Source of the DNA: Xanthomonas indica | GTDB lineage: Bacteria > Pseudomonadota > Gammaproteobacteria > Xanthomonadales > Xanthomonadaceae | Direction of reading: 5' to 3' | Length of the DNA stretch: 64,000 nt | Assembly (NCBI RefSeq): GCF_040529045.1 | Contig: NZ_CP131914.1 | Span: 2,650,501 to 2,714,500 of the forward strand | Shown here: one piece after another, positions 1-64,000 of the stretch | How the letters are laid out: the number at the start of each line of letters is the position of its first letter | Position numbering within the stretch: the stretch's first letter is position 1 | Notes under the pieces: model-generated | What the model was told of the DNA's origin: nothing | Seen by the model: the letters and a program-made list of their open reading frames with translations, nothing else | Databases searched by the model: none | Program-made: the position numbers and the translations under genes

Positions 1-504
1 CTGCAGGCGGTGGTGCTGCGGATGAGCTGCATCTATGGCCCGCACCAGTGCGGCAACGAGGACCAGGGCTGGGTCGCGCACTTCCTGATCCGCGCGTTGC
101 AGCAGCAGCCGATCACCGTGTACGGCGATGGCCGCCAGGTCCGCGACCTGCTGTTCGTCGACGACCTGGTGGAGGCGTTCCTGCAGTGCCAGGCGCAGAT
201 GCCGCGGCTGTCCGGGCGGGCGTTCAACATGGGCGGCGGGCCGGCCAATGCCGCCAGCCTGCGCGAGGTGCTGCGGCGGATCGAGGTCCTGGTCGGCCAT
301 CGCCTGGAACTGGCGCACGCCGCGCCGCGGGTCGGCGACCAGCGCTACTACGTCTCCGACACCCGCGCCTTCGCCGCGACCACCGGCTGGTCGCCTCGCG
401 TCGGCGCCGATGCCGGCATCACCCGGCTGCACCGCTGGCTGCACACGCAGGCAGAGCGCGCCGCACCTGTTTCCCCACCGCAACGGAGGATCCACGCCGC
501 ATGA
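1..504 (+). CDS. NAD-dependent sugar epimerase/dehydratase, C-terminal part (cut by window edge)
   Basis: The reading frame is already open at base 1 and runs to a TGA at 502-504, so the N-terminal NAD-binding half lies outside. Visible pieces are typical of the C-terminal half of extended SDR nucleotide-sugar epimerases: a RMSCIYGPHQCGNEDQGW segment, then VYGDGRQVRDLLFVDDLVEA, the usual substrate-loop and 'FVDD' signature. The first segment is most like CDP-paratose 2-epimerase-type members, but the substrate cannot be fixed from half a protein. Its stop overlaps the next start (ATGA), so it is the upstream member of the sugar cluster running to 8024. Confidence 0.85.
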   Translation: MQAVVLRMSCIYGPHQCGNEDQGWVAHFLIRALQQQPITVYGDGRQVRDLLFVDDLVEAFLQCQAQMPRLSGRAFNMGGGPANAASLREVLRRIEVLVGHRLELAHAAPRVGDQRYYVSDTRAFAATTGWSPRVGADAGITRLHRWLHTQAERAAPVSPPQRRIHAA

Positions 505-1463
505 ACAGCATGCATGCCGCCGTCTTCGAAGGCCCGGGCCGCATCGTCGCCCAGCGCCAGCCACGCCCCGAACCCGCGCCGCAGCAGGTGCGGGTGCGCC
601 TGCATGGCTGCGGCGTGTGTGCGTCCAATCTGCCGGTGTGGGCCGGCCGGCCCTGGTTCGCCTATCCGTTCGAACCCGGTGCGCCCGGCCACGAAGGCTG
701 GGGCGAGGTCGACGCGGTCGGCGCCGAAGTCCGCGACTGGGCGCCGGGCGACCGCGTCGTGCTGCTGTCCGGCCGCGCCTATGCCGAGTACGACCTGGCC
801 GAACCCGACGCGCTGGTGCGCTTGCCGCCGTCGCTGTCCGGCCGCGATCTGCCCGGCGAGCCGCTGGCCTGCGCGATGAACATCCTGCGCCGCAGCGACA
901 TCCAGCCCGGCCATACCGTCGCGGTGGTCGGCGTCGGCTTCATCGGTGCGTTGCTGATCCAGTTGGCCACCGGGCTCGGCGCGCAGGTGATCGCGCTGTC
1001 GCGGCGTGAGTACGCGCTGCAGATCGCGCGCCAGTGCGGCGCCAGCGCCACGCTGGCCACCGAGGACCGGTACGCGGCGATCGGCGCGGTGCACGAACTC
1101 ACCGGCGGCAGCGGCTGCCTGCGGGTGATCGAGGCCGCAGGCGAGCAGGTCACCCTCGACATCGCCAGCGCGCTGTGCGGTGAAGGCGGGCGCCTGGTCA
1201 TCGCCGGCTACCACCAGGACGGCCCGCGCCAGGTCGACATGCAGCAGTGGAACTGGCGTGGCCTGGACGTGGTCAACGCGCACGAGCGCGATCCGCGGGT
1301 GGCGCTCCGTGGCCTGCAGGAGGCGGTGGACGCGGTCGCCGACGGGCGCCTGAATCCGTTTCCGCTGTTGACCCACCGCTATGCGCTGGATCGGCTGCCG
1401 CAGGCGTTCGCGGACATGGAGGCGCGCCCCGAGGGCTTCCTCAAAGGCGTGGTGCTGGCATGA
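501..1463 (+). CDS. Zinc-dependent medium-chain alcohol/polyol dehydrogenase-like protein
   Basis: A 320-residue medium-chain dehydrogenase. The catalytic-zinc region is visible as GCGVCASN (Cys40) and GHEGWGEV (His63-Glu64), and the Rossmann fold as VAVVGVGFIGALLIQLA near 155-172. The four-cysteine structural-zinc lobe of classical alcohol dehydrogenases is absent, which explains the short length. It probably oxidises or reduces a sugar or polyol at C-OH, NAD(P) dependent, in the cytoplasm. The start ATG at 501 overlaps the preceding stop and its own stop overlaps the next start, so it is translationally coupled in the glycan cluster. The substrate is unknown. Confidence 0.85.
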   Translation: MNSMHAAVFEGPGRIVAQRQPRPEPAPQQVRVRLHGCGVCASNLPVWAGRPWFAYPFEPGAPGHEGWGEVDAVGAEVRDWAPGDRVVLLSGRAYAEYDLAEPDALVRLPPSLSGRDLPGEPLACAMNILRRSDIQPGHTVAVVGVGFIGALLIQLATGLGAQVIALSRREYALQIARQCGASATLATEDRYAAIGAVHELTGGSGCLRVIEAAGEQVTLDIASALCGEGGRLVIAGYHQDGPRQVDMQQWNWRGLDVVNAHERDPRVALRGLQEAVDAVADGRLNPFPLLTHRYALDRLPQAFADMEARPEGFLKGVVLA

Positions 1464-2473
1464 ACGCGTGGGCGCAACCGCGTTGGCGCGCGCCGCGGCT
1501 GGGGTTCCTCGGCGTCGGCTGGATCGGCCGTGCACGCATGCGCGCCCTGGCCGACAGCGGACTGGGCCAGGTGGTGGCGATCGCCGATGCCAGCGCGACG
1601 GCGCTGCACGACGCATGCCAGGACGCACCGGCCGCCGACCTGCTGCCCGACCTGGAGGCGCTGCTGGCGCGCGAGGACCTGGACGGCGTGGTCATCGCCA
1701 CGCCCAGTGGCGCGCACGCCGCGCAGGCCGCCGCGGCCCTGCAGCGCGGCCTGGCGGTGTTCTGCCAGAAACCGCTGACCCGCACCGCCGCCGAAGCCGA
1801 GCAGGTGCTGGCGCTGGCGCAACGCCACGACCGCCTGCTCGCGGTGGATTTCAGCTACCGCTTCGCCAAGGGCATGGCGACGCTGCGCGAGCAGATCGCG
1901 CAGGGCGCACTGGGCGAGGTGTTCGCGATCGACCTGCTGTTCCACAACGCCTACGGCCCGGACAAGGACTGGTTCTACGACATCGCCCGTTCCGGCGGCG
2001 GCTGCGTGATGGACCTGGGCATCCATCTGCTGGATCTGGCGATGTGGCTGACCGGCAGCGGCGGCCATCACGACTTACAGGCGGCGCTGTACGCGCAAGG
2101 CCGGCCGCTGACCCGGCCGGTGCAGCAGGTGGAGGACTACGCCTGCGCGCAGTGGCGCATGGACAACGGCGCCAGCGTGCGCATGGCCTGTTCCTGGCGC
2201 CTGCCGGCCGGCTGCGATGCGGTGATCCAGGCGCATGTGTACGGCACCGGTGGCGGCGCGGCGCTGCGCAATGTCGACGGCTCGTTCTTCGACTTCACCG
2301 TGGACCGCTTCGACGGCACGCGCTGCGAGCGCCTGGCCTCGCCACCGGACGCCTGGGGCGGGCGCGCGTTGCTGGACTGGGCCGAGCGCCTGGGCACCGA
2401 CCCGGGTTTCGACCCGGCGGCGCTGCACCTGCTCGAAGTCGCCCGCACTGTGGATGCGCTCTATGGACGCTGA
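1460..2473 (+). CDS. Gfo/Idh/MocA family oxidoreductase
   Basis: A 337-residue protein with an N-terminal Rossmann nucleotide-binding segment (GFLGVGWIGRARMRAL, about residues 13-28) and the Gfo/Idh/MocA dimer-type C-terminal domain. The family's EKP catalytic-loop motif is present as CQKPLTRT, so the usual glutamate is a glutamine. Members oxidise, reduce or epimerise sugars and nucleotide sugars with NAD(P). Start ATG at 1460 overlaps the dehydrogenase stop by 4 bp and the end overlaps the glycosyltransferase by 11 bp. Acting with the dehydrogenase and epimerase it probably makes or remodels a sugar for the transferases downstream (inference). Confidence 0.88.
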   Translation: MNAWAQPRWRAPRLGFLGVGWIGRARMRALADSGLGQVVAIADASATALHDACQDAPAADLLPDLEALLAREDLDGVVIATPSGAHAAQAAAALQRGLAVFCQKPLTRTAAEAEQVLALAQRHDRLLAVDFSYRFAKGMATLREQIAQGALGEVFAIDLLFHNAYGPDKDWFYDIARSGGGCVMDLGIHLLDLAMWLTGSGGHHDLQAALYAQGRPLTRPVQQVEDYACAQWRMDNGASVRMACSWRLPAGCDAVIQAHVYGTGGGAALRNVDGSFFDFTVDRFDGTRCERLASPPDAWGGRALLDWAERLGTDPGFDPAALHLLEVARTVDALYGR

Positions 2474-3626
2474 GCGCCCGCTGCGGATCCTGATGACCGC
2501 CGACACCGTCGGCGGCGTGTGGCAGTACGCGCTGAGCCTGTGCCGGGTGCTGACCGCGCAGGGCGACCGGGTGGAACTGGCGACGATGGGCGCGACCCCG
2601 ACGCCGGCGCAGTGGCGCGAGGCCGCGGCGATCCAGGGGCTGCGCCTGCATGCCAGCGGCTACCGGCTGCTGTGGATGGACGATCCCTGGGCCGATGTGT
2701 CCTCGGCCGGGCGCTGGCTGCAGGCGCTGGCGGCGCAGGTGCGCCCGGATGTGGTGCATCTGAACGACTATGCGCACGGCGCCCTGGCGTGGCCTGCGCC
2801 GGTGCTGATGACCGCGCATTCCTGCGTCGGCTCCTGGTGGCAGGCGGTGCGCGGCGAGGCGCTGCCGCCCGAGTGGGATCACTACCGCGCCACGGTCGCC
2901 GCGGGTCTGGCGGCGGCCGATCACGTGGTCGCGCCGACCCAGGCGATGCTGGCCGCATTGCGCGCGCAGTACCCGCTGGACGTGCCGTGCAGCGTGATTG
3001 CCAATGGCACCGCGCCGCTGTCGCGGCCGGTGCCAGCCAGCGCCAAGCGGCCCCTGGTGCTGGCGGCAGGACGGCTGTGGGACGAGGCGAAGAATCTGCG
3101 CACGCTGGCCGCGGTGGCGCCGCAGCTGCCCTGGGCGCTGCGCATCGCCGGGCAAGCGGCGCACCCGGACGGCGGCACCGCGGCGATCGCGCCGGCGTTG
3201 CGGTTGGGCCAGCTGCCGCCGTCGCGTCTGCGTCGCTGGATGGCCCGCGCCAGCGTGTATGCGCTGCCGGCGCGCTACGAGCCGTTCGGGCTGTCGGCGC
3301 TGGAAGCGGCGCAGGCCGGCTGCGCCCTGGTGCTGGGCGACATCCCCAGCCTGCGCGAGGTCTGGGGCGATGCGGCGTTGTATGTCGCGCCGGACGACGC
3401 ACGGGCGCTGACGGCGCAGTTGCAGCGCCTGATCGGCGATCCGCTGCTGCGGCAGCGCATGGCCCGGCGCGCGGTTGCGCAGGCGCAGCGCTATACCGCC
3501 ACCGCCATGGCCGCGGCCTATCGCCAGCGTTACCGGGCGCTGGTCGCGCATCGCGGCGCGCCCCGCGCGGCCGGACGCGCCGGCGCGCCGGTCCCCCTGC
3601 TGTCCTCGATCGGAGTCGGTGCATGA
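2463..3626 (+). CDS. GT4-family glycosyltransferase
   Basis: A 387-residue GT-B glycosyltransferase. The N-terminal domain begins ILMTADTVGGVWQYALSL, the acceptor-side start seen in GT4 enzymes. The C-terminal domain has LVLAAGRLWDEAKNL followed by the donor-binding EPFGLSALEAAQAGCALV, whose E-x7-E arrangement is the GT4 signature. It should transfer a sugar from a nucleotide-sugar donor in the cytoplasm; donor and acceptor are not predictable. ATG at 2463 lies inside the end of the preceding gene and the stop overlaps the next ATG, showing tight coupling with the cluster. Confidence 0.9.
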   Translation: MDAERPLRILMTADTVGGVWQYALSLCRVLTAQGDRVELATMGATPTPAQWREAAAIQGLRLHASGYRLLWMDDPWADVSSAGRWLQALAAQVRPDVVHLNDYAHGALAWPAPVLMTAHSCVGSWWQAVRGEALPPEWDHYRATVAAGLAAADHVVAPTQAMLAALRAQYPLDVPCSVIANGTAPLSRPVPASAKRPLVLAAGRLWDEAKNLRTLAAVAPQLPWALRIAGQAAHPDGGTAAIAPALRLGQLPPSRLRRWMARASVYALPARYEPFGLSALEAAQAGCALVLGDIPSLREVWGDAALYVAPDDARALTAQLQRLIGDPLLRQRMARRAVAQAQRYTATAMAAAYRQRYRALVAHRGAPRAAGRAGAPVPLLSSIGVGA

Positions 3627-4747
3627 AATTCGTGCTGTTCTATCACTCGCTGGTGTCGGACTGGAACCACGGCAACGCGCATTTCCTGCGTGGCATCGTC
3701 GCCGAACTGCAGGCGCGCGGGCATGCGCTGGCGGTGTACGAGCCACACGACAGCTGGAGCCGTGCGCAACTGCAGGCGGAGGAGGGCGAGGCGCCGTTGC
3801 AGGCCTTCGCCGATGCCTTTCCGCACCTGCGCAGCACGCGCTACGACCTGGCCACGCTGGATCTGGCGCAGGTGCTGGACGGCGCAGACGTGGTGCTGGT
3901 GCACGAATGGAACGCGCCGGCGTTGATCGCGCGGATCGGCCGCGAGGCGCCGCCCGGATGCCGCGTGTTGTTCCACGACACCCACCACCGTTCGGTCAGC
4001 GCCCCCGACGAGATGGCGCGGTTCGATCTGTCCGACTACGACGGCGTGCTCGCCTTCGGCGAAGCGGTGCGCCAGCAGTATCTGCGCCACGGCTGGAGCC
4101 GGCGCGTGTGGACCTGGCACGAGGCGGCGGATCTGCGCGTGTTCCAGCCGCAGCTCGGGCAGGCGCCGCAGGGCGATCTGCTGTGGATCGGCAACTGGGG
4201 CGACGACGAGCGCGCGCAGGAACTGGACACGTTCCTGATCCAGCCGGTACGGCGGCTGCGCCTGCGCGCTCGCATCCACGGCGTGCGCTATCCGCCGCAG
4301 GCCTTGCAGGCGCTGGCCGAGGCCGGCATCGACTATGCCGGCTGGCTGCCAAACCATCGCGCGCCGCAGGCGTTCGCGCATTTCCGCGTCACCGTGCACG
4401 TGCCGCGGCGACCGTATGTGCGCGCGCTGCCCGGCATCCCCACGATCCGCGTGTTCGAGGCGCTGGCCTGCGGCATCCCGCTGGTCTGTGCGCCGTGGGA
4501 CGACGTCGAGCAGTTGTTCACGCCCGGGCGCGATTACCTGGTGGCGCGCGACGGCGCGCAGATGCAGCGCCACCTGCACGACGTGCTGCACGACGCCGAG
4601 CTGGCCGCGGCGCTGCGCATGCACGGCCTGCACACCATCCGCACCCGCCACAGCTGCGCGCACCGCGTCGACGAACTGCTGGCGGTGCTCGCCGAACTCG
4701 ACGCGCCCGCCGCGCACCACGACCACCGGAGCCTCAGTCATGCCTAG
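3623..4747 (+). CDS. CgeB-like glycosyltransferase (first of three)
   Basis: A 374-residue GT-B-type protein. The N-terminus MKFVLFYHSLVSDWNHGNAH and the C-terminal donor-site stretch IPTIRVFEALACGIPLVCAP, followed by LFTPGRDYLV, match the CgeB/DUF3880-like glycosyltransferase group ('RVFEALACG' then a '.F.PG.D' loop). It starts in a 4-bp ATGA overlap with the GT4 gene and runs 8 bp into the next gene. The following two genes are distant paralogues in tandem. Likely role: stepwise addition of sugars to a glycan or small glycoside; the acceptor is unknown. Confidence 0.85.
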   Translation: MKFVLFYHSLVSDWNHGNAHFLRGIVAELQARGHALAVYEPHDSWSRAQLQAEEGEAPLQAFADAFPHLRSTRYDLATLDLAQVLDGADVVLVHEWNAPALIARIGREAPPGCRVLFHDTHHRSVSAPDEMARFDLSDYDGVLAFGEAVRQQYLRHGWSRRVWTWHEAADLRVFQPQLGQAPQGDLLWIGNWGDDERAQELDTFLIQPVRRLRLRARIHGVRYPPQALQALAEAGIDYAGWLPNHRAPQAFAHFRVTVHVPRRPYVRALPGIPTIRVFEALACGIPLVCAPWDDVEQLFTPGRDYLVARDGAQMQRHLHDVLHDAELAAALRMHGLHTIRTRHSCAHRVDELLAVLAELDAPAAHHDHRSLSHA

Positions 4748-5831
4748 CCCGTTGCAGATCGCCTTCTTCGGTTCCAGCCTGGTGTCCTCGTACTGGAACG
4801 GCGCCGCCACCTATTACCGCGGCCTGCTGCACGCGCTGGCGCAGCGCGGCCACCGCATCCACTTCTTCGAGCCCGATGCGTTCGGGCGCCAGCAGCACCG
4901 CGACATCGACGATCCGGACTGGGCGCAGGTCACCGTGTATCCCGGGGCCGCCGAAGCCGATGCGGCGCGCGCACTGGAGCAGGCACGCGGCGCCGACGTG
5001 GTGGTCAAGGCCAGCGGCGTCGGCGTGTTCGATGCGTTCCTGGAGCGCGAGGTGCTGGGCCTGCGCTCGCCGCGCACCCAGGTGCTGTTCTGGGACGTGG
5101 ACGCGCCGGCGACGCTGGAGCGGGTGCAGGCCGATGCGGACGATCCGTTCCGCGCGCAGATCCCGCGCTACGACCTGGTGCTGACCTACGGCGGCGGGCC
5201 GCGCGTGGTGGCGGCGTATCGTGCGCTGGGCGCAGCCGAGTGCGTGCCGATCTACAACGCACTGGACCCCCTGAGCCACCACCCGGCGCCGGCGCAGGCG
5301 GGGTTCGCCGCCGACCTGGGCTTTCTCGGCAATCGGCTACCGGACCGCGAGGCGCGGGTGCGGCAGTTCTTCCTGGAACCGGCGCGGCGCCTGCCGCAGG
5401 CGCGCTTCCTGCTCGGCGGCAGCGGCTGGGACGATGCGCTGCCGGACAACATGCGCACGCTCGGTCACGTGTCCACGCGCGACCACAACGCCTTCAACTG
5501 CAGCGTGCGGATGGTGCTCAACGTCAACCGCGACAGCATGGCGCGCTTCGGCTGGTCGCCGCCGACCCGGGTGTTCGAGGCGGCCGGTGCCGGCGCCTGC
5601 CTGATCGTCGATGCCTGGGAAGGCATCGAGGCGTTCCTCGAACCGCAGCGCGAGGTGCTGGTCGCGCACGACAGCGAACAGGTGGCGCGCTACCTGCAAC
5701 GCATCGATGCCACGCAGGCGCAGGCGATCGGCGCGCGGGCGCGGCAACGCCTGTTGCGCGATCACACCTACACGCACCGTGCGCGCGAGGTGGAAGCCCT
5801 GCTGGATGCGCGCCAGCGGGAGGCGGCGTGA
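4740..5831 (+). CDS. CgeB-like glycosyltransferase (second of three)
   Basis: A 363-residue protein of the CgeB/DUF3880-like group. The N-terminus IAFFGSSLVSSYWNGAATYY keeps the small-residue loop near the donor site. The C-terminal half has SPPTRVFEAAGAGACLIVDA, then FLEPQREVLVAHDSEQV, the classical CgeB ending. It is clearly related to the genes before and after, but diverged enough that a different linkage is likely. The start overlaps the preceding gene by 8 bp, and the stop TGA shares one base with the next ATG (TGATG), indicating translational coupling. Confidence 0.87.
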   Translation: MPSPLQIAFFGSSLVSSYWNGAATYYRGLLHALAQRGHRIHFFEPDAFGRQQHRDIDDPDWAQVTVYPGAAEADAARALEQARGADVVVKASGVGVFDAFLEREVLGLRSPRTQVLFWDVDAPATLERVQADADDPFRAQIPRYDLVLTYGGGPRVVAAYRALGAAECVPIYNALDPLSHHPAPAQAGFAADLGFLGNRLPDREARVRQFFLEPARRLPQARFLLGGSGWDDALPDNMRTLGHVSTRDHNAFNCSVRMVLNVNRDSMARFGWSPPTRVFEAAGAGACLIVDAWEGIEAFLEPQREVLVAHDSEQVARYLQRIDATQAQAIGARARQRLLRDHTYTHRAREVEALLDARQREAA

Positions 5832-6949
5832 TGGCCGCGCGCGACATCGTCATCCTCGGCCTGAGCTTGCGCTCGTCGTGGGGCAACGGCCACGCCACCA
5901 CCTACCGGGGACTGATCGCCGCGCTGCAGGCGCGTGGCGACCGCGTGGTGTTCCTGGAGCGCGACGTGCCGTGGTACGCCGAGCACCAGGATCCGCCGGC
6001 GCAGTTGCCGTGCGCGCCGGTGCTGTATGCCAGCCTCGAGGAACTGCAGGATCGGCACGCCGCCGCGATCGCCGCGGCCGATTTGGTGATCGTGGGCTCC
6101 TACGTGCCCGACGGCATCGCGGTGGGCGCGTGGGTACAGCAGACCGCGCGCGGCGTGGTCGGCTTCTACGACATCGACACGCCGGTGACCCTGGCGGCGC
6201 TGCAGCGCGGCGACTGCGCCTACCTGTCGCCGGCGCTGGTTCCGCACTACGACCTGTATCTGTCCTTCACCGGCGGCCCGACCCTGCAACGGTTGGAACG
6301 CGTCTACGGCGCGCCGCGCGCCGTGCCGCTGTACTGCGCGTTCGACCCGGAGCAATACCGACCGCAGCCGCAGGCGCACCGCTACGACCTGGGCTACATG
6401 GGCACCTACAGCGACGACCGGCAGCCGCCGCTGGAGCGGCTGTTGCTGCAGCCGGCGATGGCCTGGCCGCAGGGCCGTTTCGTGGTCGCCGGCCCCCTGT
6501 ATCCGCCGCATCTGGTCTGGCCGGACAACGTGCAGCGCTGCGAGCACCTGCCGCCGGCGCAGCACGGCGCCTTCTACAACCAACAGCGCTTCACCCTCAA
6601 TCTGACCCGCGCCGACATGGTGCTGGCGGGCTGGTCGCCGAGCGTGCGCCTGTTCGAAGCGGCGGCCTGCGCCACCCCGATCATTTCCGATGCATGGGAC
6701 GGGCTGGAGACGCTGTTCGCGCCCGGCAAGGACATCCTGATCGCGCGGCGCACGTCCGAGGTGCTGGGCTGGATCCGCGAGCTGCCCGAGGCGCAGCGCG
6801 TGGCGATCGGCGAGGCAGGGCGCCGCCGCGTGCTCGCCGAACACACCGCCGCGCATCGCGCGCAGACCCTGCACGATGCCCTCGACCGCGTCGCCGACGC
6901 GGCGACCACGTTCACCCCCGCCAGGAGCGCTCCCCATGCCCTCGCATGA
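5831..6949 (+). CDS. CgeB-like glycosyltransferase (third of three)
   Basis: A 372-residue protein, third member of the tandem CgeB-like set. It starts MAARDIVILGLSLRSSWGNG, and the donor-site region is SPSVRLFEAAACATPIISDA followed by LFAPGKDILIARRTSEV. Compared with the second copy, the central GFYDIDTPVTL segment matches its FWDVDAPATL, so both share the acceptor-domain architecture. The gene overlaps the preceding stop by one base and runs 14 bp into the small acidic protein gene. The function is inferred only at the level of nucleotide-sugar-dependent transfer. Confidence 0.87.
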   Translation: MAARDIVILGLSLRSSWGNGHATTYRGLIAALQARGDRVVFLERDVPWYAEHQDPPAQLPCAPVLYASLEELQDRHAAAIAAADLVIVGSYVPDGIAVGAWVQQTARGVVGFYDIDTPVTLAALQRGDCAYLSPALVPHYDLYLSFTGGPTLQRLERVYGAPRAVPLYCAFDPEQYRPQPQAHRYDLGYMGTYSDDRQPPLERLLLQPAMAWPQGRFVVAGPLYPPHLVWPDNVQRCEHLPPAQHGAFYNQQRFTLNLTRADMVLAGWSPSVRLFEAAACATPIISDAWDGLETLFAPGKDILIARRTSEVLGWIRELPEAQRVAIGEAGRRRVLAEHTAAHRAQTLHDALDRVADAATTFTPARSAPHALA

Positions 6950-7208
6950 CGCCAGGACCACCACCGATCACGACGAAATCCGCCGCTGGGCCGAGGCCCG
7001 CGGCGGCCGCCCGGCCAGCGTGCGCGGCACCGAAGCCGACGAGGACGCCGGCGTGCTGCGCATCCTGTTCCGCGACGATGCGGCGCTGGAGGAGATCAGC
7101 TGGGACGACTTCTTCGACAAGTTCGAAGAAGAGGAACTGGCCTTCCTGTACCAGGAGAAGACCAGCGACGGCAGCCAGAGCCGCTTCTTCAAGTTGGTCA
7201 ACCGCTGA
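6936..7208 (+). CDS. Small conserved acidic protein
   Basis: A 90-residue acidic cytoplasmic protein with no signal peptide or membrane segment. It has a recognisable pattern: HDEIRRWAEARGGRPA near the N-terminus, GVLRILF in the middle, and EISWDDFFDKFEEEELAFLY near the C-terminus. Short proteins of this pattern are sometimes labelled as 1,4-alpha-glucan branching enzyme in databases, but it is far too short to be that enzyme, so I do not assign the activity. The ATG at 6936 lies inside the end of the third CgeB-like gene, so it is translated with the cluster and may be an accessory factor for it. Confidence 0.7.
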   Translation: MPSHDARTTTDHDEIRRWAEARGGRPASVRGTEADEDAGVLRILFRDDAALEEISWDDFFDKFEEEELAFLYQEKTSDGSQSRFFKLVNR

Positions 7209-7244
7209 ACCGCGGGACGCCAGGTTTCCCGGGAGGGTCCGTCC

Positions 7245-8024
7245 ATGCACTCCGCCGTTCCGTCCGCCGATCCCGCCGACCCGATCCAGGCGCTGGGGCC
7301 GTGGTTCCACAACCTGCACCTGCCAGATGGCCGCCAGACCTTGCCGGCGCATCCGTACGGCGACTTCCCGGCCTGCAAGTGGAGGCAGATGGCCGCACAT
7401 ATCCCGGCCGATCTGCAGGGCTGGCGGGTGCTGGACATCGGCTGCAACGCCGGCTTCTACAGCTTCGAGCTGGCCAGGCGCGGCGCCGAGGTGGTGGCGA
7501 TCGACATGAATCCGCACTACCTGCGGCAGGCGCGTTGGGCGGCGCAACAGTTCGGTCTGGAGCGGCGCGTGCGGTTCCGGCAGATGCAGCTGTACGATCT
7601 GGCGCGCGAAGCCGAGCAGTACGACCTGGTGTGGCTGATGGGCGTGCTGTACCACCTGCGGCATCCGCTGCTGGCGCTGGATATCGTGCGGCGCCTGTGC
7701 CGCCGCGCCCTGGTGCTGCAGACCATGACCATGCCGGGCGAGGCGGTGTATCCGGCGCCGCGCGACATCGGCATGCTCGAGCGCAGCCTGATGTGCGAAC
7801 CGGGCTGGCCGAAGATGGCCTTCATCGAGCATCGCCTGGCCGACGACCCGACCAACTGGTGGGCACCGAACCACGCCGGCGTGGAGGCCATGCTGCGCAG
7901 TGCCGGATTTGCCGTGGACGCGCGCATCGCCGAGGAAACCTACCTGTGCCGGCCGCAGTCGCGGCCGCCGGGGCAGGTGGCGCCGATCGAGGACGAGTTG
8001 CGCGCGGCCTGCGGCCTGCCGTAG
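7245..8024 (+). CDS. SAM-dependent methyltransferase (TIGR04290-like)
   Basis: A 259-residue class I methyltransferase. Motif I is VLDIGCNAGFYSFELARRGA (about 62-81), followed by VVAIDMNPHYLRQA (motif II) and the acidic YDLVWLMGVLYHLRHP (motif IV region). The overall layout, including the late TNWWAPNH segment, resembles CmoB-like methyltransferases of the TIGR04290 type, which as far as I recall tend to lie beside oligosaccharide genes. It closes the plus-strand sugar cluster, 36 bp after the small acidic protein, and probably methylates a sugar or the finished glycoside. The acceptor is unknown. Confidence 0.85.
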   Translation: MHSAVPSADPADPIQALGPWFHNLHLPDGRQTLPAHPYGDFPACKWRQMAAHIPADLQGWRVLDIGCNAGFYSFELARRGAEVVAIDMNPHYLRQARWAAQQFGLERRVRFRQMQLYDLAREAEQYDLVWLMGVLYHLRHPLLALDIVRRLCRRALVLQTMTMPGEAVYPAPRDIGMLERSLMCEPGWPKMAFIEHRLADDPTNWWAPNHAGVEAMLRSAGFAVDARIAEETYLCRPQSRPPGQVAPIEDELRAACGLP

Positions 8025-8054
8025 AGCCTGCCGAGTTGACGTCGGGCAGCCTGC

Positions 8055-8078
8055 TGTAGGAGCGGCTTCAGCCGCGAG
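8055..8078. repeat. Single copy of the TGTAGGAGCGGCTTCAGCCGCGAG element
   Basis: A 24-bp element between two convergent genes (methyltransferase and sigma-54 activator). Its core GCGGCTTCAGCCGC is itself an imperfect palindrome. The same 24 bp occurs twice, head to head, at 41383-41449, so it is a dispersed REP-type element. The position suggests a role at transcript ends. Confidence 0.75.
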
Positions 8079-8125
8079 GCGCTGACACATTGAGATGCGG
8101 CCACCGTGCCGCGGTGCCCCGGCGA

Positions 8126-9460
8126 TCAGCGGAAATCGCGATCGCTGCGCGACATCAGGTTGTAGATGGTGCGCACGCTGATGCCCAGGCTGCGCGCGGC
8201 CGCGGACTTGTCGCCGCCGTTGACGTGCAGGGTGCGCGCCAACATCTCCTGCTCGATCTGCTTCAGCGGCGTGCCCACGCGGAAGGTCACCTCGTCGCCC
8301 GTCGTTGCGTACTGGCCATGCGTCTCGCGCACCGGCGGCGCCGCCTCGCCCTGCAGTAGGGGCTCGACCGTCACCGCATCGCCATCGGCGCGGTAGTAGC
8401 TGCGTGCCACCGCACTGGACAGTTCGCGCACATTGCCCGGCCAACGATGCTGGGCCAGCACCGTGCGCGAGAAGGCGTCGAACTGTTTGCGCGTGCCATA
8501 ACGCCGGTTCAGCGTGTCAAGCAGCGCATCGGCGATCAGGTGCACGTCGTCGCCGCGCTCGCGCAGCGGCGGCAGTTCGATGACGTAGTGCGACAGCCGG
8601 TAGTACAGGTCGCGGCGCAGAGTGCTGGCGCTGCCGAGCAGGTCGCGGTGGGTGGCGGCGACGATGCGCACGTCCAGCTTGACCTCCGCATCGCTGCCGA
8701 CCCGGGTGATCGCCCCGGTTTCCAGGCAGCGCAGCAGGTACACCTGCAGTTCCGGCGCCATCTCGCCGATCTCGTCCAGGAACAGGGTGCCGCCCTGCGC
8801 TTGTTCGAAATAGCCGGCATGGCGCTGGTTGGCGCCGGTGAAGCTGCCGCGCTCGTGACCGAACAACTGGCTGGCGAGCAGCTCCGGCGGAATCGCGCCG
8901 CAGTTCACTGCGACCAGGCGCCCGCTGCGGCCGCTGGCGTCGTGGATCGCCTTGGCCAGCAGCTCCTTGCCGGTGCCGGTTTCGCCGGCAATCAGCACCG
9001 AGATGTCCAGCGGCGCGACGCGGGCGATGTCGGACTGCACGCGCGCGATCGCCTCGCATTCGCCGACCAGGCCGAAGCGGGCCTTGCCGCGCCGTGGTGG
9101 CAGCCGGTGCAGGACCTGCTCAAGTTCGGCATCGATCTGCGGCCACGCCAGGGAGGCCTGCAGCAATTCGACGCTGCCGCCGGCCAGGCCGCGCCACTTC
9201 GGCATCTGCGCCTCGGTGGCCAGCAGCACGATGCGCGCATCTGCGCGGCCGGCCATGCTGTTGATCAGTTCCATTGCCGCCACGCGCTCGGCATCGCCAT
9301 CGAGCAGCAGCAGGTCGATGCGTTGCTGTTGCAGCCAATGCCGGGCGTGCGCGATCGAGGGCAGTCGGGTCAACGCAAGGCCGCGGCGCAGGGAGAAGGT
9401 GGACACGTGGTCCGACAACGCGGTATTGCCCTCCACGATCGCCAGCAGGGGTTTTGTCAT
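8126..9460 (-). CDS. Sigma-54-dependent transcriptional activator with degenerate receiver domain
   Basis: A 444-residue NtrC-family regulator. Residues 1-115 look like a receiver domain: Asp54 in DLLLLDGDAE is in the phospho-acceptor position, but the usual acidic pair near residues 8-10 is replaced by VEGN. The AAA+ domain has Walker A GETGTGKE (159-166), the sigma-54 contact loop as GSFTGA (205-210) and Walker B TLFLDEIGE (about 225-233). A Fis-type helix-turn-helix closes the protein (KSAAARSLGISVRTIYNLM). It should activate RpoN-dependent promoters. No histidine kinase gene is adjacent, so control is probably by something other than classical phosphorylation. It converges on the sugar cluster. 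Confidence 0.92.
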   Translation of the reverse strand: MTKPLLAIVEGNTALSDHVSTFSLRRGLALTRLPSIAHARHWLQQQRIDLLLLDGDAERVAAMELINSMAGRADARIVLLATEAQMPKWRGLAGGSVELLQASLAWPQIDAELEQVLHRLPPRRGKARFGLVGECEAIARVQSDIARVAPLDISVLIAGETGTGKELLAKAIHDASGRSGRLVAVNCGAIPPELLASQLFGHERGSFTGANQRHAGYFEQAQGGTLFLDEIGEMAPELQVYLLRCLETGAITRVGSDAEVKLDVRIVAATHRDLLGSASTLRRDLYYRLSHYVIELPPLRERGDDVHLIADALLDTLNRRYGTRKQFDAFSRTVLAQHRWPGNVRELSSAVARSYYRADGDAVTVEPLLQGEAAPPVRETHGQYATTGDEVTFRVGTPLKQIEQEMLARTLHVNGGDKSAAARSLGISVRTIYNLMSRSDRDFR

Positions 9461-9703
9461 GCGGATTCCACTCTGCGGATCAGGTCATTCCATCGTCCTC
9501 CGCGTGTGTGAGCGCAAGGCGAAAACAGGCTAAGACGCGTCCTCATCATGCTGAAGCAGATTCGGGGTGCTTCAGCAATGTCGTCAAGCGCCGCCGCATC
9601 CTCGTGCGCATGCAATCCGTGCGTATGCACATGCAATGCGTGCGGCATGCCGCGTTTGACTCGCGTTGTTTTGCGGATCGCAACCGCGCCGCGGCGGTGG
9701 CAC

Positions 9704-10288
9704 TCAGTGCGGCCGTTCGCTCGGCAGCGGACCGCGCAACAGCGTCGCCACGGAGACGAAGCGTTGCGCCGGCACGTGCTGCAGGCGCCGCAGGGCCTCG
9801 GCGCCGTCCAGGTACAGCCACTCGATCACGTCGTCGGCGCCGATCAGCAACGGCACTTCGTTCGGCAGGTCCGGCGTCGCCGGCGCCTCGGTGAGCAGGG
9901 AAAAGCACGACAGATGGAAGCCATCCCGGGTCTGCATGCTGCTGCGCAGGCCGGCCGCGAACAGGGCACCGGACGTGTCGCAGATCCATGCGCCATGCGC
10001 GGCATCGCCTGCGACGCTGAAGCCGGCGATCGGCACCAGGCAGCGCTGTGTTTCCCAGACCGCGGCCTGCGCAGCGGGCCAGGTGCGGTCGCGCCGTTCG
10101 CTGGTGATCAGGGGCGCGTCCGGCGCATCGCGGCGGCCGAACAAAGCCCGCTCGTTGCGCACTTCGCCACCCCACAGCACCAGGATCTGCGCCTGTTGGC
10201 CTGCCGTGATCTCGGTGGTGCGTCCGGCGGTGACCGGATCTTGCAGCGGCCAGGCGGGCAGGCGGTGTTGCAGAACGCTGAGGATCAT
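9704..10288 (-). CDS. SRAP/YedK-like protein lacking the catalytic residues
   Basis: A 194-residue protein that can be laid over E. coli YedK (SOS-response-associated peptidase) by eye: ILVLWGGEV for the FWGYAPGW strand, QRCLVPIAGFSVAG for AICFADGWFEW, and a C-terminal PLLIGADDVIEWL for PLVLSPEAAREWM. In YedK the abasic-site crosslinking residues are Cys2, Asn75, Glu105 and His160. Here the protein has no MCGR start, and the other three positions read Thr, Val and Pro. The frame stays open upstream with no in-frame Met-Cys start. It is therefore a SRAP-fold protein that probably cannot form the DNA crosslink. Single gene on the minus strand, neighbours unrelated. Confidence 0.7.
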   Translation of the reverse strand: MILSVLQHRLPAWPLQDPVTAGRTTEITAGQQAQILVLWGGEVRNERALFGRRDAPDAPLITSERRDRTWPAAQAAVWETQRCLVPIAGFSVAGDAAHGAWICDTSGALFAAGLRSSMQTRDGFHLSCFSLLTEAPATPDLPNEVPLLIGADDVIEWLYLDGAEALRRLQHVPAQRFVSVATLLRGPLPSERPH

Positions 10289-10433
10289 CGGCGAGGCGTC
10301 GAAAGCGGATGCCTTTGGAACGCAGAATGCGTGCCAGCATCTTCTTCTTCCCCCGTGCGCTGTGGTGAACCGGCGCGGTGCGACAGGCGCAGCGCGCCGG
10401 CGAAAGTTTTTCAGTCGCGCAGCTTTTGCGTGC

Positions 10434-11723
10434 CTACAGCAGCAGGGTGACCAGCAGGCAGCCGCTGGCGGCGAAGGTCACCACCACCGTGATCCAGCCG
10501 AGCGTATTGGTGATGCGGCTGTTGACGTGGCCGCGCATCAGCGTGCGATCGTTGCTCATCAGCATCATCAACAACAGCAACGGCGGCACCGACATGCCCT
10601 GCACGATGCCCGACAGCACCAGCGCCTTCATCGGATTGACGCCAAGGAAATTCAGCCCCACGGCGATGGCCGTGACCAGCGCGATCGTGGCGTAGAACAG
10701 CTTGGCCTCGCGCGGCCGCGCGTGCAGGCTGCCCTCGCGGCCGATGCCCTGTACCAGGTCGTAGGCCGCGCCCGTGGTCATCACCGGCACCGCCAGGAAG
10801 CCCACGCCGACCACGCCCAGCGCGAACAGCCACTTGGCGGCGGGGCCTGCCAGCGGTTCCAGCGCGGCGGCCGCCTGTGCCGCCGTCGCGATCTCGGTCT
10901 GGCCGGAACGGTGCAGGGTGGCGGCGGTGGAGAGGATGATGAAGTAGAGGATGATGTTGGAGAACAGCATGCCGACCATGACGTCGCGGCGGGTACGGCG
11001 CAGTTCGCCGCGGCTGGCGCCCTGGCGTGCGGCGAGGCTGCGGTGGCCCTTGGCAATCTGCTCTTCCACCTCCTGATTGGATTGCCAGGTGAAGATGTAG
11101 GCCGACAACGAGGTGCCGATGCAGGCCACGATCATCGACAGGTACTCGCGGCTGAACTCGGCATGCGGCACGAAGGTGCCGCGCAGCACCTGCCGCAGGT
11201 CGGGCCGGGCCATCAGGGCGGCGGCGACGTAGGCGAACAGCGCCAACGCCAGCCAGCGGAAGATCCGTTTCAGCAGGCGGTAGGAGCCGAAGACTTGCAG
11301 GGCGAAGATGGTCACCGCTGCGATCACCACGATCGCCGGCACCGGCAACGGGATCAGCAGGTTCAGCGCCGCGCCGATGCCACCCAGGTTGGCGGCCGCC
11401 TCGATCACATTGCCGACGAAGGCGCCGGCCACCGCCGGATACAGCACCCAGCGCGGGTAGCGGTCGCGAATGATCGCGAACAAGCCCTTGCCGGCCACGC
11501 GCCCGAGCTTGGCCGACAGATACACCACCAGGTACATCATCGGCAGCAGCACCGGCGCGATCCACAGGAACGCGAAGCCGTAGCGCGCGCCGGCGCTGGC
11601 GTAGGTACCGATGGCGGAGGGATCGTCGTCGGCCGCGCCGGTGACCACGCCGGACCCGAGCAGACGGAACAGATTGCGCCGCGGTGCAGGCGCGGATTCG
11701 GCAGGCGCAGCGGGTGGCGTCAT
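10434..11723 (-). CDS. Nramp-like divalent metal transporter
   Basis: A 429-residue inner-membrane protein with about eleven hydrophobic helices and the Nramp/SLC11 fold. The TM1 metal motif DPGN reads ADDDPSAIGT, and the TM6 Met-Pro-His motif reads ACIGTSLSAYIFTWQSN. It therefore belongs to the Nramp-related group that lacks the canonical Mn2+/Fe2+-coordinating methionine; members of such groups have been linked to Mg2+ or other hard cations. Cytoplasmic loops are rich in Arg. Single gene, no riboswitch seen upstream. The cation is undetermined. Confidence 0.85.
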   Translation of the reverse strand: MTPPAAPAESAPAPRRNLFRLLGSGVVTGAADDDPSAIGTYASAGARYGFAFLWIAPVLLPMMYLVVYLSAKLGRVAGKGLFAIIRDRYPRWVLYPAVAGAFVGNVIEAAANLGGIGAALNLLIPLPVPAIVVIAAVTIFALQVFGSYRLLKRIFRWLALALFAYVAAALMARPDLRQVLRGTFVPHAEFSREYLSMIVACIGTSLSAYIFTWQSNQEVEEQIAKGHRSLAARQGASRGELRRTRRDVMVGMLFSNIILYFIILSTAATLHRSGQTEIATAAQAAAALEPLAGPAAKWLFALGVVGVGFLAVPVMTTGAAYDLVQGIGREGSLHARPREAKLFYATIALVTAIAVGLNFLGVNPMKALVLSGIVQGMSVPPLLLLMMLMSNDRTLMRGHVNSRITNTLGWITVVVTFAASGCLLVTLLL

Positions 11724-11965
11724 CGCGATCGGCAGCTCGGGCAGAGCCGCAAACCTAATCAGGATGGCCTAAATGTGCTGTGGGCGATGCTGCGTACAGC
11801 GCGTGAAGGGGCGGGCAGCGCGCGCGTATCCGCCCGCGAAACAGGTGCACCGGTCGCTTGAACAACGCGGCGTTGTCGCCCGATGGGCACCTTGTCCTCA
11901 AGAGACAGCTAGCCCCACCGCTGCCTCCGAGGTCCGCGCGTATCTGACGACACCCGCCGGCGCAT

Positions 11966-13150
11966 TCAATCGCCAGGTTGCGTCGTCCTGAAGCCGACAT
12001 GCCCGCAGGCGGCGTCGTAGGCGTAGTCGCCGGCGGCGAGCAGATGACGGCCGCTATTGATGTGTGCCGGTGGCGTCTTCAGCGGTCCGCGCCATTGCAC
12101 GCTGTCCGGCGTCGCCGCCTTGCCGTCGCCGACCGCGAAGCCGTAGCCGAACACCGGCTGCCCCTTGGCGTCGACGACGTCGAGCCGCAGTTGGGTGGCA
12201 TCCGGCACCACCCGCGTGGGGTGGCCGGCGATCTCCATGGTCTGTTGCAGGCTGGTGGGCGTGGCGGGCGGTACCACCGGGTTGAGCATCATGTAGGACA
12301 CGCCGGTGTCGGGCAGCAACTTGCCGCAGACGCGATAGTCGCTGCCGCTGCCGGGGAAGCTGGCGCAGGCGGTAGGCGCCTGCCAGTCGCTCGCTGCGGT
12401 GGCGGTGGCCGCGCCGCGCTGCAGCGGCACCAGAGCGAAACCGCTCAGCGCCTGCTTGCTGACGCCCAGGGTGATGCCCTTGGCGGTGACGATGTAGCCG
12501 GGGCTCATGCGTTGCGCACGCATCTGCACCAGATTGAGAAACGGATTGCGCGCGGCATCGACGCCGCGGTCGTAACCCACACCCATCATGCCGAAGTGCG
12601 GGGAGATGGTGCTGCAGTTGCGCAGCACCTGCGTGCTGCTGCTCAGCGCGGGGCTGCCGTCATAGCCGGCGCAGGTGGTCGGCACCTGCGCCAGCGGCGT
12701 CGGTTGCTGGGCCACGCTGGCGACATCGCAGGTGCACTGCGCGGCCAGCACAGTAATGCGGTCCACGCGCGCCGCGGCGGTCTTGCCGTCGGCGGAGACG
12801 CCGAGTCGCATCGGCACATCCACGTACTTGCCGGGGTGATACTTGCTGTCGCTCGAATAGAAGATGTAGCCAGGCGTCTTGGAGGCGTCCCAGGCGCTGC
12901 GCAGCGCGTCGCTCAACGGCACCACCACGCCGGTGGAGCCGGTATCCACCTCCAGCACCTGGCTGCCGCTGCTGCGGCCATCGGCATCGCTGCCGAGCTG
13001 CACCCGCACCTGATAAGCGAACGTCGGCGTGGCCTTGGAAGCCAGCGGCAGGTTCACAGTCTGCGTCTGCAACGCGCAGGTCTGCGCGGCGGCGGTGGCG
13101 CTTGCGGCCAGGCACAGCGCGGCCCCGCTCCAGCGTGTCCATCGGTTCAT
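11966..13150 (-). CDS. Secreted protein with two DTG motifs, possible pepsin-like aspartic peptidase
   Basis: A 394-residue protein with a clear signal peptide (MNRWTRWSGAALCLAASATAAAQ). Two aspartic-protease-like motifs are visible: VLEVDTGSTGVVVPLS with Asp69 and LLPDTGVSYMMLN with Asp281. Between them PHFGMMGVGYDRG...NPFLNLV recalls the 'GILGLGY...P.F.NL' stretch of pepsins. The spacing of about 212 residues is compatible with a two-lobed A1-type enzyme. Alternatively it belongs to a DUF3443-like family of exported proteins, which also carry a DTGSxG stretch. About eight Cys after the signal peptide suggest disulphides, so it probably works in the periplasm or outside. No operon partner. 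Confidence 0.6.
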   Translation of the reverse strand: MNRWTRWSGAALCLAASATAAAQTCALQTQTVNLPLASKATPTFAYQVRVQLGSDADGRSSGSQVLEVDTGSTGVVVPLSDALRSAWDASKTPGYIFYSSDSKYHPGKYVDVPMRLGVSADGKTAAARVDRITVLAAQCTCDVASVAQQPTPLAQVPTTCAGYDGSPALSSSTQVLRNCSTISPHFGMMGVGYDRGVDAARNPFLNLVQMRAQRMSPGYIVTAKGITLGVSKQALSGFALVPLQRGAATATAASDWQAPTACASFPGSGSDYRVCGKLLPDTGVSYMMLNPVVPPATPTSLQQTMEIAGHPTRVVPDATQLRLDVVDAKGQPVFGYGFAVGDGKAATPDSVQWRGPLKTPPAHINSGRHLLAAGDYAYDAACGHVGFRTTQPGD

Positions 13151-13338
13151 GACGATGCCTCGTTTGGGTGTGGCGCCATGCTAGAGCGCGGCAGCACGCC
13201 GATCCTGCGCGGCGGCGCGCGATGCGGCGCTTGTCTACCTCAGCTGGCATGGCGCTGTGGTCGGCATTCCAGTCGGCTGGCGACGCCGCGCGCCTGCCGT
13301 GGTTTCCTCTGCGCGGTCCCGGTCACCTATGCGCAGGG

Positions 13339-13367
13339 TTGCCAAGCCGGGGAGCTTGGTACACAAT
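13339..13367 (+). promoter_or_regulatory. Candidate sigma-70-type promoter for a small RNA
   Basis: TTGCCA at 13339-13344 and CACAAT at 13362-13367 are 17 bp apart. Both are only partial matches to the consensus. The promoter is proposed because a factor-independent terminator on the same strand follows about 100 bp later with no convincing gene between. Confidence 0.35.
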
Positions 13368-13373
13368 GCAGTC

Positions 13374-13486
13374 CGTTGTGCGCCGGGCTGATTCAAAAAC
13401 ATCTTTTGAATCAATGCGTTGAACGAGAGCCGCAAGGCATCGTCCAGTGCCCGCCGCAAGGGCCCCGACAGCGGGGCTTTGTTTTT
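13374..13486 (+). ncRNA. Candidate small RNA, about 110 nt
   Basis: Between a weak promoter (13339-13367) and a strong intrinsic terminator (13462-13486) lies a stretch with no supported protein. It contains a perfect 10-bp inverted repeat with a 5-nt loop: TGATTCAAAA at 13389-13398 pairs with TTTTGAATCA at 13404-13413. This A/T-rich hairpin stands out in very GC-rich DNA. The layout of promoter, hairpin, spacer and terminator is that of a trans-acting sRNA. I do not recognise it as a named family. It ends about 40 bp before tRNA-Cys. Transcription is inferred only. Confidence 0.4.
13462..13486 (+). terminator. Intrinsic terminator
   Basis: Stem GCCCCG (13462-13467), loop ACAG, stem CGGGGC (13472-13477), followed by TTTGTTTTT (13478-13486). 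The T-tract is on the plus strand only, so it ends a plus-strand transcript, the proposed small RNA, just before tRNA-Cys. Confidence 0.75.
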
Positions 13487-13526
13487 GTCGGACGCCACTG
13501 GCGTTGCGGCAAGACGTCAGTCCACC

Positions 13527-13600
13527 GGCCTGGTGGCAGAGTGGTTATGCAGCGGACTGCAAATCCGCGTACGCCGGTTCAATTCCGACCCAGGCCTCCA
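13527..13600 (+). tRNA. tRNA-Cys (anticodon GCA)
   Basis: A 74-nt cloverleaf. The acceptor stem GGCCTGG pairs with CCAGGCC, the anticodon loop CTGCAAA carries GCA, the T-arm contains GGTTCAATTCC, and the CCA end is encoded (13598-13600). It is immediately followed by a decayed integrase, so it is a likely former integration site. Confidence 0.96.
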
Positions 13601-13615
13601 TTTCGTTTCAACGAC

Positions 13616-14045
13616 TTACGTTCGTTTTTGCGGGTCCTGATCTTTCCGCAATCCAGGGGCCTTTTCCGCAATCGTCAGCGCATTTGGGGTCAACTTTGCC
13701 CCGTAGCGATTGCGCACATAGTGCTCGGTCATAACCACCGATTTGTGTCTGACCTGCTTCTGGGCCTGCCAAATCTCGCCCGCCTCATCTGCTGACAGCC
13801 TCTTACTGCTCGTCCTCGATGCACAGGTCCCCGCTGGTCTCGCGCAATCCTTTGATGCCAGTGCACTGATTCGGCATCGCGGTGTAACTTCGTTCACGCG
13901 CGAATTACAGATGTACGATATCGGGAGCTTTCTCGCGGTTCGCGCTGACGTGCCACTGCCCGCGATGGCACACCAGGTCACGTACTGACGGACGTGAATG
14001 GGCTTGATGGTTTGCGGCGCCGCAGGCGGGTCGGCATGCGGCGGC
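13616..14045 (-). pseudogene. Decayed phage-type tyrosine integrase
   Basis: On the minus strand IKPIHVRQYVTW opens an integrase-like frame. The match then shifts by one base into a second frame reading RGQWHVSANREKAPDIVHL, stop, FARERSYTAMPNQCTGIKGL and LCIEDEQ, stop. The stops look like point mutations of sense codons (IEDEQY to IEDEQ-stop). The catalytic middle is missing, and the extreme C-terminus returns as VRHKSVVMTEHYVRNRYGAK, which contains the motif around the nucleophilic Tyr. The gene thus has at least one frameshift, two stops and a large deletion. Its end is 16 bp from the 3' end of tRNA-Cys, the normal position for an island integrase. Confidence 0.75.
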
Positions 14046-14171
14046 GTCGAACGTAATCCGCCCGCCCAGCTATGAGCACAGGTTGCGAGAAATTTTGTTC
14101 GTCTCGCTCGCGACGCACACGACCAGTTCGGCATCTGCCAAGTCGTGATCTACAGCGATCAATGTGAGCAT

Positions 14172-14861
14172 TTAAGTTGAAGGCCGGGCTAGACCGATGG
14201 GGTTGTTCTTGATCAACTCTAAGATGATGCGGATGTTGGTTGACTCGATGATTCCGGTATTCGCCCTGTAGACCAATGAGTGCTCCGAGTCACCCTCGTA
14301 TACAGGCTCGGCTACATATCGGAAGCTAGTCACGACACTGCAGACCTGAAAATCATTTGAGCCTGGTGGAATAAAAACTACAGGCCCGCCAGAGAATCCA
14401 GGGTTGTTGAGGCCGTCTAGAAATATCGTTTCGAAACCATCTGCAACGACCATGGCGGAAACAATTGCTTTTTTGACGAAGGGAAGGGGGTATTTTCCAT
14501 TAAGTTCGGGGGGCACTTCTGCACGCCATCCATATGGGAAGCCAAGGAAAAATACATCTTGGCTCCATATCAGGCCTTTGCTGCTCGCCTCCAAGGGCAG
14601 GCGCTGGGACAGTTGCATGGAGGAAGCAAACACCGCTACATCTCCTGCTTCGTGGGTGCCAACTAGCTCGACAGGCATGCCTCGCCATTCCTTGCCTTGC
14701 CAGATGCCAATGTAATCACCCGATTCCCATTGCTCAAGCAGGTGATTAGCCGTCACCAAGTACTGAAGACCCTGGACTTCTATGGTAAATAGCGTTCCCA
14801 CATTGTCGCCAATCTTAACTTGACGAACGCAGTGCAGAACATTTGAGTTGATCATGCGCAA
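14172..14861 (-). CDS. Trypsin-like serine peptidase, cytoplasmic, A/T-richer gene
   Basis: A 229-residue protein with a chymotrypsin-fold triad in the right order: His40 in LVTANHLL, Asp74 in HEAGDVAVF, and Ser157 in NNPGFSGGPVV. There is no signal peptide or membrane segment, no PDZ domain and no other fused domain, so it acts inside the cell or as a partner of another protein. Codon use is strikingly different from the surroundings (many A/T-ending codons), a sign of horizontal acquisition. It lies behind the decayed integrase at tRNA-Cys. Target unknown. Stand-alone trypsin-like peptidases of this type are known from phage-defence and accessory islands, but that role is not shown here. 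Confidence 0.8.
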   Translation of the reverse strand: MRMINSNVLHCVRQVKIGDNVGTLFTIEVQGLQYLVTANHLLEQWESGDYIGIWQGKEWRGMPVELVGTHEAGDVAVFASSMQLSQRLPLEASSKGLIWSQDVFFLGFPYGWRAEVPPELNGKYPLPFVKKAIVSAMVVADGFETIFLDGLNNPGFSGGPVVFIPPGSNDFQVCSVVTSFRYVAEPVYEGDSEHSLVYRANTGIIESTNIRIILELIKNNPIGLARPST

Positions 14862-15284
14862 GCGGCCTCTCGTCTGCGTATTGGGGGCTTCCTGGCTAGG
14901 CGTCGCTAGTGAAGCGGAAGGCTTTGATCCTAGTCGGAAACGCTACATCAAGTCGCAGCTAATTAGCTATTCCAGACTCGTGACTCATGTCAACTAGAAC
15001 AGTCGCCAGTAGGCAGCGGAAGACGCAGTCGACCTGGAGGTTGCGTCCGACAAGTGGCAGGCCTGAGCCCAGCCAGTTGGGATTCTTAGCCTGCCTTCGA
15101 TACGCCATTTGACGGCTTCTGAGGCGCGATGTTTACCCAGTAGGTCCTGCTCCGAAGCGTTCATGACGCAATAGAACATCCATCTTGGGTCGGACATGAC
15201 CGGATCCGATGGCGACATGGTCCGAGCCTCGACATAAGGAGACATGTGCGCGATCGCTCCTCTGGCCATCGCGCACACGCGGCC
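14862..15284. other. Non-coding or remnant DNA at the end of the tRNA-Cys island
   Basis: A 423-bp stretch without a gene I can support. Base composition is lower in GC than the chromosome around it on the left and returns to normal on the right. A minus-strand open frame (14994-15278, 94 codons) contains a plausible-looking middle (SDPRWMFYCVMNASEQDLLG) but no family signature and an implausible C-terminus, so it is at best a fragment. I looked for a copy of the tRNA-Cys 3' end as a right attachment site and found only a 7-bp match near 15060. Confidence 0.4.
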
Positions 15285-17450
15285 TCACCACCGATACGTG
15301 GCCGTGGCCATCACGCGGCGCTGCTCGCCGTAATAGCAGTTGTCGTAGGCGTCGCAGTTGCTGAGGTAGGTCTTGTCGGCGAGATTGCGCACATTCACGG
15401 CCAGGCTCCAGCGGTCGCGGTCGTAGCCGAGCAGCGCGTCGAACAGGGTGAATGCCGGTACCTCGGCGCGCGCGGCATCCAGGTCGCCGCGGTTGGCGCC
15501 GGTGTAGCGGGCGCCCAGGCCGAGCCGGATGCCGTTGTCGAAGCGGTAGTCGCCCCACAGTGCGGCGGCGTGGCGCGAGACCGCCGACAGCGGCTTGCCC
15601 AGTTCGCGCGGGTTGCTGCTGGCGGTGACGTGCACCGTCGGCGTGTAGCTGTAGGAGCCGATCAGTTGCAACCGCGGCAGCGGGTGCAGCGTCGCCTCCA
15701 GTTCCAGGCCGCGCACCAGTGTCTCGCCGGTCTGGCGCGGGAGGAAATCCGGATCGTAGGTCAGGTAGTTGCGCCGGCGCAGGTCGAACACGGCGGCGCT
15801 GTACGACTGGGTGCCGCCATCGGGCTGGAAGCGCAGGCCGGCTTCGTACTGGCGCCCGCTTTCCGGGCGGAACGCGCGGCCGCTCAGCGGGTCGCGCGTG
15901 GCGGTCGGCACGAAGGACTCGCTGTAGCTCAGGTACGGCGCCCAGCCGTTCGCGGCCACGTAGGTCAGGCCGGCGCGCTTGCTGGCCTTGCGTTCGACGA
16001 TGTCGCCGCGGCTGCCGTCCAGGCGGCTGTGCAGCGTGCTGTCGGCCCGGTCGTAGCGGGCGCCGATGGTGAGCAGCCAGCGCTCGCGCCAGCGCACCTG
16101 GTCCTGCACGTACAGGCCGGTCTGGCTCACCGTGGCGATGCCGTCGTACCAGGGGGCGGGCAGTTGCACCGGATCGCCGTAGACCGGATGGCGGATGTCC
16201 AGCGGCGTGGTGGTGCCGCCGCTGTGGCTGACCTGGTCGATGCGCGTGCGTTGATAGTCCAGGCCGAACAGCAGCGTGTGCTGCACGGCGCCGGCGTGCA
16301 GGCGCAGCTCGAGCTGGTTGTCCAGGTTCAGTGCATGCACCGTTTCCTTGCTGTCCGAAGCGGTGCGGCGCAGCCGGGCGAAGTTGGATGGGTCCAGCGG
16401 ATCGGCGGGGTCGTCGATGACGAAGCCGCGTCCCTGCACACTGCGGTAGTCCACCTTCAGGCGGCCGAAGCGCGCGTTCTGGCGCAGATGCAGCACGTCG
16501 TTGATGCGGTGTTCGAACAGCGCGGCGACCATCGCCGTGTCCAGGTCGAAACGGTTGTAGGCCGGGTCGCTTTCGAACAGGCGGCTGGGGAGATAGGTGC
16601 CGATCGCCGTCGGCACCAGCGATCCCACCGCCGGCCGCATGCGCAGGTAGACGCCGGCGCGGGTGCGGCCGAGTTGCGAGAGCAGGGTGAGGCGGGTGGC
16701 CTCGCTGGGCGCCCAGGTCAGCGCCGGGGCCAGGAAACGGCGGTCGTCGCGCATGCCGCCGGCCGGCAGCTCGGCCTCGCGCGCCAACGCGGTGAGGCGG
16801 TACAGGACGGTGCCGTCCTCGCTCAGCGGCCCGGACAGGTCGCCGGCGAGTTGCCGCCGCCGGTGATCGCCAAGCTGCACCTGCAGTTCGTGCAGCGGCT
16901 CGGCGGTGGGGCGCTTGCTGACCGCGTTGACCAGCCCGCCCGGGCCACTCTGTCCGTACAGCACCGAGGCCGGGCCGCGCAGCACCTCGATGCGTTCGGC
17001 GCCGTAGCGCTCGATCGGCCAGATGCCCCAGTTGCCGTTATTGCGCAGCGGCATGCCGTCCAGGTAGAAGCCGGGCGCATAGGCGTCGAAGCCGCGCAGC
17101 GAGATCCAGTCGTAGCGCGAGTCGGTGCCGTAGCGGGTGGGGATCACTCCGGGCGTGTAGCTCAGCGCGTCCTTGAGCGTCTGCGCGCCCTGGGCCTGCA
17201 TGCGCGCATCGTCGATCACCGACAGCGATTGCGGCGTTTCCAGCAGGCTGGTGTCGGTCTTGGTGGCGGCGCTGCTGCGCTTGCCGGGATCGCTGCGCTC
17301 GCTGACGCGCACCGCGGGCAGCGTGGTGGCGTCGGTTTGCGCGCCGGCAGCGGGTGAGCCGGCCGTGGCGAGCACGGCGATGGCGGCGGCCAGCGGTGCG
17401 ACGCGGCGGGTGCGGCGCGCGAACGCCGGGCAGTAGAAAGTGGGCGACAT
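15285..17450 (-). CDS. TonB-dependent siderophore receptor
   Basis: A 721-residue outer-membrane receptor, starting MSPTFYCPAFARRTRRVAPL with a signal peptide ending near SPAAGAQ. The plug domain has ETPQSLSVID, then LRGFDAYAPGFYLDGMPL, and RIEVLRGPASVLYGQSGPGG, the signature of FhuA/FpvA-type siderophore receptors. A 22-strand barrel follows, and the chain ends in aromatic YRW as porin-like barrels do. There is no N-terminal signalling (STN) domain, so it does not drive an anti-sigma factor. The ATG at 17448-17450 is chosen because the signal peptide follows it. The ferric-siderophore substrate is unknown. No siderophore biosynthesis gene is nearby. Confidence 0.93.
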   Translation of the reverse strand: MSPTFYCPAFARRTRRVAPLAAAIAVLATAGSPAAGAQTDATTLPAVRVSERSDPGKRSSAATKTDTSLLETPQSLSVIDDARMQAQGAQTLKDALSYTPGVIPTRYGTDSRYDWISLRGFDAYAPGFYLDGMPLRNNGNWGIWPIERYGAERIEVLRGPASVLYGQSGPGGLVNAVSKRPTAEPLHELQVQLGDHRRRQLAGDLSGPLSEDGTVLYRLTALAREAELPAGGMRDDRRFLAPALTWAPSEATRLTLLSQLGRTRAGVYLRMRPAVGSLVPTAIGTYLPSRLFESDPAYNRFDLDTAMVAALFEHRINDVLHLRQNARFGRLKVDYRSVQGRGFVIDDPADPLDPSNFARLRRTASDSKETVHALNLDNQLELRLHAGAVQHTLLFGLDYQRTRIDQVSHSGGTTTPLDIRHPVYGDPVQLPAPWYDGIATVSQTGLYVQDQVRWRERWLLTIGARYDRADSTLHSRLDGSRGDIVERKASKRAGLTYVAANGWAPYLSYSESFVPTATRDPLSGRAFRPESGRQYEAGLRFQPDGGTQSYSAAVFDLRRRNYLTYDPDFLPRQTGETLVRGLELEATLHPLPRLQLIGSYSYTPTVHVTASSNPRELGKPLSAVSRHAAALWGDYRFDNGIRLGLGARYTGANRGDLDAARAEVPAFTLFDALLGYDRDRWSLAVNVRNLADKTYLSNCDAYDNCYYGEQRRVMATATYRW

Positions 17451-17547
17451 CAGGCGACTCCTTTGCGGAGCCTGCGCGCGACCAACGAGGCGCACAGGCG
17501 GGGGGAAGGGCTGCCTGGGCGCGGGCCTGGGTGGCGAGGGAATGGGT

Positions 17548-17574
17548 GGTCCGCCGCCACTGCGGCGGCGGACC
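17548..17574. terminator. Hairpin between DUF2628 gene and TonB receptor
   Basis: GGTCCGCCGCC at 17548-17558 pairs perfectly with GGCGGCGGACC at 17564-17574 around a 5-nt loop. It lies just after the stop of the DUF2628 gene. There is no T-tract, so it is either a transcript-stabilising hairpin or a weak terminator. Confidence 0.45.
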
Positions 17575-17607
17575 GGTGCGCATGCAAGGCGTTGCGCGAG
17601 GGAGCGC

Positions 17608-18003
17608 TTACCAGCGGATGCCTTCGAACGGGTTCCAGCTGGTGCTGCCCTTCACCTTGTCCAGATAGTAGGCGTAGTTGGCGGTCATGCCGACCAGGAT
17701 CGAATAGGCGATGCCGAAGGCCCGGCTGGCCGCGTCCGGAAGGAAGGCCAACGCGATCCCGCAGCACAGCGAGATGGCGAGCAGCACCAGCGCCTTGCGC
17801 CACAGCCCGATGACGAACAGGTAGATGAAGCCGAAGAAGAAGGCGAACCAGTTCATGTTGAGGCGCAGCTTCTCCTTGAACGGCAGCGCTTTCATCGCGT
17901 CCTTGAAACGCGCCGACTTGGGTTCGCCGTAGGTGTCGTAGAAGTGGAAGCGGAACTGCCATTTGGGGCTGTACTGGCTGTAATCGTGGGTCGTGCTGTG
18001 CAT
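17608..18003 (-). CDS. DUF2628 small membrane protein
   Basis: A 131-residue inner-membrane protein. The N-terminal third is soluble (YSPKWQFRFHFYDTYGEP). Then come an amphipathic stretch and three hydrophobic segments (about 50-68, 70-88 and 96-115), with the conserved aromatic NMNWFAFFFGFIYLF. This layout of a cytosolic head followed by 'F.GF.Y' helices is that of DUF2628. The function of the family is unknown. The start ATG at 18001-18003 is preceded by an AGAGAA-type purine stretch. Transcribed towards the TonB receptor gene but separated from it by a hairpin. Confidence 0.75.
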   Translation of the reverse strand: MHSTTHDYSQYSPKWQFRFHFYDTYGEPKSARFKDAMKALPFKEKLRLNMNWFAFFFGFIYLFVIGLWRKALVLLAISLCCGIALAFLPDAASRAFGIAYSILVGMTANYAYYLDKVKGSTSWNPFEGIRW

Positions 18004-18235
18004 CGTGGTTCTCTTCTGCGGGTGGATGGGGCGGAGGGATGCGTGATCGCGCGCTAGTGCGCGCAGGGCGCCGGCGGTGTGCGGAGGTGCCGCGTTGACC
18101 TTTGCCGGCGGCGCGGGCACCGTAGGCGCGCTCCAGCGAGGCGGCCTGCGGCGTTTGCGAGGGACGCCCCTGGGAGTGGAAGGCCGGGACGCGGTGTCGG
18201 CCGGTCTCGATGCGGCAGTCGACAAGGAGCACGCG

Positions 18236-18703
18236 ATGGGGTTGCAGGAAATGTCCGCCACGGCGTGCCGCGCACTGCCGCTGCTCATTGGCATCCTGTT
18301 CGCCGCGCCTGCCGCGGCCAGGGAGACGCTGCATTGCCCCGAGCGCCTGCGCGTCGCCGACGCGCCATTGCAGAGCCCGGACCTGCCGGCGGGGGCCCGC
18401 GTCGACCTCGCCGCCACGCCGCCGCTGCGGCTGTTCTCCAGCGGCGTCTATTCCGGGCCGCCGCGCGAGATGGCCGCGCTGGTGCCGAGCAACGAGGACA
18501 CCCGCCGACCCGGCGATGCGGGCGCGTCGATCTGGCGCTTCGATGCGCCAGATCCGCATGGCCTCTATCTGGTGTGCGGATACGGGCCGGACGGCTTGGT
18601 GCAGGTCTCCCGGCGTGTCGGCGATGTCGCGCGCTGCGAGGCGACGCCGATGCGCCCGAGCAGCGCCGATCCGACCGTCGGCATCCTGTTCGTGTGCGAG
18701 TGA
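18236..18703 (+). CDS. STY0301-like periplasmic protein
   Basis: A 155-residue protein with a signal peptide (cleavage probably after FAAPAAA) and a mature part beginning RETLHCPERLRV. The CP near the mature N-terminus, the central VYSGPPREMAALVP, and a late Cys pair (YLVCGYG and RCEATPM) resemble the STY0301 family of unknown function. A good ribosome-binding site, AAGGAG at about 18225-18230, selects the ATG at 18236. Nine bases separate it from the next gene, so the two are probably co-transcribed. Likely soluble in the periplasm with disulphides. Confidence 0.65.
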   Translation: MGLQEMSATACRALPLLIGILFAAPAAARETLHCPERLRVADAPLQSPDLPAGARVDLAATPPLRLFSSGVYSGPPREMAALVPSNEDTRRPGDAGASIWRFDAPDPHGLYLVCGYGPDGLVQVSRRVGDVARCEATPMRPSSADPTVGILFVCE

Positions 18704-18712
18704 GGCCGCGCG

Positions 18713-19021
18713 ATGGCACGCCCGCGCAAGGCCGTGGCGATCGCCGCGCAGGTGCTGTCCTGGAGCGTCTACGTGCTGGGCATGTTGCTGCTGTACGCCG
18801 TCTCGGGCGGCCCGTACGCGTGGGTGGACGGCAGCGATCCGTCGCTGTCCTCGGCCGGTTTCCAGGACAGCGGCAATGGGCGCCTGGTCGGCCTGTGCGT
18901 GCTGGTCGCGCTGGTGCTGCTGCAGGGCGTGCACGCGTTGCTCAGCCGTCGCCGCAGGGCGCGTGGGTGCTGCCTGGGCGCGATGGCGCTGGCCTGCCTG
19001 GCCTGGTCTTGCTGGAACTGA
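18713..19021 (+). CDS. Small inner-membrane protein, unknown
   Basis: A 102-residue protein with three predicted membrane helices (about 9-30, 58-76 and 84-101) separated by a short polar loop containing GGPYAWVDGSDPSLSS and by a very basic RRRRAR turn. I recognise no family. It follows the STY0301-like gene at 9 bp spacing and starts with ATG at 18713 after a weak purine stretch. It is probably co-transcribed with it. Nothing in the sequence points to a function. Confidence 0.5.
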   Translation: MARPRKAVAIAAQVLSWSVYVLGMLLLYAVSGGPYAWVDGSDPSLSSAGFQDSGNGRLVGLCVLVALVLLQGVHALLSRRRRARGCCLGAMALACLAWSCWN

Positions 19022-19246
19022 GCGCAGTCTCCATCCCGCGTGCGCACACGACGCACGCAGGCACACGCGCACCGCGCGGCGCATGCCGCGGGCGGTGACA
19101 TCCTTGTCGCGCGTGGTGCGGTGCTGCATCGGGAGAACGGTCGTCCAGGACGGCGGAGCGGGCGGCGCCGCGTATGCCGACGCGATTCCAGCCCGAAAGA
19201 GGAAAGTCCTGTTGAAGAGACGAGCGAGGGGCGGCGATCCCTACCT

Positions 19247-19279
19247 TGGGGGATTGGGGAGTCGGGATTGGGGATTGGT
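19247..19279. repeat. GGGATTG-type short tandem repeat
   Basis: The stretch reads as three degenerate copies of GGGGATTGGGGA/GTCGGGATT. The same motif in the opposite orientation ends the oprB gene at 51341-51374. The 346 bp from 19022 to 19367 hold nothing else that I recognise. Confidence 0.65.
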
Positions 19280-19367
19280 CAGGGCGTCGCGGCGCGCCTG
19301 ACGGTTACGCGGTTGATGCAGGCGAGGGTGGTCACGTGCCGGACCGCGTCCGGCTCCGCGCCATGGC

Positions 19368-21578
19368 TCAACCCTGCGGCGGCGCTGTAGCGGTGCGCGC
19401 CTTGCGTCGCATACGCCGGCGCAGCAGCCAGCCCGCCGCGGTCAGCAGCGCCAGGCCGGTCGCGCCCAGGGCGAGTCGGTGCGTGTGCACGAACTGGCGC
19501 AAGGCCTGGCCGCGATCGCTCCACAGGCGCCGCCGCGCGCCGTCGAAATCCGGTGTCTCGCAGGCGCCCACGCCGAACACGTAGGCCTTGCCGGGCAGCG
19601 GATTGAGCGCGCCGTGCGCGACGTAGCGCTGGTAGGAACGACGTGCCTGTGCCGGGTCGAGGGTGATCAGCCAGTCGGTGGCCTGGCACAGCACGGCGGC
19701 ATAGGCCTGGCTGCGTGCCGGCAGGTCGTCGGCAGCGCGATCGGCCAGGGCGGCGGCGATCCAGCGGTAGTGGTAACGGCGATAGGGTTGCGCGGCGGTG
19801 GCGTCCCAGCGCTGCGCTTCGGCGGCGGCGACCAGGCCGCCGGGGCGCAATCGCGCGTGCGGTGTGGTGTCGGCATAGTTGCCGGCGTAGACCCGGTTGT
19901 CCGGCCCCAGCTCGTAGCCCAGCAGTTCCATGCCGTGGCGGCGCGCGATCAGCGCGGCCTGGTAGTGGCCCTCGGCGCGGCCGATGCCGGTCCAGGCCGA
20001 GGCCGCCTGCCGCCGCGCATCGCGATAGCGGCGTGCCGCCTCGCGCAGCTCGGGCTGGGCGAAATAGGGCAGCGCGTCGTCGTAATGGCCGGTGCGCATC
20101 AGCCGGCGCGCCAGCAGTTCGCGCAGTTTCAGCGGCGGCGTCCGTTCCCAGTCATTCGTCGTCGCGTCCGTGGCGACCGGCGGTGCGGCGGGGACGTGGC
20201 GATCCACGTAGTCCTGCAGTTCCTGCACGGTGAGCACGCGCTCGGCGACCGCGGCGGCATCTTCCCAATAGAGGTCGCCGCTGCGGTACAGCTGCGCGAA
20301 CGCCTCCACGTAGCTGCCGCGTTGCAATGCCAGGATCGCCGCTTCGCCGTCGATGCGGCACTGCGGTTTGACCGTCTCGTTGCTCCAGCCGGCGGCACGG
20401 CGCGTGCCCCAGTCCTCGTTCGGCGGGAAGCGCCGCGATGCCTGCGCGTAGGCCTGTGCCGCGCGCGCGGCATCGCCGTCGCGCAGTGCCATCTTGGCGC
20501 GCAACCACCACGCCAGGCCGCTGTCGCCGGCATGCGCGAGCAGGCGCGCGGTGCCGGGATAATCGCCCTGGCGGTAGGCCAGCGCCGCCAGCCGGTCGGC
20601 GTCTTCCACCGGATCGCGTTGTCCCTCCTGCAGCAGGCGCAGGAAGCGCGCCGAGGACAGCGCGCTGCCGGTCTCGGGATCGAAGGCGGTGGTGTCGCTG
20701 AGCAGCTTGGCGATCAGCAGCCGGCGCACCGCCTGCTGTCGCAGCAGCGGTGCCAGTGCCGCATCGCTGCGGCGGGCGAGATCGGCGGCCACCTGCTGCA
20801 GCGAGCTCATGCCGGTGGCCGAGCCCTGCGCGGCCTGCACCGCATACAGGCCGATCGCGCCGTTCCAGTCGCCGGCAGCCAGCAGCAGGCGCGCCTCCTC
20901 GCCGAGGCTGGCGATGCCCAGCTCCAGCGGATCATCGAACCCGGCCAGGCGCAACGTCCGGGTCTGCTGGAAGGCCTGCTGCGCCTGCTGCCGCTCCGCC
21001 TGGCGCTGCGCGGCCGCATCGCCCGGCAGCGCGCGCTCGGCGGCCAGCGCCAGGCTGCGCCCCAGCGAGTAGGCGGCCCAGGTGCTGCGCGCGCGGCGCT
21101 GCGCTTCGGGCAGCGCCAGCACCTGGCGGAAGTAGTCCGCCGCCGAAGGATACTGGCCCTGCGCGAACGCCACCGCGCCGGCGGTGTACAGGCGCAGTTC
21201 CGGCGGCAGCTCGGCACCTTCGCGCTCCACGCGTCGCGCATCGTCCAGCGCGCGGAGTTGTTCGATCCGGGCGAACTGCGCAGCGCTCAGTTGCGTGCGT
21301 TCGACGTCGCTGCGCTGCTGCGGGAATTGCGCGCCGGCGTCCCAGTAGCGCGGCAAGGTCGCTGCGCTGGCGCGGCCGAGGCCGTCGATCGGCGCACCCA
21401 GGCGCTGCACCTCGCGGGCGAAGCTGCCCTCCGGCAACTGCGCCAGGGCGCCGGCGCGGTCGTCGAGCAGGCGGTACGGGAAATCCGGGCCGCAGGCGCG
21501 GGCGCCGCCCAGCGGCAGCAGGACCAGCAGCAGCGCGGCGGCCAGTGCGGCCGCGGGTCGGGAATCACGGCAGGACAT
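19368..21578 (-). CDS. Secreted TPR-like repeat protein with C-terminal membrane anchor
   Basis: A 736-residue protein. The N-terminus MSCRDSRPAAALAAALLLVLLPLGGARA is a signal sequence. The body is almost entirely alpha-helical and rich in Ala, Leu, Arg and Gln, with TPR-like pairs such as GAVAFAQGQYPSAADYFRQV and LAYRQGDYPGTARLLAHAG. Near the C-terminus HRLALGATGLALLTAAGWLL is a membrane helix followed by a basic tail. The ATG at 21576-21578 is chosen because the signal peptide begins there; it overlaps the upstream DUF3142 gene by 14 bp, so the pair is coupled. Likely a periplasm-facing, membrane-anchored scaffold. No enzyme motif seen. Confidence 0.7.
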   Translation of the reverse strand: MSCRDSRPAAALAAALLLVLLPLGGARACGPDFPYRLLDDRAGALAQLPEGSFAREVQRLGAPIDGLGRASAATLPRYWDAGAQFPQQRSDVERTQLSAAQFARIEQLRALDDARRVEREGAELPPELRLYTAGAVAFAQGQYPSAADYFRQVLALPEAQRRARSTWAAYSLGRSLALAAERALPGDAAAQRQAERQQAQQAFQQTRTLRLAGFDDPLELGIASLGEEARLLLAAGDWNGAIGLYAVQAAQGSATGMSSLQQVAADLARRSDAALAPLLRQQAVRRLLIAKLLSDTTAFDPETGSALSSARFLRLLQEGQRDPVEDADRLAALAYRQGDYPGTARLLAHAGDSGLAWWLRAKMALRDGDAARAAQAYAQASRRFPPNEDWGTRRAAGWSNETVKPQCRIDGEAAILALQRGSYVEAFAQLYRSGDLYWEDAAAVAERVLTVQELQDYVDRHVPAAPPVATDATTNDWERTPPLKLRELLARRLMRTGHYDDALPYFAQPELREAARRYRDARRQAASAWTGIGRAEGHYQAALIARRHGMELLGYELGPDNRVYAGNYADTTPHARLRPGGLVAAAEAQRWDATAAQPYRRYHYRWIAAALADRAADDLPARSQAYAAVLCQATDWLITLDPAQARRSYQRYVAHGALNPLPGKAYVFGVGACETPDFDGARRRLWSDRGQALRQFVHTHRLALGATGLALLTAAGWLLRRRMRRKARTATAPPQG

Positions 21579-22761
21579 CGATGGCACCTGTGTGCAGGGC
21601 GCGGCAGCGGACCCAGCCGAGCGCACGGCGTTCTCCGGCGGCCAGGGGCGGGGATGCGGTGGTGCGGTCGAAACGGGGCGCCTGTGCCGGCAGTTGCAGG
21701 CGGTAATCGCCGAGCGCGTCGCCGGCCTCGCAGGCGCTGCCGTGCAGGACGACGTGCTGCGGCGGCGCGGCTGCGGTGTTGCCATGGTTGGTCAAGCTCA
21801 GATCGTAGACCGGGCCGGTGCCGCTGGCCTGCACCTGCACCGCCGCGTGCAAGGGGCGCCCGTGCACCACGGCCTGCAGCGTCGCCAGCGGCCAGGCGCG
21901 GCGGTCGCCCGGCAGCGGCAGGCGGAACCAGACCAGCCCGGCCAGGTGCGGCGGACGGCGGTCGCGCAGCGCAGCGACGAACGCGGCGAGCTGCTGCGGC
22001 GACACCCGCAGTTCGTGGCGTGTGCCGCGTGCCGCCAGCGGCGCTTCACTCTCGACCAGCGGGGCAACGTCGGCATCGGCGCTGTCGACCAGCGCCACGC
22101 CGTAGGCCGGCAGGGCCAGCCAGAATGGCGTGGCGCTGCGCTGGGCGTAGCGGTCGGTCCAGCGCCGCGCCTGCACCGGATCGAACAGGCCGGTGGCGGG
22201 CGCATTGACCGCATGCACCTGCAGCACCGAGCTGTCGACCGTGCGCAGCAGCGGCGTCAGCGCCGGGCTCTCCAGCCAGGCGGGCAGGGCGGTGATGCTC
22301 AGCGTCAGCTCGGCCGGCAACGCGCCGCGCAGTTGCCGCAGCAGTGCCGCATAGGCGGGCAGGCGTGCGGTGGCGCAGTCGTGGTCGATCTCCACCCCGC
22401 GCAGCGCCACGCCGGCGGCGCGCCAACGGCGCACCACCTGCAGTATCTCGGTGTCGATGCGCGTCGCATCCAGTGCCGGCAACTGCCCGTCCATCCGCAC
22501 CACCGCGATCACCGGGCGGCCATCGGCGGCGAGCTGCCGCAGATCCACGGCGGCGCGGCCCCAGCCGGCGCGCGGATGCGCCTGCAACGCCAGCACGCGC
22601 AGCGCCGCGAAGTCCGCGCGGGTCTGGGCCAGCGCCACCGCATGCGCGCCGCTCCATTGCCGTTGCCAGACGTAGACCTGTTGTTCCAGCGGCGGCGGTG
22701 CCGATGCCGCGCAGCCGCCCAGCAGCAGACTCAGTCCGAGGAGCGCGCGGCGCAGCGACAC
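21565..22761 (-). CDS. DUF3142 lipoprotein
   Basis: A 398-residue protein with the GTG at 22759-22761 as the most sensible start: it gives a short lipoprotein signal SLRRALLGLSLLLGGCAAS with lipobox LGGC. The body has repeated beta-alpha patterns such as VIAVVRMDGQLPALD, GVALRGVEIDHDCATARLPAY and SVLQVHAVNAP, as in the TIM-barrel-like DUF3142 family. The EIDHDCA stretch sits where glycoside-hydrolase-like barrels often carry acidic catalytic residues, but no activity is proven for the family. The downstream TPR gene overlaps it. Other ATG starts upstream would add an Arg/Ala-rich leader without signal character. Confidence 0.75.
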   Translation of the reverse strand: MSLRRALLGLSLLLGGCAASAPPPLEQQVYVWQRQWSGAHAVALAQTRADFAALRVLALQAHPRAGWGRAAVDLRQLAADGRPVIAVVRMDGQLPALDATRIDTEILQVVRRWRAAGVALRGVEIDHDCATARLPAYAALLRQLRGALPAELTLSITALPAWLESPALTPLLRTVDSSVLQVHAVNAPATGLFDPVQARRWTDRYAQRSATPFWLALPAYGVALVDSADADVAPLVESEAPLAARGTRHELRVSPQQLAAFVAALRDRRPPHLAGLVWFRLPLPGDRRAWPLATLQAVVHGRPLHAAVQVQASGTGPVYDLSLTNHGNTAAAPPQHVVLHGSACEAGDALGDYRLQLPAQAPRFDRTTASPPLAAGERRALGWVRCRALHTGAIDVLP

Positions 22762-22859
22762 GGCGGCCGTGTCAGGCCAGGCACGGCTGCACGCGGCGGC
22801 GGCGCGGCCACGGCACCGTCGGGCAGGCACTGTGCGCAGCGCGGCTCATGCGCTGGCCA

Positions 22860-24530
22860 TCACGAGAACAGCCCGAACAGGCGCTTCTTCGGCTTGGCCG
22901 CCAGTTGCCGGGCCAGCTCGTAGCTCTCGCGCACGTCCGCACGCTCGTGCAGCGCCAGCGAGCGCTCGAAGGCGGCGAGCGATGCGGGGTAGGCGCCGAG
23001 GTTCATGTGGCAATTGGCTTCCATCATGTACAGCTGCGCCGCCGAGCCGGGGTCCGCCTGCAACATCGCGTCGTCGAGCAGGGCGCGTGCGGCGTCGCAG
23101 GCCGGCAATGCGCTGCGGTAGTCCTTGAGCACGTAATGGCAGTTGGCCTGGTAGTAGTGCGTGTAGAAGTCGTCCGTGCCGTCGCGCTGCACGGCGAGGA
23201 AGTCCTGCAGCGCGGCCTTGGTGTCCGGCAAATAGTACAGCAGCAGGTAGCCGCGCCCGTGCCGCGCGCGCTTGAGCGCCTGCGCGTCCTGCTGCTGCGC
23301 GGCCTGGGCGATCAGCGTGGTGTAGGCGTCGACCGCGGCCGGATATTCGCGCGCCTCGCCGAGCGCGCTGGCGTGCACGAACAGCGTGTCCAGGTCGTGC
23401 GGATTCGCCTCTGCCGCCGCCCGCGACAGGGCAGTGTCGACCTGCTGCGGCTGCAGCCCGCCCAGCGCCCGCGCCGCGGTGAGCCGGTGGTGCGCCTGCA
23501 CCAGCGCATACATCCTAAGCAGTTCCGGATCGGCCTGGGCGTCGTCGGGCAGCGCCTCGAACGCTTCCTGCGCCGCATCGGCGATCTCCAGTACGTCGGC
23601 ATGGCGGCCGACACGGTTGAGATGGCTGCAGGCCGCCTGCGCACAATCCAGGAACAGCGGCGTGTCCAGTTCGTAGTCCATCATCAGGGTCAGCGCCAGG
23701 TCCGCCGCCTCGGCGCGCAGGCCCTGATGGCGATAGGCCTCGCGCAGGTTCTGGTACAGGAACTGGAACTGGCTGTGGCGCAGGCCCTCCTCGAGGATGG
23801 CCTGCGCCTGCGCGTAGAGGCCGCGGTCCATGTACAGGATGCCGAGGTTGTTGCAGCACATCGCGAAGGTGTGGGTGTCGGTGTTGCAGGTGGCGGTGTC
23901 GCCCAGTTCCAGGCCCTGCCGGAACAGCGTGGTGCAGTGTTCGTAGAGCGCGAACTGCACGGCGTCGACATAGCCGGCGTCGGCCGGATCCAGCCCCGCG
24001 TGCTTCCATTTGCCGATGGACACACCGGCACCGTAGTAGTGGCAGGCGTTGCCGTCGCGGAAGTCCAGCTGCAGCAGCTGCGGCGACTGCCCGGCCGGCA
24101 GCGACTCCATCTCGAACAGGCGGACCTGCAGGTCCACCTGCGGCTGGAGCGCCTGCGCATTGCGGTAGGCGCCGATCGCGGCGGCGTGTTCGTCCAGCCA
24201 GTAGTGCGCGCTGCCGAGCAGTCGGTGCGCCTCGGCCTTGTCCGGGGCCAGGCCGATCGCGCGCCCGGCCCAGTCGGCGACAGTGCGCAGCGCCTGCTCG
24301 CGGTTGTTGTTGAAGTGCGCGCTGCGGTCCAGGTAGACCAGGCACTTCACCAACCACGGCCCGGCGTCGCCCGGCGCGGCCTGGATCCGCGCGTCGCAGC
24401 GCTGCATCAGCAGCGCGAGGTCGGCCTCCTGCAGGTGATCGAGCGCGCTCGTGCCGGACCACAGCGTGTACAGGCCCTCGAAGTCGTCCTGGTGAAGGGC
24501 GGCCATGCCGCGTTGGATCAGGGTCTGCAT
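22860..24530 (-). CDS. Cytoplasmic TPR-repeat protein
   Basis: A 556-residue helical protein without signal peptide, made of degenerate TPR units (for example CNNLGILYMDRGLYAQAQAI and AEAHRLLGSAHYWLDEHAAA). The last residues are KPKKRLFGLFS. The middle (DFRDGNACHYYGAGVSIGKW) does not look like TPR and may be a small inserted domain. It lies between the TonB receptor and the DUF3142 gene on the same strand, with gaps of about 170 and 100 bp, so it is probably part of the same transcriptional region. The role is presumably protein-protein contact; the partner is unknown. Confidence 0.75.
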   Translation of the reverse strand: MQTLIQRGMAALHQDDFEGLYTLWSGTSALDHLQEADLALLMQRCDARIQAAPGDAGPWLVKCLVYLDRSAHFNNNREQALRTVADWAGRAIGLAPDKAEAHRLLGSAHYWLDEHAAAIGAYRNAQALQPQVDLQVRLFEMESLPAGQSPQLLQLDFRDGNACHYYGAGVSIGKWKHAGLDPADAGYVDAVQFALYEHCTTLFRQGLELGDTATCNTDTHTFAMCCNNLGILYMDRGLYAQAQAILEEGLRHSQFQFLYQNLREAYRHQGLRAEAADLALTLMMDYELDTPLFLDCAQAACSHLNRVGRHADVLEIADAAQEAFEALPDDAQADPELLRMYALVQAHHRLTAARALGGLQPQQVDTALSRAAAEANPHDLDTLFVHASALGEAREYPAAVDAYTTLIAQAAQQQDAQALKRARHGRGYLLLYYLPDTKAALQDFLAVQRDGTDDFYTHYYQANCHYVLKDYRSALPACDAARALLDDAMLQADPGSAAQLYMMEANCHMNLGAYPASLAAFERSLALHERADVRESYELARQLAAKPKKRLFGLFS

Positions 24531-24699
24531 GCAGCGGTGCTCCGGAACAGGGCGGTGCGGGAACCGGCAGCAGCGCGCGGCAGCGTCTCCCGCGGGGGGC
24601 GTTGCGGTAGATAGACGAGCCAGTGGCGGCTTTCCCTACCGTGCTCGGAGCCGATCGGGCGCGAGACGGACTGCGCGTACCGTACCTGGGCGACACGCC

Positions 24700-27600
24700 C
24701 TAGGGCGCCGCCGCCCCGAAGCGTCGGTTGTACTGCACGAACAGCTGGCGACCGACGGTGTCGAACCAGGACATGTCGTAGAACGGGTACACGACGGCGC
24801 TGCGGTCGCGCGGGGGCATCGCGTCGAACAGATTGGTGGTGCCCAGGGACAGCGTGCTGCGCGCATCCAGCCGGCATTCCACGGTGGCATTGACGCGGTA
24901 GCTGGCGCCGATCCACGCCGGCAGCCCGCTGCTCGGGTCGTAGGTGCCGGCGGAGGAGGCCCAGCTGGGCAGGCGCCCCAGCCGCTGCGCATGCAGGGTC
25001 GCCGACCAGGCCTGGCGCGACCAGGTCAGGCTGGCGCTGGCCTTGGTGCGCGGCATGTCGACCCGGCTGTTCACCGCGAACGCGTCCTGCATCGGTTCGC
25101 CGGCGTAGAGCTGGGTGCGGTATTCGCGGACCCAGGTGTAGGCGAGCGATGCGTCGAACGTGCCGAAGCGGGTCTCGCGTTGCCCATGCAGCAGCGCATC
25201 GACGCCGCTGGTGGTGGTGCGGGCCAGATTCATCGGGCCCAGGGCCACGGCGTAGAGCCGTCCGTCTGCCGTGCGGACGACCCGCGAGATGCTCTGCTGG
25301 CAGGCGGGCGAGGCGAGCGGGCGGCGGCCGAGGCGGCAGTCGGCTTCGTCGCGCAATGCGCGGTCGGCGGACAGATCCTCGACCTGGTCGCGCAGATCGA
25401 TGGCGAAGTAGTCCACGCTCAGGTCCAGCCCCTGCAGCGGCGACCAGACCAGTCCCGCTGTCCAGGCGCGGCTGGTTTCCGGTTTCAGCTCCAGATTGCC
25501 GGCGCGCCGACGCAGCAGCGGCTCGTTGTCGAAGCGGCAATCGGCTGCGGCCACGGCGGCATCTTCGCGGGCGCAACGGACGTAGTCGGTGCCCTGGCTT
25601 TCGTCGATGCCCTCACCGGCGTACAGGTAGTGCAGGTCGGGGGCGCGGAACCCCAGGCCCTGCGAGGCACGCAGTAGCAGGCGGTCGCTGGGCCGCCACT
25701 CCAGGCCGGCGCTCCAGGTGAAGCGGCCGATCTGTCGGCCCGAATAGGCGTAGCGGTCGTAGCGCACCGCACTGTCCACGGTCAGCGGTTCCAGCAACGG
25801 CAGGCGCAGTTCCGCGGCCAGCGCCCAGCGCCGGCGTTGGCCGGCGCCGTCGGCATCGCGCCAGCTGTAGTAGTAGGACCGGGTCGCCAGCGGATCGGGG
25901 TGCAGGGCGTAGGCCTGCTCGCCGACTTCGGCGGTGAGCGCGAAGCCGGCATCGCCGCCGCGCAGGCCGAACAGCGCAGGCTGGCGCAGCGTCAGCGTGG
26001 CCGCGTCGACCCGCGTCTGCGGGCGGTAGGTGGTGCGCGCGGCGATCGCGGCGTACTCGGCGGGCGTCAGGGCGGTGTACAGCCGCGCCGGATCGGCGTC
26101 GAAGCTCGGATAGCCCGAGCGCGGGTCCACGCCGACCTGCTCGCCGAGGAACCAGGCATTGGCGCGCGCGGCGACGATCTGCGGCCAGGTGGTGCGCAGG
26201 CGCGCCTGGGCGTGGCTCAGCACCGCCTCGTACGACCAACCGCCGGTGCCGAGCTCGCCCTCGACGCCGGTGGCCACGCTGAGGCGCTTCTGCCGGTTGT
26301 GGACCATGCCGACCGCCAGGCCACCCATTTCCTCCGGCGCGAACTGCCGGTTCCAGTACTCCACCTGCGCGGTACGCCGATTGTAGAAATAGCCTTCCTC
26401 GTTGCCGTCCGGGCGCATGTAGGCCCAGGTCTGGACGCTGCGCATCAGGGCGATGTCCTGCAGGCCCACCTGCACGTCGGCGAACCACTCGGCACGCGTG
26501 CCCAGCGTGCGGTGCAGCGTGGCATAGGCATCGAGGCTGCGCCGACGGTGCAGCACGGTGCCGTAGGCGATGGCGTGCGCACTGCCGCAGTAGTAGCCGG
26601 GCAGGCCGCCGGCACCGGCGCCGTCGCGCGCGCTGTAGCCGGTGTCGTGCCCGTTGAGCGACGCCAGCCCTGCACAGGCCGCGGCGCCCGGGTCGAGGTA
26701 GCGGTCGTCGACATCGGTGCGCAGGAATGCGCGCCGTGGTGCGGCCGCGCGCGCGGTGGGGGCATCGTTGCTGGAATCCTGGCGGTCGCGTTGGTAGGCC
26801 CACAGCGGCTGCTGCAGGTTCGCCTCGATGCTGACCAGGCCGGACAGCGCCTGGCCGGAAAAGCCGTGCGTGAGGCTGGCCTGCAGCGTGCGCGCATCGC
26901 CGCGGCTGCTCTGGCCGACGCGCGCGTCCAGCGTGGTGCCGTCGGCGTCGCGCCTGAGCAGGATGTTGATCACCCCGGCGATCGCGTCGGAGCCGTAGAT
27001 CGCCGAGGCGCTGCCGCTCAGCACCTCGATGCGCTCGACCATGGCCAGCGGAATGCTGGCCACGTCGACGAAGTTGCTGCGGCCGTTGAACGGCAGCGGG
27101 AAGTCGGCCACGCGGCGGCCGTTGATCAGCACCAAGGTGTGGTTCGGCCCCAGTCCGCGCAGGCTCACCTGTTCGGCACCGGGCGAGTAGTCGGCGCCAC
27201 TGGCCGATTGCTGGCTCTGGGTCTCGCCACCGTTCTGGGTCAGCGCACGCAGCACGTCCGGCAGGCGCTGGAAGCCGTTGGCGCGGATCTGCTCGGCCTC
27301 GATCACCGTCACCGGCGCCGGTCCTTCCAGTTGCGCGCGCGGGATCCGCGAGCCGGTGACGTGCAGGGTGGCCAGTTGTGCCGGCGCCGCGGCGACGGGC
27401 GGCGTCTTCGCAGGCGCCGCTGCAACCACCGGTGCGACGACCGCGGCCTGGCGCCGCAGCACGATGTCGCTGCCCTCGCGCTGCGCCTGCAGGCCGGTGC
27501 CCTGCAGCAGTGCGTCCAGCGCCTGCAGCGGATCGGCGATATCGCGCACGCCGGGGGTGGACAGGTCGCGGACCAGATCGGGCCGATACAGCAGTTGCAG

Positions 27601-27747
27601 GCCTGCCTGCCGCGCCAGCGTGTTCAACGCCGGCGCCAATGGCCCGGCCGGGATGTCGAAGCCGCCCGGCTGCGCGATCGCCGAGGCGGCGGCCGTGGCG
27701 AGCAGCACGCCCCACCTCCGTCTCCGCTGGATCGACCGCTGCGACAT
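24700..27747 (-). CDS. TonB-dependent receptor with N-terminal STN signalling domain
   Basis: A 1015-residue outer-membrane receptor. After a signal peptide (VLLATAAASAIA) comes the STN domain (about 28-100: GGFDIPAGPLAPALNTLARQ to GSDIVLRR) that talks to an inner-membrane FecR. A Pro/Ala-rich linker follows, then the plug (VTGSRIPRAQLEGPAP; VSLRGLGPNHTLVLINGRRV; SASAIYGSDAIAGVINILL) and the barrel. The plug is of the type often seen in xanthomonad receptors for carbohydrates or peptides rather than in siderophore receptors. AGGAG six bases before the ATG at 27745-27747 selects this start over two upstream ATGs. It lies directly after fecR and fecI, with which it should form a surface-signalling unit. 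Confidence 0.92.
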   Translation of the reverse strand: MSQRSIQRRRRWGVLLATAAASAIAQPGGFDIPAGPLAPALNTLARQAGLQLLYRPDLVRDLSTPGVRDIADPLQALDALLQGTGLQAQREGSDIVLRRQAAVVAPVVAAAPAKTPPVAAAPAQLATLHVTGSRIPRAQLEGPAPVTVIEAEQIRANGFQRLPDVLRALTQNGGETQSQQSASGADYSPGAEQVSLRGLGPNHTLVLINGRRVADFPLPFNGRSNFVDVASIPLAMVERIEVLSGSASAIYGSDAIAGVINILLRRDADGTTLDARVGQSSRGDARTLQASLTHGFSGQALSGLVSIEANLQQPLWAYQRDRQDSSNDAPTARAAAPRRAFLRTDVDDRYLDPGAAACAGLASLNGHDTGYSARDGAGAGGLPGYYCGSAHAIAYGTVLHRRRSLDAYATLHRTLGTRAEWFADVQVGLQDIALMRSVQTWAYMRPDGNEEGYFYNRRTAQVEYWNRQFAPEEMGGLAVGMVHNRQKRLSVATGVEGELGTGGWSYEAVLSHAQARLRTTWPQIVAARANAWFLGEQVGVDPRSGYPSFDADPARLYTALTPAEYAAIAARTTYRPQTRVDAATLTLRQPALFGLRGGDAGFALTAEVGEQAYALHPDPLATRSYYYSWRDADGAGQRRRWALAAELRLPLLEPLTVDSAVRYDRYAYSGRQIGRFTWSAGLEWRPSDRLLLRASQGLGFRAPDLHYLYAGEGIDESQGTDYVRCAREDAAVAAADCRFDNEPLLRRRAGNLELKPETSRAWTAGLVWSPLQGLDLSVDYFAIDLRDQVEDLSADRALRDEADCRLGRRPLASPACQQSISRVVRTADGRLYAVALGPMNLARTTTSGVDALLHGQRETRFGTFDASLAYTWVREYRTQLYAGEPMQDAFAVNSRVDMPRTKASASLTWSRQAWSATLHAQRLGRLPSWASSAGTYDPSSGLPAWIGASYRVNATVECRLDARSTLSLGTTNLFDAMPPRDRSAVVYPFYDMSWFDTVGRQLFVQYNRRFGAAAP

Positions 27748-27814
27748 ATGCATCTCCTGGTGGCGCGACGGAACGGGGAGGGCGGCGCGCCGCTGCACGG
27801 CGCGGCCGCGACGG

Positions 27815-28876
27815 CTAACGCCTGTGCAGGATCACCGCTTCCGCATGCGATTCCATGCGCACCGGATACTCGCGTTCCAGCAGTCGCGCGAAGCCCTCCA
27901 GATCGTTCCAGCGGATGCTGCCGCTGATCCGCAGCGCGTGCAGCGCCGGATCGGCCAGCACCAGCGGCCGCCGGTTGAAGCGGTTGATCTCGGCCACCGC
28001 CTGCGGCAGCGTCACGTCGTCGAAACTCAGGTAGCCCTGGCGCCAGTCCAGTTGCCGCTCCGCCTCGGCGAGGCCGGCACGGTGAACGCGTGCGCCCTGC
28101 GGACCGGCCGTGGCGATGCTGCCGGCCGGCAGCAGCACGGCCTGGGTGTGGTCGGCGGCGCCGGGATCCTCCATGCGCACCAGGCCCTCGGTCACCACCA
28201 CGCGCAGCGCGTCGCGGTCCTGGCGCACGTCGAAGCGGGTGCCGACCGCGACCACGCGGCGCGCGCCGCTCTGCACCACGAACGGCCGCGCCGGATCCTT
28301 GCGCACCGCGAAGAATGCCTCGCCCCGCTGCAGCACCACCCGGCGCGCCTGCGGCCCGATGCTGGCCTCGAGCAGGCTGTCGCTGCTCAGCGTCGCCTGC
28401 GAGCCATCGGCGAGGGTGACGGTGCGCAGTTCGCCGATCTCGGTGCGGTAGGCCTGGGCCGTCGGTGCCGCGGGCGTCAGCCCCAGGTACAGGCCGGCGG
28501 CAATGGCAACGCTGGCCGCGGTGCCGAGCGCGGCCAGCAGCCAGCCACGGCCGCGGGGCACGGCGCGCCGGTGCGTGCGGACCGAGCGCGCGACGGTCGG
28601 CACCTGCAGCGGCGGCGGGATCGACGGCCCCGGCGTCACCGCCAGACCGGTGCTCAAGCCGCGCGGCGCCGGTTGCCCGGCGGGAATGCCGGCGCCCAGC
28701 GCGCGCAGGCGCGCAGCTTCGTTCCAGGCCACGTCCAGGCGCAGGAACGCCACCCGGTGCGCGGTGGACGCCTCCAGCCATGCGTCGAGTTCGGCCTGAT
28801 CCGCCTCGCTCCAGTTTCCGCTCTCGCGCCGCGTCAGCCACTGCGCGGCCAGCGCTTCAATCGCCCAGCTTTCCAT
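27815..28876 (-). CDS. FecR-type anti-sigma factor/regulator
   Basis: A 353-residue protein. The N-terminal cytoplasmic part, EALAAQWLTRRESGNWSEAD...AWLEASTAHRVAFLRLD, is the anti-sigma region. A membrane helix follows (GWLLAALGTAASVAIAAGLYLGL, about 110-132), then the periplasmic FecR domain (YRTEIGELRTVTLADGSQAT; VAVGTRFDVRQ) and a C-terminal STN-contacting domain (LSFDDVTLPQAVAEINRFNRR). It should hold or activate the adjacent ECF sigma factor in response to substrate on the TonB receptor. Its start overlaps the sigma gene by 20 bp. Confidence 0.93.
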   Translation of the reverse strand: MESWAIEALAAQWLTRRESGNWSEADQAELDAWLEASTAHRVAFLRLDVAWNEAARLRALGAGIPAGQPAPRGLSTGLAVTPGPSIPPPLQVPTVARSVRTHRRAVPRGRGWLLAALGTAASVAIAAGLYLGLTPAAPTAQAYRTEIGELRTVTLADGSQATLSSDSLLEASIGPQARRVVLQRGEAFFAVRKDPARPFVVQSGARRVVAVGTRFDVRQDRDALRVVVTEGLVRMEDPGAADHTQAVLLPAGSIATAGPQGARVHRAGLAEAERQLDWRQGYLSFDDVTLPQAVAEINRFNRRPLVLADPALHALRISGSIRWNDLEGFARLLEREYPVRMESHAEAVILHRR

Positions 28877-29429
28877 CTTGCGGTTCCTGCACCACCACGG
28901 GCATCGGCGCGGCGGTCACCACCGCGCCATGGAAATGATCGGCGAGCAGGCGCACGCCCTTGGCCATGTGTTTTTCGACGGTCTTCTCGCTGATCCCCAG
29001 GCGCACCGCCACCTCCTTTTGCGAAAGTTCCTCCACCCGGCGCAGCCAGAGCACCTCGCGGCAGCGGTCCGGCAGCCGGTCCAGCGCGTGGGCCAGCCGC
29101 GCCAGCACCTGGCGGCCGCCGAGCCAGCGTTCCGGCGAGCGTTCTTCTATCAAGACGTTCAAGTCGTCCGGATTCCCCACCGCCTCGATGGAGACGATGC
29201 GGTTGCGCCTCACCCGGTCGGCCATCAGGTTGCGCGCGGTGGCGAACAGGAAGGCCTGCGGCGTGTCCGGCAAGGCGCGCCGCGCCGCTTCGTAGACGCG
29301 GGTGTAGACCTCCTGGCGCAGATCGTGGATTTCCTGCGGATGCGGCCAGCACCGCATCAGGTAGGCGACCAGCGCCGACTCGTGAATGAGGATGTGCTGG
29401 GCGAACCAGCGGTCCAGTTCATTGCGCAT
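28857..29429 (-). CDS. ECF sigma factor, FecI type
   Basis: A 190-residue sigma factor. Region 2 is seen in ALVAYLMRCWPHPQEIHDLRQEVYTRVYEA and LFATARNLMADRVRRNRI; region 4 in LDRLPDRCREVLWLRRVEELSQKEVAVRLGISEKTVEKHM, which contains the recognition helix. The ATG at 29427-29429 is chosen because a GGGAG precedes it and region 2 starts shortly after; a longer upstream frame adds only an Ala/Arg-rich leader. Together with the FecR and STN-receptor genes it forms a complete surface-signalling set. It probably transcribes the TonB receptor gene. Confidence 0.92.
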   Translation of the reverse strand: MRNELDRWFAQHILIHESALVAYLMRCWPHPQEIHDLRQEVYTRVYEAARRALPDTPQAFLFATARNLMADRVRRNRIVSIEAVGNPDDLNVLIEERSPERWLGGRQVLARLAHALDRLPDRCREVLWLRRVEELSQKEVAVRLGISEKTVEKHMAKGVRLLADHFHGAVVTAAPMPVVVQEPQDGKLGD

Positions 29430-29682
29430 CGCGTCGCTCCCTGCAGGCGCGCCGCGCACGGCCGGCGCGGCGCAAGCGACGGGGCCGGCGCGTCGCTGCA
29501 CCAGGCGGCGGCGTCGGTAATGCCAGGCAACCGCCGCAGCGGCAAAGCAGGGTGCGTCCTGTCACGCGCTTCTCCTTGAGCCGCTGCCATGGGGGAAGCG
29601 GCGGTCTGCTTCGTCTATTCCAGCACGGGCCGAAGCGATCGGCCCGCTCATCCCCTCTAGTTTCCCACCAAGGACCCGGCCA

Positions 29683-30135
29683 ATGCACCTGCTGTCCCGT
29701 TTGCGTCACCACACCTTCGCCCTCCTGCTGTGCACGCTGCCGCTCGCCGGCGCCACGGCCGCCGCGCATGCGGAGCCGGCGCGGCCGGAGGTGGCCAAGC
29801 AGGTCAAGGCCTACGCCTCGGCCGATGGCGTCAAGGTGTCCACGCTGCGCTACGGGCCGCGCGAGCGCCAGCAGGCGTTGATCCAGGTCATCGATGCGGA
29901 CAGCGCCCTCGATGGCAAGATCCTGCTCGCCAGCACCCGCACCACCGACAAGGACACCCGCTACACCGTGCAACTGGACGGGCGCCCCTACGTGCTGCTG
30001 ATCGTCAGCGACGCTGCCGGCGAGCTGTACCTGCCGGGCACGCCGAAGCCGGCCTGGGTGCGCTACGACGCGGACCTGTCGGCGCAGAGCAACCCGGAGC
30101 ACTACCTGACCGATTACCAGGAGCAGGCGCATTGA
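29683..30135 (+). CDS. Small exported protein, unknown
   Basis: A 150-residue protein with a signal peptide (HTFALLLCTLPLAGATAAAHA, cleavage near residue 30). The mature part looks like a small beta-rich domain, with short strands such as KVSTLRYGPRERQQALIQVI, ILLASTRTTDKDTRYTVQL and YVLLIVSDAAGELYLP. No family recognised. It is transcribed away from fecI; the divergent region 29430-29682 should hold the promoters of both, though no clear ECF or sigma-70 elements could be picked by eye. Probably periplasmic. Confidence 0.6.
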   Translation: MHLLSRLRHHTFALLLCTLPLAGATAAAHAEPARPEVAKQVKAYASADGVKVSTLRYGPRERQQALIQVIDADSALDGKILLASTRTTDKDTRYTVQLDGRPYVLLIVSDAAGELYLPGTPKPAWVRYDADLSAQSNPEHYLTDYQEQAH

Positions 30136-30239
30136 CGCGCTGCGCCGGCGCGGTGCTCCGACGCCTGTCGCCGTCTCTCGGCAACGCCGGCGAACGCCAC
30201 TTTGCGATGATGCCGGCCTCGTCATGCGATCCTGATGTC

Positions 30240-30656
30240 ATGAAACCATCGCGGCCGGTTGCGCATTTCGCAAGCATGTGTGGCGCGGCTCTGGTCGCCG
30301 CGCTCAGCGTGTGCGCTGTCGCGCAGGCCGCGCCGCCGGCGGCGACCGCGACGCGCTGCGGCTGGTTCGACAATCCCTCGCCAGGCAACGCCACGCTCGT
30401 GGACAGGGACGGCGAATGGACGGTCGGCCAGCAGGGCGGGCATCAGGCCGACGGCACGTGGCCGACGTTTCCCCACGCGCGCTGGGTGGCGACCGGGACC
30501 GGCAGTGCCGGCTATGGCTGCGCCTGTCTGGAGGTACGCTCGCAAGACGACACCCGGGAGGTGATCACGATCGTGTCCGCCACAGTGCAGCCTTTGAAGA
30601 CCTGCCGGCAGGACAAGGCGCTGCGGGGCAAGGAGCCGGAGAATCCGCTGAAATAA
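30240..30656 (+). CDS. DUF4087 exported protein
   Basis: A 138-residue protein with a signal sequence (ALVAALSVCAVAQAA). The mature part RCGWFDNPSPGNATLVDRDG, followed by WTVGQQGGHQADGTWP and YGCACLEV, is the recognisable DUF4087 pattern. Conserved Cys in RCGW, CACL and LKTCRQDKAL probably form disulphides in the periplasm. Family function is unknown. The ATG at 30240 gives the signal peptide. It lies 104 bp after the preceding small exported protein on the same strand and may share its promoter. Confidence 0.75.
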   Translation: MKPSRPVAHFASMCGAALVAALSVCAVAQAAPPAATATRCGWFDNPSPGNATLVDRDGEWTVGQQGGHQADGTWPTFPHARWVATGTGSAGYGCACLEVRSQDDTREVITIVSATVQPLKTCRQDKALRGKEPENPLK

Positions 30657-30734
30657 GGGTTCGCTTCGCGGCGGATTGCCGGAGCGGCGCTGATCCTGGC
30701 AGTGTTGCTGCAGCGTCCGCGGATCGCGGAAACG

Positions 30735-30760
30735 AAAAAAGGAGCCGAAGCTCCTTTTTT
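30735..30760 (-). terminator. Intrinsic terminator of tRNA-Gly (bidirectional)
   Basis: GGAGC (30741-30745), loop CGAA, GCTCC (30750-30754), flanked by A6 on one side and T6 on the other. The flanking runs make it work in both directions: downstream of tRNA-Gly on the minus strand and after the DUF4087 gene on the plus strand. Confidence 0.85.
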
Positions 30761-30800
30761 CAGTGGCTCACTCGCATCGCAGGAGGCAAGTGACGCAATT

Positions 30801-30876
<76 letters not shown>

Positions 30877-31003
30877 TTGGGAGCCGCGCATTCTACACGC
30901 CTGCCGGGGGCTGCGCTAGCCCTTCGTTGCAAAAAAAAGTCCGAGGCGGGCCGCAGGCGGTTCCGCCGCGCCCAAGGAGCCGCGACCGTCGCCCCGGCCC
31001 GGC

Positions 31004-32125
31004 TCACGCCGCCAGCCACCACCACGCCAGCAACGCCACCAGCAAGGTCGCAGTGCCGCCCAGCAAGCGCGGCCGCCGCCACCAGCGCCGCGGCTGGCGG
31101 TCGATGGCATTGGCGCCGGCCCGGCGCAGCAGGCCGCGGGCGAACCCCTGACGATCCATGCTGCGGTCGCAGGCGTCGACGCAGGCGCCGCACGCGGTGC
31201 AGGCGTAATGCGCGCCGTTGCGTGGATCGATGCCGGCCGGGCAGGCCTGCACGCAGGCGTCGCAGGCCACGCAGTCGCCGAGTTGCTCGGCGCTGAACTT
31301 GGGCAGGGTGCCGGCATACGCGGCCAGCGCCTCGCCGCGGCTGCCGCCCTGGCCGGCGAGCTGGGCGATGCTGGCGCGCAAGGCATAGTCGCGGGCGGTG
31401 ACCGGGTCGAGCAGGCGCCGCCCGCGCTGGGCGATGCTGCCGTGGCCGCGTTCGCGGGCGCCGCGCGGTTCGCCGCGCATCGCGTCGTAGCCGATCAGCG
31501 GCGTGTCGCGGTCGCACAGCAGCGGTTGCAGGCGCGCGTACGGACACAGGTAGCGGCAGGCCTGGCTGCGCAGGAAGCCGGCATTGCCCCAGGTGGCCAG
31601 CGCGTAGAACAGCACCCAGAACGTCTCCCAGCCGCTCCAGGCGAACGGATGCAGGCGCGCGACCAGGTCGGCAATCGGCACGAAGTAGCCGACGAAGCTG
31701 ACCCCGGTCCACAGCGCCACGGTCGCCCACACCAGGTGCCGCGCCGCGGGCGGCCAGTCGGCGAAGCGGCGTTCGATCCAGGCGAAGGCATGGCTCCACA
31801 CCGTCTGCGGACAGGCGAAGCCGCACCACAGGCGCCCGGCCAGGGTGGTGAACACCGCCAGGGCCGCGGCGGCGACGCCCAGGGCCAGCAGCAGCCAGCC
31901 GACGTCGTGCGGCCACAGGGTCCAGCCGAACAGGTCGAAGCGCCGCGCCGGCAGGTCCAGCAGCAGCGCCTGGCGGCTCTGCCAGTGCAGCCATGGCAGC
32001 AGGTAGAACGCGGCGAACAGCAGCCACAGCGCACTGCGGCGCAGCTGCGTGTAGCGATGCGGCGGCGCCGGGCAGGCTGCGCTGACGGGCGGGGTGACCA
32101 GGCGCAATGGAATGGGGCGGGGCAT
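31004..32125 (-). CDS. CcoG/RdxA-like 4Fe-4S membrane protein lacking the C-terminal domain
   Basis: A 373-residue inner-membrane protein with several membrane helices. CcoG motifs are visible: WCGFACPQTVW (about 85-95) and CRYLCPYARLQ. A dicluster ferredoxin region follows: CVACDACVQACPAGIDP then CTACGACVDACD. It ends after a hydrophobic helix (LLGGTATLLVALLAWWWLAA), whereas typical CcoG/FixG proteins are around 470 residues and carry a further periplasmic Ig-like domain. The 127 bp to tRNA-Gly cannot hold that domain, so this is a real truncation, not a frameshift. CcoG is involved in copper delivery to cbb3 oxidase. No ccoNOPQ genes are in the window. An 11-bp gap follows the small membrane protein upstream. 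Confidence 0.85.
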   Translation of the reverse strand: MPRPIPLRLVTPPVSAACPAPPHRYTQLRRSALWLLFAAFYLLPWLHWQSRQALLLDLPARRFDLFGWTLWPHDVGWLLLALGVAAAALAVFTTLAGRLWCGFACPQTVWSHAFAWIERRFADWPPAARHLVWATVALWTGVSFVGYFVPIADLVARLHPFAWSGWETFWVLFYALATWGNAGFLRSQACRYLCPYARLQPLLCDRDTPLIGYDAMRGEPRGARERGHGSIAQRGRRLLDPVTARDYALRASIAQLAGQGGSRGEALAAYAGTLPKFSAEQLGDCVACDACVQACPAGIDPRNGAHYACTACGACVDACDRSMDRQGFARGLLRRAGANAIDRQPRRWWRRPRLLGGTATLLVALLAWWWLAA

Positions 32126-32136
32126 GCGCAGCCCGC

Positions 32137-32445
32137 TCAGGACAGCGGCGTGGCGTCGTCGCCGTGCGGCGCCGGACGCAACAGGAAGCCGGTCAGCAGG
32201 CTCGAGGCCAGCGTCGCCAGCCAGAACATGAAGAACCCCACCGTATAGCCCAGTTCGCGGCTCAGCTGGCGGCCGGGGAAGGTGATGTCGCGCAGCGCCA
32301 GCGGATCGACCAGGGCGAAGAACAACACGCTCATGGCCCCGGCGACCAGGAAGCTCGGCCACAGGATCACCCCCAGCCGCTGCACCAGCGGGCGCGGCGT
32401 GGCGGGATCGAGCGGGTCGAGCAGCGGATCGTCGGGAGACGCCAT
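32137..32445 (-). CDS. Small two-helix membrane protein upstream of the CcoG-like gene
   Basis: A 102-residue protein with two membrane helices (WPSFLVAGAMSVLFFALV near 29-46 and ELGYTVGFFMFWLATLASSLLTGFL near 66-90). The N-terminus is acidic and Pro-rich (MASPDDPLLDPLDPATP). The ATG at 32443-32445 is chosen; an alternative ATG five codons upstream adds little. I recognise no named family, but placement 11 bp before a CcoG-like gene and downstream of an FNR-type box suggests an accessory role in micro-aerobic respiration. Its charge pattern places the middle loop in the periplasm. Confidence 0.6.
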   Translation of the reverse strand: MASPDDPLLDPLDPATPRPLVQRLGVILWPSFLVAGAMSVLFFALVDPLALRDITFPGRQLSRELGYTVGFFMFWLATLASSLLTGFLLRPAPHGDDATPLS

Positions 32446-32603
32446 GACGGTGGATTCCATTGCGAAAGGAGGGTGCGGCATGCACCAAGGCAGCGGCGCC
32501 ACACGTCGCCGCGCCTGCCAGCCGCCTGGCCGCCGATCCCCCGTCGACACCGGCGTCGGCGCATGCCGCAGCTGCAGACTAGGCAGCGCCGGCCGGCCCG
32601 ACA

Positions 32604-32617
32604 TTGATCCTGATCAA
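32604..32617. promoter_or_regulatory. FNR/Anr-type box, perfect
   Basis: TTGAT-CCTG-ATCAA is an exact match to the FNR half-site pair TTGAT-N4-ATCAA. It lies in the divergent region, 56 bp before the truncated-haemoglobin start and about 158 bp before the small membrane protein and CcoG-like genes. It probably gives oxygen-limited activation of one or both. Confidence 0.75.
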
Positions 32618-32672
32618 GGCCGTCGCGGTGGCGGCGTGGAGACTGGTGGGCGTCGAGCGACGCGGAGCCAGC

Positions 32673-33113
32673 ATGCAGGACGAGATCGTGGGGATACCCT
32701 TGCCTGGGCCGGAACTTTGCAGCGAGGCCGAGGTGCGGGCCCTGGTCGAGGCGTTCTACCGTCGCGTGCGCGCCGATGCCGATCTGTCGACGGTGTTCGC
32801 CGCGCACATCGAGGACTGGGACGCGCACGAGCAGCAGCTGTGCGATTTCTGGTCGGCGATGCTGCGCGGAACCCGCCGCTTCCACGGTGCGCCGATGCCC
32901 CGGCACATGGCCATGCGCGAACTCAGCGCCCTGCTGTTCCAGCGCTGGCTGGGCCTGTTCCGCGCCACCACCGCCGAGCTGACCAACCAGCCGATGCGCC
33001 TGCTGGCCGACGACATCGCCCAGCGCATCGCCGAGACCTTCTGGCGCCGCCACCAGATGAGCTGGCGTCCGTTCGAGCCGGTGTCGCCGCTGCCGGCCGC
33101 GTGCGCGGATTGA
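32673..33113 (+). CDS. Group III truncated haemoglobin
   Basis: A 146-residue globin. The short core runs from EAEVRALVEAFYRRVRAD to the C-terminal helices. The pattern HEQQLCDFWSAMLRGTRRFHGAPMPRHMAM has the proximal His at residue 78 and the conserved FW and Trp92 (RWLGLF) expected in group III. The ATG at 32673 gives the normal length for the family; upstream in-frame sequence overlaps the FNR box. These proteins bind O2, NO or other ligands and are linked to nitrosative stress or low-oxygen growth. The stop overlaps a second FNR-type box ahead of hemN. Confidence 0.9.
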   Translation: MQDEIVGIPLPGPELCSEAEVRALVEAFYRRVRADADLSTVFAAHIEDWDAHEQQLCDFWSAMLRGTRRFHGAPMPRHMAMRELSALLFQRWLGLFRATTAELTNQPMRLLADDIAQRIAETFWRRHQMSWRPFEPVSPLPAACAD

Positions 33114-33123
33114 TCCAGGTCAA
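33110..33123. promoter_or_regulatory. FNR/Anr-type box ahead of hemN
   Basis: TTGAT-CCAG-GTCAA differs from the perfect palindrome at one position in the second half. It overlaps the haemoglobin stop codon and lies 35 bp before the hemN start. It is the expected place for oxygen-responsive control of oxygen-independent haem synthesis. Confidence 0.7.
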
Positions 33124-33157
33124 GGCGGCCGCGCCGGGCGCCGCGCATGCTGGATCC

Positions 33158-34564
33158 ATGGACATCCTTACCGCGCCCGATCCCTCCGCCGCCTGGACCT
33201 TCGACGCCGACCTGCTGCGCCGCTACGACCGTCCCGGCCCGCGCTACACCTCGTACCCGACCGCGCCGCATTTCCAGACCGGCTTCGGCCCGGCGCAATT
33301 GTTCGCCGCGGTCCAGGCCAGCGATCCGCGGCGGCCGCTGTCGCTGTATGTGCACGTGCCGTTTTGCCGCAGTCCCTGTTTCTACTGCGGCTGCCACCGG
33401 GTGATCACCCGCGACCCGGAGCGCGGCCGCGCCTACGTGCAGCGGCTATTGCGCGAGGCGGCGATGATGGCGGCGTGTTTCGAGGGCGAGCGCGAGGTGG
33501 TGCAACTGCACCTGGGCGGCGGCACCCCCAACTTCCTCGCGCCGGCGTTGCTGGGCGAGCTGGTGCAGGGACTGCGTGGCCTGTTCCGCTTCAGCGAAGC
33601 GCCGGACCGCGAGATGTCCATCGAACTGGACCCGCGCACGGCGACGCCGCAGGACATCGCCGCACTGGCCGAACTGGGCTTCAACCGCGCCAGCCTCGGC
33701 ATCCAGGATTTCGACCCACTGGTGCAGCAGGCGATCAACCGACGCCAGGGCGTGCACGAGACCCTGGACATCCTGCGCGCCTGCCGCGTGCACGGCATGC
33801 GCTCGGTCAACGTCGACCTGATCTACGGCCTGCCGCGGCAGACCCTGGAAGGGTTCAAGCAAACCCTGGAGACGGTGATCGCCGCGCGGCCGGACCGCCT
33901 GGCGGTCTACGGCTACGCGCACATGCCGCAGCTGTTCAAGGCGCAGCGGCGCATCGCCGACGCCGACCTGCCGGACGCCGAACAGAAGCTGGCATTGCTC
34001 GGCCTGGCAGTGCGCAGGCTGTCGGCGGCCGGTTACCAGTACATCGGCATGGACCACTTCGCGCTGCCGCAGGAAGACCTGGCGTGCGCACAGCGGCAAG
34101 GCAGCCTGCACCGCAACTTCATGGGCTACACCACCCACGCCGAGACCGACCTGCTGGGCCTGGGCGTCAGCGCGATCAGCCGCATCGGCGCCAGCTACAG
34201 CCAGAACCAGCGCGAGCTGCCGGCCTGGGAAGCGGCGGTGGACGCCGGCGACAGCCCGGTGCTGCGCGGCCTGCAGCTCAGCGCCGACGACGCCCTGCGC
34301 GCCGAGCTGATCCAGCAGCTGATGTGCCAGGGGCGGGTGGACGTGGCGGCGTTGGCGCAGCGCTACGGCATCGACTTCGCCAGCTATTTCCGCGAGGAAC
34401 TGCGCGCGCTGGCGCCGCTCTGCGCGGACGGCCTGGCCGACGACCGCGACGGCGTGGTCCAGGCCACCGCGCGCGGCCGCCCGCTGCTGCGCCTGATCGC
34501 CATGTGCTTCGACCGCTACCTGCGCCAGCCCGACCAGCCGGCGCGCTATTCGCGCGCGATCTGA
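33158..34564 (+). CDS. hemN: Oxygen-independent coproporphyrinogen III oxidase
   Basis: A 468-residue radical-SAM enzyme of anaerobic haem synthesis, converting coproporphyrinogen III to protoporphyrinogen IX. The 4Fe-4S/SAM signature is VPFCRSPCFYCGCH with Cys70, Cys74, Cys77 and the following Cys79, as in HemN proper. Further HemN features are LGGGTPNFL, the ELDPRTATPQDIAALAELGFNRASLGIQDF stretch, and the C-terminal MGYTTHAETDLLGLG. Length is normal. ATG at 33158 is preceded by an FNR-type box. A strong hairpin terminator follows, so it is likely a single-gene unit. Confidence 0.96.
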   Translation: MDILTAPDPSAAWTFDADLLRRYDRPGPRYTSYPTAPHFQTGFGPAQLFAAVQASDPRRPLSLYVHVPFCRSPCFYCGCHRVITRDPERGRAYVQRLLREAAMMAACFEGEREVVQLHLGGGTPNFLAPALLGELVQGLRGLFRFSEAPDREMSIELDPRTATPQDIAALAELGFNRASLGIQDFDPLVQQAINRRQGVHETLDILRACRVHGMRSVNVDLIYGLPRQTLEGFKQTLETVIAARPDRLAVYGYAHMPQLFKAQRRIADADLPDAEQKLALLGLAVRRLSAAGYQYIGMDHFALPQEDLACAQRQGSLHRNFMGYTTHAETDLLGLGVSAISRIGASYSQNQRELPAWEAAVDAGDSPVLRGLQLSADDALRAELIQQLMCQGRVDVAALAQRYGIDFASYFREELRALAPLCADGLADDRDGVVQATARGRPLLRLIAMCFDRYLRQPDQPARYSRAI

Positions 34565-34595
34565 ACGCGCCGCGCGTTTCGCTTGCCGTTGGCAA

Positions 34596-34632
34596 CCCCG
34601 GTGCCGCCGTGGCGGCGGCGCCGGGGATTTTT
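34596..34632 (+). terminator. Intrinsic terminator after hemN
   Basis: A long GC stem (CCCCGGTGCCGCC pairing with GGCGGCGGCGCCGGGG, with small bulges) is followed by ATTTTT at 34627-34632, about 30 bp after the hemN stop. Confidence 0.8.
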
Positions 34633-34751
34633 CGGTGGGGTGGCGTTGCGATGGGATCCGACGTCAGTCCGCGATGAGTTGCCTACCCACTTTGTTTCGG
34701 GCGTTCAAGCTGGGCGGTGTCCTCGAGAGCGTCGTGCAACGGGTTTCAATC

Positions 34752-34982
34752 TCAATCCAAAGACCAGCGGATGCCCAGGTCGTCGGGATCGATATCCTTC
34801 TCTCTGAGCGCCGCGATGATGATGTACTCCAGGCTGTCGCGATCCGGTGCGCCATCTACTTCGTCCCGGATCATCTCGCCCAACTGTTTCTTTTCGTCGC
34901 GGGAAAGCGGGCCACTCCACGTGTCCCTGATGGATTGGGCGAACGCATGCGCATGCTTCTCTCTCTGGTAGGTCTCGTTCAC
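34752..34982 (-). CDS. Small acidic hydrophilic protein, unknown
   Basis: A 76-residue protein rich in charged residues (RDTWSGPLSRDEKKQLGEMIRD; SLEYIIIAALREKDIDPDDLG), predicted helical and soluble. The GTG at 34980-34982 is preferred because a GGGAGA lies at proper distance; an ATG 17 codons upstream would give a basic leader without RBS. I recognise no family. It is a stand-alone gene converging on hemN and its terminator. Confidence 0.55.
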   Translation of the reverse strand: MNETYQREKHAHAFAQSIRDTWSGPLSRDEKKQLGEMIRDEVDGAPDRDSLEYIIIAALREKDIDPDDLGIRWSLD

Positions 34983-35283
34983 TCGCTTCTCCCTAAGCAG
35001 CCGGCGTGGCTGGTGTCGCGAGGTTTTTAGCACGGTGCCGGCCAGAGCAATGCGATGCCTGTGCCTTGCGTTTCGACAGTTTGCGGGTCATTCCATAATC
35101 GGATGCGCCTTTCCGGCGGCATCGTTGGCTTAATGAGAGAGTGCAACCCTGCGCTTGGCAGTTCTTGTTGCACAGCCGGAATGTGGGACATCGCTCCGCG
35201 AGGCGAATCCGGCATTGTCGGGAGGAATGGCGCCCTGGACGGCACAGATGCGCTGCCGTTGGCGTGTTTGGCCTGCCAGTGAA
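34983..35283. other. Intergenic stretch with no recognised feature
   Basis: About 300 bp between the small acidic protein gene and tRNA-Leu, less GC-rich than the genes around it. I see no convincing gene, terminator or repeat in it. Confidence 0.5.
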
Positions 35284-35370
35284 TGGTGCCCGGAGCCGGA
35301 ATCGAACCGGCATGGGGTCGCCCCCGGCGGATTTTAAGTCCGATGCGTCTACCAGTTTCGCCATCCGGGC
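35284..35370 (-). tRNA. tRNA-Leu (anticodon TAA)
   Basis: An 87-nt class II tRNA read on the minus strand. The acceptor GCCCGGA pairs with TCCGGGC, the anticodon loop ACTTAAAAT carries TAA, the long variable arm contains CGGGGGCGACCCC, the T-arm is GGTTCGATTCC, and CCA is encoded. Confidence 0.96.
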
Positions 35371-35555
35371 CTGGTGCGAGTAGGTTGCCCGATCGCGTCC
35401 GAATTGGGAACCGTGCCAGCGTCCCAAGCAAACCCAGGCGCAACGCGCAGCCCCGTACCACGCCCAATGTGAACGCTCCGCTTTCTTTCACCTCGCCGAA
35501 AGGAGTGCGAAAGACAGCGTGCCTAGGCTCTGCCCCCATCAGCCGGAGAGCCACC

Positions 35556-36248
35556 TTGCGCGCCCAATGGAACATCCTTTGCGATTTTGACGGTACCGTG
35601 TCCCTGCAGGACGTGACCGACAGCCTGCTCGAGCACCTCGGGCGCCCCGGTTGGCAGGCGCTGGAGGACGACTGGGTCGCCGGTCGGATCGGCGCCCGCG
35701 AATGCATGAGCAAGCAGGTCGCGCTGCTCGACGGCGACGTCGATGCGCTGCACCGGGTGCTGGATGCGGTGCGGATCGACCCGGCCTTCGTGCGCTTCGT
35801 CGCGCTGGCCGAGCGCCTGGGCATCCCGCTGAGCATCGTCAGCGACGGCCTGGACTACGGTATCGCCCGGATCCTCGCCCGCCACGGCCTGCACCATCTG
35901 CCCATCATCGCCAACCGCCTGCTGCGCACCGACGCCGGCGAATGGCGCATGGCCTCGCCGCATGCGCGGCCGGACTGCCCCAGCGGCACCTGCAAGTGCG
36001 CGGTCATGGCGCAGCAGCCGCCCGAGCGCGCCACCTTGCTGATCGGCGACGGCCGCTCCGATTTCTGCCTGGCCGGCAAGGCCGACCTGGTGTTCGCCAA
36101 GGACGGGCTGCTGCGCCATTGCCGCGCCAACGGGATCGCCCACTGCGCGATCACCGGTTTCGACGACGCCATCGCCCTGTTGCCCGACCTGGCCGTGCCG
36201 GCCACGGCCGCCGTGTCCTTCCCGCTTCCTGTCACCCAACGAGCCTGA
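35556..36248 (+). CDS. HAD-IB phosphatase (MtnX/SerB-like)
   Basis: A 230-residue HAD hydrolase. Motif I is CDFDGTVS with Asp10 (nucleophile) and Asp12; motif II sits in LSIVSDGLD; the late acidic motif is TLLIGDGRSDFCLAGKADLVFAK. This matches the MtnX-like/phosphoserine-phosphatase branch. No ATG fits; the TTG at 35556-35558 is taken because GGAGAG precedes it and the nucleophile motif then lies at the normal distance. It ends 5 bp before the class III aminotransferase gene and is probably its operon partner. Substrate presumably a small phosphomonoester in the same pathway. Confidence 0.85.
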   Translation: MRAQWNILCDFDGTVSLQDVTDSLLEHLGRPGWQALEDDWVAGRIGARECMSKQVALLDGDVDALHRVLDAVRIDPAFVRFVALAERLGIPLSIVSDGLDYGIARILARHGLHHLPIIANRLLRTDAGEWRMASPHARPDCPSGTCKCAVMAQQPPERATLLIGDGRSDFCLAGKADLVFAKDGLLRHCRANGIAHCAITGFDDAIALLPDLAVPATAAVSFPLPVTQRA

Positions 36249-36253
36249 TCCCG

Positions 36254-37726
36254 ATGAACCGGAATGTTTCGCTTTCCTCGCTCGCACCGCTGCATGGCGA
36301 TGCCGCGCCCGATCCGGAGGCGCTGCTGCGCACCGGTGCCGACCACCAGCGCGCGCTGAGCGATGCGCAGATGCTGGCCGACGAGTCCCAGTACTGCTCC
36401 TACGGCGACACCGTGCACTACAGCGAGCCGCCGCGCATCTTCGGCCGTTGCGACGGCAGCTACCTGTACGACACCGAAGAGGTGCCGTACCTGGACCTGC
36501 AGATGTGGTACTCGGCGGTCAACTTCGGCTACGCCAATCCGCGCCTGAACCAGGCGCTGACCCGCCAGATCGAGACCCTGCCGCAGGTCGCCAGCCAGTA
36601 CCTGCACCCGACCAAGATCGAGCTGGCCAAGACCATCGCGGTCGACGCCGAGCGCAAGTGGGGCCGCAAGGGCCGCGTGCACTTCAACGTCGGCGGCGCG
36701 CAGTCGGTGGAAGACTCGCTGAAGCTGGTGCGCAACGCCAGCGCCGGCAAGAGCCTGGTGTTCGCCTTCGAAGGCGGCTACCACGGCCGGACCCTCGGCG
36801 CCTCGGCGATCACTTCGTCGTACCGCTACCGCCGCCGCTTCGGCCATTTCGACCGCGCCCAGTTCATCGAATTCCCGTACCACTTCCGTGGCCCCAAGGG
36901 CATGTCCAAGGAAGAGTACGGCGAGCAGTGCGTGGCCAAGTTCGAGCGCCTGTTCGAGACCGAGTACAACGGCGTGTGGGATCCCAAGGCTGGGCAGTGC
37001 GAGTACGCGGCGTTCTACGTCGAGCCGATCCAGGGCACCGGCGGCTACGTGATCCCGCCGCCGAACTTCTTCACCGGCCTGAAGCGGGTGCTGGACAAGT
37101 ACGGCATCCTGCTGGTGGTCGACGAGATCCAGATGGGCTTCTTCCGCACCGGCAAGCTGTGGGCGATCGAGCATTTCGGCGTGACCCCGGACGTGCTGGT
37201 GTTCGGCAAGGCGCTGACCAACGGCCTCAATCCGCTGGCCGGCATCTGGGCGCGCGAGGAGCTGATCAACCCGACCGTGTTCCCGCCGGGTTCGACCCAC
37301 TCCACCTTCGCCTCCAACCCGCTGGGCACCGCGGTCGGCCTGGAGACCATGCGCATGCTGGCCGAGACCGACTACGAGTCCATGGTCATGGCCAAGGGCG
37401 CGCACTTCCTGGACGGTCTGCGCGACCTGCAGAAGCGTCACCCGGAAATCGGCGACGTCGACGGCCTGGGCCTGGCCCTGCGTGCGGAAATCTGCCAGGC
37501 GGACGGCTTCACGCCGAACCGCAAGCTGCTCGACACCATGGTCGACATGGGCCTGGAAGGCGAACTGCGCCACAACGGCAAGCGCATCGGCCTGATCCTG
37601 GACGTGGGCGGCTACTACAAGAACGTCATCACGCTGGCGCCGTCGCTGCACATCAGCCACGACGAGATCGACCTGGGCCTGTCCTTGCTGGACCAGTTGC
37701 TGACCCGCGCCAAGCAGGTCGCATGA
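36254..37726 (+). CDS. PLP-dependent class III aminotransferase
   Basis: A 490-residue fold-type I enzyme of the class III group (ornithine/diaminobutyrate/acetylornithine-like). Visible are the early substrate segment YLDLQMWYSAVNFGYANPRL, NVGGAQSVEDSLK at the phosphate site, EGGYHGRTLGAS, the cofactor-binding VVDEIQMGFFRTG (Asp290), and the Schiff-base lysine Lys319 in VLVFGKALTNG. It is about 60-80 residues longer than ordinary acetylornithine transaminases at its N-terminus. It probably transaminates an omega-amine or amino acid for the pathway that continues at 37792-50781. A GC hairpin (37734-37772) separates it from the convergent ketosynthase. Confidence 0.9.
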   Translation: MNRNVSLSSLAPLHGDAAPDPEALLRTGADHQRALSDAQMLADESQYCSYGDTVHYSEPPRIFGRCDGSYLYDTEEVPYLDLQMWYSAVNFGYANPRLNQALTRQIETLPQVASQYLHPTKIELAKTIAVDAERKWGRKGRVHFNVGGAQSVEDSLKLVRNASAGKSLVFAFEGGYHGRTLGASAITSSYRYRRRFGHFDRAQFIEFPYHFRGPKGMSKEEYGEQCVAKFERLFETEYNGVWDPKAGQCEYAAFYVEPIQGTGGYVIPPPNFFTGLKRVLDKYGILLVVDEIQMGFFRTGKLWAIEHFGVTPDVLVFGKALTNGLNPLAGIWAREELINPTVFPPGSTHSTFASNPLGTAVGLETMRMLAETDYESMVMAKGAHFLDGLRDLQKRHPEIGDVDGLGLALRAEICQADGFTPNRKLLDTMVDMGLEGELRHNGKRIGLILDVGGYYKNVITLAPSLHISHDEIDLGLSLLDQLLTRAKQVA

Positions 37727-37791
37727 GCCGGGCGGGAGACGACGCGCGCGGTTCGCGTTGCCTCCCGCCGTTCGCCGCGGCGGCGGGCGCT

Positions 37792-39027
37792 TCAGCCCGC
37801 CGCGCGCAGCGCGATCACCGCATTGAGTCCGCCGAAGGCGAAGGAATTGCTCAGCACCGCCTGCACGTGTCGGGCGCGCGCCTGGTTGGGCACGTAGTCC
37901 AGATCGCATTCCGGATCGGCATCGAGGAAGTTGGCCGTGGGCGGGACCTCCTGCTCGCGCAGCGCGCCGAGCGCCGCCACCAGTTCCAGCGCGCCGGCCG
38001 CACCGAGCGCATGGCCGTGCACCGCCTTGGTCGAACTCACCGCCAGCGCCTCCGCGTGCGCGCCGAATACCTGGCGCAGCGCTTGCGTCTCGCAGCGGTC
38101 GTTGGCCTGCGTGCCGGTGCCGTGGGCGTTGATGTAGTCGATCTGCTCCGGGGCCAGGCCGGCGTCCTGCAAGGCCAGGCGCATCGCCGTGGCGGCGCCG
38201 TCGATGCTGGGCGCGACGATGTCGCCGGCATCGGAGCTCATGCCGAATCCCGCCAGTTCCGCCAGCGGCAACGCGCCGCGGGCGGCGGCGTGCTCGGCGC
38301 TTTCCAGCACGAACATCCCGGCGCCTTCACCCAGCACCAGGCCGCTGCGCTGCGCGCAGAACGGCCGGCAGGTGTCGTCGCTGACCACGCGCATCGCTTC
38401 CCAGGCGCGGATCAGCGGCAGGCTCAGGCAGGCTTCGCTGCCGCCGGCGATGGCCACGTCGGCCAGGCCGTGACGGAGCATCAGCACGGCCTGGGCGAAC
38501 GCGTGGTTGGCCGAGGCGCAGGCGCTGGACACGGCGAAGGCCGGGCCGCGCAGGCCGAAGGCGATGCTGATCTGGCTGGCCGGGGCGTTGGCCATGCTGC
38601 GCACGATGGTCAGCGGATGCAGGCGTTCGGCCTGGTCGCGGTACAGCCGGCGCGATTGCTCGTCGCGGCTGAGTTCGGCGCCGACGCCGGTGCCGACCAC
38701 CACCGCGCAGCGCGTGCCGAGCGCGGCATCCACGGCCAGGCCGGATTGGGCGATCGCCTCGCGGGCGGCGACCAACGCCATCTGGGTCATGCGATCGAGC
38801 TGGCCCGGGGCGATGCCGCCGGTCTGCGTGGCGTCGGGCGCGAACCCGGGCAGGGTCGCGGCCAGGCGCATCTTCAGGGTGCTGAGCGGATCGGGCGAGG
38901 GCAGGGCGGCGATGCCGCTGCGGCCCTCGCGCATCGCGCTCCACAGCGCCGCGGCGCCGAGGCCGAGCGCGCTGACCGCGCCCATGCCGGTGATGACGAC
39001 GCGCCGCGCGTGCGGAGAGGCGCCCAT
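37792..39027 (-). CDS. Stand-alone beta-ketoacyl-ACP synthase (FabF-like)
   Basis: A 411-residue thiolase-fold ketosynthase. All three catalytic positions are present: Cys170 in AVSSACASANH, His302 in INAHGTGTQAND, and His339 in KAVHGHALGAAG. The C-terminal SNSFAFGGLNAVIAL is the usual FabF-type ending. It is followed upstream by a dedicated acyl carrier protein, and no other fatty acid synthase genes are near, so it most likely does a special chain-extension step rather than housekeeping synthesis. It lies 6 bp after the acp stop and is surely co-transcribed with it. Confidence 0.93.
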   Translation of the reverse strand: MGASPHARRVVITGMGAVSALGLGAAALWSAMREGRSGIAALPSPDPLSTLKMRLAATLPGFAPDATQTGGIAPGQLDRMTQMALVAAREAIAQSGLAVDAALGTRCAVVVGTGVGAELSRDEQSRRLYRDQAERLHPLTIVRSMANAPASQISIAFGLRGPAFAVSSACASANHAFAQAVLMLRHGLADVAIAGGSEACLSLPLIRAWEAMRVVSDDTCRPFCAQRSGLVLGEGAGMFVLESAEHAAARGALPLAELAGFGMSSDAGDIVAPSIDGAATAMRLALQDAGLAPEQIDYINAHGTGTQANDRCETQALRQVFGAHAEALAVSSTKAVHGHALGAAGALELVAALGALREQEVPPTANFLDADPECDLDYVPNQARARHVQAVLSNSFAFGGLNAVIALRAAG

Positions 39028-39033
39028 GGCGCG

Positions 39034-39306
39034 TCAGTGCGCCGGTTGCGCCGCGCTGGCCGCCTTGGCTGCCAGCGCGTCCTCGACCGCCTGCACCAGC
39101 TTGCCGAGCGAACCGTCGTCCAGGTTCGGGTCGCGCTGCGGGAAGGTGATGTCGAAGTGTTCCTCGATGTCGAACAGGATTTCGATGGCCTCGAGCGAAT
39201 CCACGCCCAGGTCCTGCAGCTTGGCATCGGGGGTCAGGCGTGCCGGGTCGATCTCGCCATGCTTGGCGACGATGCTGTGGATTTGCGACTCGATGGACGG
39301 GGTCAT
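39034..39306 (-). CDS. Acyl carrier protein
   Basis: A 90-residue acidic carrier protein. The phosphopantetheine attachment site is Ser37 in LGVDSLEAIEILFDIEEHF. The C-terminal end has an extra Ala-rich tail (LAAKAASAAQPAH). It is the first gene of the acp-ketosynthase pair, and faces the GNAT gene across a 112-bp divergent promoter region (39307-39418). It presumably carries the acyl chain made or used by the neighbouring ketosynthase and the GNAT/FemAB-like transferase. Confidence 0.93.
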   Translation of the reverse strand: MTPSIESQIHSIVAKHGEIDPARLTPDAKLQDLGVDSLEAIEILFDIEEHFDITFPQRDPNLDDGSLGKLVQAVEDALAAKAASAAQPAH

Positions 39307-39418
39307 GGCAGTGCTCCGCGAAATGAAGGGCCACCGTGCGGCGCCCGCCGCCGGTGGATCGCACGCTGCGGCCTGGGCCGCAGCATCCATTCTCCACGCT
39401 AGACGATCAATCTTGCAG

Positions 39419-40486
39419 ATGCCTTTCGTCAACCAACTCGAGCCGCAGGCCTTGCAGCGGCAGTTCCTGCAGCACCCGCCGGCCGGTTTCCTGATCCAGC
39501 CCCTGGAGCACGGGGTGCCGGCCTTCGAGGCCGATTTCGACCTGCTCACCACCGCCGAGCCGGCGCTGCGCGCGAAGGTGGCGCGGCTGCCGCTGCAGCG
39601 GCTGTGGCAGCGCCTGCTGCGGCCGCGCACCAGCTTCGTCGGCAGCACCGTCAGCGAATACGCCTGGCTGCCGCGCGCGGCCGACCCGGCGCAGTTGCCG
39701 CGGCAATGGCGCGCGCAACTGGGGCGGAAACGCGCGCTGCTGATCGTCAAGGACGTGCCGCAGCGCTCGCCGCTGCTGGACGCCGCCGACAACGCCTGGG
39801 CGCAGGCTTTCCTGGATGCCTGCGAGCGCAACGGCTACGTGCTGTTGCGCGGACAGGCGCTGGCCTGGGTGCCGATCGACTTCGCCTCCACCGACGAGTA
39901 CCTGGCGCGACTTTCGCGCGGGCGCCGGCGCAACATCCGCCGCAAGCTGCGCTCGCGCGCCGACCTGGAGATCGAGGTGCTGCCGACCGGCCCGGCCTTC
40001 GCCGACCCGGCGCTGCGCGCGCACTGCTATGCGCTGTACCAGGAGGTGTATGCGCAGAGCGAGATCCATTTCGACCTGCTCACCGCGCCGTTCTTCGACG
40101 CGCTGCTGACTGACGCCGCGTCGGGCGGGCAGGTGTTCGTGTACCGGCACCAGGGCCGCATCATCGGCTGGAACCTGTGCTACGTGCACGAAGGCCGGCT
40201 GCTGGACAAGTACATCGGCCTGCATTACCCGGACGCGCGCGAGCACAACCTGTACGCGCTGAGCTGGATCGAGAACCTCGACTACGCCTGCCGCCACGGC
40301 CTGACCGCCTATGTCGCCGGCTGGACCGATCCGGAAGTGAAGGCCCAGCTCGGCGCCAGCTTCACCTACACCTGGCATGCGGTATACCTGCGCAATCCGC
40401 TGCTGCGCGCCGTGCTGCGCCGATTGCGGCCGCTGTTCGAATCCGACGACGTCGGGCCGGCGGCCGATGCCGCCGAGGAGGACTGA
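39419..40486 (+). CDS. GNAT/FemAB-like acyltransferase (Acetyltransf_6 type)
   Basis: A 355-residue protein. The C-terminal half carries the GNAT-like core (QVFVYRHQGRIIGWNLCYVHEG; KYIGLHYPDAREHNLYAL), and the middle has SRGRRRNIRRKLRSRADLEIEVLP, a typical segment of the double-GNAT FemAB/BioF2-like proteins. Such enzymes move acyl or aminoacyl groups to amines. Located divergently from the acp-ketosynthase pair and one base from the ureohydrolase-like gene, it is the best candidate for joining the acyl chain on ACP to an amine (inference). The ATG at 39419 gives a full-length domain. Confidence 0.85.
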   Translation: MPFVNQLEPQALQRQFLQHPPAGFLIQPLEHGVPAFEADFDLLTTAEPALRAKVARLPLQRLWQRLLRPRTSFVGSTVSEYAWLPRAADPAQLPRQWRAQLGRKRALLIVKDVPQRSPLLDAADNAWAQAFLDACERNGYVLLRGQALAWVPIDFASTDEYLARLSRGRRRNIRRKLRSRADLEIEVLPTGPAFADPALRAHCYALYQEVYAQSEIHFDLLTAPFFDALLTDAASGGQVFVYRHQGRIIGWNLCYVHEGRLLDKYIGLHYPDAREHNLYALSWIENLDYACRHGLTAYVAGWTDPEVKAQLGASFTYTWHAVYLRNPLLRAVLRRLRPLFESDDVGPAADAAEED

Positions 40487-40487
40487 G

Positions 40488-41366
40488 ATGCGCACCCCGG
40501 TCCTGCTCGATCTCGATGATTCGCTGGGCGCGGTGCCTGACGCCTTGCGCTTGCCGCTGCGCGACTGGTGCGATGGCCTGCGCTTCGCCTGCTCGATGGC
40601 GCGGTTGCGCCGCTTCGGCGCGGCGCTGGAACAGGCGCTGCCGGCGCGGTACGGCACCGTGCTGCTGGGCAGCGGCGATTTCCATCACCTGAGCCTGCCG
40701 CTGATCGTGCGCCTGGCGCGGCGCGCGCAGGCGCCGTTGCGGGTGGTGGTGTTCGACAATCATCCGGACAACATGCGCTTCCCGTTCGGGGTGCACTGCG
40801 GCTCGTGGGTGCGGCGCATCGCCGCGCTGCCGCAGGTGGCGCAGGTGGAAGTGGCCGGCATCACCTCCGGCGACGTCGGCCCCGGCCATGCCTGGGAGAA
40901 CCATCTGCTGCCGCTTTACCGGGGCAAGCTGCGCTACTGGTGCAGCGGCGTGGATGTGGGCTGGGCGCGACGGCTGGGCCTGGGCCAGGCGGTGCGCGGC
41001 TTCGCCAGCGTGAGCGAACTGAGCGACGCCTTCGTCGAACACCTGCGGCGCACGCCGATGCCGACCTATCTGTCGCTGGACAAGGACGTGCTGGATCCAC
41101 AGGACGTGCGCACCAACTGGGACCAGGGCCAACTGCGCGTGCCGCAGCTGCTGCAGGCGATCGACGCGCTGCGCGGACAGGTGTGCGGCAGCGACATCAC
41201 CGGCGAAGTCTCGCTCGCCCATTACCCGCAGTGGTGGAAGCGCAAGCTGGCGGCGCTGGACGCGCAGCCGGAACCATCGCCGGCGGATCTGTCGGCGTGG
41301 CAGGCGCAGCAGCATGCGTTGAACCTGCGGTTGCTGGCGGCGTTGGATGCGGCCAGCGTCGGCTAG
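40488..41366 (+). CDS. Arginase/ureohydrolase-fold protein
   Basis: A 292-residue protein of the ureohydrolase fold. The metal-binding motifs are altered but recognisable: GSGDFHHL (Asp64, His66) in place of GGDHS, FDNHPDN (Asp90, His92, Asp94) in place of DAHxD, and SLDKDVLDP (Asp198, Asp200, Asp203). The di-manganese ligands thus seem present, so it may be an active C-N hydrolase, but the substrate loop is unlike arginase or agmatinase. Its start is 2 bp after the GNAT stop. In this locus it could release or modify a guanidino- or amide-type intermediate (inference). Confidence 0.85.
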   Translation: MRTPVLLDLDDSLGAVPDALRLPLRDWCDGLRFACSMARLRRFGAALEQALPARYGTVLLGSGDFHHLSLPLIVRLARRAQAPLRVVVFDNHPDNMRFPFGVHCGSWVRRIAALPQVAQVEVAGITSGDVGPGHAWENHLLPLYRGKLRYWCSGVDVGWARRLGLGQAVRGFASVSELSDAFVEHLRRTPMPTYLSLDKDVLDPQDVRTNWDQGQLRVPQLLQAIDALRGQVCGSDITGEVSLAHYPQWWKRKLAALDAQPEPSPADLSAWQAQQHALNLRLLAALDAASVG

Positions 41367-41382
41367 CGCGGCCTTGTCTGTG

Positions 41383-41449
41383 TGTAGGAGCGGCTTCAGC
41401 CGCGAGAGGCGTTACCGGCAATGCCCTCGCGGCTGAAGCCGCTCCTACA
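41383..41449. repeat. Head-to-head pair of a 24-bp REP-like element
   Basis: TGTAGGAGCGGCTTCAGCCGCGAG at 41383-41406 and its exact reverse complement at 41426-41449, with 19 bp between. The unit matches the single copy at 8055-8078. The pair can form a 24-bp stem between the converging ureohydrolase-like and DegT genes, so it may end both transcripts. This is a REP/BIME-like arrangement typical of xanthomonads. Confidence 0.9.
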
Positions 41450-41516
41450 GGACTCTTCCCTTCGTCACGAGCGGCGCATTGTCATCGCGACGCTGGCGAA
41501 GCCGCCCGTCGCTCGA

Positions 41517-42770
41517 TCAAGCGCTCGGCGCAGCGGCATGCACCAGATCGACATGCAGCGGCGCCGGTCCGACTGTGGCGGCGCAGGCCGCCTGCAGCGT
41601 GGCCACGATGGTCTCGAAGCGCGCCTCGTCCAGCCAGGGGCTGTTGCTGATGCTCAGGCAGCGTGCGGCGAAGTCGCTGGCGTTGGGCATCGGCGTGCGC
41701 TCGACGATGCCGTCCAGGTAGTCGTAGTCGGGCAGGGCATGCACGAACGGCACCGCCACGCCGAGCCCGCGCGGCCACAGCGCGGCCAGCACCGATTCGC
41801 GCGCGGTCGCATCGGGCAGCAGCACCATCAGGATCGGCCAGCTGCCCTGGGCGCCGGGGGTATCGGCGATCACGGTCAGGCCGGGGATGCTGGCCAGGCG
41901 GGCGCTGCGGCGCCGACCCTGCTCGCGGATCTGCGCCAGGAATGCCGGCCAGCGCGCGCTGGCGCGCACGCCGACGCCTTCGCGCCAGGCGCCGACCGCG
42001 TGTTGGGCGATGGCCGTGCCGAAGCGGTCGCCGGCCGCGCCCACGCGGTCGCCGCGACGCAGTGCGCGGCGTACCGGTGCGCCGTACGCCCAGCGCAGTG
42101 GCTGCGGCCGGTACAGCGCCGCGTAGCCGAGCAGTTCCAGGCTGCGGCGCAGTTCCCAGCGCCAGTCGCGCTGGCCCAGGCGTGCGGCGGTGTCGGCCAG
42201 GCTGCGCTGCAGCGGCGCATGCCGCGACATCAGCAACCCGCCTTCGTAGAGGGTCAGGCCCTTGCCGGCGGCCAGGCTGCAGAAGCCGATGTCGCCGCCC
42301 AGGCCGGCCGGGCGGCCGTCGGGGTGCACGCCGCCCAGCGCCTGCGCCGCGTCCTCGATCAGCAACGCGCCGCAGCCTTCGGCGGCGCGGCGCAGCGGCG
42401 CCAGGTCGGTCAGGCGCCCGCCGAGGTGGGTGGCGATGATCGCCAGGGTGTCGCTGCCGCAGCGTTGTGCCAGTTGCACCGGGTCCAGCTCCAGCGAGCC
42501 GGGCAGCAGATCGCACAGCACCAGCTGCAGGCCGCAGTGCGCCACCGCCAACGCTACCAGCGGGCAGGTGTAGGCCGACACCAGCACCTGTCGGCGCCGG
42601 CTGGCCGCGGTCAGGGTGCGCAGGGCCACGATCAGCGCGGCGGTGCCGGAGCAGGTCAGCAGCGCCTGCGGCAGGCCGAGCGCAGTGGCCAGCCGCGTGC
42701 GCGGGCGGCCTGGCCACAGGTCCCGCCACTGCAGCGGCAGGCCCGCGGTCGGTGGCACCTCAATGCGCAT
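41517..42770 (-). CDS. DegT/DnrJ/EryC1-family PLP aminotransferase
   Basis: A 417-residue fold-type I enzyme. The N-terminal TCSGTAALIVAL holds the phosphate-binding turn, IEDAAQALGG gives the cofactor Asp140 and Gln143, and Lys170 in GFCSLAAGKGLTLYEGG takes the Schiff-base position. Compared with sugar aminotransferases such as ArnB, the substrate-binding C-terminus looks different, and the N-terminus is truncated of the usual IPL...P start. It probably aminates a keto compound or acts on an amino-acid-like substrate. It is the last gene of the minus-strand set and overlaps the EamA gene upstream by 11 bp. Confidence 0.87.
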   Translation of the reverse strand: MRIEVPPTAGLPLQWRDLWPGRPRTRLATALGLPQALLTCSGTAALIVALRTLTAASRRRQVLVSAYTCPLVALAVAHCGLQLVLCDLLPGSLELDPVQLAQRCGSDTLAIIATHLGGRLTDLAPLRRAAEGCGALLIEDAAQALGGVHPDGRPAGLGGDIGFCSLAAGKGLTLYEGGLLMSRHAPLQRSLADTAARLGQRDWRWELRRSLELLGYAALYRPQPLRWAYGAPVRRALRRGDRVGAAGDRFGTAIAQHAVGAWREGVGVRASARWPAFLAQIREQGRRRSARLASIPGLTVIADTPGAQGSWPILMVLLPDATARESVLAALWPRGLGVAVPFVHALPDYDYLDGIVERTPMPNASDFAARCLSISNSPWLDEARFETIVATLQAACAATVGPAPLHVDLVHAAAPSA

Positions 42771-43158
42771 CGGCGGGATCCGCGCGTTCGCCGATCGCCA
42801 GGCAGACGATGCCGCCGACGATCAGCGCCGCGCCCAGCGCCTGCAACAGGCCGATGTGCTCGTTGAACCACCAGGCCGACAGCAGCATCACGCTGACCAC
42901 CTCCAGGTGCGAGGCGGCGAAGGCCGGGCCGATCGGTGCGTGCTCGAGCAGCTTCATCCAGGTGAAGAACGCACCGACGTAGCCCAGCAGCGCGGCGTAC
43001 AGCCACGGGCTGCCGAGCAGGCGCAGCACCCAGGCCAGTTCGGCCTGTGGCGGAAACGCGTGGGTGCCCGCCAGCTTGAAGCCGATCTGGGCCAGCGTGT
43101 CGAAGCTCAGCAGCAGGGCGAAGCCCACCGCGTAGCGATGCAGCGGCGGCCGGCTCAT
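42760..43158 (-). CDS. EamA/SMR-type four-helix transporter subunit 1
   Basis: A 132-residue membrane protein with four helices: AVGFALLLSFDTLAQIGFKL, LLGSPWLYAALLGYVGAFF, FAASHLEVVSVMLLSAWWF and LLQALGAALIVGGIVCLAIG. It is the size of one EamA repeat or of SMR proteins such as ArnE/ArnF, which act as pairs. The next gene encodes a similar protein, so the two probably form a heterodimeric flippase or exporter for a pathway product. The start overlaps the partner gene by 4 bp. Confidence 0.82.
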   Translation of the reverse strand: MSRPPLHRYAVGFALLLSFDTLAQIGFKLAGTHAFPPQAELAWVLRLLGSPWLYAALLGYVGAFFTWMKLLEHAPIGPAFAASHLEVVSVMLLSAWWFNEHIGLLQALGAALIVGGIVCLAIGERADPADAH

Positions 43159-43517
43159 GAGCCCAGCCCCACCACGGCCACGCCGGCGCTGACCAGGCAG
43201 ATGCCGGCCACCTGCATGCGCCCGAGGCGTTCGCCGAACAGCCAGCGCCCGGCCAGCATGATCGCCACGATGTTGATCGAGCCCAGCAGCACGCCGCGGC
43301 CCAGCGGCACCAGCGACAGGAACGCGGTCCAGGCAAGGAATTCGAACACGTAGCAGGCCACGCCGAACCACAGCTGCGGCTGCCGCGCCATGCGCTGCCA
43401 GCGCGCCATGCCGGTACCCTGCGGGTGGCTGGCGACGTACTTGAAGGCCAACTGGCCGGCGGTGTCGAGCGCCACCGTCGCCAGCCAGATCGCCACCACC
43501 GAGCCGGTCATCGCCAT
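43155..43517 (-). CDS. EamA/SMR-type four-helix transporter subunit 2
   Basis: A 120-residue membrane protein with four helices (SVVAIWLATVALDTAGQLAF; LWFGVACYVFEFLAWTAFL; LLGSINIVAIMLAGRWLF; MQVAGICLVSAGVAVVGLG). It resembles its neighbour in the LDTAGQLAFKY / FDTLAQIGFKL region, so the two are paralogues that probably pair. The start ATG shares a base with the stop of the hydrolase gene (TGATG) and its end overlaps subunit 1. Candidate substrate: the amine or lipid-linked product of the surrounding enzymes. Confidence 0.82.
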   Translation of the reverse strand: MAMTGSVVAIWLATVALDTAGQLAFKYVASHPQGTGMARWQRMARQPQLWFGVACYVFEFLAWTAFLSLVPLGRGVLLGSINIVAIMLAGRWLFGERLGRMQVAGICLVSAGVAVVGLGS

Positions 43518-44344
43518 CAGGCGGCGGCCTGCTGCGGGGTGGTGAGCGCCGCGAAGAACTGCGCCAGGCGCGCGCCGAGCACGCGCCGTTCGCGGTCCAG
43601 GGTGATCATGTGGTAGCTGTCGTGCAGCAGCAGCAGTTCGGTCGGCCCGGAGACGTTGGCGATCACCAGCCGCGCGTTGCGCAGGTCGGCGATGTCGTCC
43701 TCGGCCGCGTGCGCGACCAGGCACGGCGCGACGACCTTGGGCAGGTTGCGGCGCACGTCGCGCGAGAGCAGGTACATCTCGGCCAGGGCGTGCCAGGGGT
43801 TGCCGGGCAGGCCGGCGGCGCTGCTGTCGCCGCCGAGCATGGCGCTGCTGACCTGGGCGCGGATGCGCTCGTCGCGCAGGCCGTATGGCGGCTCTTCCAG
43901 GAACATGCGGCGCTTGCCGATGCCCAGGCGCTTGAACCACGGCAGCAGGAACGCCAGGCGCGCGCGCTTGGGGATGTTCCAGCCGTCGTAGCGGAAGGTG
44001 GCGCCGAGCACGCCGACGCCGTCCACCCACTGCGGCCGCTCCTGGGCCAGGCGCAACGCCAGCAGCGCGCCCATCGACAGCCCGGCCACGAACAGCCGGT
44101 CGACCTGCGGACGCATCCGCGCGGCGGCGGCCTCGACGCTGGCGTACCAATCGCGCCAGCTGGTGGCCAGCAGGTCGTCCTCGTCGCCGCAGTGGCCGGC
44201 CAGCTGCACGCCGTGGACGCTGAAGCCTTCGCGGTTCAGGCTCTTGCCGAGCAGGCGCATCTCGCTGGGCGTGCCGGTCAGGCCATGGATCAGCAGCACG
44301 CCGTTGCGGCCGCCTTCGAAGTGGAACTCGGCAGATTCGATCAT
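43517..44344 (-). CDS. Alpha/beta-hydrolase, carboxylesterase/lipase-like
   Basis: A 275-residue hydrolase. The oxyanion segment is GVLLIHGLTGTPSEM, the nucleophile elbow GLSMGALLAL carries the Ser, the acid is probably the Asp in AHAAEDDIADL, and the His is in LLLHDSYHMITLD. This matches the carboxylesterase/monoacylglycerol-lipase (EstD/YvaK-like) group, cytoplasmic and without a signal peptide. In this position it could cleave an ester or thioester, for example to release a product from ACP, but that is speculation. It is separated by 91 bp from the exporter genes upstream and overlaps the EamA gene downstream by one base. Confidence 0.88.
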   Translation of the reverse strand: MIESAEFHFEGGRNGVLLIHGLTGTPSEMRLLGKSLNREGFSVHGVQLAGHCGDEDDLLATSWRDWYASVEAAAARMRPQVDRLFVAGLSMGALLALRLAQERPQWVDGVGVLGATFRYDGWNIPKRARLAFLLPWFKRLGIGKRRMFLEEPPYGLRDERIRAQVSSAMLGGDSSAAGLPGNPWHALAEMYLLSRDVRRNLPKVVAPCLVAHAAEDDIADLRNARLVIANVSGPTELLLLHDSYHMITLDRERRVLGARLAQFFAALTTPQQAAA

Positions 44345-44435
44345 TGGAATGGGCGCGGCTGCGCAGTCTCGGCAATCCGTGCAGGGTGGCCGCTGCGCGT
44401 TTCAGCAGCCTTTCGCCGCCGCCGCCGCGAACGGG

Positions 44436-45338
44436 TCAGTGCTTGGCCGCGGCCGGATTGCGGAAGCGTACCAGCACGCGCTGGCCAATGCGCAGGGTCG
44501 AGGGCTGGGTGAAGGCCAGGACGCAGGCCACGCTGCGGTCGTTGCCGGCGGGCGTGGCGTCGTCGTGCAACTGGGTGGGGCCGTAGGCCGGCGCCAGCCA
44601 GCGCACCACCGCCTGGCCGAGCACGGTCTGGCGGCCGTCGTCGCTGATGACCTCGGCGGCCATGCCCGGAGTGACGCTGCCGGCATAGCTTTCGTTCAAT
44701 TCGGCGCGGACCAGGCGCGGCGCGTCCGGCAGCAGGGTCAGCAGCGGCGCGTTGGCCTCGCTGCGTGCGCCGACCGCGGCCGACAGCTGCAGCACGCGCC
44801 CGGCGGCCGGCGCCTGCAGCCGGTACTGCGCGCGCTGCAGCTCGGCCGCGCGCACCTGCGCGTCGGCCAGGGCCGCATCGCTGCGTGCGGTGTCCAGTGC
44901 GTCGACCAGGCTCTGCACCGCGTCGCTGGCGTCGTCGGCGCTCTGGCCGTCGCTGGCGCCCAGGCGCGCGGCCTCGGCCAGCCGCCGCTGCTTCTGCTGG
45001 GCGCTTTGCAGGCGCTGCTGCAGCTGTTTCAAGTGGGTGGCCGCGGCCTGCGCGCGGGTGCGGGCGATGTCCAGGTCGACCGCGGCGGCGCGGTCGTCGC
45101 CGGCGACCAGCAAGGCCCCTTTCTGCACCGCGTCGCCCTCGTGCACCGGCACCTCGCGCAGGGTCGCGGCGACCGGCAGGCCGAGCTTGAGCACGCCGCC
45201 CTCCACGTCGATGCGGCCGCGCGCCACTGCCAGATAGGCGGCGGGGGCGGCGGCCAGCGCCGGGGCCGGCGTGCGGTCCGATGGCGCGCATGCGGCCAGC
45301 AGCAGGCTCAGCAGGGGCGCGGCGGCGAACGCTTTCAT
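44436..45338 (-). CDS. HlyD-like membrane-fusion lipoprotein
   Basis: A 300-residue periplasmic adaptor. The lipoprotein signal KAFAAAPLLSLLLAACAPS has lipobox LLAAC. A beta-barrel/lipoyl half (LREVPVHEGDAVQKGALLVAGDD) leads into a coiled-coil hairpin (about 85-165, LDIARTRAQAAATHLKQLQQRLQSAQQK), then a second lipoyl half (YRLQAPAAGRVLQLSAAVGARSEANAPLLTL). It bridges the ABC permease and the outer-membrane factor encoded upstream, to which it is joined by 4-bp overlaps. Confidence 0.9.
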   Translation of the reverse strand: MKAFAAAPLLSLLLAACAPSDRTPAPALAAAPAAYLAVARGRIDVEGGVLKLGLPVAATLREVPVHEGDAVQKGALLVAGDDRAAAVDLDIARTRAQAAATHLKQLQQRLQSAQQKQRRLAEAARLGASDGQSADDASDAVQSLVDALDTARSDAALADAQVRAAELQRAQYRLQAPAAGRVLQLSAAVGARSEANAPLLTLLPDAPRLVRAELNESYAGSVTPGMAAEVISDDGRQTVLGQAVVRWLAPAYGPTQLHDDATPAGNDRSVACVLAFTQPSTLRIGQRVLVRFRNPAAAKH

Positions 45339-46099
45339 GGTGCGGGATTCCGTGAGGGCAGGGGCGAGGGCGGTGCGTTCACGCGGCGGTCGTCGAGGAT
45401 GCGGCCGTCTTCCATCGACAGCACGCGGTCGGCGTGGCGGATCAGGCGCGGGTCGTGGCTCACGCACAGCACCATGGTGTTGTGGCGGCGCGCGATGCGG
45501 TGCAGCAGGTCGATCACGATCTGGCCGTTGCCGGCATCCAGCGCGCTGGTCGGTTCGTCGGCGAACAGCAGCGCCGGATGCTTGGCTAGCGCGCGGGCGA
45601 TCGCCACGCGCTGCTTCTCGCCGCCGGACAGCTCGGCCGGACGCAGGTGCTGGCGGTGGGCGATGCCGACCTCGGCCAGCGCTTCTTCGGCGCGGCTGCG
45701 CACCTCGGCCGGGGCCAGGCCCATGTACTGCAGCGGCAGCCGCACCTGGTCCAGCGCGCACAGCGCCGGGAACAGGTTGAAGCCCTGGAAGATGAAGCCG
45801 GTGTGGCGCAGGCGGAACTGCTCCAGCGCGGTGGCGCCGAGCGTGCCCAGTTCCTCGCCCAGCGCCAGCACCTGGCCGGCGTCGGCGCGCTGCAGGCCGC
45901 TGAGGATCGACAGCAGGGTGCTCTTGCCGCAGCCGGACGGGCCGGAGATCAGGGTCAGCTCGCCCGGCCACACCTGCAGCGCCACGTCGCGCAGTACCGG
46001 CGTGCGCACGCTGCCGGAGACGAAGCTCTTGCACAGGCCGCTGCCGCTGAGCGTGGCGGCGGCCGGGTGCAGCGCGGCGGGGGCGACGATGCGGCTCAT
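45335..46099 (-). CDS. ABC transporter ATPase (MacB/LolD type)
   Basis: A 254-residue ATPase. Walker A is SGPSGCGKSTLLSIL, the Q-loop is FIFQGFNLF, the signature is LSGGEKQRVAIARAL, Walker B is ALLFADEPTSALD, and the H-loop is CVSHDPRL. It belongs to the LolD/MacB-type subfamily that drives mechanotransmission exporters rather than import. It overlaps the permease (4 bp upstream) and the membrane-fusion protein (4 bp downstream). Confidence 0.94.
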   Translation of the reverse strand: MSRIVAPAALHPAAATLSGSGLCKSFVSGSVRTPVLRDVALQVWPGELTLISGPSGCGKSTLLSILSGLQRADAGQVLALGEELGTLGATALEQFRLRHTGFIFQGFNLFPALCALDQVRLPLQYMGLAPAEVRSRAEEALAEVGIAHRQHLRPAELSGGEKQRVAIARALAKHPALLFADEPTSALDAGNGQIVIDLLHRIARRHNTMVLCVSHDPRLIRHADRVLSMEDGRILDDRRVNAPPSPLPSRNPAP

Positions 46100-47229
46100 C
46101 GCAGCAGCAACGCCGGATCGGCGCGGCGCAGCCCGCGCAGCGCGGCCAGGGCCGAGACCACGGTCAGCAGCATCACCGCGCACACGCACAGGCCCCAGCC
46201 GCTGGCGTTGAACGCCACCGGCACGTCGTGCGCACGGGCCAGCGCGACCAGCGCCGCGCCCAGCGCGCTGGCGCCGATCAGGCCCAGCGCGCCGACCCAG
46301 GCGGCCTGTTCCAGCACCACCCAGCGCAGGTTGCGCATGCTCACGCCCAGCGCGTTGAGCGTGGCGTATTCGCGCGCGGCGCCGAGCACGGTGCCGAGCA
46401 GGGTCTGGCTGGTGATGGCCACGCCGACCAGCAGCACGATGCCGCCGAGGAACAGCACGCCGGAGCCGGCGCCGGTGTCGAACATCCAGAACAGGATGCT
46501 GCGCCGGGCGAAATCGTCGGCGCTCCAGGCTTCCACGCGCGGCCGCGTGACAGCGTTGTCGATCGCCTGCGCCACCGCCTGCGGGTCGGCGCCGGGGCGC
46601 AGCCTGGCCACCATGTAGGTCGGCCAGTCCGGGTGCGCGGTGTCGCTGTTGAGCGCGCGCGCGGTGTCCAGCGAGGCCAGTACGTTGACCCCGCCCAGCG
46701 CGCGCAGGCCGCGGCCCACCCCGATCACCCGCACGCGGTGGCCGTTGATGCGCGCGCTGCTGCCGACGCCGACGCCGAGCTTGTCCAGTTCCGCGCGGTC
46801 CACCACCACGGTGTCCGGCTCGCGCAGCGCCGCGCGCAGCGCCGGGCTGAGCAGGCGGGAGAACATCAGGCCACCATCGCGGGTGTCGATGCCGGAGATG
46901 TAGACCGACACCGCGCCGGTGTCGCCGGGGCCGCGCCAGTCGCCGTCGAACCAGATGAACGGCTCGATCTGCGCCACCCGCGGGTCCAGGTACAGCGGCG
47001 CGGCCGCGTCCGGATCGATGGCGCGGCCCTGGTCCACGCTCTGCGTGCCGGGATAGCCCAGCCACAGGTCGGCGTCGGAGCCGGAGACATAGACGCTGGC
47101 GCTGCCGAAGATGCCCAGCACCAGCGCGGTCTGCAGCAGCAGCAACAGGCTGGCGAAGCCCACCGATACCACCACCGGCAGGAAACGGCGCCACTCGTAG
47201 CGCAGGGTCTGGCGGGCCAGCGCGACCAT
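46096..47229 (-). CDS. ABC exporter permease, FtsX/MacB-like
   Basis: A 377-residue permease. There is one N-terminal helix (VVSVGFASLLLLLQTALVLGIF), a large periplasmic domain (about 45-260), and three C-terminal helices (LFLGGIVLLVGVAITSQTLL; AAWVGALGLIGASALGAALV; GLCVCAVMLLTVVSALAAL). The cytoplasmic ending LRGLRRADPALLLR is the normal FtsX/MacB tail. It has no fused ATPase. With the ATPase, membrane-fusion protein and outer-membrane factor it makes a tripartite exporter spanning both membranes. Its start shares a base with the outer-membrane-factor stop. Confidence 0.9.
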   Translation of the reverse strand: MVALARQTLRYEWRRFLPVVVSVGFASLLLLLQTALVLGIFGSASVYVSGSDADLWLGYPGTQSVDQGRAIDPDAAAPLYLDPRVAQIEPFIWFDGDWRGPGDTGAVSVYISGIDTRDGGLMFSRLLSPALRAALREPDTVVVDRAELDKLGVGVGSSARINGHRVRVIGVGRGLRALGGVNVLASLDTARALNSDTAHPDWPTYMVARLRPGADPQAVAQAIDNAVTRPRVEAWSADDFARRSILFWMFDTGAGSGVLFLGGIVLLVGVAITSQTLLGTVLGAAREYATLNALGVSMRNLRWVVLEQAAWVGALGLIGASALGAALVALARAHDVPVAFNASGWGLCVCAVMLLTVVSALAALRGLRRADPALLLR

Positions 47230-48659
47230 CAGGGCTGCGCGCCTCTGCGGTCGCTGCCGTCGCCGGCGCCGGGGATCGGCGCGGTGGCGCTGCCCAGCGC
47301 CGTGTGCAGGGCGACGTAGGCCAGATCGCGCTGGCGCTGCGCTTCCAGCAGTTCCAGTGCCGCCTGGTCGCGTGCGGCCTGCTGCGTGGCCACGTCCAGG
47401 TCGCTGCCCAGGCCCAGCCGCCGGCGCTGTTGCGCCACCTCGGCGACCTGCTGCTGCGCCTGCAGCACCTGCTGCTGGGTCTCGGTGTTGCGCCGCTGCT
47501 GCTCCAGCGTGGTCAGCGCAGTCTCGACCTCGTTGACCGCGTCCAGCACGGTCTGCCGGTAGGCCAGGGTGGCCGCTTCCAGCAGGTCGCCGCGCGCCTT
47601 GGCCCTGGCCTGGCGGATGCCCCAGTCGAACAGCGGGATGTCGATCACCGGGCCGAACGAGGCGATGCCGTGGGTGGCGGTGCGGCGGTGGCTCAGCAGG
47701 CTGGTCGACCAGCGGATCGCGCCGCCCAGGCCGATGCTGCCGTAGCGGTCGGCGCGGGCGATGCCCAGCGCGCCGGCGGCGCTGATCACCTCGGCCTCGT
47801 GCGCCGCGATGTCCGGGCGTCGCCGCAGCAGGTCGGCCGGCACGCTGTCGACCGCCGCAATCTGCAGTTGTCCCGGCGCGGTGGTGGCCGCGGCCGCGCT
47901 CCATGCCGGGTCGGGCGTATCGCGGCCCAGCAGCACCGCCAGGCGCCGCGCCGCGGCGGCGGCGGCATCGCGCGGCTCGTTCACCGCGCTCTGCGCCTGC
48001 AGCGCCGCGGCCTGCGCCTGCGCGGCGGTGGCCGGCGCGGCCAGATGCAGGTCGACCAGGGTCTGTTGCAGGCCAGCCTGGCGCTGGCGTGCGCTGGCGA
48101 TGTCCTGCAGCAGGCGTTCGGCCTGCTGCGCGTGGCGCAGGTCGATCCAGTTGTGTGCCACGTCGGAGATCGTCGCCGCGCGCACCTGCGCAAGGTTGGC
48201 CTGGGCGCTCTGCAGGTCGCCGCGGGCGACGCGGTTGGTGGCTTCGCCGCGGCCGAACAGCGGCAGCTCCCACTCCGAATCGACACCCACGACCAGGAAC
48301 GAGGCGCTGGCGTCCGGGTCGATCGGGTCCTCGGTGCGCGCGCGCAGCTGCGGCCGCAAGGTGGCGTCGGCGACCGCGTCCAGCCGCCGCGCCGCGCGCA
48401 GCCGTGCCAGCGCCTGGCCGACCTCGAGATCGTCCCGCAGCGCCTGCGCGACCAGCGCGTCGAGTTGCGGATCGTGGAAATCCTGCCACCAGGCGCTGCC
48501 CTGCGGACGCGGCGCGGCCGCCTGCGGCGTCGCGCTGCTCCACTGTGCGGGCAGCGACGGCTGGCGCAGGTCGGGGATGGGCTGGCTGGCGCAGCCAGCG
48601 AGCGCGAGCGCGGCGGCCAGCGCCAGCACGCCGGCCGGACAAACGCGGATCCGGCTCAT
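47229..48659 (-). CDS. RND/ABC-type outer-membrane efflux lipoprotein (OprM/NodT-like)
   Basis: A 476-residue outer-membrane factor with a lipoprotein signal (VLALAAALALAGCASQ). Two OEP repeats are visible, each with long helices: LVAQALRDDLEVGQALARLR... and VAQQRRRLGLGSDLDVATQQ. Between them RRRPDIAAHEAEVISAAGALGIARADRYG is a strong NodT-family signature. It provides the exit duct for the exporter formed with the three genes downstream. It overlaps the histidine kinase gene by 4 bp, an unusual fusion of sensor and exporter in one transcript. Confidence 0.92.
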   Translation of the reverse strand: MSRIRVCPAGVLALAAALALAGCASQPIPDLRQPSLPAQWSSATPQAAAPRPQGSAWWQDFHDPQLDALVAQALRDDLEVGQALARLRAARRLDAVADATLRPQLRARTEDPIDPDASASFLVVGVDSEWELPLFGRGEATNRVARGDLQSAQANLAQVRAATISDVAHNWIDLRHAQQAERLLQDIASARQRQAGLQQTLVDLHLAAPATAAQAQAAALQAQSAVNEPRDAAAAAARRLAVLLGRDTPDPAWSAAAATTAPGQLQIAAVDSVPADLLRRRPDIAAHEAEVISAAGALGIARADRYGSIGLGGAIRWSTSLLSHRRTATHGIASFGPVIDIPLFDWGIRQARAKARGDLLEAATLAYRQTVLDAVNEVETALTTLEQQRRNTETQQQVLQAQQQVAEVAQQRRRLGLGSDLDVATQQAARDQAALELLEAQRQRDLAYVALHTALGSATAPIPGAGDGSDRRGAQP

Positions 48660-50077
48660 GCCTGCGGCTCCGCGCCGGCCGGCAGGTCCAGCTCCGCACG
48701 CAAGCCGCCCAGCGCCGAGCGCCGGTAGCGCAGCGTGGCGTGGTGGCGGGCGGCGATGTTGGCGACGATCGCCAGGCCCAGGCCAGTGCCGCCTTCGGGC
48801 GCGTCCGGGGCACGGAAGAAGCGCTCGCCCAGGCGCGGCAGCAGGGCCTCGTCGATGCCGCTGCCGGCGTCGTCCACCGCCAGGCGCACGGCCTGCGGCT
48901 CGCGCCGCAGGCTCACCGTGACCACGCGGCCGGCGGCATGGCGGAAGGCGTTGTCCAGCAGGTTGTCGAGCAGCTCGCGCAGCGCATAGGCATCGGCGGC
49001 CACCCAGGTAGGCGTGTCGTCGTCGCCGCTGTCGTAGCCCAGGTCCACGCCGGCGTGCAGCGCGTCGGGGATGCGCTCGGCCAGGGCCTGCGGCAGCCAT
49101 TGCGCCAGGTCCAGCGGCAGCAGCGGGCGGATGCTCTCGCGCGGCGCCTGGGTGCGGGTCAGCGCCAGCAACTGGGTGGAGGTGCGGGTGGCGCGGTCGG
49201 TCAGCTGGCGGATGTGCTGCAGCGCCTGAGCGGTGTCCCCCGGGCGTTGGCTGGCCTGGGCACGCTGCACGTGCATGCTCAGCCCGGCCAGCGGCGTGCG
49301 CAGCTGGTGTGCGGCGTCGGCGAGGAAGCGCTCCTGCAGCGCCATCATGTGCTTGAGGCGGCCGAGCAGGCCGTCGATGGCCTGGGTCAGCGGCAGGATC
49401 TCCACCGGGATGTCCGGCCCGGACACCGGGCTGAGGTCGCGCTGGCTGTCGTCGAGCCGGCGCACCGCCGGCTCCAGCATGCGCAGGCCGACCCGCACGC
49501 CGTGCCAGACCAGCACCAGCAGGGAGCAGGTGAGCAGCAGTTCGGTCGGCAGCATCAGCACCAGGATCTCGCGGGCGCGGCGATGGCGGTCGTCCAGGGT
49601 CTCGGCCACCGACACGGTGAGCCAGTCGCCCGGCTCCAGCGCCGAGGGCAGCAACAGGCTGGCCACGCGCACCGGCACGCCGTTGTCCATGCGGTCGTCG
49701 TACAGCATCACCCGGCCGATCTCGGCCGGATCCGGGTGCATCGGAATCGGCTGGGTACTGCCGCTGATCACCCCGTGGCGGCGGCTGTCCAGCTTGAAGA
49801 ACACCCGGCCGTCGCTGCTGTACTCCAGCAGTTGCCGCGCCTGCAGGGTCAGCGGCATGCGCTCGCCGGGGTCGTTGACCGCGTTGGCCAGGCCCTGCGT
49901 GTCCTCCTTCAGGTCCATGTCGTGGACGTGATTGGTGTACTTGAGCATCAGCAGGTAGAACAGCGCCGACACCACCAGCATCAGCAGCACGGTCGGAATC
50001 AGCAGGAACGCCAGCAGTCGCTGGCGCAGGCTGGGATGGCGGTAGGCCGGCGCCTGCGCGGCAGTGGTCGCGCTCAC
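48656..50077 (-). CDS. Sensor histidine kinase
   Basis: A 473-residue kinase starting with GTG inside the regulator's stop (GTGA). Two helices (LLAFLLIPTVLLMLVVSALFYLL near 20-43 and ILVLMLPTELLLTCSLLVLV near 171-190) flank a periplasmic sensor domain of about 125 residues. The phospho-accepting His is His257 in DAAHQLRTPLAGL. The ATPase domain has the N-box ELLDNLLDNAFRHA and the G-box GGTGLGLAIVANI. It belongs to the TctE/QseC-like group and probably senses a substance handled by the exporter encoded next. Confidence 0.93.
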   Translation of the reverse strand: MSATTAAQAPAYRHPSLRQRLLAFLLIPTVLLMLVVSALFYLLMLKYTNHVHDMDLKEDTQGLANAVNDPGERMPLTLQARQLLEYSSDGRVFFKLDSRRHGVISGSTQPIPMHPDPAEIGRVMLYDDRMDNGVPVRVASLLLPSALEPGDWLTVSVAETLDDRHRRAREILVLMLPTELLLTCSLLVLVWHGVRVGLRMLEPAVRRLDDSQRDLSPVSGPDIPVEILPLTQAIDGLLGRLKHMMALQERFLADAAHQLRTPLAGLSMHVQRAQASQRPGDTAQALQHIRQLTDRATRTSTQLLALTRTQAPRESIRPLLPLDLAQWLPQALAERIPDALHAGVDLGYDSGDDDTPTWVAADAYALRELLDNLLDNAFRHAAGRVVTVSLRREPQAVRLAVDDAGSGIDEALLPRLGERFFRAPDAPEGGTGLGLAIVANIAARHHATLRYRRSALGGLRAELDLPAGAEPQA

Positions 50078-50781
50078 TGCGGGATCTGTGCGTGGTCGGC
50101 GGCCGGTGAGGCGGCGCGCGACTCCTCCAGCAGGTAGCCCAGGCCGCGGATGGTGCGGATGCCGACGCCGGCGCCATGCAGCTTGCGCCGCAGGCGGTGC
50201 ATGGAGATGTCCAGGCCGTTGTCGGTGATTTCGTGTTGCCAGTCGCACAGCGCCTCGGTCAACTGGCTGCGGCTGACCACGCGCCCGCTGCGCAGCAACA
50301 GGGTCTCCAGCAGCGCGAACTCGCGTGCGGTCAGGTCCAGCGGCTGGTCCTGCAGCCACACCCGGCGCCCGGCCAGGTTGATGCGCAGTTGCCCCAGCAC
50401 CAGTTCCGGCACGCCGCCGCTGCTGCTGCGGCGCAGGAGCGCGCGGGTGCGGGCGAGGAACTCGGACAGTTCGAAGGGCTTGATCAGGTAGTCGTCGGCG
50501 CCCTGGTCGAGCGCGTGGATACGGTCTTCCACCGCGTCGCGCGCGGTCACCACCAGCACCGGGATCTCGTCGCGGCGGGCGCGCAGGCGCTGCAGCACCT
50601 GCAGCCCGTCGCGGCGCGGCAGGCCCAGGTCCAGGACCAGCAATTGATAGCTTTCGCTACCGAGCGCACGTTCGGCGGCGGCGCCGTCGCTGACATGGTC
50701 CACCACGTGCCCGCACTCGGCGAGCGAGTCGCGCAAGGCAACGGCAATGGACGTATCGTCTTCGGCAACCAGGATGCGCAT
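50074..50781 (-). CDS. OmpR-family response regulator
   Basis: A 235-residue regulator. The receiver domain has the acidic pair in LVAEDDTS, phospho-acceptor Asp51 in LLVLDLGLPRRDG, and the conserved Lys in YLIKPFELSE. The C-terminal winged helix (LDLTAREFALLETLLLRSGRVVSR...ISMHRLRRKL) is of the OmpR/QseB type. It is the first gene of a ten-gene minus-strand run down to 41517 and should control it. Confidence 0.94.
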   Translation of the reverse strand: MRILVAEDDTSIAVALRDSLAECGHVVDHVSDGAAAERALGSESYQLLVLDLGLPRRDGLQVLQRLRARRDEIPVLVVTARDAVEDRIHALDQGADDYLIKPFELSEFLARTRALLRRSSSGGVPELVLGQLRINLAGRRVWLQDQPLDLTAREFALLETLLLRSGRVVSRSQLTEALCDWQHEITDNGLDISMHRLRRKLHGAGVGIRTIRGLGYLLEESRAASPAADHAQIPQ

Positions 50782-51171
50782 GACGCGAATGCTTGCAACG
50801 GGGATGTGGGAAAACCGTCGTAATCGACGGCCGCGAAGTCAGTACGTTCACATACGTCGATGTAGCTTCGATGGAGACTGCATCCAGATTCTGCGATGCG
50901 GTGATGACGATTGTCATCCATGACATCGCTCGCGCGCTCGCCGGTCCTGGCTCCGCAGGGTAGGAAAAATCCTATAGCCGGCCACGGCATCCGCCGATCC
51001 TCACGCCCCCGCGGCGGCGGCATCATGCATGCGTCGGCAACGTCACCGCTCCCGCGCCAGGGAGGCGGCTCGCACGGAATCGAACGGATCTCGATTCGCC
51101 GGCCACGTTTCGCTCCCGCAGGCGCCGAAGGATCGGCGCAGCGCCACTGCGATCGGAATCAGAGGGAAGAA

Positions 51172-51209
51172 AACGCACGAGGCCCCGGCATGCCGGGGCC
51201 TCGTGCGTT
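51172..51209. terminator. Perfect 38-bp palindrome, probable bidirectional terminator or hairpin
   Basis: AACGCACGAGGCCCCGGCA at 51172-51190 is followed directly by its exact reverse complement, ending at 51209. It lies within 593 bp (50782-51374) between the regulator gene and oprB, where I see no other gene. An AGAAAA run on one side would give a short T-run on the minus strand. It could end the fru-oprB transcript. Confidence 0.6.
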
Positions 51210-51340
51210 CAACGTGCTGCCATCGAGTAGGGATCATGCGGCATCATGCGCTAGCAGGGGCAAGCTGCTCCGGTACCGTCCCGCCGCACCGCCCGCCACG
51301 TCTGCACGCCCCCCCTCAGGCCGCAATCCGCCGCCTTTGC

Positions 51341-51374
51341 GAATCCCCAATCCCGAATCCCAAATCCCGGCCCC
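51341..51374. repeat. GGGATTG-type repeat (reverse orientation)
   Basis: GAATCCCCAATCCCGAATCCCAAATCCCGG is a tandem array of degenerate 7-bp units. It is the reverse complement of the type at 19247-19279 and sits immediately after the oprB stop. Confidence 0.65.
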
Positions 51375-52643
51375 TCAGAGCGCCCAGTCCAGCCGCAACC
51401 CCGCCACCAACGCATTGGGCAGGTCGCGGGTGCGCGCCGGCTCGTTGAACTGGTCCGGGTGCACGATGTAGTGCAGGTTCGGGGCAATGCGCAGTTTCGG
51501 GGTCACCGCGATGCCGTAGCTCAGTTCCATCATGGTCTGGGAGCGGTGCGGGGTGCCGCTGCCGCCGGCCGCCGCGCGTGCCAGGCGCAGGTCTTCCAGG
51601 GCGTCGTCGCTGTAGTGCTGTTGGGTGACGACGAAGGCGATGTTGTCCTGCGGGCGGCTGGCGAAGGTGCCGCGCTGGACCAGGCCCAGTTCCAGGAAGT
51701 GGTCTTCGATCAACTGCCCGGAGGTGCCCTTGAGCGCCGAGCCGAACAGCACCAGGCCGCGGTTGCTGTCCGGGTCGGGGCGGGTGACCTGCTGCTCGAA
51801 GCGCACGAACGCGCCGGAGCGGCCGTTGCGATTGGCGTAGTCCAGCCCGCTCAGCCGCGCCGGGTTGCCGTTGCGGTCGTTGAGCGGATCGCGGTAATCG
51901 GAGTTGTCCTGCCAGCCGCCGATCTCGTACATCGCCGGCAGGCGCGCGCCGCTGGTCTGGGTGGTATAGCCGATCGCGTAGGGCACGATCACCCCGGTGC
52001 GGTCGTTGGTACTCCAGTTCAGGCCGTGCTGGCCGCGTTCGGCCTGGATCGGGTTGACCTCGTAGGCGCCGACGTGGACGTAGACGTTCGGGGTCACCCA
52101 GGCCTTGGCATGCGCGGCCCAGCTCGACACCGGCCAGTAGGTGAAGTTGCTGGTGCGGAACACGAAGGTCGGGTTGCCGCAGGCCGAGTTGCCCTGAAAG
52201 TAGCCGCACAGGTCCGAGCCCAGGAAGTGGATGTTGGCCACGCTGCGGCCGGCCTCCAGCTCCAGGCGGTCGTTGAACAGCTTCTGGTCGATGGTGAAAT
52301 TGGCCAGGCGGGTGCCCTGGCCACCGTAGATTTCCTGCACCGAGGTGCTGTTGCCGATGTTGCCGTTGGCCAGGTTGGTGCCGTGGCGGTTGATGCCGTA
52401 GACCTTCAGCGTGGCGCCATTCCAGCCCATCAGCCGTTGCAGGTCCACGTCGGTGCCGAACATCAGCTGGCCGGCGTAGGCGCTGCCCTGGTGCTTGCCG
52501 CCATCCAGCGAGACCGCGCCTTCGCCGGTGTAGGCGAGCTTGGGCGTGAACGCATCGCTGGCGTCCTGGGCATGGGCCAGCGGCGCAGCGAGGGCCAGCG
52601 CCAGGGTGGCCAGGGGCAGGTGCGAGACGAGGGGACGAGACAT
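51375..52643 (-). CDS. oprB: Carbohydrate porin, OprB family
   Basis: A 422-residue outer-membrane porin. The signal peptide (LATLALALAAPLAHAQ) is followed by a barrel with OprB features: FGTDVDLQRLMGWNGATLKVYGINRHGTNLA, WPVSSWAAHAKAWVTPNVYVHVGAYEVNP, and a C-terminal LNYI/LHYIVHPDQFNEPARTRDLPNALV stretch ending in LDWAL. It lets sugars through the outer membrane, here presumably fructose, because it lies 92 bp downstream of fruA in the same direction. Start ATG at 52641-52643 gives the signal peptide. Confidence 0.9.
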   Translation of the reverse strand: MSRPLVSHLPLATLALALAAPLAHAQDASDAFTPKLAYTGEGAVSLDGGKHQGSAYAGQLMFGTDVDLQRLMGWNGATLKVYGINRHGTNLANGNIGNSTSVQEIYGGQGTRLANFTIDQKLFNDRLELEAGRSVANIHFLGSDLCGYFQGNSACGNPTFVFRTSNFTYWPVSSWAAHAKAWVTPNVYVHVGAYEVNPIQAERGQHGLNWSTNDRTGVIVPYAIGYTTQTSGARLPAMYEIGGWQDNSDYRDPLNDRNGNPARLSGLDYANRNGRSGAFVRFEQQVTRPDPDSNRGLVLFGSALKGTSGQLIEDHFLELGLVQRGTFASRPQDNIAFVVTQQHYSDDALEDLRLARAAAGGSGTPHRSQTMMELSYGIAVTPKLRIAPNLHYIVHPDQFNEPARTRDLPNALVAGLRLDWAL

Positions 52644-52735
52644 GGCGGAACTCCTGAGCAGGGAAAGGCCGGCGCGCCGCCAGCGGCGACGGGGGGAGGG
52701 GCATCGCATGGCGACGCGCCGGCGCATGGACGGGA

Positions 52736-54466
52736 CTAGGCGACGACCGGCTTCTTCAGCACCCGCAGCGCCACCGCGGTGACCACGGTGCCGGCGAGCA
52801 GCGCCACCAGGTACATCCCCAAGTGGCTGACCGCATTGGGGATGGGCAGCACGAACACGCCGCCGTGCGGCACCTTCAGTTCGGCGCCGGCGGCCATCGA
52901 GATCGCGCCGGCCAGCGCCGAGCCGAGCATCAGCGCGGGGATGGTGCGCAGCGGGTCGCGCGCGGCGTACGGGATGGCGCCTTCGGTAACGAAGGCCAGG
53001 CCGAGCACGCCGGTGGCGGCGCTGCTGCCGCGCTCGTCCTGGGTGAAGCGGCTGCGGAACACCCAGGTGGCCAGGGCGATGCCCAGCGGCGGGGTCATGC
53101 CGGCGACCATGGCCGCGGCCATCGGCGTGTACACCTGGCTGGCGATCAGGCCGGTGGAGAAGGCGTAGGCGGCCTTGTTGACCGGCCCGCCCATGTCGAA
53201 GGCCATCATCGCGCCCAGCAGCAGGCCCAGCAGCACCGCGCTGCTGCCCTGCATGCCGCGCAACCACTCGGTGAGCCAGGCCAGCAGTTCGGCCACCGGC
53301 TGGCCGACCACGTAGAGCATGGCCAGGCCGACCAGCAAGGTGCCCAGCACCGGCAGGATCAGCACCGGCTTGAGGCCCTCCAGGGTGCGCGGCAGCTTGA
53401 TCGCGCGGTTCAGCGCAGCCACGCCGTAGCCGGCGATGAAGCCGGCCAGGATGCCGCCGATGAAGCCGGCGCCCAGGTTGGCCGCGACCATGCCGCCGAT
53501 CATGCCCGGGGCGATGCCGGGGCGGTCGGCGATGGAGTAGGCGATGTAGCCGGCCAGTGCCGGCACCATCAGGGTGAAGCCGGCCTTGGCGCCGATCTGG
53601 AACAGCGACCAGGCCAGGGTGCCCTTGTGCGCGTCGTCGAAGGCGTAGATGCCGCCGAGCGCGAACGCCAGCGCGATCAGCAGGCCGCCGGCGGTGACGA
53701 AGGGCAGCATGAACGACACGCCGGTCATCAGATGCTTGTACGGGCCGGCGGAGCGGCCGCCCTGGGCCTTGGTCGGCGCACTGGCGCCGTTGCCGGCGGC
53801 GTGCACGCTGGCCTCGGCCAGCGCTTTGCGGATCAGCCCCGGGCCGTCGTTGATCGCCGGCTTGGTGCCGCTCTTGAACAGGCGCTTGCCGCCGAAGCGG
53901 CCCAGGTCGACCTCGCGGTCGGCGGCGATCAGCACCAGGTCGGCAGCGGCGATCTCCTCGGCGCTGAGCGCGTCCTGCGCGCCCACCGAGCCCTGGGTTT
54001 CCACCCGGATCTGGTGGCCCAGCACCTTGGCCGCCTGCTGCAGGCCTTCGGCGGCCATGAAGGTGTGGGCGATGCCGGTGGGGCAGGAGGTGATGGCGAC
54101 GATGCGCTTGCCGGCGCCCTCGGCGCTGCCGGCCGCGGCCGCAACCGCGGCCGTGGGCGCCGCGGCACCCGCCAGCAGCGGCGCCAGCACCGCGTCGGCA
54201 TCGGCCAGCACCGCGTCCAGGCTGCTGCGCTGCACGCGGCGGCCGGCGAAGCGGGCGGCATCGGCGTCGTCGTCGCCGACCAGCAGCAGCGGCGCGGCGG
54301 CGGATGCCGCGGCCAGGTCCAGCGGCGCGATCACGCCCTGCGGCGTGCGCACCTCGGCCTGCAGCACCGCGCCCCGCGCCGTGGCGGCATGGCGCAGCGC
54401 CTCGGCGGCGAGGACGGCTTCGGTACTGCGATCGCCAGCGGCGATCACCACGAGAATCGGATTCAT
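52736..54466 (-). CDS. fruA: PTS fructose-specific EIIBC component
   Basis: A 576-residue inner-membrane PTS permease. Residues 1-110 are a degenerate EIIB-like domain; the active EIIB carries Cys128 in AITSCPTGIAHTFMAAEGL; the EIIC part from about 245 has eight or more helices (GVSFMLPFVTAGGLLIALAF; GSSAVLLGLLLGAMMAFDMGGPVNKAAYAF). It takes up fructose and passes it on as fructose 1-phosphate, using phosphate from FruB. It lies 55 bp after fruK. Confidence 0.96.
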   Translation of the reverse strand: MNPILVVIAAGDRSTEAVLAAEALRHAATARGAVLQAEVRTPQGVIAPLDLAAASAAAPLLLVGDDDADAARFAGRRVQRSSLDAVLADADAVLAPLLAGAAAPTAAVAAAAGSAEGAGKRIVAITSCPTGIAHTFMAAEGLQQAAKVLGHQIRVETQGSVGAQDALSAEEIAAADLVLIAADREVDLGRFGGKRLFKSGTKPAINDGPGLIRKALAEASVHAAGNGASAPTKAQGGRSAGPYKHLMTGVSFMLPFVTAGGLLIALAFALGGIYAFDDAHKGTLAWSLFQIGAKAGFTLMVPALAGYIAYSIADRPGIAPGMIGGMVAANLGAGFIGGILAGFIAGYGVAALNRAIKLPRTLEGLKPVLILPVLGTLLVGLAMLYVVGQPVAELLAWLTEWLRGMQGSSAVLLGLLLGAMMAFDMGGPVNKAAYAFSTGLIASQVYTPMAAAMVAGMTPPLGIALATWVFRSRFTQDERGSSAATGVLGLAFVTEGAIPYAARDPLRTIPALMLGSALAGAISMAAGAELKVPHGGVFVLPIPNAVSHLGMYLVALLAGTVVTAVALRVLKKPVVA

Positions 54467-54521
54467 GCGGGCTCCCGATGAGCGCAAGAGGACGCGGCGC
54501 ACAGCGGCGACGCGGCGGAAG

Positions 54522-55475
54522 TCATGCCAGGGTCTCCAGGCGGACCGCGGCGGCCAGCGCCGGCAGGCGCTCGCGCGGCAGGCGGCGGGCGACGCCGCTG
54601 CCCAGCGTGGCCACGGCGAAGGCGGTGGCCTGGCGCGCGCAGGTCGCCAGGTCGGCGTCGGCGCGCAAGGCCGCGACCAGCCCGGCGACCATCGCATCGC
54701 CGGCGCCGACGCTGCTGCCGCCGGTCACCTGCGGCGGCTGCGCCAGCAGCGCCTGCTCGCCGCGCACGAACAGCGCACCGTCGGTGCCCAGCGACACTGC
54801 GACCAGGCCGATGCCGCGCGCCAGCAACGCGCGCGCGGCGCCGAGCAGGTCGGCGGTGGTGGTCAAAGGCGTACCGGCCCATTCCTCCAGTTCGTGGCGG
54901 TTGGGCTTGATCGCGAACGGCAGTTGCGCGCGCGGCGCGTCCAGGGCGGCGTGCAGCGGCGCGCCGCTGGTGTCCAGCAGCACCCGCGCGCCGGCGGCGG
55001 CGGCCTGCGCCTGCAGTTGCCGCCAGGTGTCCTCGGCCAGGCCGGCGGGCAGGCTGCCGCTGAGCACCACCGGCAGGCCGGGGCGCAGCAGTTCGCCCAG
55101 GCGCGCGCCGACGGTGTCGAGCTGCGCCTGATCCAGGGCCAGGCCGGGCAGGTTGATGTCGGTGGTGGCGCCGCTGTCGGCGGCGACCAGCTTGAGGTTG
55201 CTGCGGGTGTCGCCGGGCACGCGCAGGCAGCGGTCGTCGATGCCGCGCTCGGCGAACAGGGTTTCGAACACCGGCGCATTGCCGGCGCCGAGCACGCCGA
55301 GCGCGGCGCAACGCAGGCCGGCATCGGCCAGGCAGGCGGCGACGTTGATGCCCTTGCCGCCGGCGATGGCGTGGGCGCTGCGTGCGCGGTGCACCTGGCC
55401 CGGTTGCAGCCGGTCGATCGCCACGGTCAGGTCGATCGCCGGATTCAGGGTCACGGTGACGGCATCGACGCTCAT
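54522..55475 (-). CDS. fruK: 1-phosphofructokinase
   Basis: A 317-residue PfkB-family kinase that turns fructose 1-phosphate into fructose 1,6-bisphosphate. The N-terminal VTLNPAIDLTV and HAIAGGKGINVA are the PfkB signature 1 region, and the C-terminal GGSSVGAGDAMVAGLVAAL is signature 2 with the catalytic Asp in GAGD. Its start overlaps the fruB stop by 4 bp. Confidence 0.96.
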   Translation of the reverse strand: MSVDAVTVTLNPAIDLTVAIDRLQPGQVHRARSAHAIAGGKGINVAACLADAGLRCAALGVLGAGNAPVFETLFAERGIDDRCLRVPGDTRSNLKLVAADSGATTDINLPGLALDQAQLDTVGARLGELLRPGLPVVLSGSLPAGLAEDTWRQLQAQAAAAGARVLLDTSGAPLHAALDAPRAQLPFAIKPNRHELEEWAGTPLTTTADLLGAARALLARGIGLVAVSLGTDGALFVRGEQALLAQPPQVTGGSSVGAGDAMVAGLVAALRADADLATCARQATAFAVATLGSGVARRLPRERLPALAAAVRLETLA

Positions 55476-57985
55476 GCGCCGGCTCCGCCGTCGAGCGCCC
55501 GCACCTCGGCCGCGCTCTCGCAGTCCAGCGCGCGCTGCGCCAGCGCCTGCAGCGTGTCCAGGCGGCTGCCGCGCAGGCGCGCCTTCACCGCGGGGATGTC
55601 GTTGGGCGTCATCGACAGTTCGTGCACGCCCAGCCCGGCCAGCAGCGCCGCGCCGAATGCATCGCCGGCCAGGCCGCCGCACACGCCGACCCAGCGGCCG
55701 TGGCGCGCCGCGCCCTCGACGGTGGTGCGGATCAGGCGCAGCACCGCCGGATGCAGGCTGTCGGCCTCGGCGGCCAGGTCCGGGTTCTGGCGGTCGATGG
55801 CCAGGGTGTACTGGGTCAGGTCGTTGGTGCCGATCGAGAAGAAGTCCGCGTGCTTGGCCAGCGCATCGGCCTGGATCGCCGCCGCCGGCACTTCGATCAT
55901 GATGCCCAGCGGCACCTCCGGCGCCTGCAGCTCCGCGCGCAGGCGCTCGCATTCGGCGCGCAGCGTCAGCAGTTCCGCGGCCGAGGTGATCATCGGGAAC
56001 ATGATCGCCAGGCGCGCGCCGTCCTTGGCCGCGCGGTACAGCGCGCGCAGCTGCGGTTGCAGCAGGTCGGCGCGGCGCAGCAGCAGGCGCGCGCCGCGCA
56101 CGCCCAGGAACGGGTTGTCCTCGCGCGGCAGGTTCAGGTGCGCGACCTGCTTGTCGCCGCCGATGTCCAGCGCGCGCACGATCAGCGCGCGCCCGTCCAG
56201 TGCCTGCGCCATCGCGGTGTAGGTGGCGTATTGCTCGTCCTCGCTGGGGGTGCTGCCGCGCTCCAGGAACAGGAACTCGGTGCGCATCAGGCCCACACTC
56301 TCGGCGCCCTGCGCCAGTGCGGCGGCGACCTGCTCGGGCAGGTTGACGTTGGCGCCGATCTCCAGGCGATGGCCGTCCTCGGTCTGCGCCGGCTGGTTGC
56401 GCTGCTCGGCCTCGCGCGCGCGCAGCTGCTGCTGTTCGTCGATGTAGGCGCGGGCCGAGGCCAGGTCGGCTTCCGATGGCGCCAGGTACAGGCGGCCGCT
56501 GCTGCCGTCGACGATGACGGTGGCGCCATTCTCCAGGTCCAGCAGGTCGGCGCCGCCGGCGACCAGCGCCGGCAGGCCGAGGGTGCGCGAGAGGATCGCG
56601 GTGTGCGAGGTGGGGCCGCCGACGGCGGTGGCCAGGCCGAGCACGCGACCGGTGTCGAGGTTGGCGGTATCCGAGGGCGACAGGTCGTGGGCGAGCAGGA
56701 TGCACGGCGCGGCCGGCAACTGCTCCAGGCTGCCGCCGGCCAGGCTCGGATCCAGTTGTGCCAGCACCCGGCGGCCGACGTCGCGCAGGTCGCTGGCGCG
56801 CCCGGCCAGCACCGCATTGCCCAGCGCCGAGAGCTTGTTGGCCAGACGCTCCACCGACTGCTGCCAGGACCAGGCGACGCCGTGGCCCTCGACCATCAAC
56901 TGGCAGGCCAGGGTGATCAGGTCGGTGTCGTTGAGCAGTTCGGTCTGGGCGCGGAAGATCGCCGCATCGCCGGCGCCGAGCCGGCGCCGGGTGTCGTCCT
57001 CGATGGCCTGCAGCTGCGCGCGGGTGCGCTGCAGGGCGTCGTGCAGCAGGGCGCCGCCGTCGCTCAGCGGCACCGGCGTGTCCGCCACCGCGACGTCGTG
57101 GCCGGCCAGCTTGTGCACCACGCCGATCGCCAGGCCGGGGCTGGCGCCGATGCCGACGATGGCCGGCTGCGCCTGCGGCGGGGTCCAGCCGGCGACCGGT
57201 GCGGCACGGCGCTGCGCGGCGGCCTCGGCGTCGGCCTGCTCCTGTGCGGTCAGGCCGTCGATCACGCTGCGCAGCCGCGCCAGCGCCGCGGCGGCGTCCT
57301 GGCCCTCGGCCGAAATGGTCACCGTGTCGCCGGCGTGCAGGCCCAGCTGCAGCAGCGACACCAGGTTCTTGGCGTCACCGACCTGATCGCCGGCACGCAC
57401 CTGGATACGGGCGGCGAACCCGCGCGCGGTTTCCACCCAGCGCGTGGCCGGACGCGCGTGCAGGCCGGTGGGGTAGCGCACGGTCCAGTCGAAGCGTTCG
57501 GCCAGGTCGCTGGCCGGGGCGGTGGGCGCGGTGGGGGCCGCGTCCTCGCTCAGCGCGGCGACGATCGCCTGCGGGTCGTCGCTGGCGAACAGCGCCTCCA
57601 GCCGCGGCGGGTCCTGGATCAGCCGGGTCAGCCGCCGCAGCAGGGCGATATGGGTGTCGGACTGGGCGGCGATGGCGACGACCAGGCGCGTGGTCTGGCC
57701 CGGGTTCCACTCCACGCCGTCGCGCAGCTGCAGCACCGCGATGCCGTCGCGGCGCACCAGGTGGCGGTCTTCGCCGGTGCAGTGCGGGATCGCCACGCCG
57801 TGGCCCAGGAAGGTGTTGGCCAGCGCTTCGCGGCGCAGCATGCTGGCCTCGTAGGCCGGCGGCACGCAGCCGGCGGCGACCAGCAATTGCGCCGCCTGGG
57901 CGATCGCGTCGGCCTTGTCGCGGGCCTGGACGTCGATCCGGACCAGATCGCTGGAAACCAGGGGGGAGGAGGGCGTCTGGGACAC
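55472..57985 (-). CDS. fruB: PTS multiphosphoryl-transfer protein (EIIA-HPr-EI fusion)
   Basis: An 837-residue fusion. The EIIA(Fru) domain (1-150) has phospho-accepting His68 in GHGVAIPHCTGEDRH; the HPr domain (about 165-250) has His176 in YPTGLHARPATRW; the EI domain (from 275) has His461 in AVGGPTSHTAILSR and the PEP-binding signatures MRTEFLFLERGS and FFSIGTNDLTQYTLAIDR. The GTG at 57983-57985 is preferred because AAGGAA precedes it; an ATG 19 codons upstream would overlap the operator region. It passes phosphate from PEP to FruA. Confidence 0.96.
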   Translation of the reverse strand: MSQTPSSPLVSSDLVRIDVQARDKADAIAQAAQLLVAAGCVPPAYEASMLRREALANTFLGHGVAIPHCTGEDRHLVRRDGIAVLQLRDGVEWNPGQTTRLVVAIAAQSDTHIALLRRLTRLIQDPPRLEALFASDDPQAIVAALSEDAAPTAPTAPASDLAERFDWTVRYPTGLHARPATRWVETARGFAARIQVRAGDQVGDAKNLVSLLQLGLHAGDTVTISAEGQDAAAALARLRSVIDGLTAQEQADAEAAAQRRAAPVAGWTPPQAQPAIVGIGASPGLAIGVVHKLAGHDVAVADTPVPLSDGGALLHDALQRTRAQLQAIEDDTRRRLGAGDAAIFRAQTELLNDTDLITLACQLMVEGHGVAWSWQQSVERLANKLSALGNAVLAGRASDLRDVGRRVLAQLDPSLAGGSLEQLPAAPCILLAHDLSPSDTANLDTGRVLGLATAVGGPTSHTAILSRTLGLPALVAGGADLLDLENGATVIVDGSSGRLYLAPSEADLASARAYIDEQQQLRAREAEQRNQPAQTEDGHRLEIGANVNLPEQVAAALAQGAESVGLMRTEFLFLERGSTPSEDEQYATYTAMAQALDGRALIVRALDIGGDKQVAHLNLPREDNPFLGVRGARLLLRRADLLQPQLRALYRAAKDGARLAIMFPMITSAAELLTLRAECERLRAELQAPEVPLGIMIEVPAAAIQADALAKHADFFSIGTNDLTQYTLAIDRQNPDLAAEADSLHPAVLRLIRTTVEGAARHGRWVGVCGGLAGDAFGAALLAGLGVHELSMTPNDIPAVKARLRGSRLDTLQALAQRALDCESAAEVRALDGGAGA

Positions 57986-58023
57986 GCGGGTTCCTTGAGG
58001 GTGGGCGGCGAGTGGGTGCAGTG

Positions 58024-58037
58024 TGGGAACGTTCCCA
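58024..58037. promoter_or_regulatory. FruR operator 1
   Basis: A perfect 14-bp palindrome TGGGAACGTTCCCA in the divergent region between fruB and fruR. It is 39 bp before the fruB start and of the form bound by LacI-family repressors with a central CG. Confidence 0.8.
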
Positions 58038-58120
58038 GTCAATCGTCAATGTGCAGTGCACAAATCCTTCGGAAAAGCCCGGTGCTACCATTGCGTCACG
58101 CTAGGCGACAGGGAGTTGAC

Positions 58121-58150
58121 ATGAAAACAATGCGGGAACGTTGCCAGTGA
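58121..58150 (+). CDS. Nine-codon leader ORF overlapping fruR
   Basis: ATG at 58121 starts the peptide MKTMRERCQ and ends in TGA at 58148-58150. A strong GGGAG ribosome-binding site lies six bases upstream. The stop overlaps the fruR GTG start at 58147 (GTGA). This suggests that fruR is translated by coupling to the leader rather than from its own ribosome-binding site. The ORF also covers the second operator-like sequence. Confidence 0.5.
   Translation: MKTMRERCQ
58133..58146. promoter_or_regulatory. FruR operator 2, overlapping the fruR start
   Basis: CGGGAACGTTGCCA matches 12 of 14 positions of operator 1 and lies directly before the fruR GTG. With operator 1, about 109 bp away, it could allow looping and autoregulation. 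Confidence 0.6.
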
Positions 58151-59127
58151 GCGTCAGCATCCATGACGTGGCCCGGGTCGCCGGTGTCTCGACCTCGACG
58201 GTGTCGCGCGCGCTGGGCCATGGCCCGGTCAGCGAGGAAGTGCGGGCGCGGGTGGAAGCGGCGGTGCGCGAGACCGGCTACCGCCCCAACCTGATGGCGC
58301 GGCGGCTACGCTCGCAGCGTTCCGGGGTGGTGGGCCTGATCGTCGCCGACATCCGCAATCCGTTCTTCACCGCGGCCATCCGCGCCGTCGAGGACGTGGC
58401 CTACCGCGCCGGCATGCGCGTGATCCTGTGCAATACCGACGAGGATCCGCAGCGCGAGGCGCTGTATCTGCAACTGATGCAGGAAGAGCGGGTCAGCGGG
58501 CTGATCTTCGCTCCCACCCGTACCACCCAGGGCCAACTGGGCAAATTGACGTTCGACCATCCGGTGGTGCTGCTGGACCGCGCCGGCAAGGGCGGCACCC
58601 ACGACAGCGTGGTGCTCGACAACGCCGCGGCGATGGCGGCCTTGGTCGACCATCTGGTCGGCCGTGGCGTGCGCCGCATCGGCGGCCTGTTCGGCAAGAC
58701 CAGCAGCACCGCTGCCGAGCGCCGCGACGGCTATCTGGAAGCGATGCGAGGGCATGGCCTGGCCCCGGACTACCGCGAGGTGGCTCCGAGCGCGGAGGCG
58801 GCGATCGCCGAGGTGCAGGCATGGCTGGCGCAGACGCCGCGGCCGGATGCGCTGGTGGCCAGCAACAGCCTGCTGTTGATGGGCGCGATGAAGGCCGCGC
58901 GCGGCGCCGGCCTGCGCATTCCGCAGGACCTGGCCCTGGCCGGGTTCGATAACGAGAGCTGGACCGACCTGGTCGAACCCGGCATTACCGTGATCGAACA
59001 GCCGGTGGAAGAGATGGGCCGCACCGCCATGTCGTTGCTGCTGGAGCGGATGAACGCGCCGACGCAGCCGACCCGCAAGGTGGTGCTCAGCGGCCGCTGC
59101 ATCGTGCGCGGGTCGAGCCTGCGCTGA
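58147..59127 (+). CDS. fruR: LacI-family repressor of the fructose operon
   Basis: A 326-residue LacI-type regulator. The N-terminal helix-turn-helix is IHDVARVAGVSTSTVSRAL, the hinge follows (YRPNLMARRLRSQRSGVVGLIV), and the periplasmic-binding-protein fold has NPFFTAAIRAVEDVAYRAGM and LAGFDNESWTDLVEPGITVI. The GTG at 58147 is chosen because it overlaps the leader stop; the TTG at 58141 is an alternative giving two more residues. It diverges from fruBKA-oprB and should bind the two palindromes; fructose 1-phosphate is the likely inducer. Confidence 0.92.
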   Translation: MSVSIHDVARVAGVSTSTVSRALGHGPVSEEVRARVEAAVRETGYRPNLMARRLRSQRSGVVGLIVADIRNPFFTAAIRAVEDVAYRAGMRVILCNTDEDPQREALYLQLMQEERVSGLIFAPTRTTQGQLGKLTFDHPVVLLDRAGKGGTHDSVVLDNAAAMAALVDHLVGRGVRRIGGLFGKTSSTAAERRDGYLEAMRGHGLAPDYREVAPSAEAAIAEVQAWLAQTPRPDALVASNSLLLMGAMKAARGAGLRIPQDLALAGFDNESWTDLVEPGITVIEQPVEEMGRTAMSLLLERMNAPTQPTRKVVLSGRCIVRGSSLR

Positions 59128-59212
59128 CGCCGCACGTCTGGTCGGTCGGGTGGCGGGAGGTTGCCGCTGCGGGGACGAGGGTCTGCCGCAGCGGGAGTGG
59201 CTTGCTTGCTGG

Positions 59213-59389
59213 TTACTCGCTGCCGTCCGGGCGTGGGTAGTCGTGTTCCGGATCGGCGTGGTCGCGTTTGGGGTCGCTATCGGGTTGGTCGCGATCTTTC
59301 CACTGCGCGTCGTCGTTGTGGATCTTGTCCGGCGTGTGGCTGAGTTGCTGGGAATCGTGGGCGTTGTCGCGGTTGGCGGGCGGGGACAT
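59213..59389 (-). CDS. 58-residue hydrophilic acidic protein
   Basis: A short ORF below the length of most predictions: it begins MSPPANRDNAHDSQQLSHTP, carries many Asp, His and Pro, and ends YPRPDGSE. A GAGG lies at the right distance before the ATG at 59387-59389. It is highly charged, probably disordered, and shows no membrane segment. Same strand as the 107-residue gene just upstream (15 bp gap), so the two are probably co-transcribed. Function unknown. Confidence 0.6.
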   Translation of the reverse strand: MSPPANRDNAHDSQQLSHTPDKIHNDDAQWKDRDQPDSDPKRDHADPEHDYPRPDGSE

Positions 59390-59404
59390 GACGGACCTCG
59401 TGGA

Positions 59405-59728
59405 TCAGGCGGGGGTGTGCGCCGGATCGGGGCTGTGGTCGCGCTGCTCCGATCCGTCGAGGCGTGCCCAGCAGGCGACGACCAGGGTTTCGGCATCGCT
59501 CCAGGCGATGCGCGGCCAGGGGTGCTCGGCGTCGTAGCGCTGACGCAGGCGTTGCAGCCGCACATCGTTGGTTTCGCGCGGCAACTGCAGGAACACGTCG
59601 CAGGCCATCTTGATCAGACGCGCATGCTCGCTGAACGATTGCGACCCCAGTTTGCCCGCCGCGTGCAGCGCTTTCCAATGCGCCAATTCGGCTTCGACAT
59701 CCACGAGCAGGCTCGGAGCGTGACTCAC
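59405..59728 (-). CDS. Small conserved-looking protein, unknown
   Basis: A 107-residue soluble protein starting at GTG (59726-59728), with AAGGAG seven bases upstream; longer starts add only out-of-character sequence. It is helical (VDVEAELAHWKALHAAGKLG; SEHARLIKMACDVFLQLPRE) with a charged C-terminus. No family recognised. It precedes the 58-residue ORF by 15 bp. Its upstream region is divergent from the nucleotide-sugar dehydrogenase. Confidence 0.6.
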   Translation of the reverse strand: MSHAPSLLVDVEAELAHWKALHAAGKLGSQSFSEHARLIKMACDVFLQLPRETNDVRLQRLRQRYDAEHPWPRIAWSDAETLVVACWARLDGSEQRDHSPDPAHTPA

Positions 59729-59850
59729 GCGAGTTCTCCTTGAGTAAGAGGGTAGAGGGAGGCGGATGGTGCCCCCCTGGCAGCAACCGCTCCGCCACCC
59801 TAGGCCCTGATGCGTAAAGGCCAGGTGGTGCTGGTGTGGTGTGCGTGACA

Positions 59851-59898
59851 AAAGTCGCGCGTGCGAGGCCACAAAGCGTGATGTGGCGCGCCGACTTT
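59851..59898. other. Imperfect long palindrome in a divergent promoter region
   Basis: AAAGTCG at 59851 pairs with CGACTTT ending at 59898, and inside it GCCACA pairs with TGTGGC. The 364-bp region 59729-60092 separates divergent genes and holds no other recognisable gene. The palindrome may be a regulator site or an RNA hairpin. Confidence 0.4.
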
Positions 59899-60092
59899 CA
59901 CACACGGCGTTGTGAAGGCAGGCGCCAGCGCGTGTGAAGACGCGCCGCGCGCGGCGCGTCGGGCATGTCGCAGATCGACTTGGTCCGTGCGGGTGGCGCG
60001 GCTTACCATGGCGAGGTCCGCACGCGCGGGCACTCCGATTTCCACCCCCATGCGCCGACGGCCGCCGCTGCCGGTGCCCGCGAAGGACTGGC

Positions 60093-61382
60093 ATGCCCGT
60101 TGCCCCCGTGTTCGATTCCGCGCCGCCGCGCATCGCCGTGATCGGCCTCGGCTACGTCGGCCTGCCGCTGGCGGTGGCCTTCGGTGCCCGCCACGACACG
60201 CTCGGCTACGACATCGATGCGCAGCGCGTGGCGCAATTGCGCGCCGGGCACGACCAGACCCTGGAACTGGAGGCCGAGGAATTGCGCGCCGGCGTGCACC
60301 TGCGCTACAGCAACGACGCGGCGGAACTGCGCGACCGCAACGTGTACATCGTCACCGTGCCGACCCCGATCGATGCGCACGAACAGCCCGACCTGCAGCC
60401 GCTGCGCCAGGCCAGCGAGCTGCTGGCCGGCGTGCTCAAGCGCGGCGACCTGGTAATCTACGAGTCCACCGTCTATCCGGGCACCACCGAAGAGGTGTGC
60501 GTGCCGTTGCTGGAGCAGGGCTCGGGATTGCGCTGCGACATCGACTTCCATTGCGGCTACAGCCCGGAGCGGGTCAACCCCGGCGACCGCCAGCGGCGCC
60601 TGGCCGACATCCGCAAGATCACCTCCGGTTCGAACCCGGCCGCCGCCGAGGCGGTGGACGCCCTGTATGCCGGCATCATCGCCGCCGGCACCTGGCGCGC
60701 GCCGTCGATCCGCGTGGCCGAGGCGGCCAAGGTGGTGGAGAACATCCAGCGCGACGTCAACATCGCCCTGGTCAACGAACTGGCGCTGATCTTCGACCGG
60801 CTCGGCATCGACACTCAGGACGTGCTGGACGCGGCTGGCACCAAGTGGAACTTCCTGCCGTTCCGGCCGGGCCTGGTCGGCGGCCACTGCATCGGCGTCG
60901 ATCCTTACTATCTGCTGCACAAGTCCGAGAGCGTCGGCTACCACCCGGACCTGATCCACACCGCGCGCCAGGTCAACAACCGGGTCGGTGCGCACGTCGC
61001 CGCGCGGGTGCAGGCGCTGCTGGCCGGCAAGGGCGTGGCGATGGCCGATGCGTCCGTGCTGGTGCTCGGCGTCACCTTCAAGGAGAACTGCCCGGACCTG
61101 CGCAACAGCCGCGCGCTGGAACTGGTGCAGGCGCTGGCCGCGGCCGGCGCCCGCGTCGACGCCTGCGATCCCTGGGCCGATCCGCAGGCGGCGCAGGCGC
61201 ACGGCGTCGCCCTGTTGCCCGATCCGGTGCCCGGCCGCTACGACGCGGTGGTGCTGGCGGTGGCGCACGCGGCCTACCGCGACCTGGACGCCGCCCAGAT
61301 CCGGGCGCTCGGCAAGCCCGACCTGGTGGTCTACGACGTCAAGTCGGTGTGGCCGCGCGCGGCGGTGGACGACCGCCTCTAG
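60093..61382 (+). CDS. Nucleotide-sugar dehydrogenase (WbpO/TviB-like)
   Basis: A 429-residue UDP-sugar 6-dehydrogenase. The NAD site is IAVIGLGYVGLPLAVAF (14-30); GYSPERVNPGD and KVVENIQRDVNIALVNEL lie in the centre; the catalytic Cys266 is in LVGGHCIGVDPYYL; and the C-terminal domain has VLGVTFKENCPDLRNSRAL. This sequence fits UDP-N-acetylhexosamine dehydrogenases of the VipA/TviB/WbpO branch rather than UDP-glucose dehydrogenase. It would supply a UDP-N-acetyl-hexosaminuronic acid. AAGGA before the ATG at 60093. No epimerase partner (TviC/WbpP) is seen next to it. Confidence 0.9.
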   Translation: MPVAPVFDSAPPRIAVIGLGYVGLPLAVAFGARHDTLGYDIDAQRVAQLRAGHDQTLELEAEELRAGVHLRYSNDAAELRDRNVYIVTVPTPIDAHEQPDLQPLRQASELLAGVLKRGDLVIYESTVYPGTTEEVCVPLLEQGSGLRCDIDFHCGYSPERVNPGDRQRRLADIRKITSGSNPAAAEAVDALYAGIIAAGTWRAPSIRVAEAAKVVENIQRDVNIALVNELALIFDRLGIDTQDVLDAAGTKWNFLPFRPGLVGGHCIGVDPYYLLHKSESVGYHPDLIHTARQVNNRVGAHVAARVQALLAGKGVAMADASVLVLGVTFKENCPDLRNSRALELVQALAAAGARVDACDPWADPQAAQAHGVALLPDPVPGRYDAVVLAVAHAAYRDLDAAQIRALGKPDLVVYDVKSVWPRAAVDDRL

Positions 61383-61541
61383 CATGCCGCCGCGCGCGGC
61401 CCGCGTTCCCGCGCCGCCGGCGCGACGCGGGCGGCGGCAACGGCAAGCTGTACCCGGGCGGAGCGGACCGCGCCGCCACCGCCGCGCCTGACCCGCGACA
61501 CCCTCTACACTCGCCGGCTTCCGACTCCTGCGAGGAACGCG

Positions 61542-63164
61542 ATGCACCGTTACCTAGCCTATATCGCCAGTTGCCTGCTGCTGGCGCTGTCCATCGCCCT
61601 GTGCGCGATCTGGCCGCTGTGGGGCTGGGGCGTGGCCGCCTTCGCCGTGCTGGCGGTGCTGGGCACGGTGGACCTGCTGCAGACCCGCAGCACCCTGCGC
61701 CGCAACTATCCGATCCTGGCGCATTTCCGCTACGGCCTGGAATCGGTCGGCCCGGAGATGCGCCAGTACTTCCTGCAGAGCGACATCGAGGAGGCGCCGT
61801 TCTCGCGCCAGCAGCGTGCCCTGGTCTACCAGCGCGCCAAGAACGTGATGGACGTGGTGCCGTTCGGCACCCAGCGCAGCACCTATGCGCCGGACTACGA
61901 ATGGATCAACCACTCGCTGGCCACCAGCGAGATCGCCGACCACGACTTCCGCATCACCATCGGCGCGGAGTGCGCGCAGCCGTACGCGGCCAGCGTGTTC
62001 AACATCTCGGCGATGAGCTTCGGCGCGCTGTCGGCCAACGCCATCCGCGCGCTCAACGCCGGCGCGCGCCAGGGCGGCTTCTACCACGACACCGGCGAGG
62101 GCTCGATCTCGCCCTACCATCGCGAGTGCGGCGGCGACCTGGTGTGGGAGATCGGCTCGGGCTACTTCGGCTGCCGCGACGAGGACGGGCGCTTCGACCC
62201 GCAGCGCTTCGTCGCCAACGCGACGCTGGAGCAGGTCAAGATGATCGAGATCAAGCTCTCGCAGGGCGCAAAGCCGGGCCATGGCGGGGTGCTGCCGGCG
62301 GCCAAAGTCAGCGCCGAAATCGCCGCCACCCGCGGCGTCGCCATGGGCCGCGACTGCGTGTCGCCGTCGCGGCATTCGGCGTTCTCCACGCCGCTGGAAC
62401 TGCTGCAGTTCGTGGCCCGGCTGCGCGAGCTGTCCGGCGGCAAGCCCACCGGCTTCAAGCTGGCGATCGGCCACCCCTGGGAGTGGTTCGCCATCGCCAA
62501 GGCGATGCAGGAAAGCGGCCTGTACCCGGATTTCATCGTCGTCGATGGTGCCGAGGGCGGCACCGGCGCGGCGCCGGCGGAATTCATCGACCACGTCGGC
62601 GTGCCGATGCACGAGGCCCTGCTGCTGGTGCACAACACCCTGGTCGGGCTGGACATCCGCGAGCGCATCAAGCTCGGTGCCGCCGGCAAGATCACCAGCG
62701 CCTTCGACATCGCGCGCACCCTGGCGCTGGGCGCGGACTGGTGCAATGCCGGGCGCGGCTTCATGTTCGCGCTGGGCTGCATCCAGTCGCTGAGCTGCCA
62801 CAGCGACCGCTGCCCTACCGGCATCGCCACCCAGGACCGGCGCCGCTGGCAGCATCTGGACCCCACCGACAAGGCCACCCGGGTCGCGCATTACCACGCC
62901 AACACGCTCAAGGCGCTGCGCGAACTGCTCAGCGCCGCCGGGCTGACGCATCCCTCGCAACTGGGGCCGGAGCACATCTTGCGCCGCATCTCGCAGGTGG
63001 AGATCCGCTCGCTGGCCTCGCTGTACCGCTACCTGGAGCCGGGCGAACTGCTGCGCACGGTGCCCGACCATGCGGTCTTCCACGACTACTGGGGCGACGC
63101 GCGCAGCGATTCGTTCCAGCCGCCGGAGCGGATCCGGCGCCTGCGCGACAGCAAATCGGAATGA
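61542..63164 (+). CDS. FMN-binding glutamate synthase-like membrane protein
   Basis: A 540-residue protein. Two N-terminal helices (about 5-41) anchor it. The glutamate-synthase-like FMN/TIM-barrel follows: ISAMSFGALSANAIRALNAGA, GAKPGHGGVLPAAKVSAEIA, VVDGAEGGTGAAP, and the 3Fe-4S Cys set in GCIQSLSCHSDRCPTGIA. Amidotransferase and FAD-linked parts are missing, so it is not a complete glutamate synthase; the family's substrate is generally unknown. Its stop overlaps the GNAT gene by 4 bp. Confidence 0.88.
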   Translation: MHRYLAYIASCLLLALSIALCAIWPLWGWGVAAFAVLAVLGTVDLLQTRSTLRRNYPILAHFRYGLESVGPEMRQYFLQSDIEEAPFSRQQRALVYQRAKNVMDVVPFGTQRSTYAPDYEWINHSLATSEIADHDFRITIGAECAQPYAASVFNISAMSFGALSANAIRALNAGARQGGFYHDTGEGSISPYHRECGGDLVWEIGSGYFGCRDEDGRFDPQRFVANATLEQVKMIEIKLSQGAKPGHGGVLPAAKVSAEIAATRGVAMGRDCVSPSRHSAFSTPLELLQFVARLRELSGGKPTGFKLAIGHPWEWFAIAKAMQESGLYPDFIVVDGAEGGTGAAPAEFIDHVGVPMHEALLLVHNTLVGLDIRERIKLGAAGKITSAFDIARTLALGADWCNAGRGFMFALGCIQSLSCHSDRCPTGIATQDRRRWQHLDPTDKATRVAHYHANTLKALRELLSAAGLTHPSQLGPEHILRRISQVEIRSLASLYRYLEPGELLRTVPDHAVFHDYWGDARSDSFQPPERIRRLRDSKSE

Positions 63165-63652
63165 GCGGCGTGGCGCTGCCGACGCGGTTGCGGCCGGGTC
63201 TGTCCGAGGACATCCCCACGCTCTGGGCGTTGCGCACCCGCTGTGTCCGCGAGGTCTGCAGCAGCCATTATCCGCCGGAGGTGATCGCGCGCTGGTCGGC
63301 GGCACCGGCACCGGCCTCGTACCGTGGGCTGGTCGCCGCCGGCGGCGCGATCGTCGCCGAGGACGCCGACGGTCGCGTGCTCGGGTTCGGCGTGGTCGAC
63401 CTGGCCGGTGCCGAGATCGACGGCCTGTTCGTCGACCCGGCGCTGCGCGGCAGCGGCCTCGGCCGGCAACTGCTGCACGCGCTGGAGCAGCGCCTGGCCG
63501 CGTGCCCGCGCATCCAGGTGGCGGCGGCGCTCAATGCGGTGGCGTTCTACCGTGCGCAGGGCTATGCGGTGGTGCGCGAGGGCGGCTATCCGCACCCGAG
63601 CGGAATCGTCCTCGCTTGCGTGTTCATGGAGAAGACCGTCGCGACCGGGTGA
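63161..63652 (+). CDS. GNAT-family N-acetyltransferase
   Basis: A 163-residue acetyltransferase. The core is visible in AEIDGLFVDPALRGSGLGRQLLHALEQRLAA, where the RGSGLG loop binds acetyl-CoA, and in AAALNAVAFYRAQGYAVV, the late strand-helix. The ATG at 63161 overlaps the preceding stop. Substrate unknown. Confidence 0.85.
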   Translation: MSGVALPTRLRPGLSEDIPTLWALRTRCVREVCSSHYPPEVIARWSAAPAPASYRGLVAAGGAIVAEDADGRVLGFGVVDLAGAEIDGLFVDPALRGSGLGRQLLHALEQRLAACPRIQVAAALNAVAFYRAQGYAVVREGGYPHPSGIVLACVFMEKTVATG

Positions 63653-63834
63653 TCGATTGCAGCCAGTGCGGCGTCGGACCGGGAGGGCCTGGTACGCCTG
63701 ACGGTTCGCCGCCGGCAGCCATGGCGGCGTTCCAGCCGGCCATCGCGTGCTTTTTGCACTGCAGCATTTCGCGGCGTGCTCGCCATCATCACCGCCGCCC
63801 GTTATCGTGCCGCTATCTCCTCAGCGTGCAGCGC

Positions 63835-64000
63835 ATGAACCCACCCTCGGTCCCCGACGTCGCTTCCGTGCCGCTGCCCGCCGACGAAGCGGGCCGCCTG
63901 CACGCGCTGGCCGAACTGGGCATGCTCGACACCGCGCAGGAACCGGCCTTCGACGACCTGATCTGGCTGACCAGCCAGCTGTGCGAAGTGCCGATCGCGC
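63835..64000 (+). CDS. Start of a GAF-domain sensor protein (cut by window edge)
   Basis: From the ATG at 63835 the first 55 codons read MNPPSVPDVASVPLPADEAG, then LHALAELGMLDTAQEPAFDDLIWLTSQLCEVPIA. The 'LGMLDT..EPAFDDL' stretch is the characteristic start of a GAF domain in diguanylate cyclases and histidine kinases. The output domain lies beyond the window, so its type is open. Confidence 0.7.
   Translation, partial: MNPPSVPDVASVPLPADEAGRLHALAELGMLDTAQEPAFDDLIWLTSQLCEVPIA

Follow-up and report, generated by a model that had tools for sequence, protein, structure and literature searches.

Several described systems resemble, in part, a sixteen-gene locus of Xanthomonas indica located within the 64,000-nucleotide stretch of DNA analysed in this study (the window). 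MprF unites aminoacyl-phosphatidylglycerol synthase and flippase in one protein; in the locus, by comparison, the GNAT polypeptide contains no flippase domain, the candidate flippases are separate small proteins with genes of their own, and PLP enzymes, a phosphatase, a ureohydrolase, a ketosynthase (KS) and an acyl carrier protein (ACP) are added. The Arn (L-Ara4N) pathway of lipid A modification and the locus both set a DegT-type aminotransferase next to a pair of small EamA proteins, but the scores fall far under the curated cut-offs (ArnB 43.9 against 631 bits, ArnE 27.2 against 92, ArnF 28.6 against 99), at which the pathway was rejected. None of ArnA, ArnC, ArnD and ArnT appeared among the best 25 families when ten of the sixteen genes were scanned with Pfam and all of them with NCBIfam. 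Proteobacterial ceramide synthesis (spt, acpR, aasR, cerR, bcerS) provides a dedicated ACP and an N-acyltransferase for an amine lipid (PMC11324152, PMC9386255). To that extent the locus is similar, as it pairs a dedicated ACP with a transferase, but it differs in having no serine palmitoyltransferase and no acyl-ACP synthetase; a glycosyltransferase is also absent from the sixteen genes.

The exporter of the locus is closest to DevBCA/HgdBC of cyanobacterial heterocysts, whose glycolipid layer has been connected with HgdB and HgdC (PMC6161253). The locus permease is nearest DevC, the ATPase nearest DevA, and the matches of the adaptor include DevB; however, the DevA/DevC-type scores lie below the curated cut-offs and give the nearest type only, and the exporter is accessory here. 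Mycosubtilin-type class III aminotransferases act on carrier-bound beta-keto acids, and the class III enzyme of the locus, which adjoins KS and ACP, could similarly aminate a beta-ketoacyl-ACP, although it is free-standing, very conserved and retained where KS and ACP are absent. Aryl polyene and xanthomonadin loci comprise several KS/CLF genes, dehydratases and an AMP-ligase; this identity was rejected for a locus whose sixteen genes include a single KS and neither a dehydratase nor a ligase. Anti-phage defence was rejected as well, PADLOC giving no match for five proteins (GNAT, ureohydrolase, DegT, hydrolase and phosphatase).

Gene content of the locus

All sixteen reading frames at 35556..50781 were confirmed and are backed by codon usage, and Pfam and NCBIfam profile scans recovered the family types that a first-pass annotation had named (Table 1), with the amendment that the two subunits it called SMR-like are instead EamA/ArnE/ArnF-like. 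The TTG start of the phosphatase at 35556 retains the DFDGT motif and agrees with the annotated copy in X. sacchari R1; the gene caller places an alternative start at 35598. The minus-strand genes from the response regulator to DegT had been described as one overlapping run, and nearly all of them do overlap, but the run is broken by two gaps, one of 91 bp separating hydrolase from HlyD and one of 26 bp separating NodT from kinase. A scan of 35300-51400 gave a single promoter-like site (50917-50888, minus strand), upstream of the response regulator; shuffled versions of the region give 0.5. A tRNA-Leu lying upstream (35284-35370) was rejected as a member of the system, being present in 2 of 20 scanned loci (L034 and L053).

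Table 1. Genes of the locus, with window coordinates and profile matches (score against curated cut-off where given).
Product	Position	Strand	Status	Profile matches
MtnX-like HAD-IB phosphatase	35556..36248	+	core	PF12710, PF06888; TIGR01489 76 bits, cut-off 81.55
Class III PLP aminotransferase	36254..37726	+	core	PF00202 257 bits; tight subfamily
FabF-like ketosynthase (KS)	37792..39027	-	accessory	PF00109/PF02801
Acyl carrier protein (ACP)	39034..39306	-	accessory, travels with KS	PF00550
Double-GNAT transferase	39419..40486	+	core	PF04339/PF13480
Divergent ureohydrolase, arginase fold	40488..41366	+	core	
DegT/DnrJ-type PLP aminotransferase	41517..42770	-	accessory	PF01041 125.9 bits
Small EamA (ArnF/ArnE-like) membrane protein 1	42760..43158	-	core	PF00892; ArnF/ArnE weak, below cut-off
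Small EamA (ArnE/ArnF-like) membrane protein 2	43155..43517	-	core	PF00892; ArnE/ArnF weak, below cut-off
Alpha/beta hydrolase, monoacylglycerol lipase / Est30 type	43517..44344	-	core	PF12146
HlyD-type exporter adaptor	44436..45338	-	accessory	EmrA/RND_mfp/DevB-type, 11 of 11 below cut-off
ABC ATPase, DevA/LolD/MacB type	45335..46099	-	accessory	TIGR02982 218.5 bits, cut-off 295.8
DevC/FtsX-type permease	46096..47229	-	accessory	TIGR01185 65.3 bits, cut-off 290.35
NodT-type outer-membrane factor	47229..48629	-	accessory	TIGR01845 213.8 bits, above cut-off 210.05
Sensor histidine kinase, QseC/PmrB-like	48656..50077	-		Top NCBIfam QseC 152.9 bits, cut-off 475
OmpR-type response regulator, TctD/PmrA-like	50074..50781	-		TctD 228.6 bits, cut-off 337; PmrA 224.6 bits, cut-off 330

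Distribution and rearrangement of the gene set

Sixteen of the 398 genomes contained the ureohydrolase, and all 16 also carried the class III aminotransferase and the GNAT, which were found in 25 and 24 genomes, respectively, with 22 common to both. Pairwise co-occurrence gave hypergeometric P values of 1.5e-22, 5.3e-23 and 8.1e-31 over the 398 genomes, which serve for ranking only and are not true probabilities, the genomes being related. While 24 of the 25 aminotransferase matches had at least 67% identity, the one at 55% (G208) had none of the other system genes in view, and a Roseomonas class III enzyme reached only 24%; eight of the 24 GNAT genomes gave weak matches (E 1e-34 to 2e-51). 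In 15 of the 16 genomes a single contig carries aminotransferase and ureohydrolase no more than about 13 kb apart; the exception is G411, where they are on two contigs. By eye, the frames near the ureohydrolase-GNAT locus of G411 resemble a polyamine-type ABC transporter.

Eighty loci were fetched by their ureohydrolase, and the 64 with both 10-kb flanks were counted, the 16 with shorter flanks being left out. At least five core genes were present in 54 of the 64 and all seven in 40; the near 100% frequency of GNAT and ureohydrolase in this sample results from the loci having been fetched by the ureohydrolase. The set stays grouped across genera despite changes in order and strand, so that the scattering in relatives that would have spoken against a single system was not found. 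Unrelated genes that are neighbours by chance, for which nothing speaks beyond the window's divergent and convergent units, were rejected on these co-occurrence and co-location counts, which span many genera with reshuffled order, and are an extremely improbable explanation. The sixteen genes are thus a single system that recurs across many proteobacteria, with its genes reshuffled or added to, as the first-pass annotation had proposed in regarding them as a unit.

The KS-ACP pair is not the heart of the system: KS and ACP occur together in 45 of the 64 full-flank loci, and the other 19 have neither. Loci without the pair include those of Pseudomonas asuensis (L129), three genomes of genus g81 and the four inspected Rhizobium/Sinorhizobium loci, and some of the loci lacking it are also without exporter and DegT. 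Among inserted genes, relied on only if confirmed by Pfam or annotation, were a fatty acid desaturase in four of the four Rhizobium/Sinorhizobium loci and a CFA synthase in three (one strain accounts for two of the four loci, both plasmids); in Comamonas testosteroni (L088) a CMAS-family gene (287.9 bits) adjoins the ureohydrolase. The acyl-chain enzymes (KS with ACP, desaturase and CFA-type synthase) are add-ons that come and go. In addition, G002 (L049) keeps the phosphatase, aminotransferase, hydrolase, small transporters, KS, ACP, exporter and regulator with no GNAT, ureohydrolase or DegT in view, and no GNAT, ureohydrolase, DegT or KS was seen in G181 (L243); these two loci suggest that the step served by GNAT and ureohydrolase may be separable. 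The system genes within the flanks of L081 and L105 were limited to hydrolase, GNAT and ureohydrolase. In G085 (L034), most of the pump is gone and the remainder of the set is retained.

Motifs and relationships of the enzymes

Judged from their sequences, the enzymes retain their catalytic motifs. The KS keeps the full Cys-His-His set claimed for it (Cys in ACASAN, His in NAHGTGT and VHGHALG), and the ACP keeps its serine (LGVDSLEA). The KS scores 422.4 bits against the FabF equivalog TIGR03150, below the cut-off of 493.75, and 409 bits against the broader FabF-type subfamily NF005589, above the cut-off of 387; the FabF-type paralogue of the same genome is 41% identical to it. In a tree of 17 locus KSs (that of the window and 16 hand-picked, 68 having been extracted), four aminotransferase-adjacent, three FabF-type and 14 other KSs, the locus KSs form their own clade (support 99/97), separate from FabF, and the sister KSs (89/87) adjoin AT3, HAD and hydrolase genes in another family. 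The separate clade and the sub-cut-off TIGR03150 score led us to reject a housekeeping FabF/AcpP identity, and with it the possibility, raised at the outset as one that would undermine a common pathway, that the pair belongs to known fatty-acid synthesis.

The ureohydrolase belongs to the ureohydrolase (arginase) superfamily by both profile and fold, and is 10-22% identical to arginase, agmatinase and proclavaminate amidinohydrolase among the matches listed. It has the motifs SGDFHH, DNHPD and DKD, and its putative binuclear metal ligands (H66/H67, D90, H92, D94, D198 and D200; assigned by motif, not by superposition) are invariant in 45 of 45 sequences. A looser motif count found DKD in 113 of 113 ureohydrolases and GSGD-x-HxL in 104, and strict patterns, which were too narrow, matched 80 of 113. 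The DITGE motif looks one residue longer than the canonical form. The GKG motif of DegT was present in all 73 extracted relatives and the GLSMG motif of the hydrolase in 89 of 95; the nearest solved relatives of the hydrolase are thermostable monoacylglycerol lipases.

Structure prediction, run on 30 sequences of each protein drawn from the window and related loci, refined the GNAT/FemAB-like assignment of the first-pass annotation: the GNAT identity stood, and the 355-residue protein has the double-GNAT fold of the MprF/FemX aminoacyl-tRNA-dependent transferase type, with the GNAT fold covering residues 1-344. Judged by this fold, the donor would be no less likely to be an aminoacyl-tRNA than an acyl compound. 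The CoA-dependent enzymes mycothiol synthase and NMT share the double-GNAT fold. Sequence kinship with the bacterial ceramide synthase bCerS (CC_1154/YghO), an early lead, was rejected using the homologue YghO of E. coli BL21(DE3): in a single sequence comparison the GNAT and YghO had no Pfam family in common (YghO matches none) and an hhalign probability of 0.04%. A control search found PF04339 in Caulobacter.

The fold raises the alternative of a split MprF-like system, in which the double-GNAT protein would move an amino acid from aminoacyl-tRNA onto a lipid amine or head group, with the EamA pair as flippase and the ureohydrolase trimming an arginine-type residue; such a system would serve to adjust envelope charge and to protect against cationic peptides. 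We consider this unlikely: a fold shared with CoA-dependent enzymes is no proof of function, synthase and flippase are one protein in MprF, and KS, ACP, HAD phosphatase and two PLP enzymes would be left unexplained. Moreover, other core genes part GNAT from ureohydrolase in L044-L048, L149-L151, L153 and the Rhizobium and Agrobacterium loci.

A proposed modular system for an amine-bearing lipid

The system most likely makes and exports an amine-bearing fatty molecule that is seemingly undescribed. The HAD phosphatase and class III aminotransferase would yield an amine building block, to which the double-GNAT transferase would attach an acyl or aminoacyl group; the ureohydrolase would strip an amidino-type group or otherwise trim the head, and the DegT enzyme would provide a second amine. 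The fatty chain would be set by KS and ACP, and the lipase-like hydrolase may release or edit an ester or thioester. Moving the lipid over the inner membrane would fall to the two ArnE/ArnF-like proteins, and its onward transport, to or through the outer membrane, to the DevBCA-type ABC/HlyD/NodT pump; the two-component system may tune expression to envelope state. The link to lipids comes from the desaturase and CFA/CMAS genes, the KS-ACP pair and the monoacylglycerol-lipase-like hydrolase; the co-occurrence and co-location counts, the transferase fold, the ureohydrolase fold with its invariant ligands and the KS clade apart from FabF also favour this reading. Less favourable to it are a transferase fold that suits aminoacyl-tRNA donors no less than acyl donors, the incomplete gene sets of G002, G181, L081, L105 and G208, the weak GNAT matches, the divergent Roseomonas enzyme and the lack of an acyl-ACP synthetase or glycosyltransferase in the locus. 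We put the probability that a modular system makes, flips and, in this genome, exports such a lipid at about one half. The N-acylated amine product of the first-pass annotation, and its sensing by the kinase, are plausible inferences.

It is also conceivable, but rather improbable, that the product is a secreted small molecule, such as a signal or antibiotic, that is assembled on the ACP, leaves the cell through the tripartite pump and is not a membrane lipid. The ACP, KS and two PLP enzymes do look like a small biosynthetic cluster, the pump is dedicated, and KS and ACP are weakly related, below NCBIfam cut-offs, to cispentacin AmcF and AmcB; however, many relatives lack pump and KS-ACP, G085 kept the rest of the set after losing most of its pump, and the desaturase and CFA-type genes indicate long fatty chains. 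Ureohydrolases, class III aminotransferases and lipases are frequently catabolic, which, with the transporter-like frames near the G411 pair, would suit a locus whose hydrolase, phosphatase, aminotransferase and ureohydrolase break down an imported amine lipid or guanidino compound while the pump expels toxic intermediates. This reading is very unlikely, as KS, ACP, desaturase, CFA synthase and transferase are biosynthetic, and the sixteen genes include an export pump and no importer.

A broader and more tentative proposal extends the amine-lipid reading to an undescribed class of proteobacterial aminolipid, possibly defined by the phosphatase/class III pair, a free-standing MprF-like transferase with the ureohydrolase, ArnEF-like flipping, swappable acyl modules (KS-ACP, desaturase or CFA-type synthase) and, as an option, export; this would be an envelope-lipid pathway present in gamma-, beta- and alphaproteobacteria, partly on plasmids. 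No publication on this gene set was found in the open-licence literature. If the amine-lipid reading is true, a few per cent of Pseudomonadota, an estimate based on the ureohydrolase in 16 and the aminotransferase in 25 of the 398 sampled genomes, would make a structurally undescribed envelope or secreted amine lipid, by a route lacking any adenylation, condensation or PKS module that might betray it. The modular swaps would offer a direct route to matching each gene with a part of the product, and the double-GNAT/ureohydrolase pair poses a clear biochemical question.

Composition of the locus and its close relatives

The window covers G000:C1:2650501-2714500 of a genome that is one contig of 4.81 Mb, and the presence of all sixteen genes named in the first-pass annotation was borne out between 35556 and 50781 by family scans and by gene calling with a codon-usage model derived from the window itself. 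The minus-strand run had been described as overlapping, which holds for most junctions, although gaps of 91 bp (hydrolase/HlyD) and 26 bp (NodT/HK, the kinase) interrupt it. A short repeat begins in the spacer separating ureohydrolase from DegT, which are convergent, and a 480-base query from this spacer matched 55 places in the genome on both strands; apart from the query's own site and a handful of longer matches, these covered only about its first 25-45 bases. The repeat is a REP-like interspersed element. Elsewhere in the window, a stretch adjoined by tRNA-Cys drops in G+C content over two 2-kb steps, to 0.66 and 0.60, versus 0.67-0.76 in the remaining steps, and is perhaps an island; at the left end, four consecutive frames have starts that look glycosyltransferase-like by eye.

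Features of the window and of related loci
Feature	Position	Strand	Remark
hemN with tRNA-Leu			left boundary of the sixteen genes
HAD (phosphatase)-AT3 (class III aminotransferase)		+	unit
ACP-KS (ketosynthase)		-	unit
GNAT-ureohydrolase		+	unit
RR (regulator)-HK-NodT-permease-ATPase-HlyD-hydrolase-SMR2-SMR1-DegT		-	ten-gene run
Gene annotated as porin in X. sacchari R1			right boundary of the sixteen genes
Short repeat	41421-41460; 41383-41406		between ureohydrolase and DegT
Low-G+C stretch	12001-16000
tRNA-Cys	13527-13600
Four consecutive frames	2463-6949	+
NodT- and HlyD-matching fragments	L034 7385-7822		at expected ABC pump position
ACP with ASL-type motif	L114 8478-8750		one example among KS-ACP loci
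Second PF04339 protein (L166)	G000:C1:3041170-3042258		full-length, 444.5 bits
MBOAT gene and unknown gene	L162 12589-13971		Bartonella plasmid
Weak GNAT relative and neighbors	L247 9194-12398		genome G322

Close relatives of the window are Xanthomonas sp. NCPPB 1128 and X. sacchari R1, the latter with 96.7% identity in the hydrolase and 99.4% in AT3, and the window's genome therefore probably belongs to the X. sacchari group of Xanthomonas. The R1 copy (L156, NZ_CP010410.1) lies, together with hemN, on a 509-kb record labelled plasmid, perhaps a misassembly or a genuine second replicon; the permease gene is absent from its listing, in a collection whose gene table is incomplete. Another Xanthomonas genome (G085, locus L034) contains all the biosynthetic genes, with NodT and HlyD reduced to fragments.

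Co-occurrence of the gene set

Four surveys agree that the gene set co-occurs in other genomes, a check called for by the first-pass annotation, with gene order differing. Within the taxonomic family, the ureohydrolase was present in 20 of 149 genomes, and each of 20 fetched neighborhoods (16 via ureohydrolase matches and four, G002, G173, G161 and G150, via KS matches) held seven or more of the sixteen, in varying order. Across the named genomes, the ureohydrolase profile found at least 594 stretches and at least 526 confirmed relatives. Among the best 80 of these relatives, 64 loci had both 10-kb flanks, and gene presence in them was scored at identity thresholds that we set: GNAT occurred in 64/64, SMR1 and SMR2 (the small EamA pair) in 54 each, DegT and the hydrolase in 53 each, AT3 in 49, HAD in 46, KS and ACP in an identical 45, permease in 42, HlyD and NodT in 41 each, ATPase in 40, kinase in 21 and regulator in 18. 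The complete seven-gene core (HAD, AT3, GNAT, ureohydrolase, SMR1, SMR2 and hydrolase) was found in 40 of the 64 and the complete sixteen in 17.

Among 398 phylum genomes, 16 contained the ureohydrolase (E <= 1e-15), all of which also contained AT3 and GNAT. AT3 was found in 25 (E <= 1e-140) and GNAT in 24 (E <= 1e-15; eight weak, 1e-34 to 2e-51), with 22 genomes common to both, AT3 without GNAT in G181, G208 and G320, and GNAT without AT3 in G322 and G339. Seventy-five plasmid records carried the hydrolase (E <= 1e-20) and 34 carried AT3 (E <= 1e-100); ten of these regions were read. In loci with the KS-ACP pair, the ACP serine motif reads ASL in place of DSL in 39 of 71 ACPs (DLGIASLE/D, DLGVASLE/D), an unusual loss of the aspartate. 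The second PF04339 protein of the window's genome matches the locus GNAT by profile (probability 93.8).

Variants of the locus

The genes travel together with motifs intact, and the acyl-chain enzymes vary. Three genomes of genus g81, probably Pseudomonas (L149-L151), and an alphaproteobacterial-looking genus (L153) share HAD, AT3, ureohydrolase, two SMR-type genes, hydrolase, GNAT and a two-component pair (NtrC type in L149 and L153), with no KS, ACP, DegT or pump in view. Agrobacterium plasmids combine the same core with TolC, permease, ATPase and HlyD. Of four Rhizobium/Sinorhizobium plasmid loci read, all have a fatty acid desaturase within the operon and three a CFA-type synthase, and regulator and kinase precede the operon. 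A CMAS-family gene adjoins the ureohydrolase in Comamonas testosteroni (L088), and frames clustering with it occupy the same position in L080, L086, L094, L098 and L100; neither KS nor ACP was seen in these six loci. In Bartonella sp. HY038, the set is split in two pieces on a single plasmid and the ureohydrolase scores under the Pfam cut-off; on a Bartonella plasmid, an MBOAT gene stands with one unknown gene next to AT3-FemAB-ureohydrolase. A Roseomonas plasmid encodes HAD, hydrolase, GNAT, an arginase-family protein, DegT, two EamA-like proteins, a sigma-54-type regulator and a class III enzyme only 24% identical to AT3. Several extra kilobases separate ureohydrolase from DegT in Pigmentiphaga-type loci (L104, L125, L127).

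Smaller sets also occur. Hydrolase, AT3, HAD and KS stand together in 4/4 loci of another taxonomic family, f57 (L236-L239), with ACP in three (L239 stops at KS); L240 and L242 have HAD, AT3, hydrolase and GNAT; L241 has HAD, AT3 and hydrolase next to kinase and regulator; and in G181 (L243) AT3 is accompanied by the SMR pair, hydrolase, HAD, pump and regulator, with no GNAT, ureohydrolase, DegT or KS in view. In G322, a weak GNAT relative lies next to a pair of SMR-like genes and a class III aminotransferase distinct from AT3 (25% identity), perhaps a distant cousin system. Because of these gains and absences across the surveyed loci, HAD-AT3-hydrolase looks like the deepest unit and the SMR pair and GNAT-ureohydrolase the next layer, while KS-ACP, DegT, acyl tailoring and the pump look like add-ons. 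The first-pass annotation had read the sixteen genes as one pathway; counting against a single fixed pathway are G002 (L049), a KS-ACP form with no GNAT, ureohydrolase or DegT in view, L081 and L105, with hydrolase, GNAT and ureohydrolase only, and G208, where AT3 (55% identity) stands alone.

Relation to known systems and possible function

The component parts belong to known families, and modular lipid/amine biosynthesis-export loci are a known kind; the gene combination and its product seem undescribed, and a search of a collection of open-licence papers found none on this gene set. The locus was compared with ceramide synthesis as described in PMC11334938, PMC11324152, PMC11087976 and PMC9386255 and, from abstracts, with the heterocyst glycolipid exporter.

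Judging from protein families, the phosphatase and AT3 would produce an amine, possibly a serinol-type amino alcohol derived from a keto-phosphate or, given KS-ACP, a beta-amino acyl chain. Known enzymes carry out both chemistries. GNAT may then attach an acyl or aminoacyl group, its donor being either tRNA (MprF-like) or acyl, the main branch point of the model. The ureohydrolase would trim, DegT, where present, could provide a second amine, and the hydrolase may act on an ester or thioester as an editing step. Flipping would fall to the EamA pair and export to the pump. With its two-component genes and ArnEF-like pair, the locus may play a role in envelope charge.
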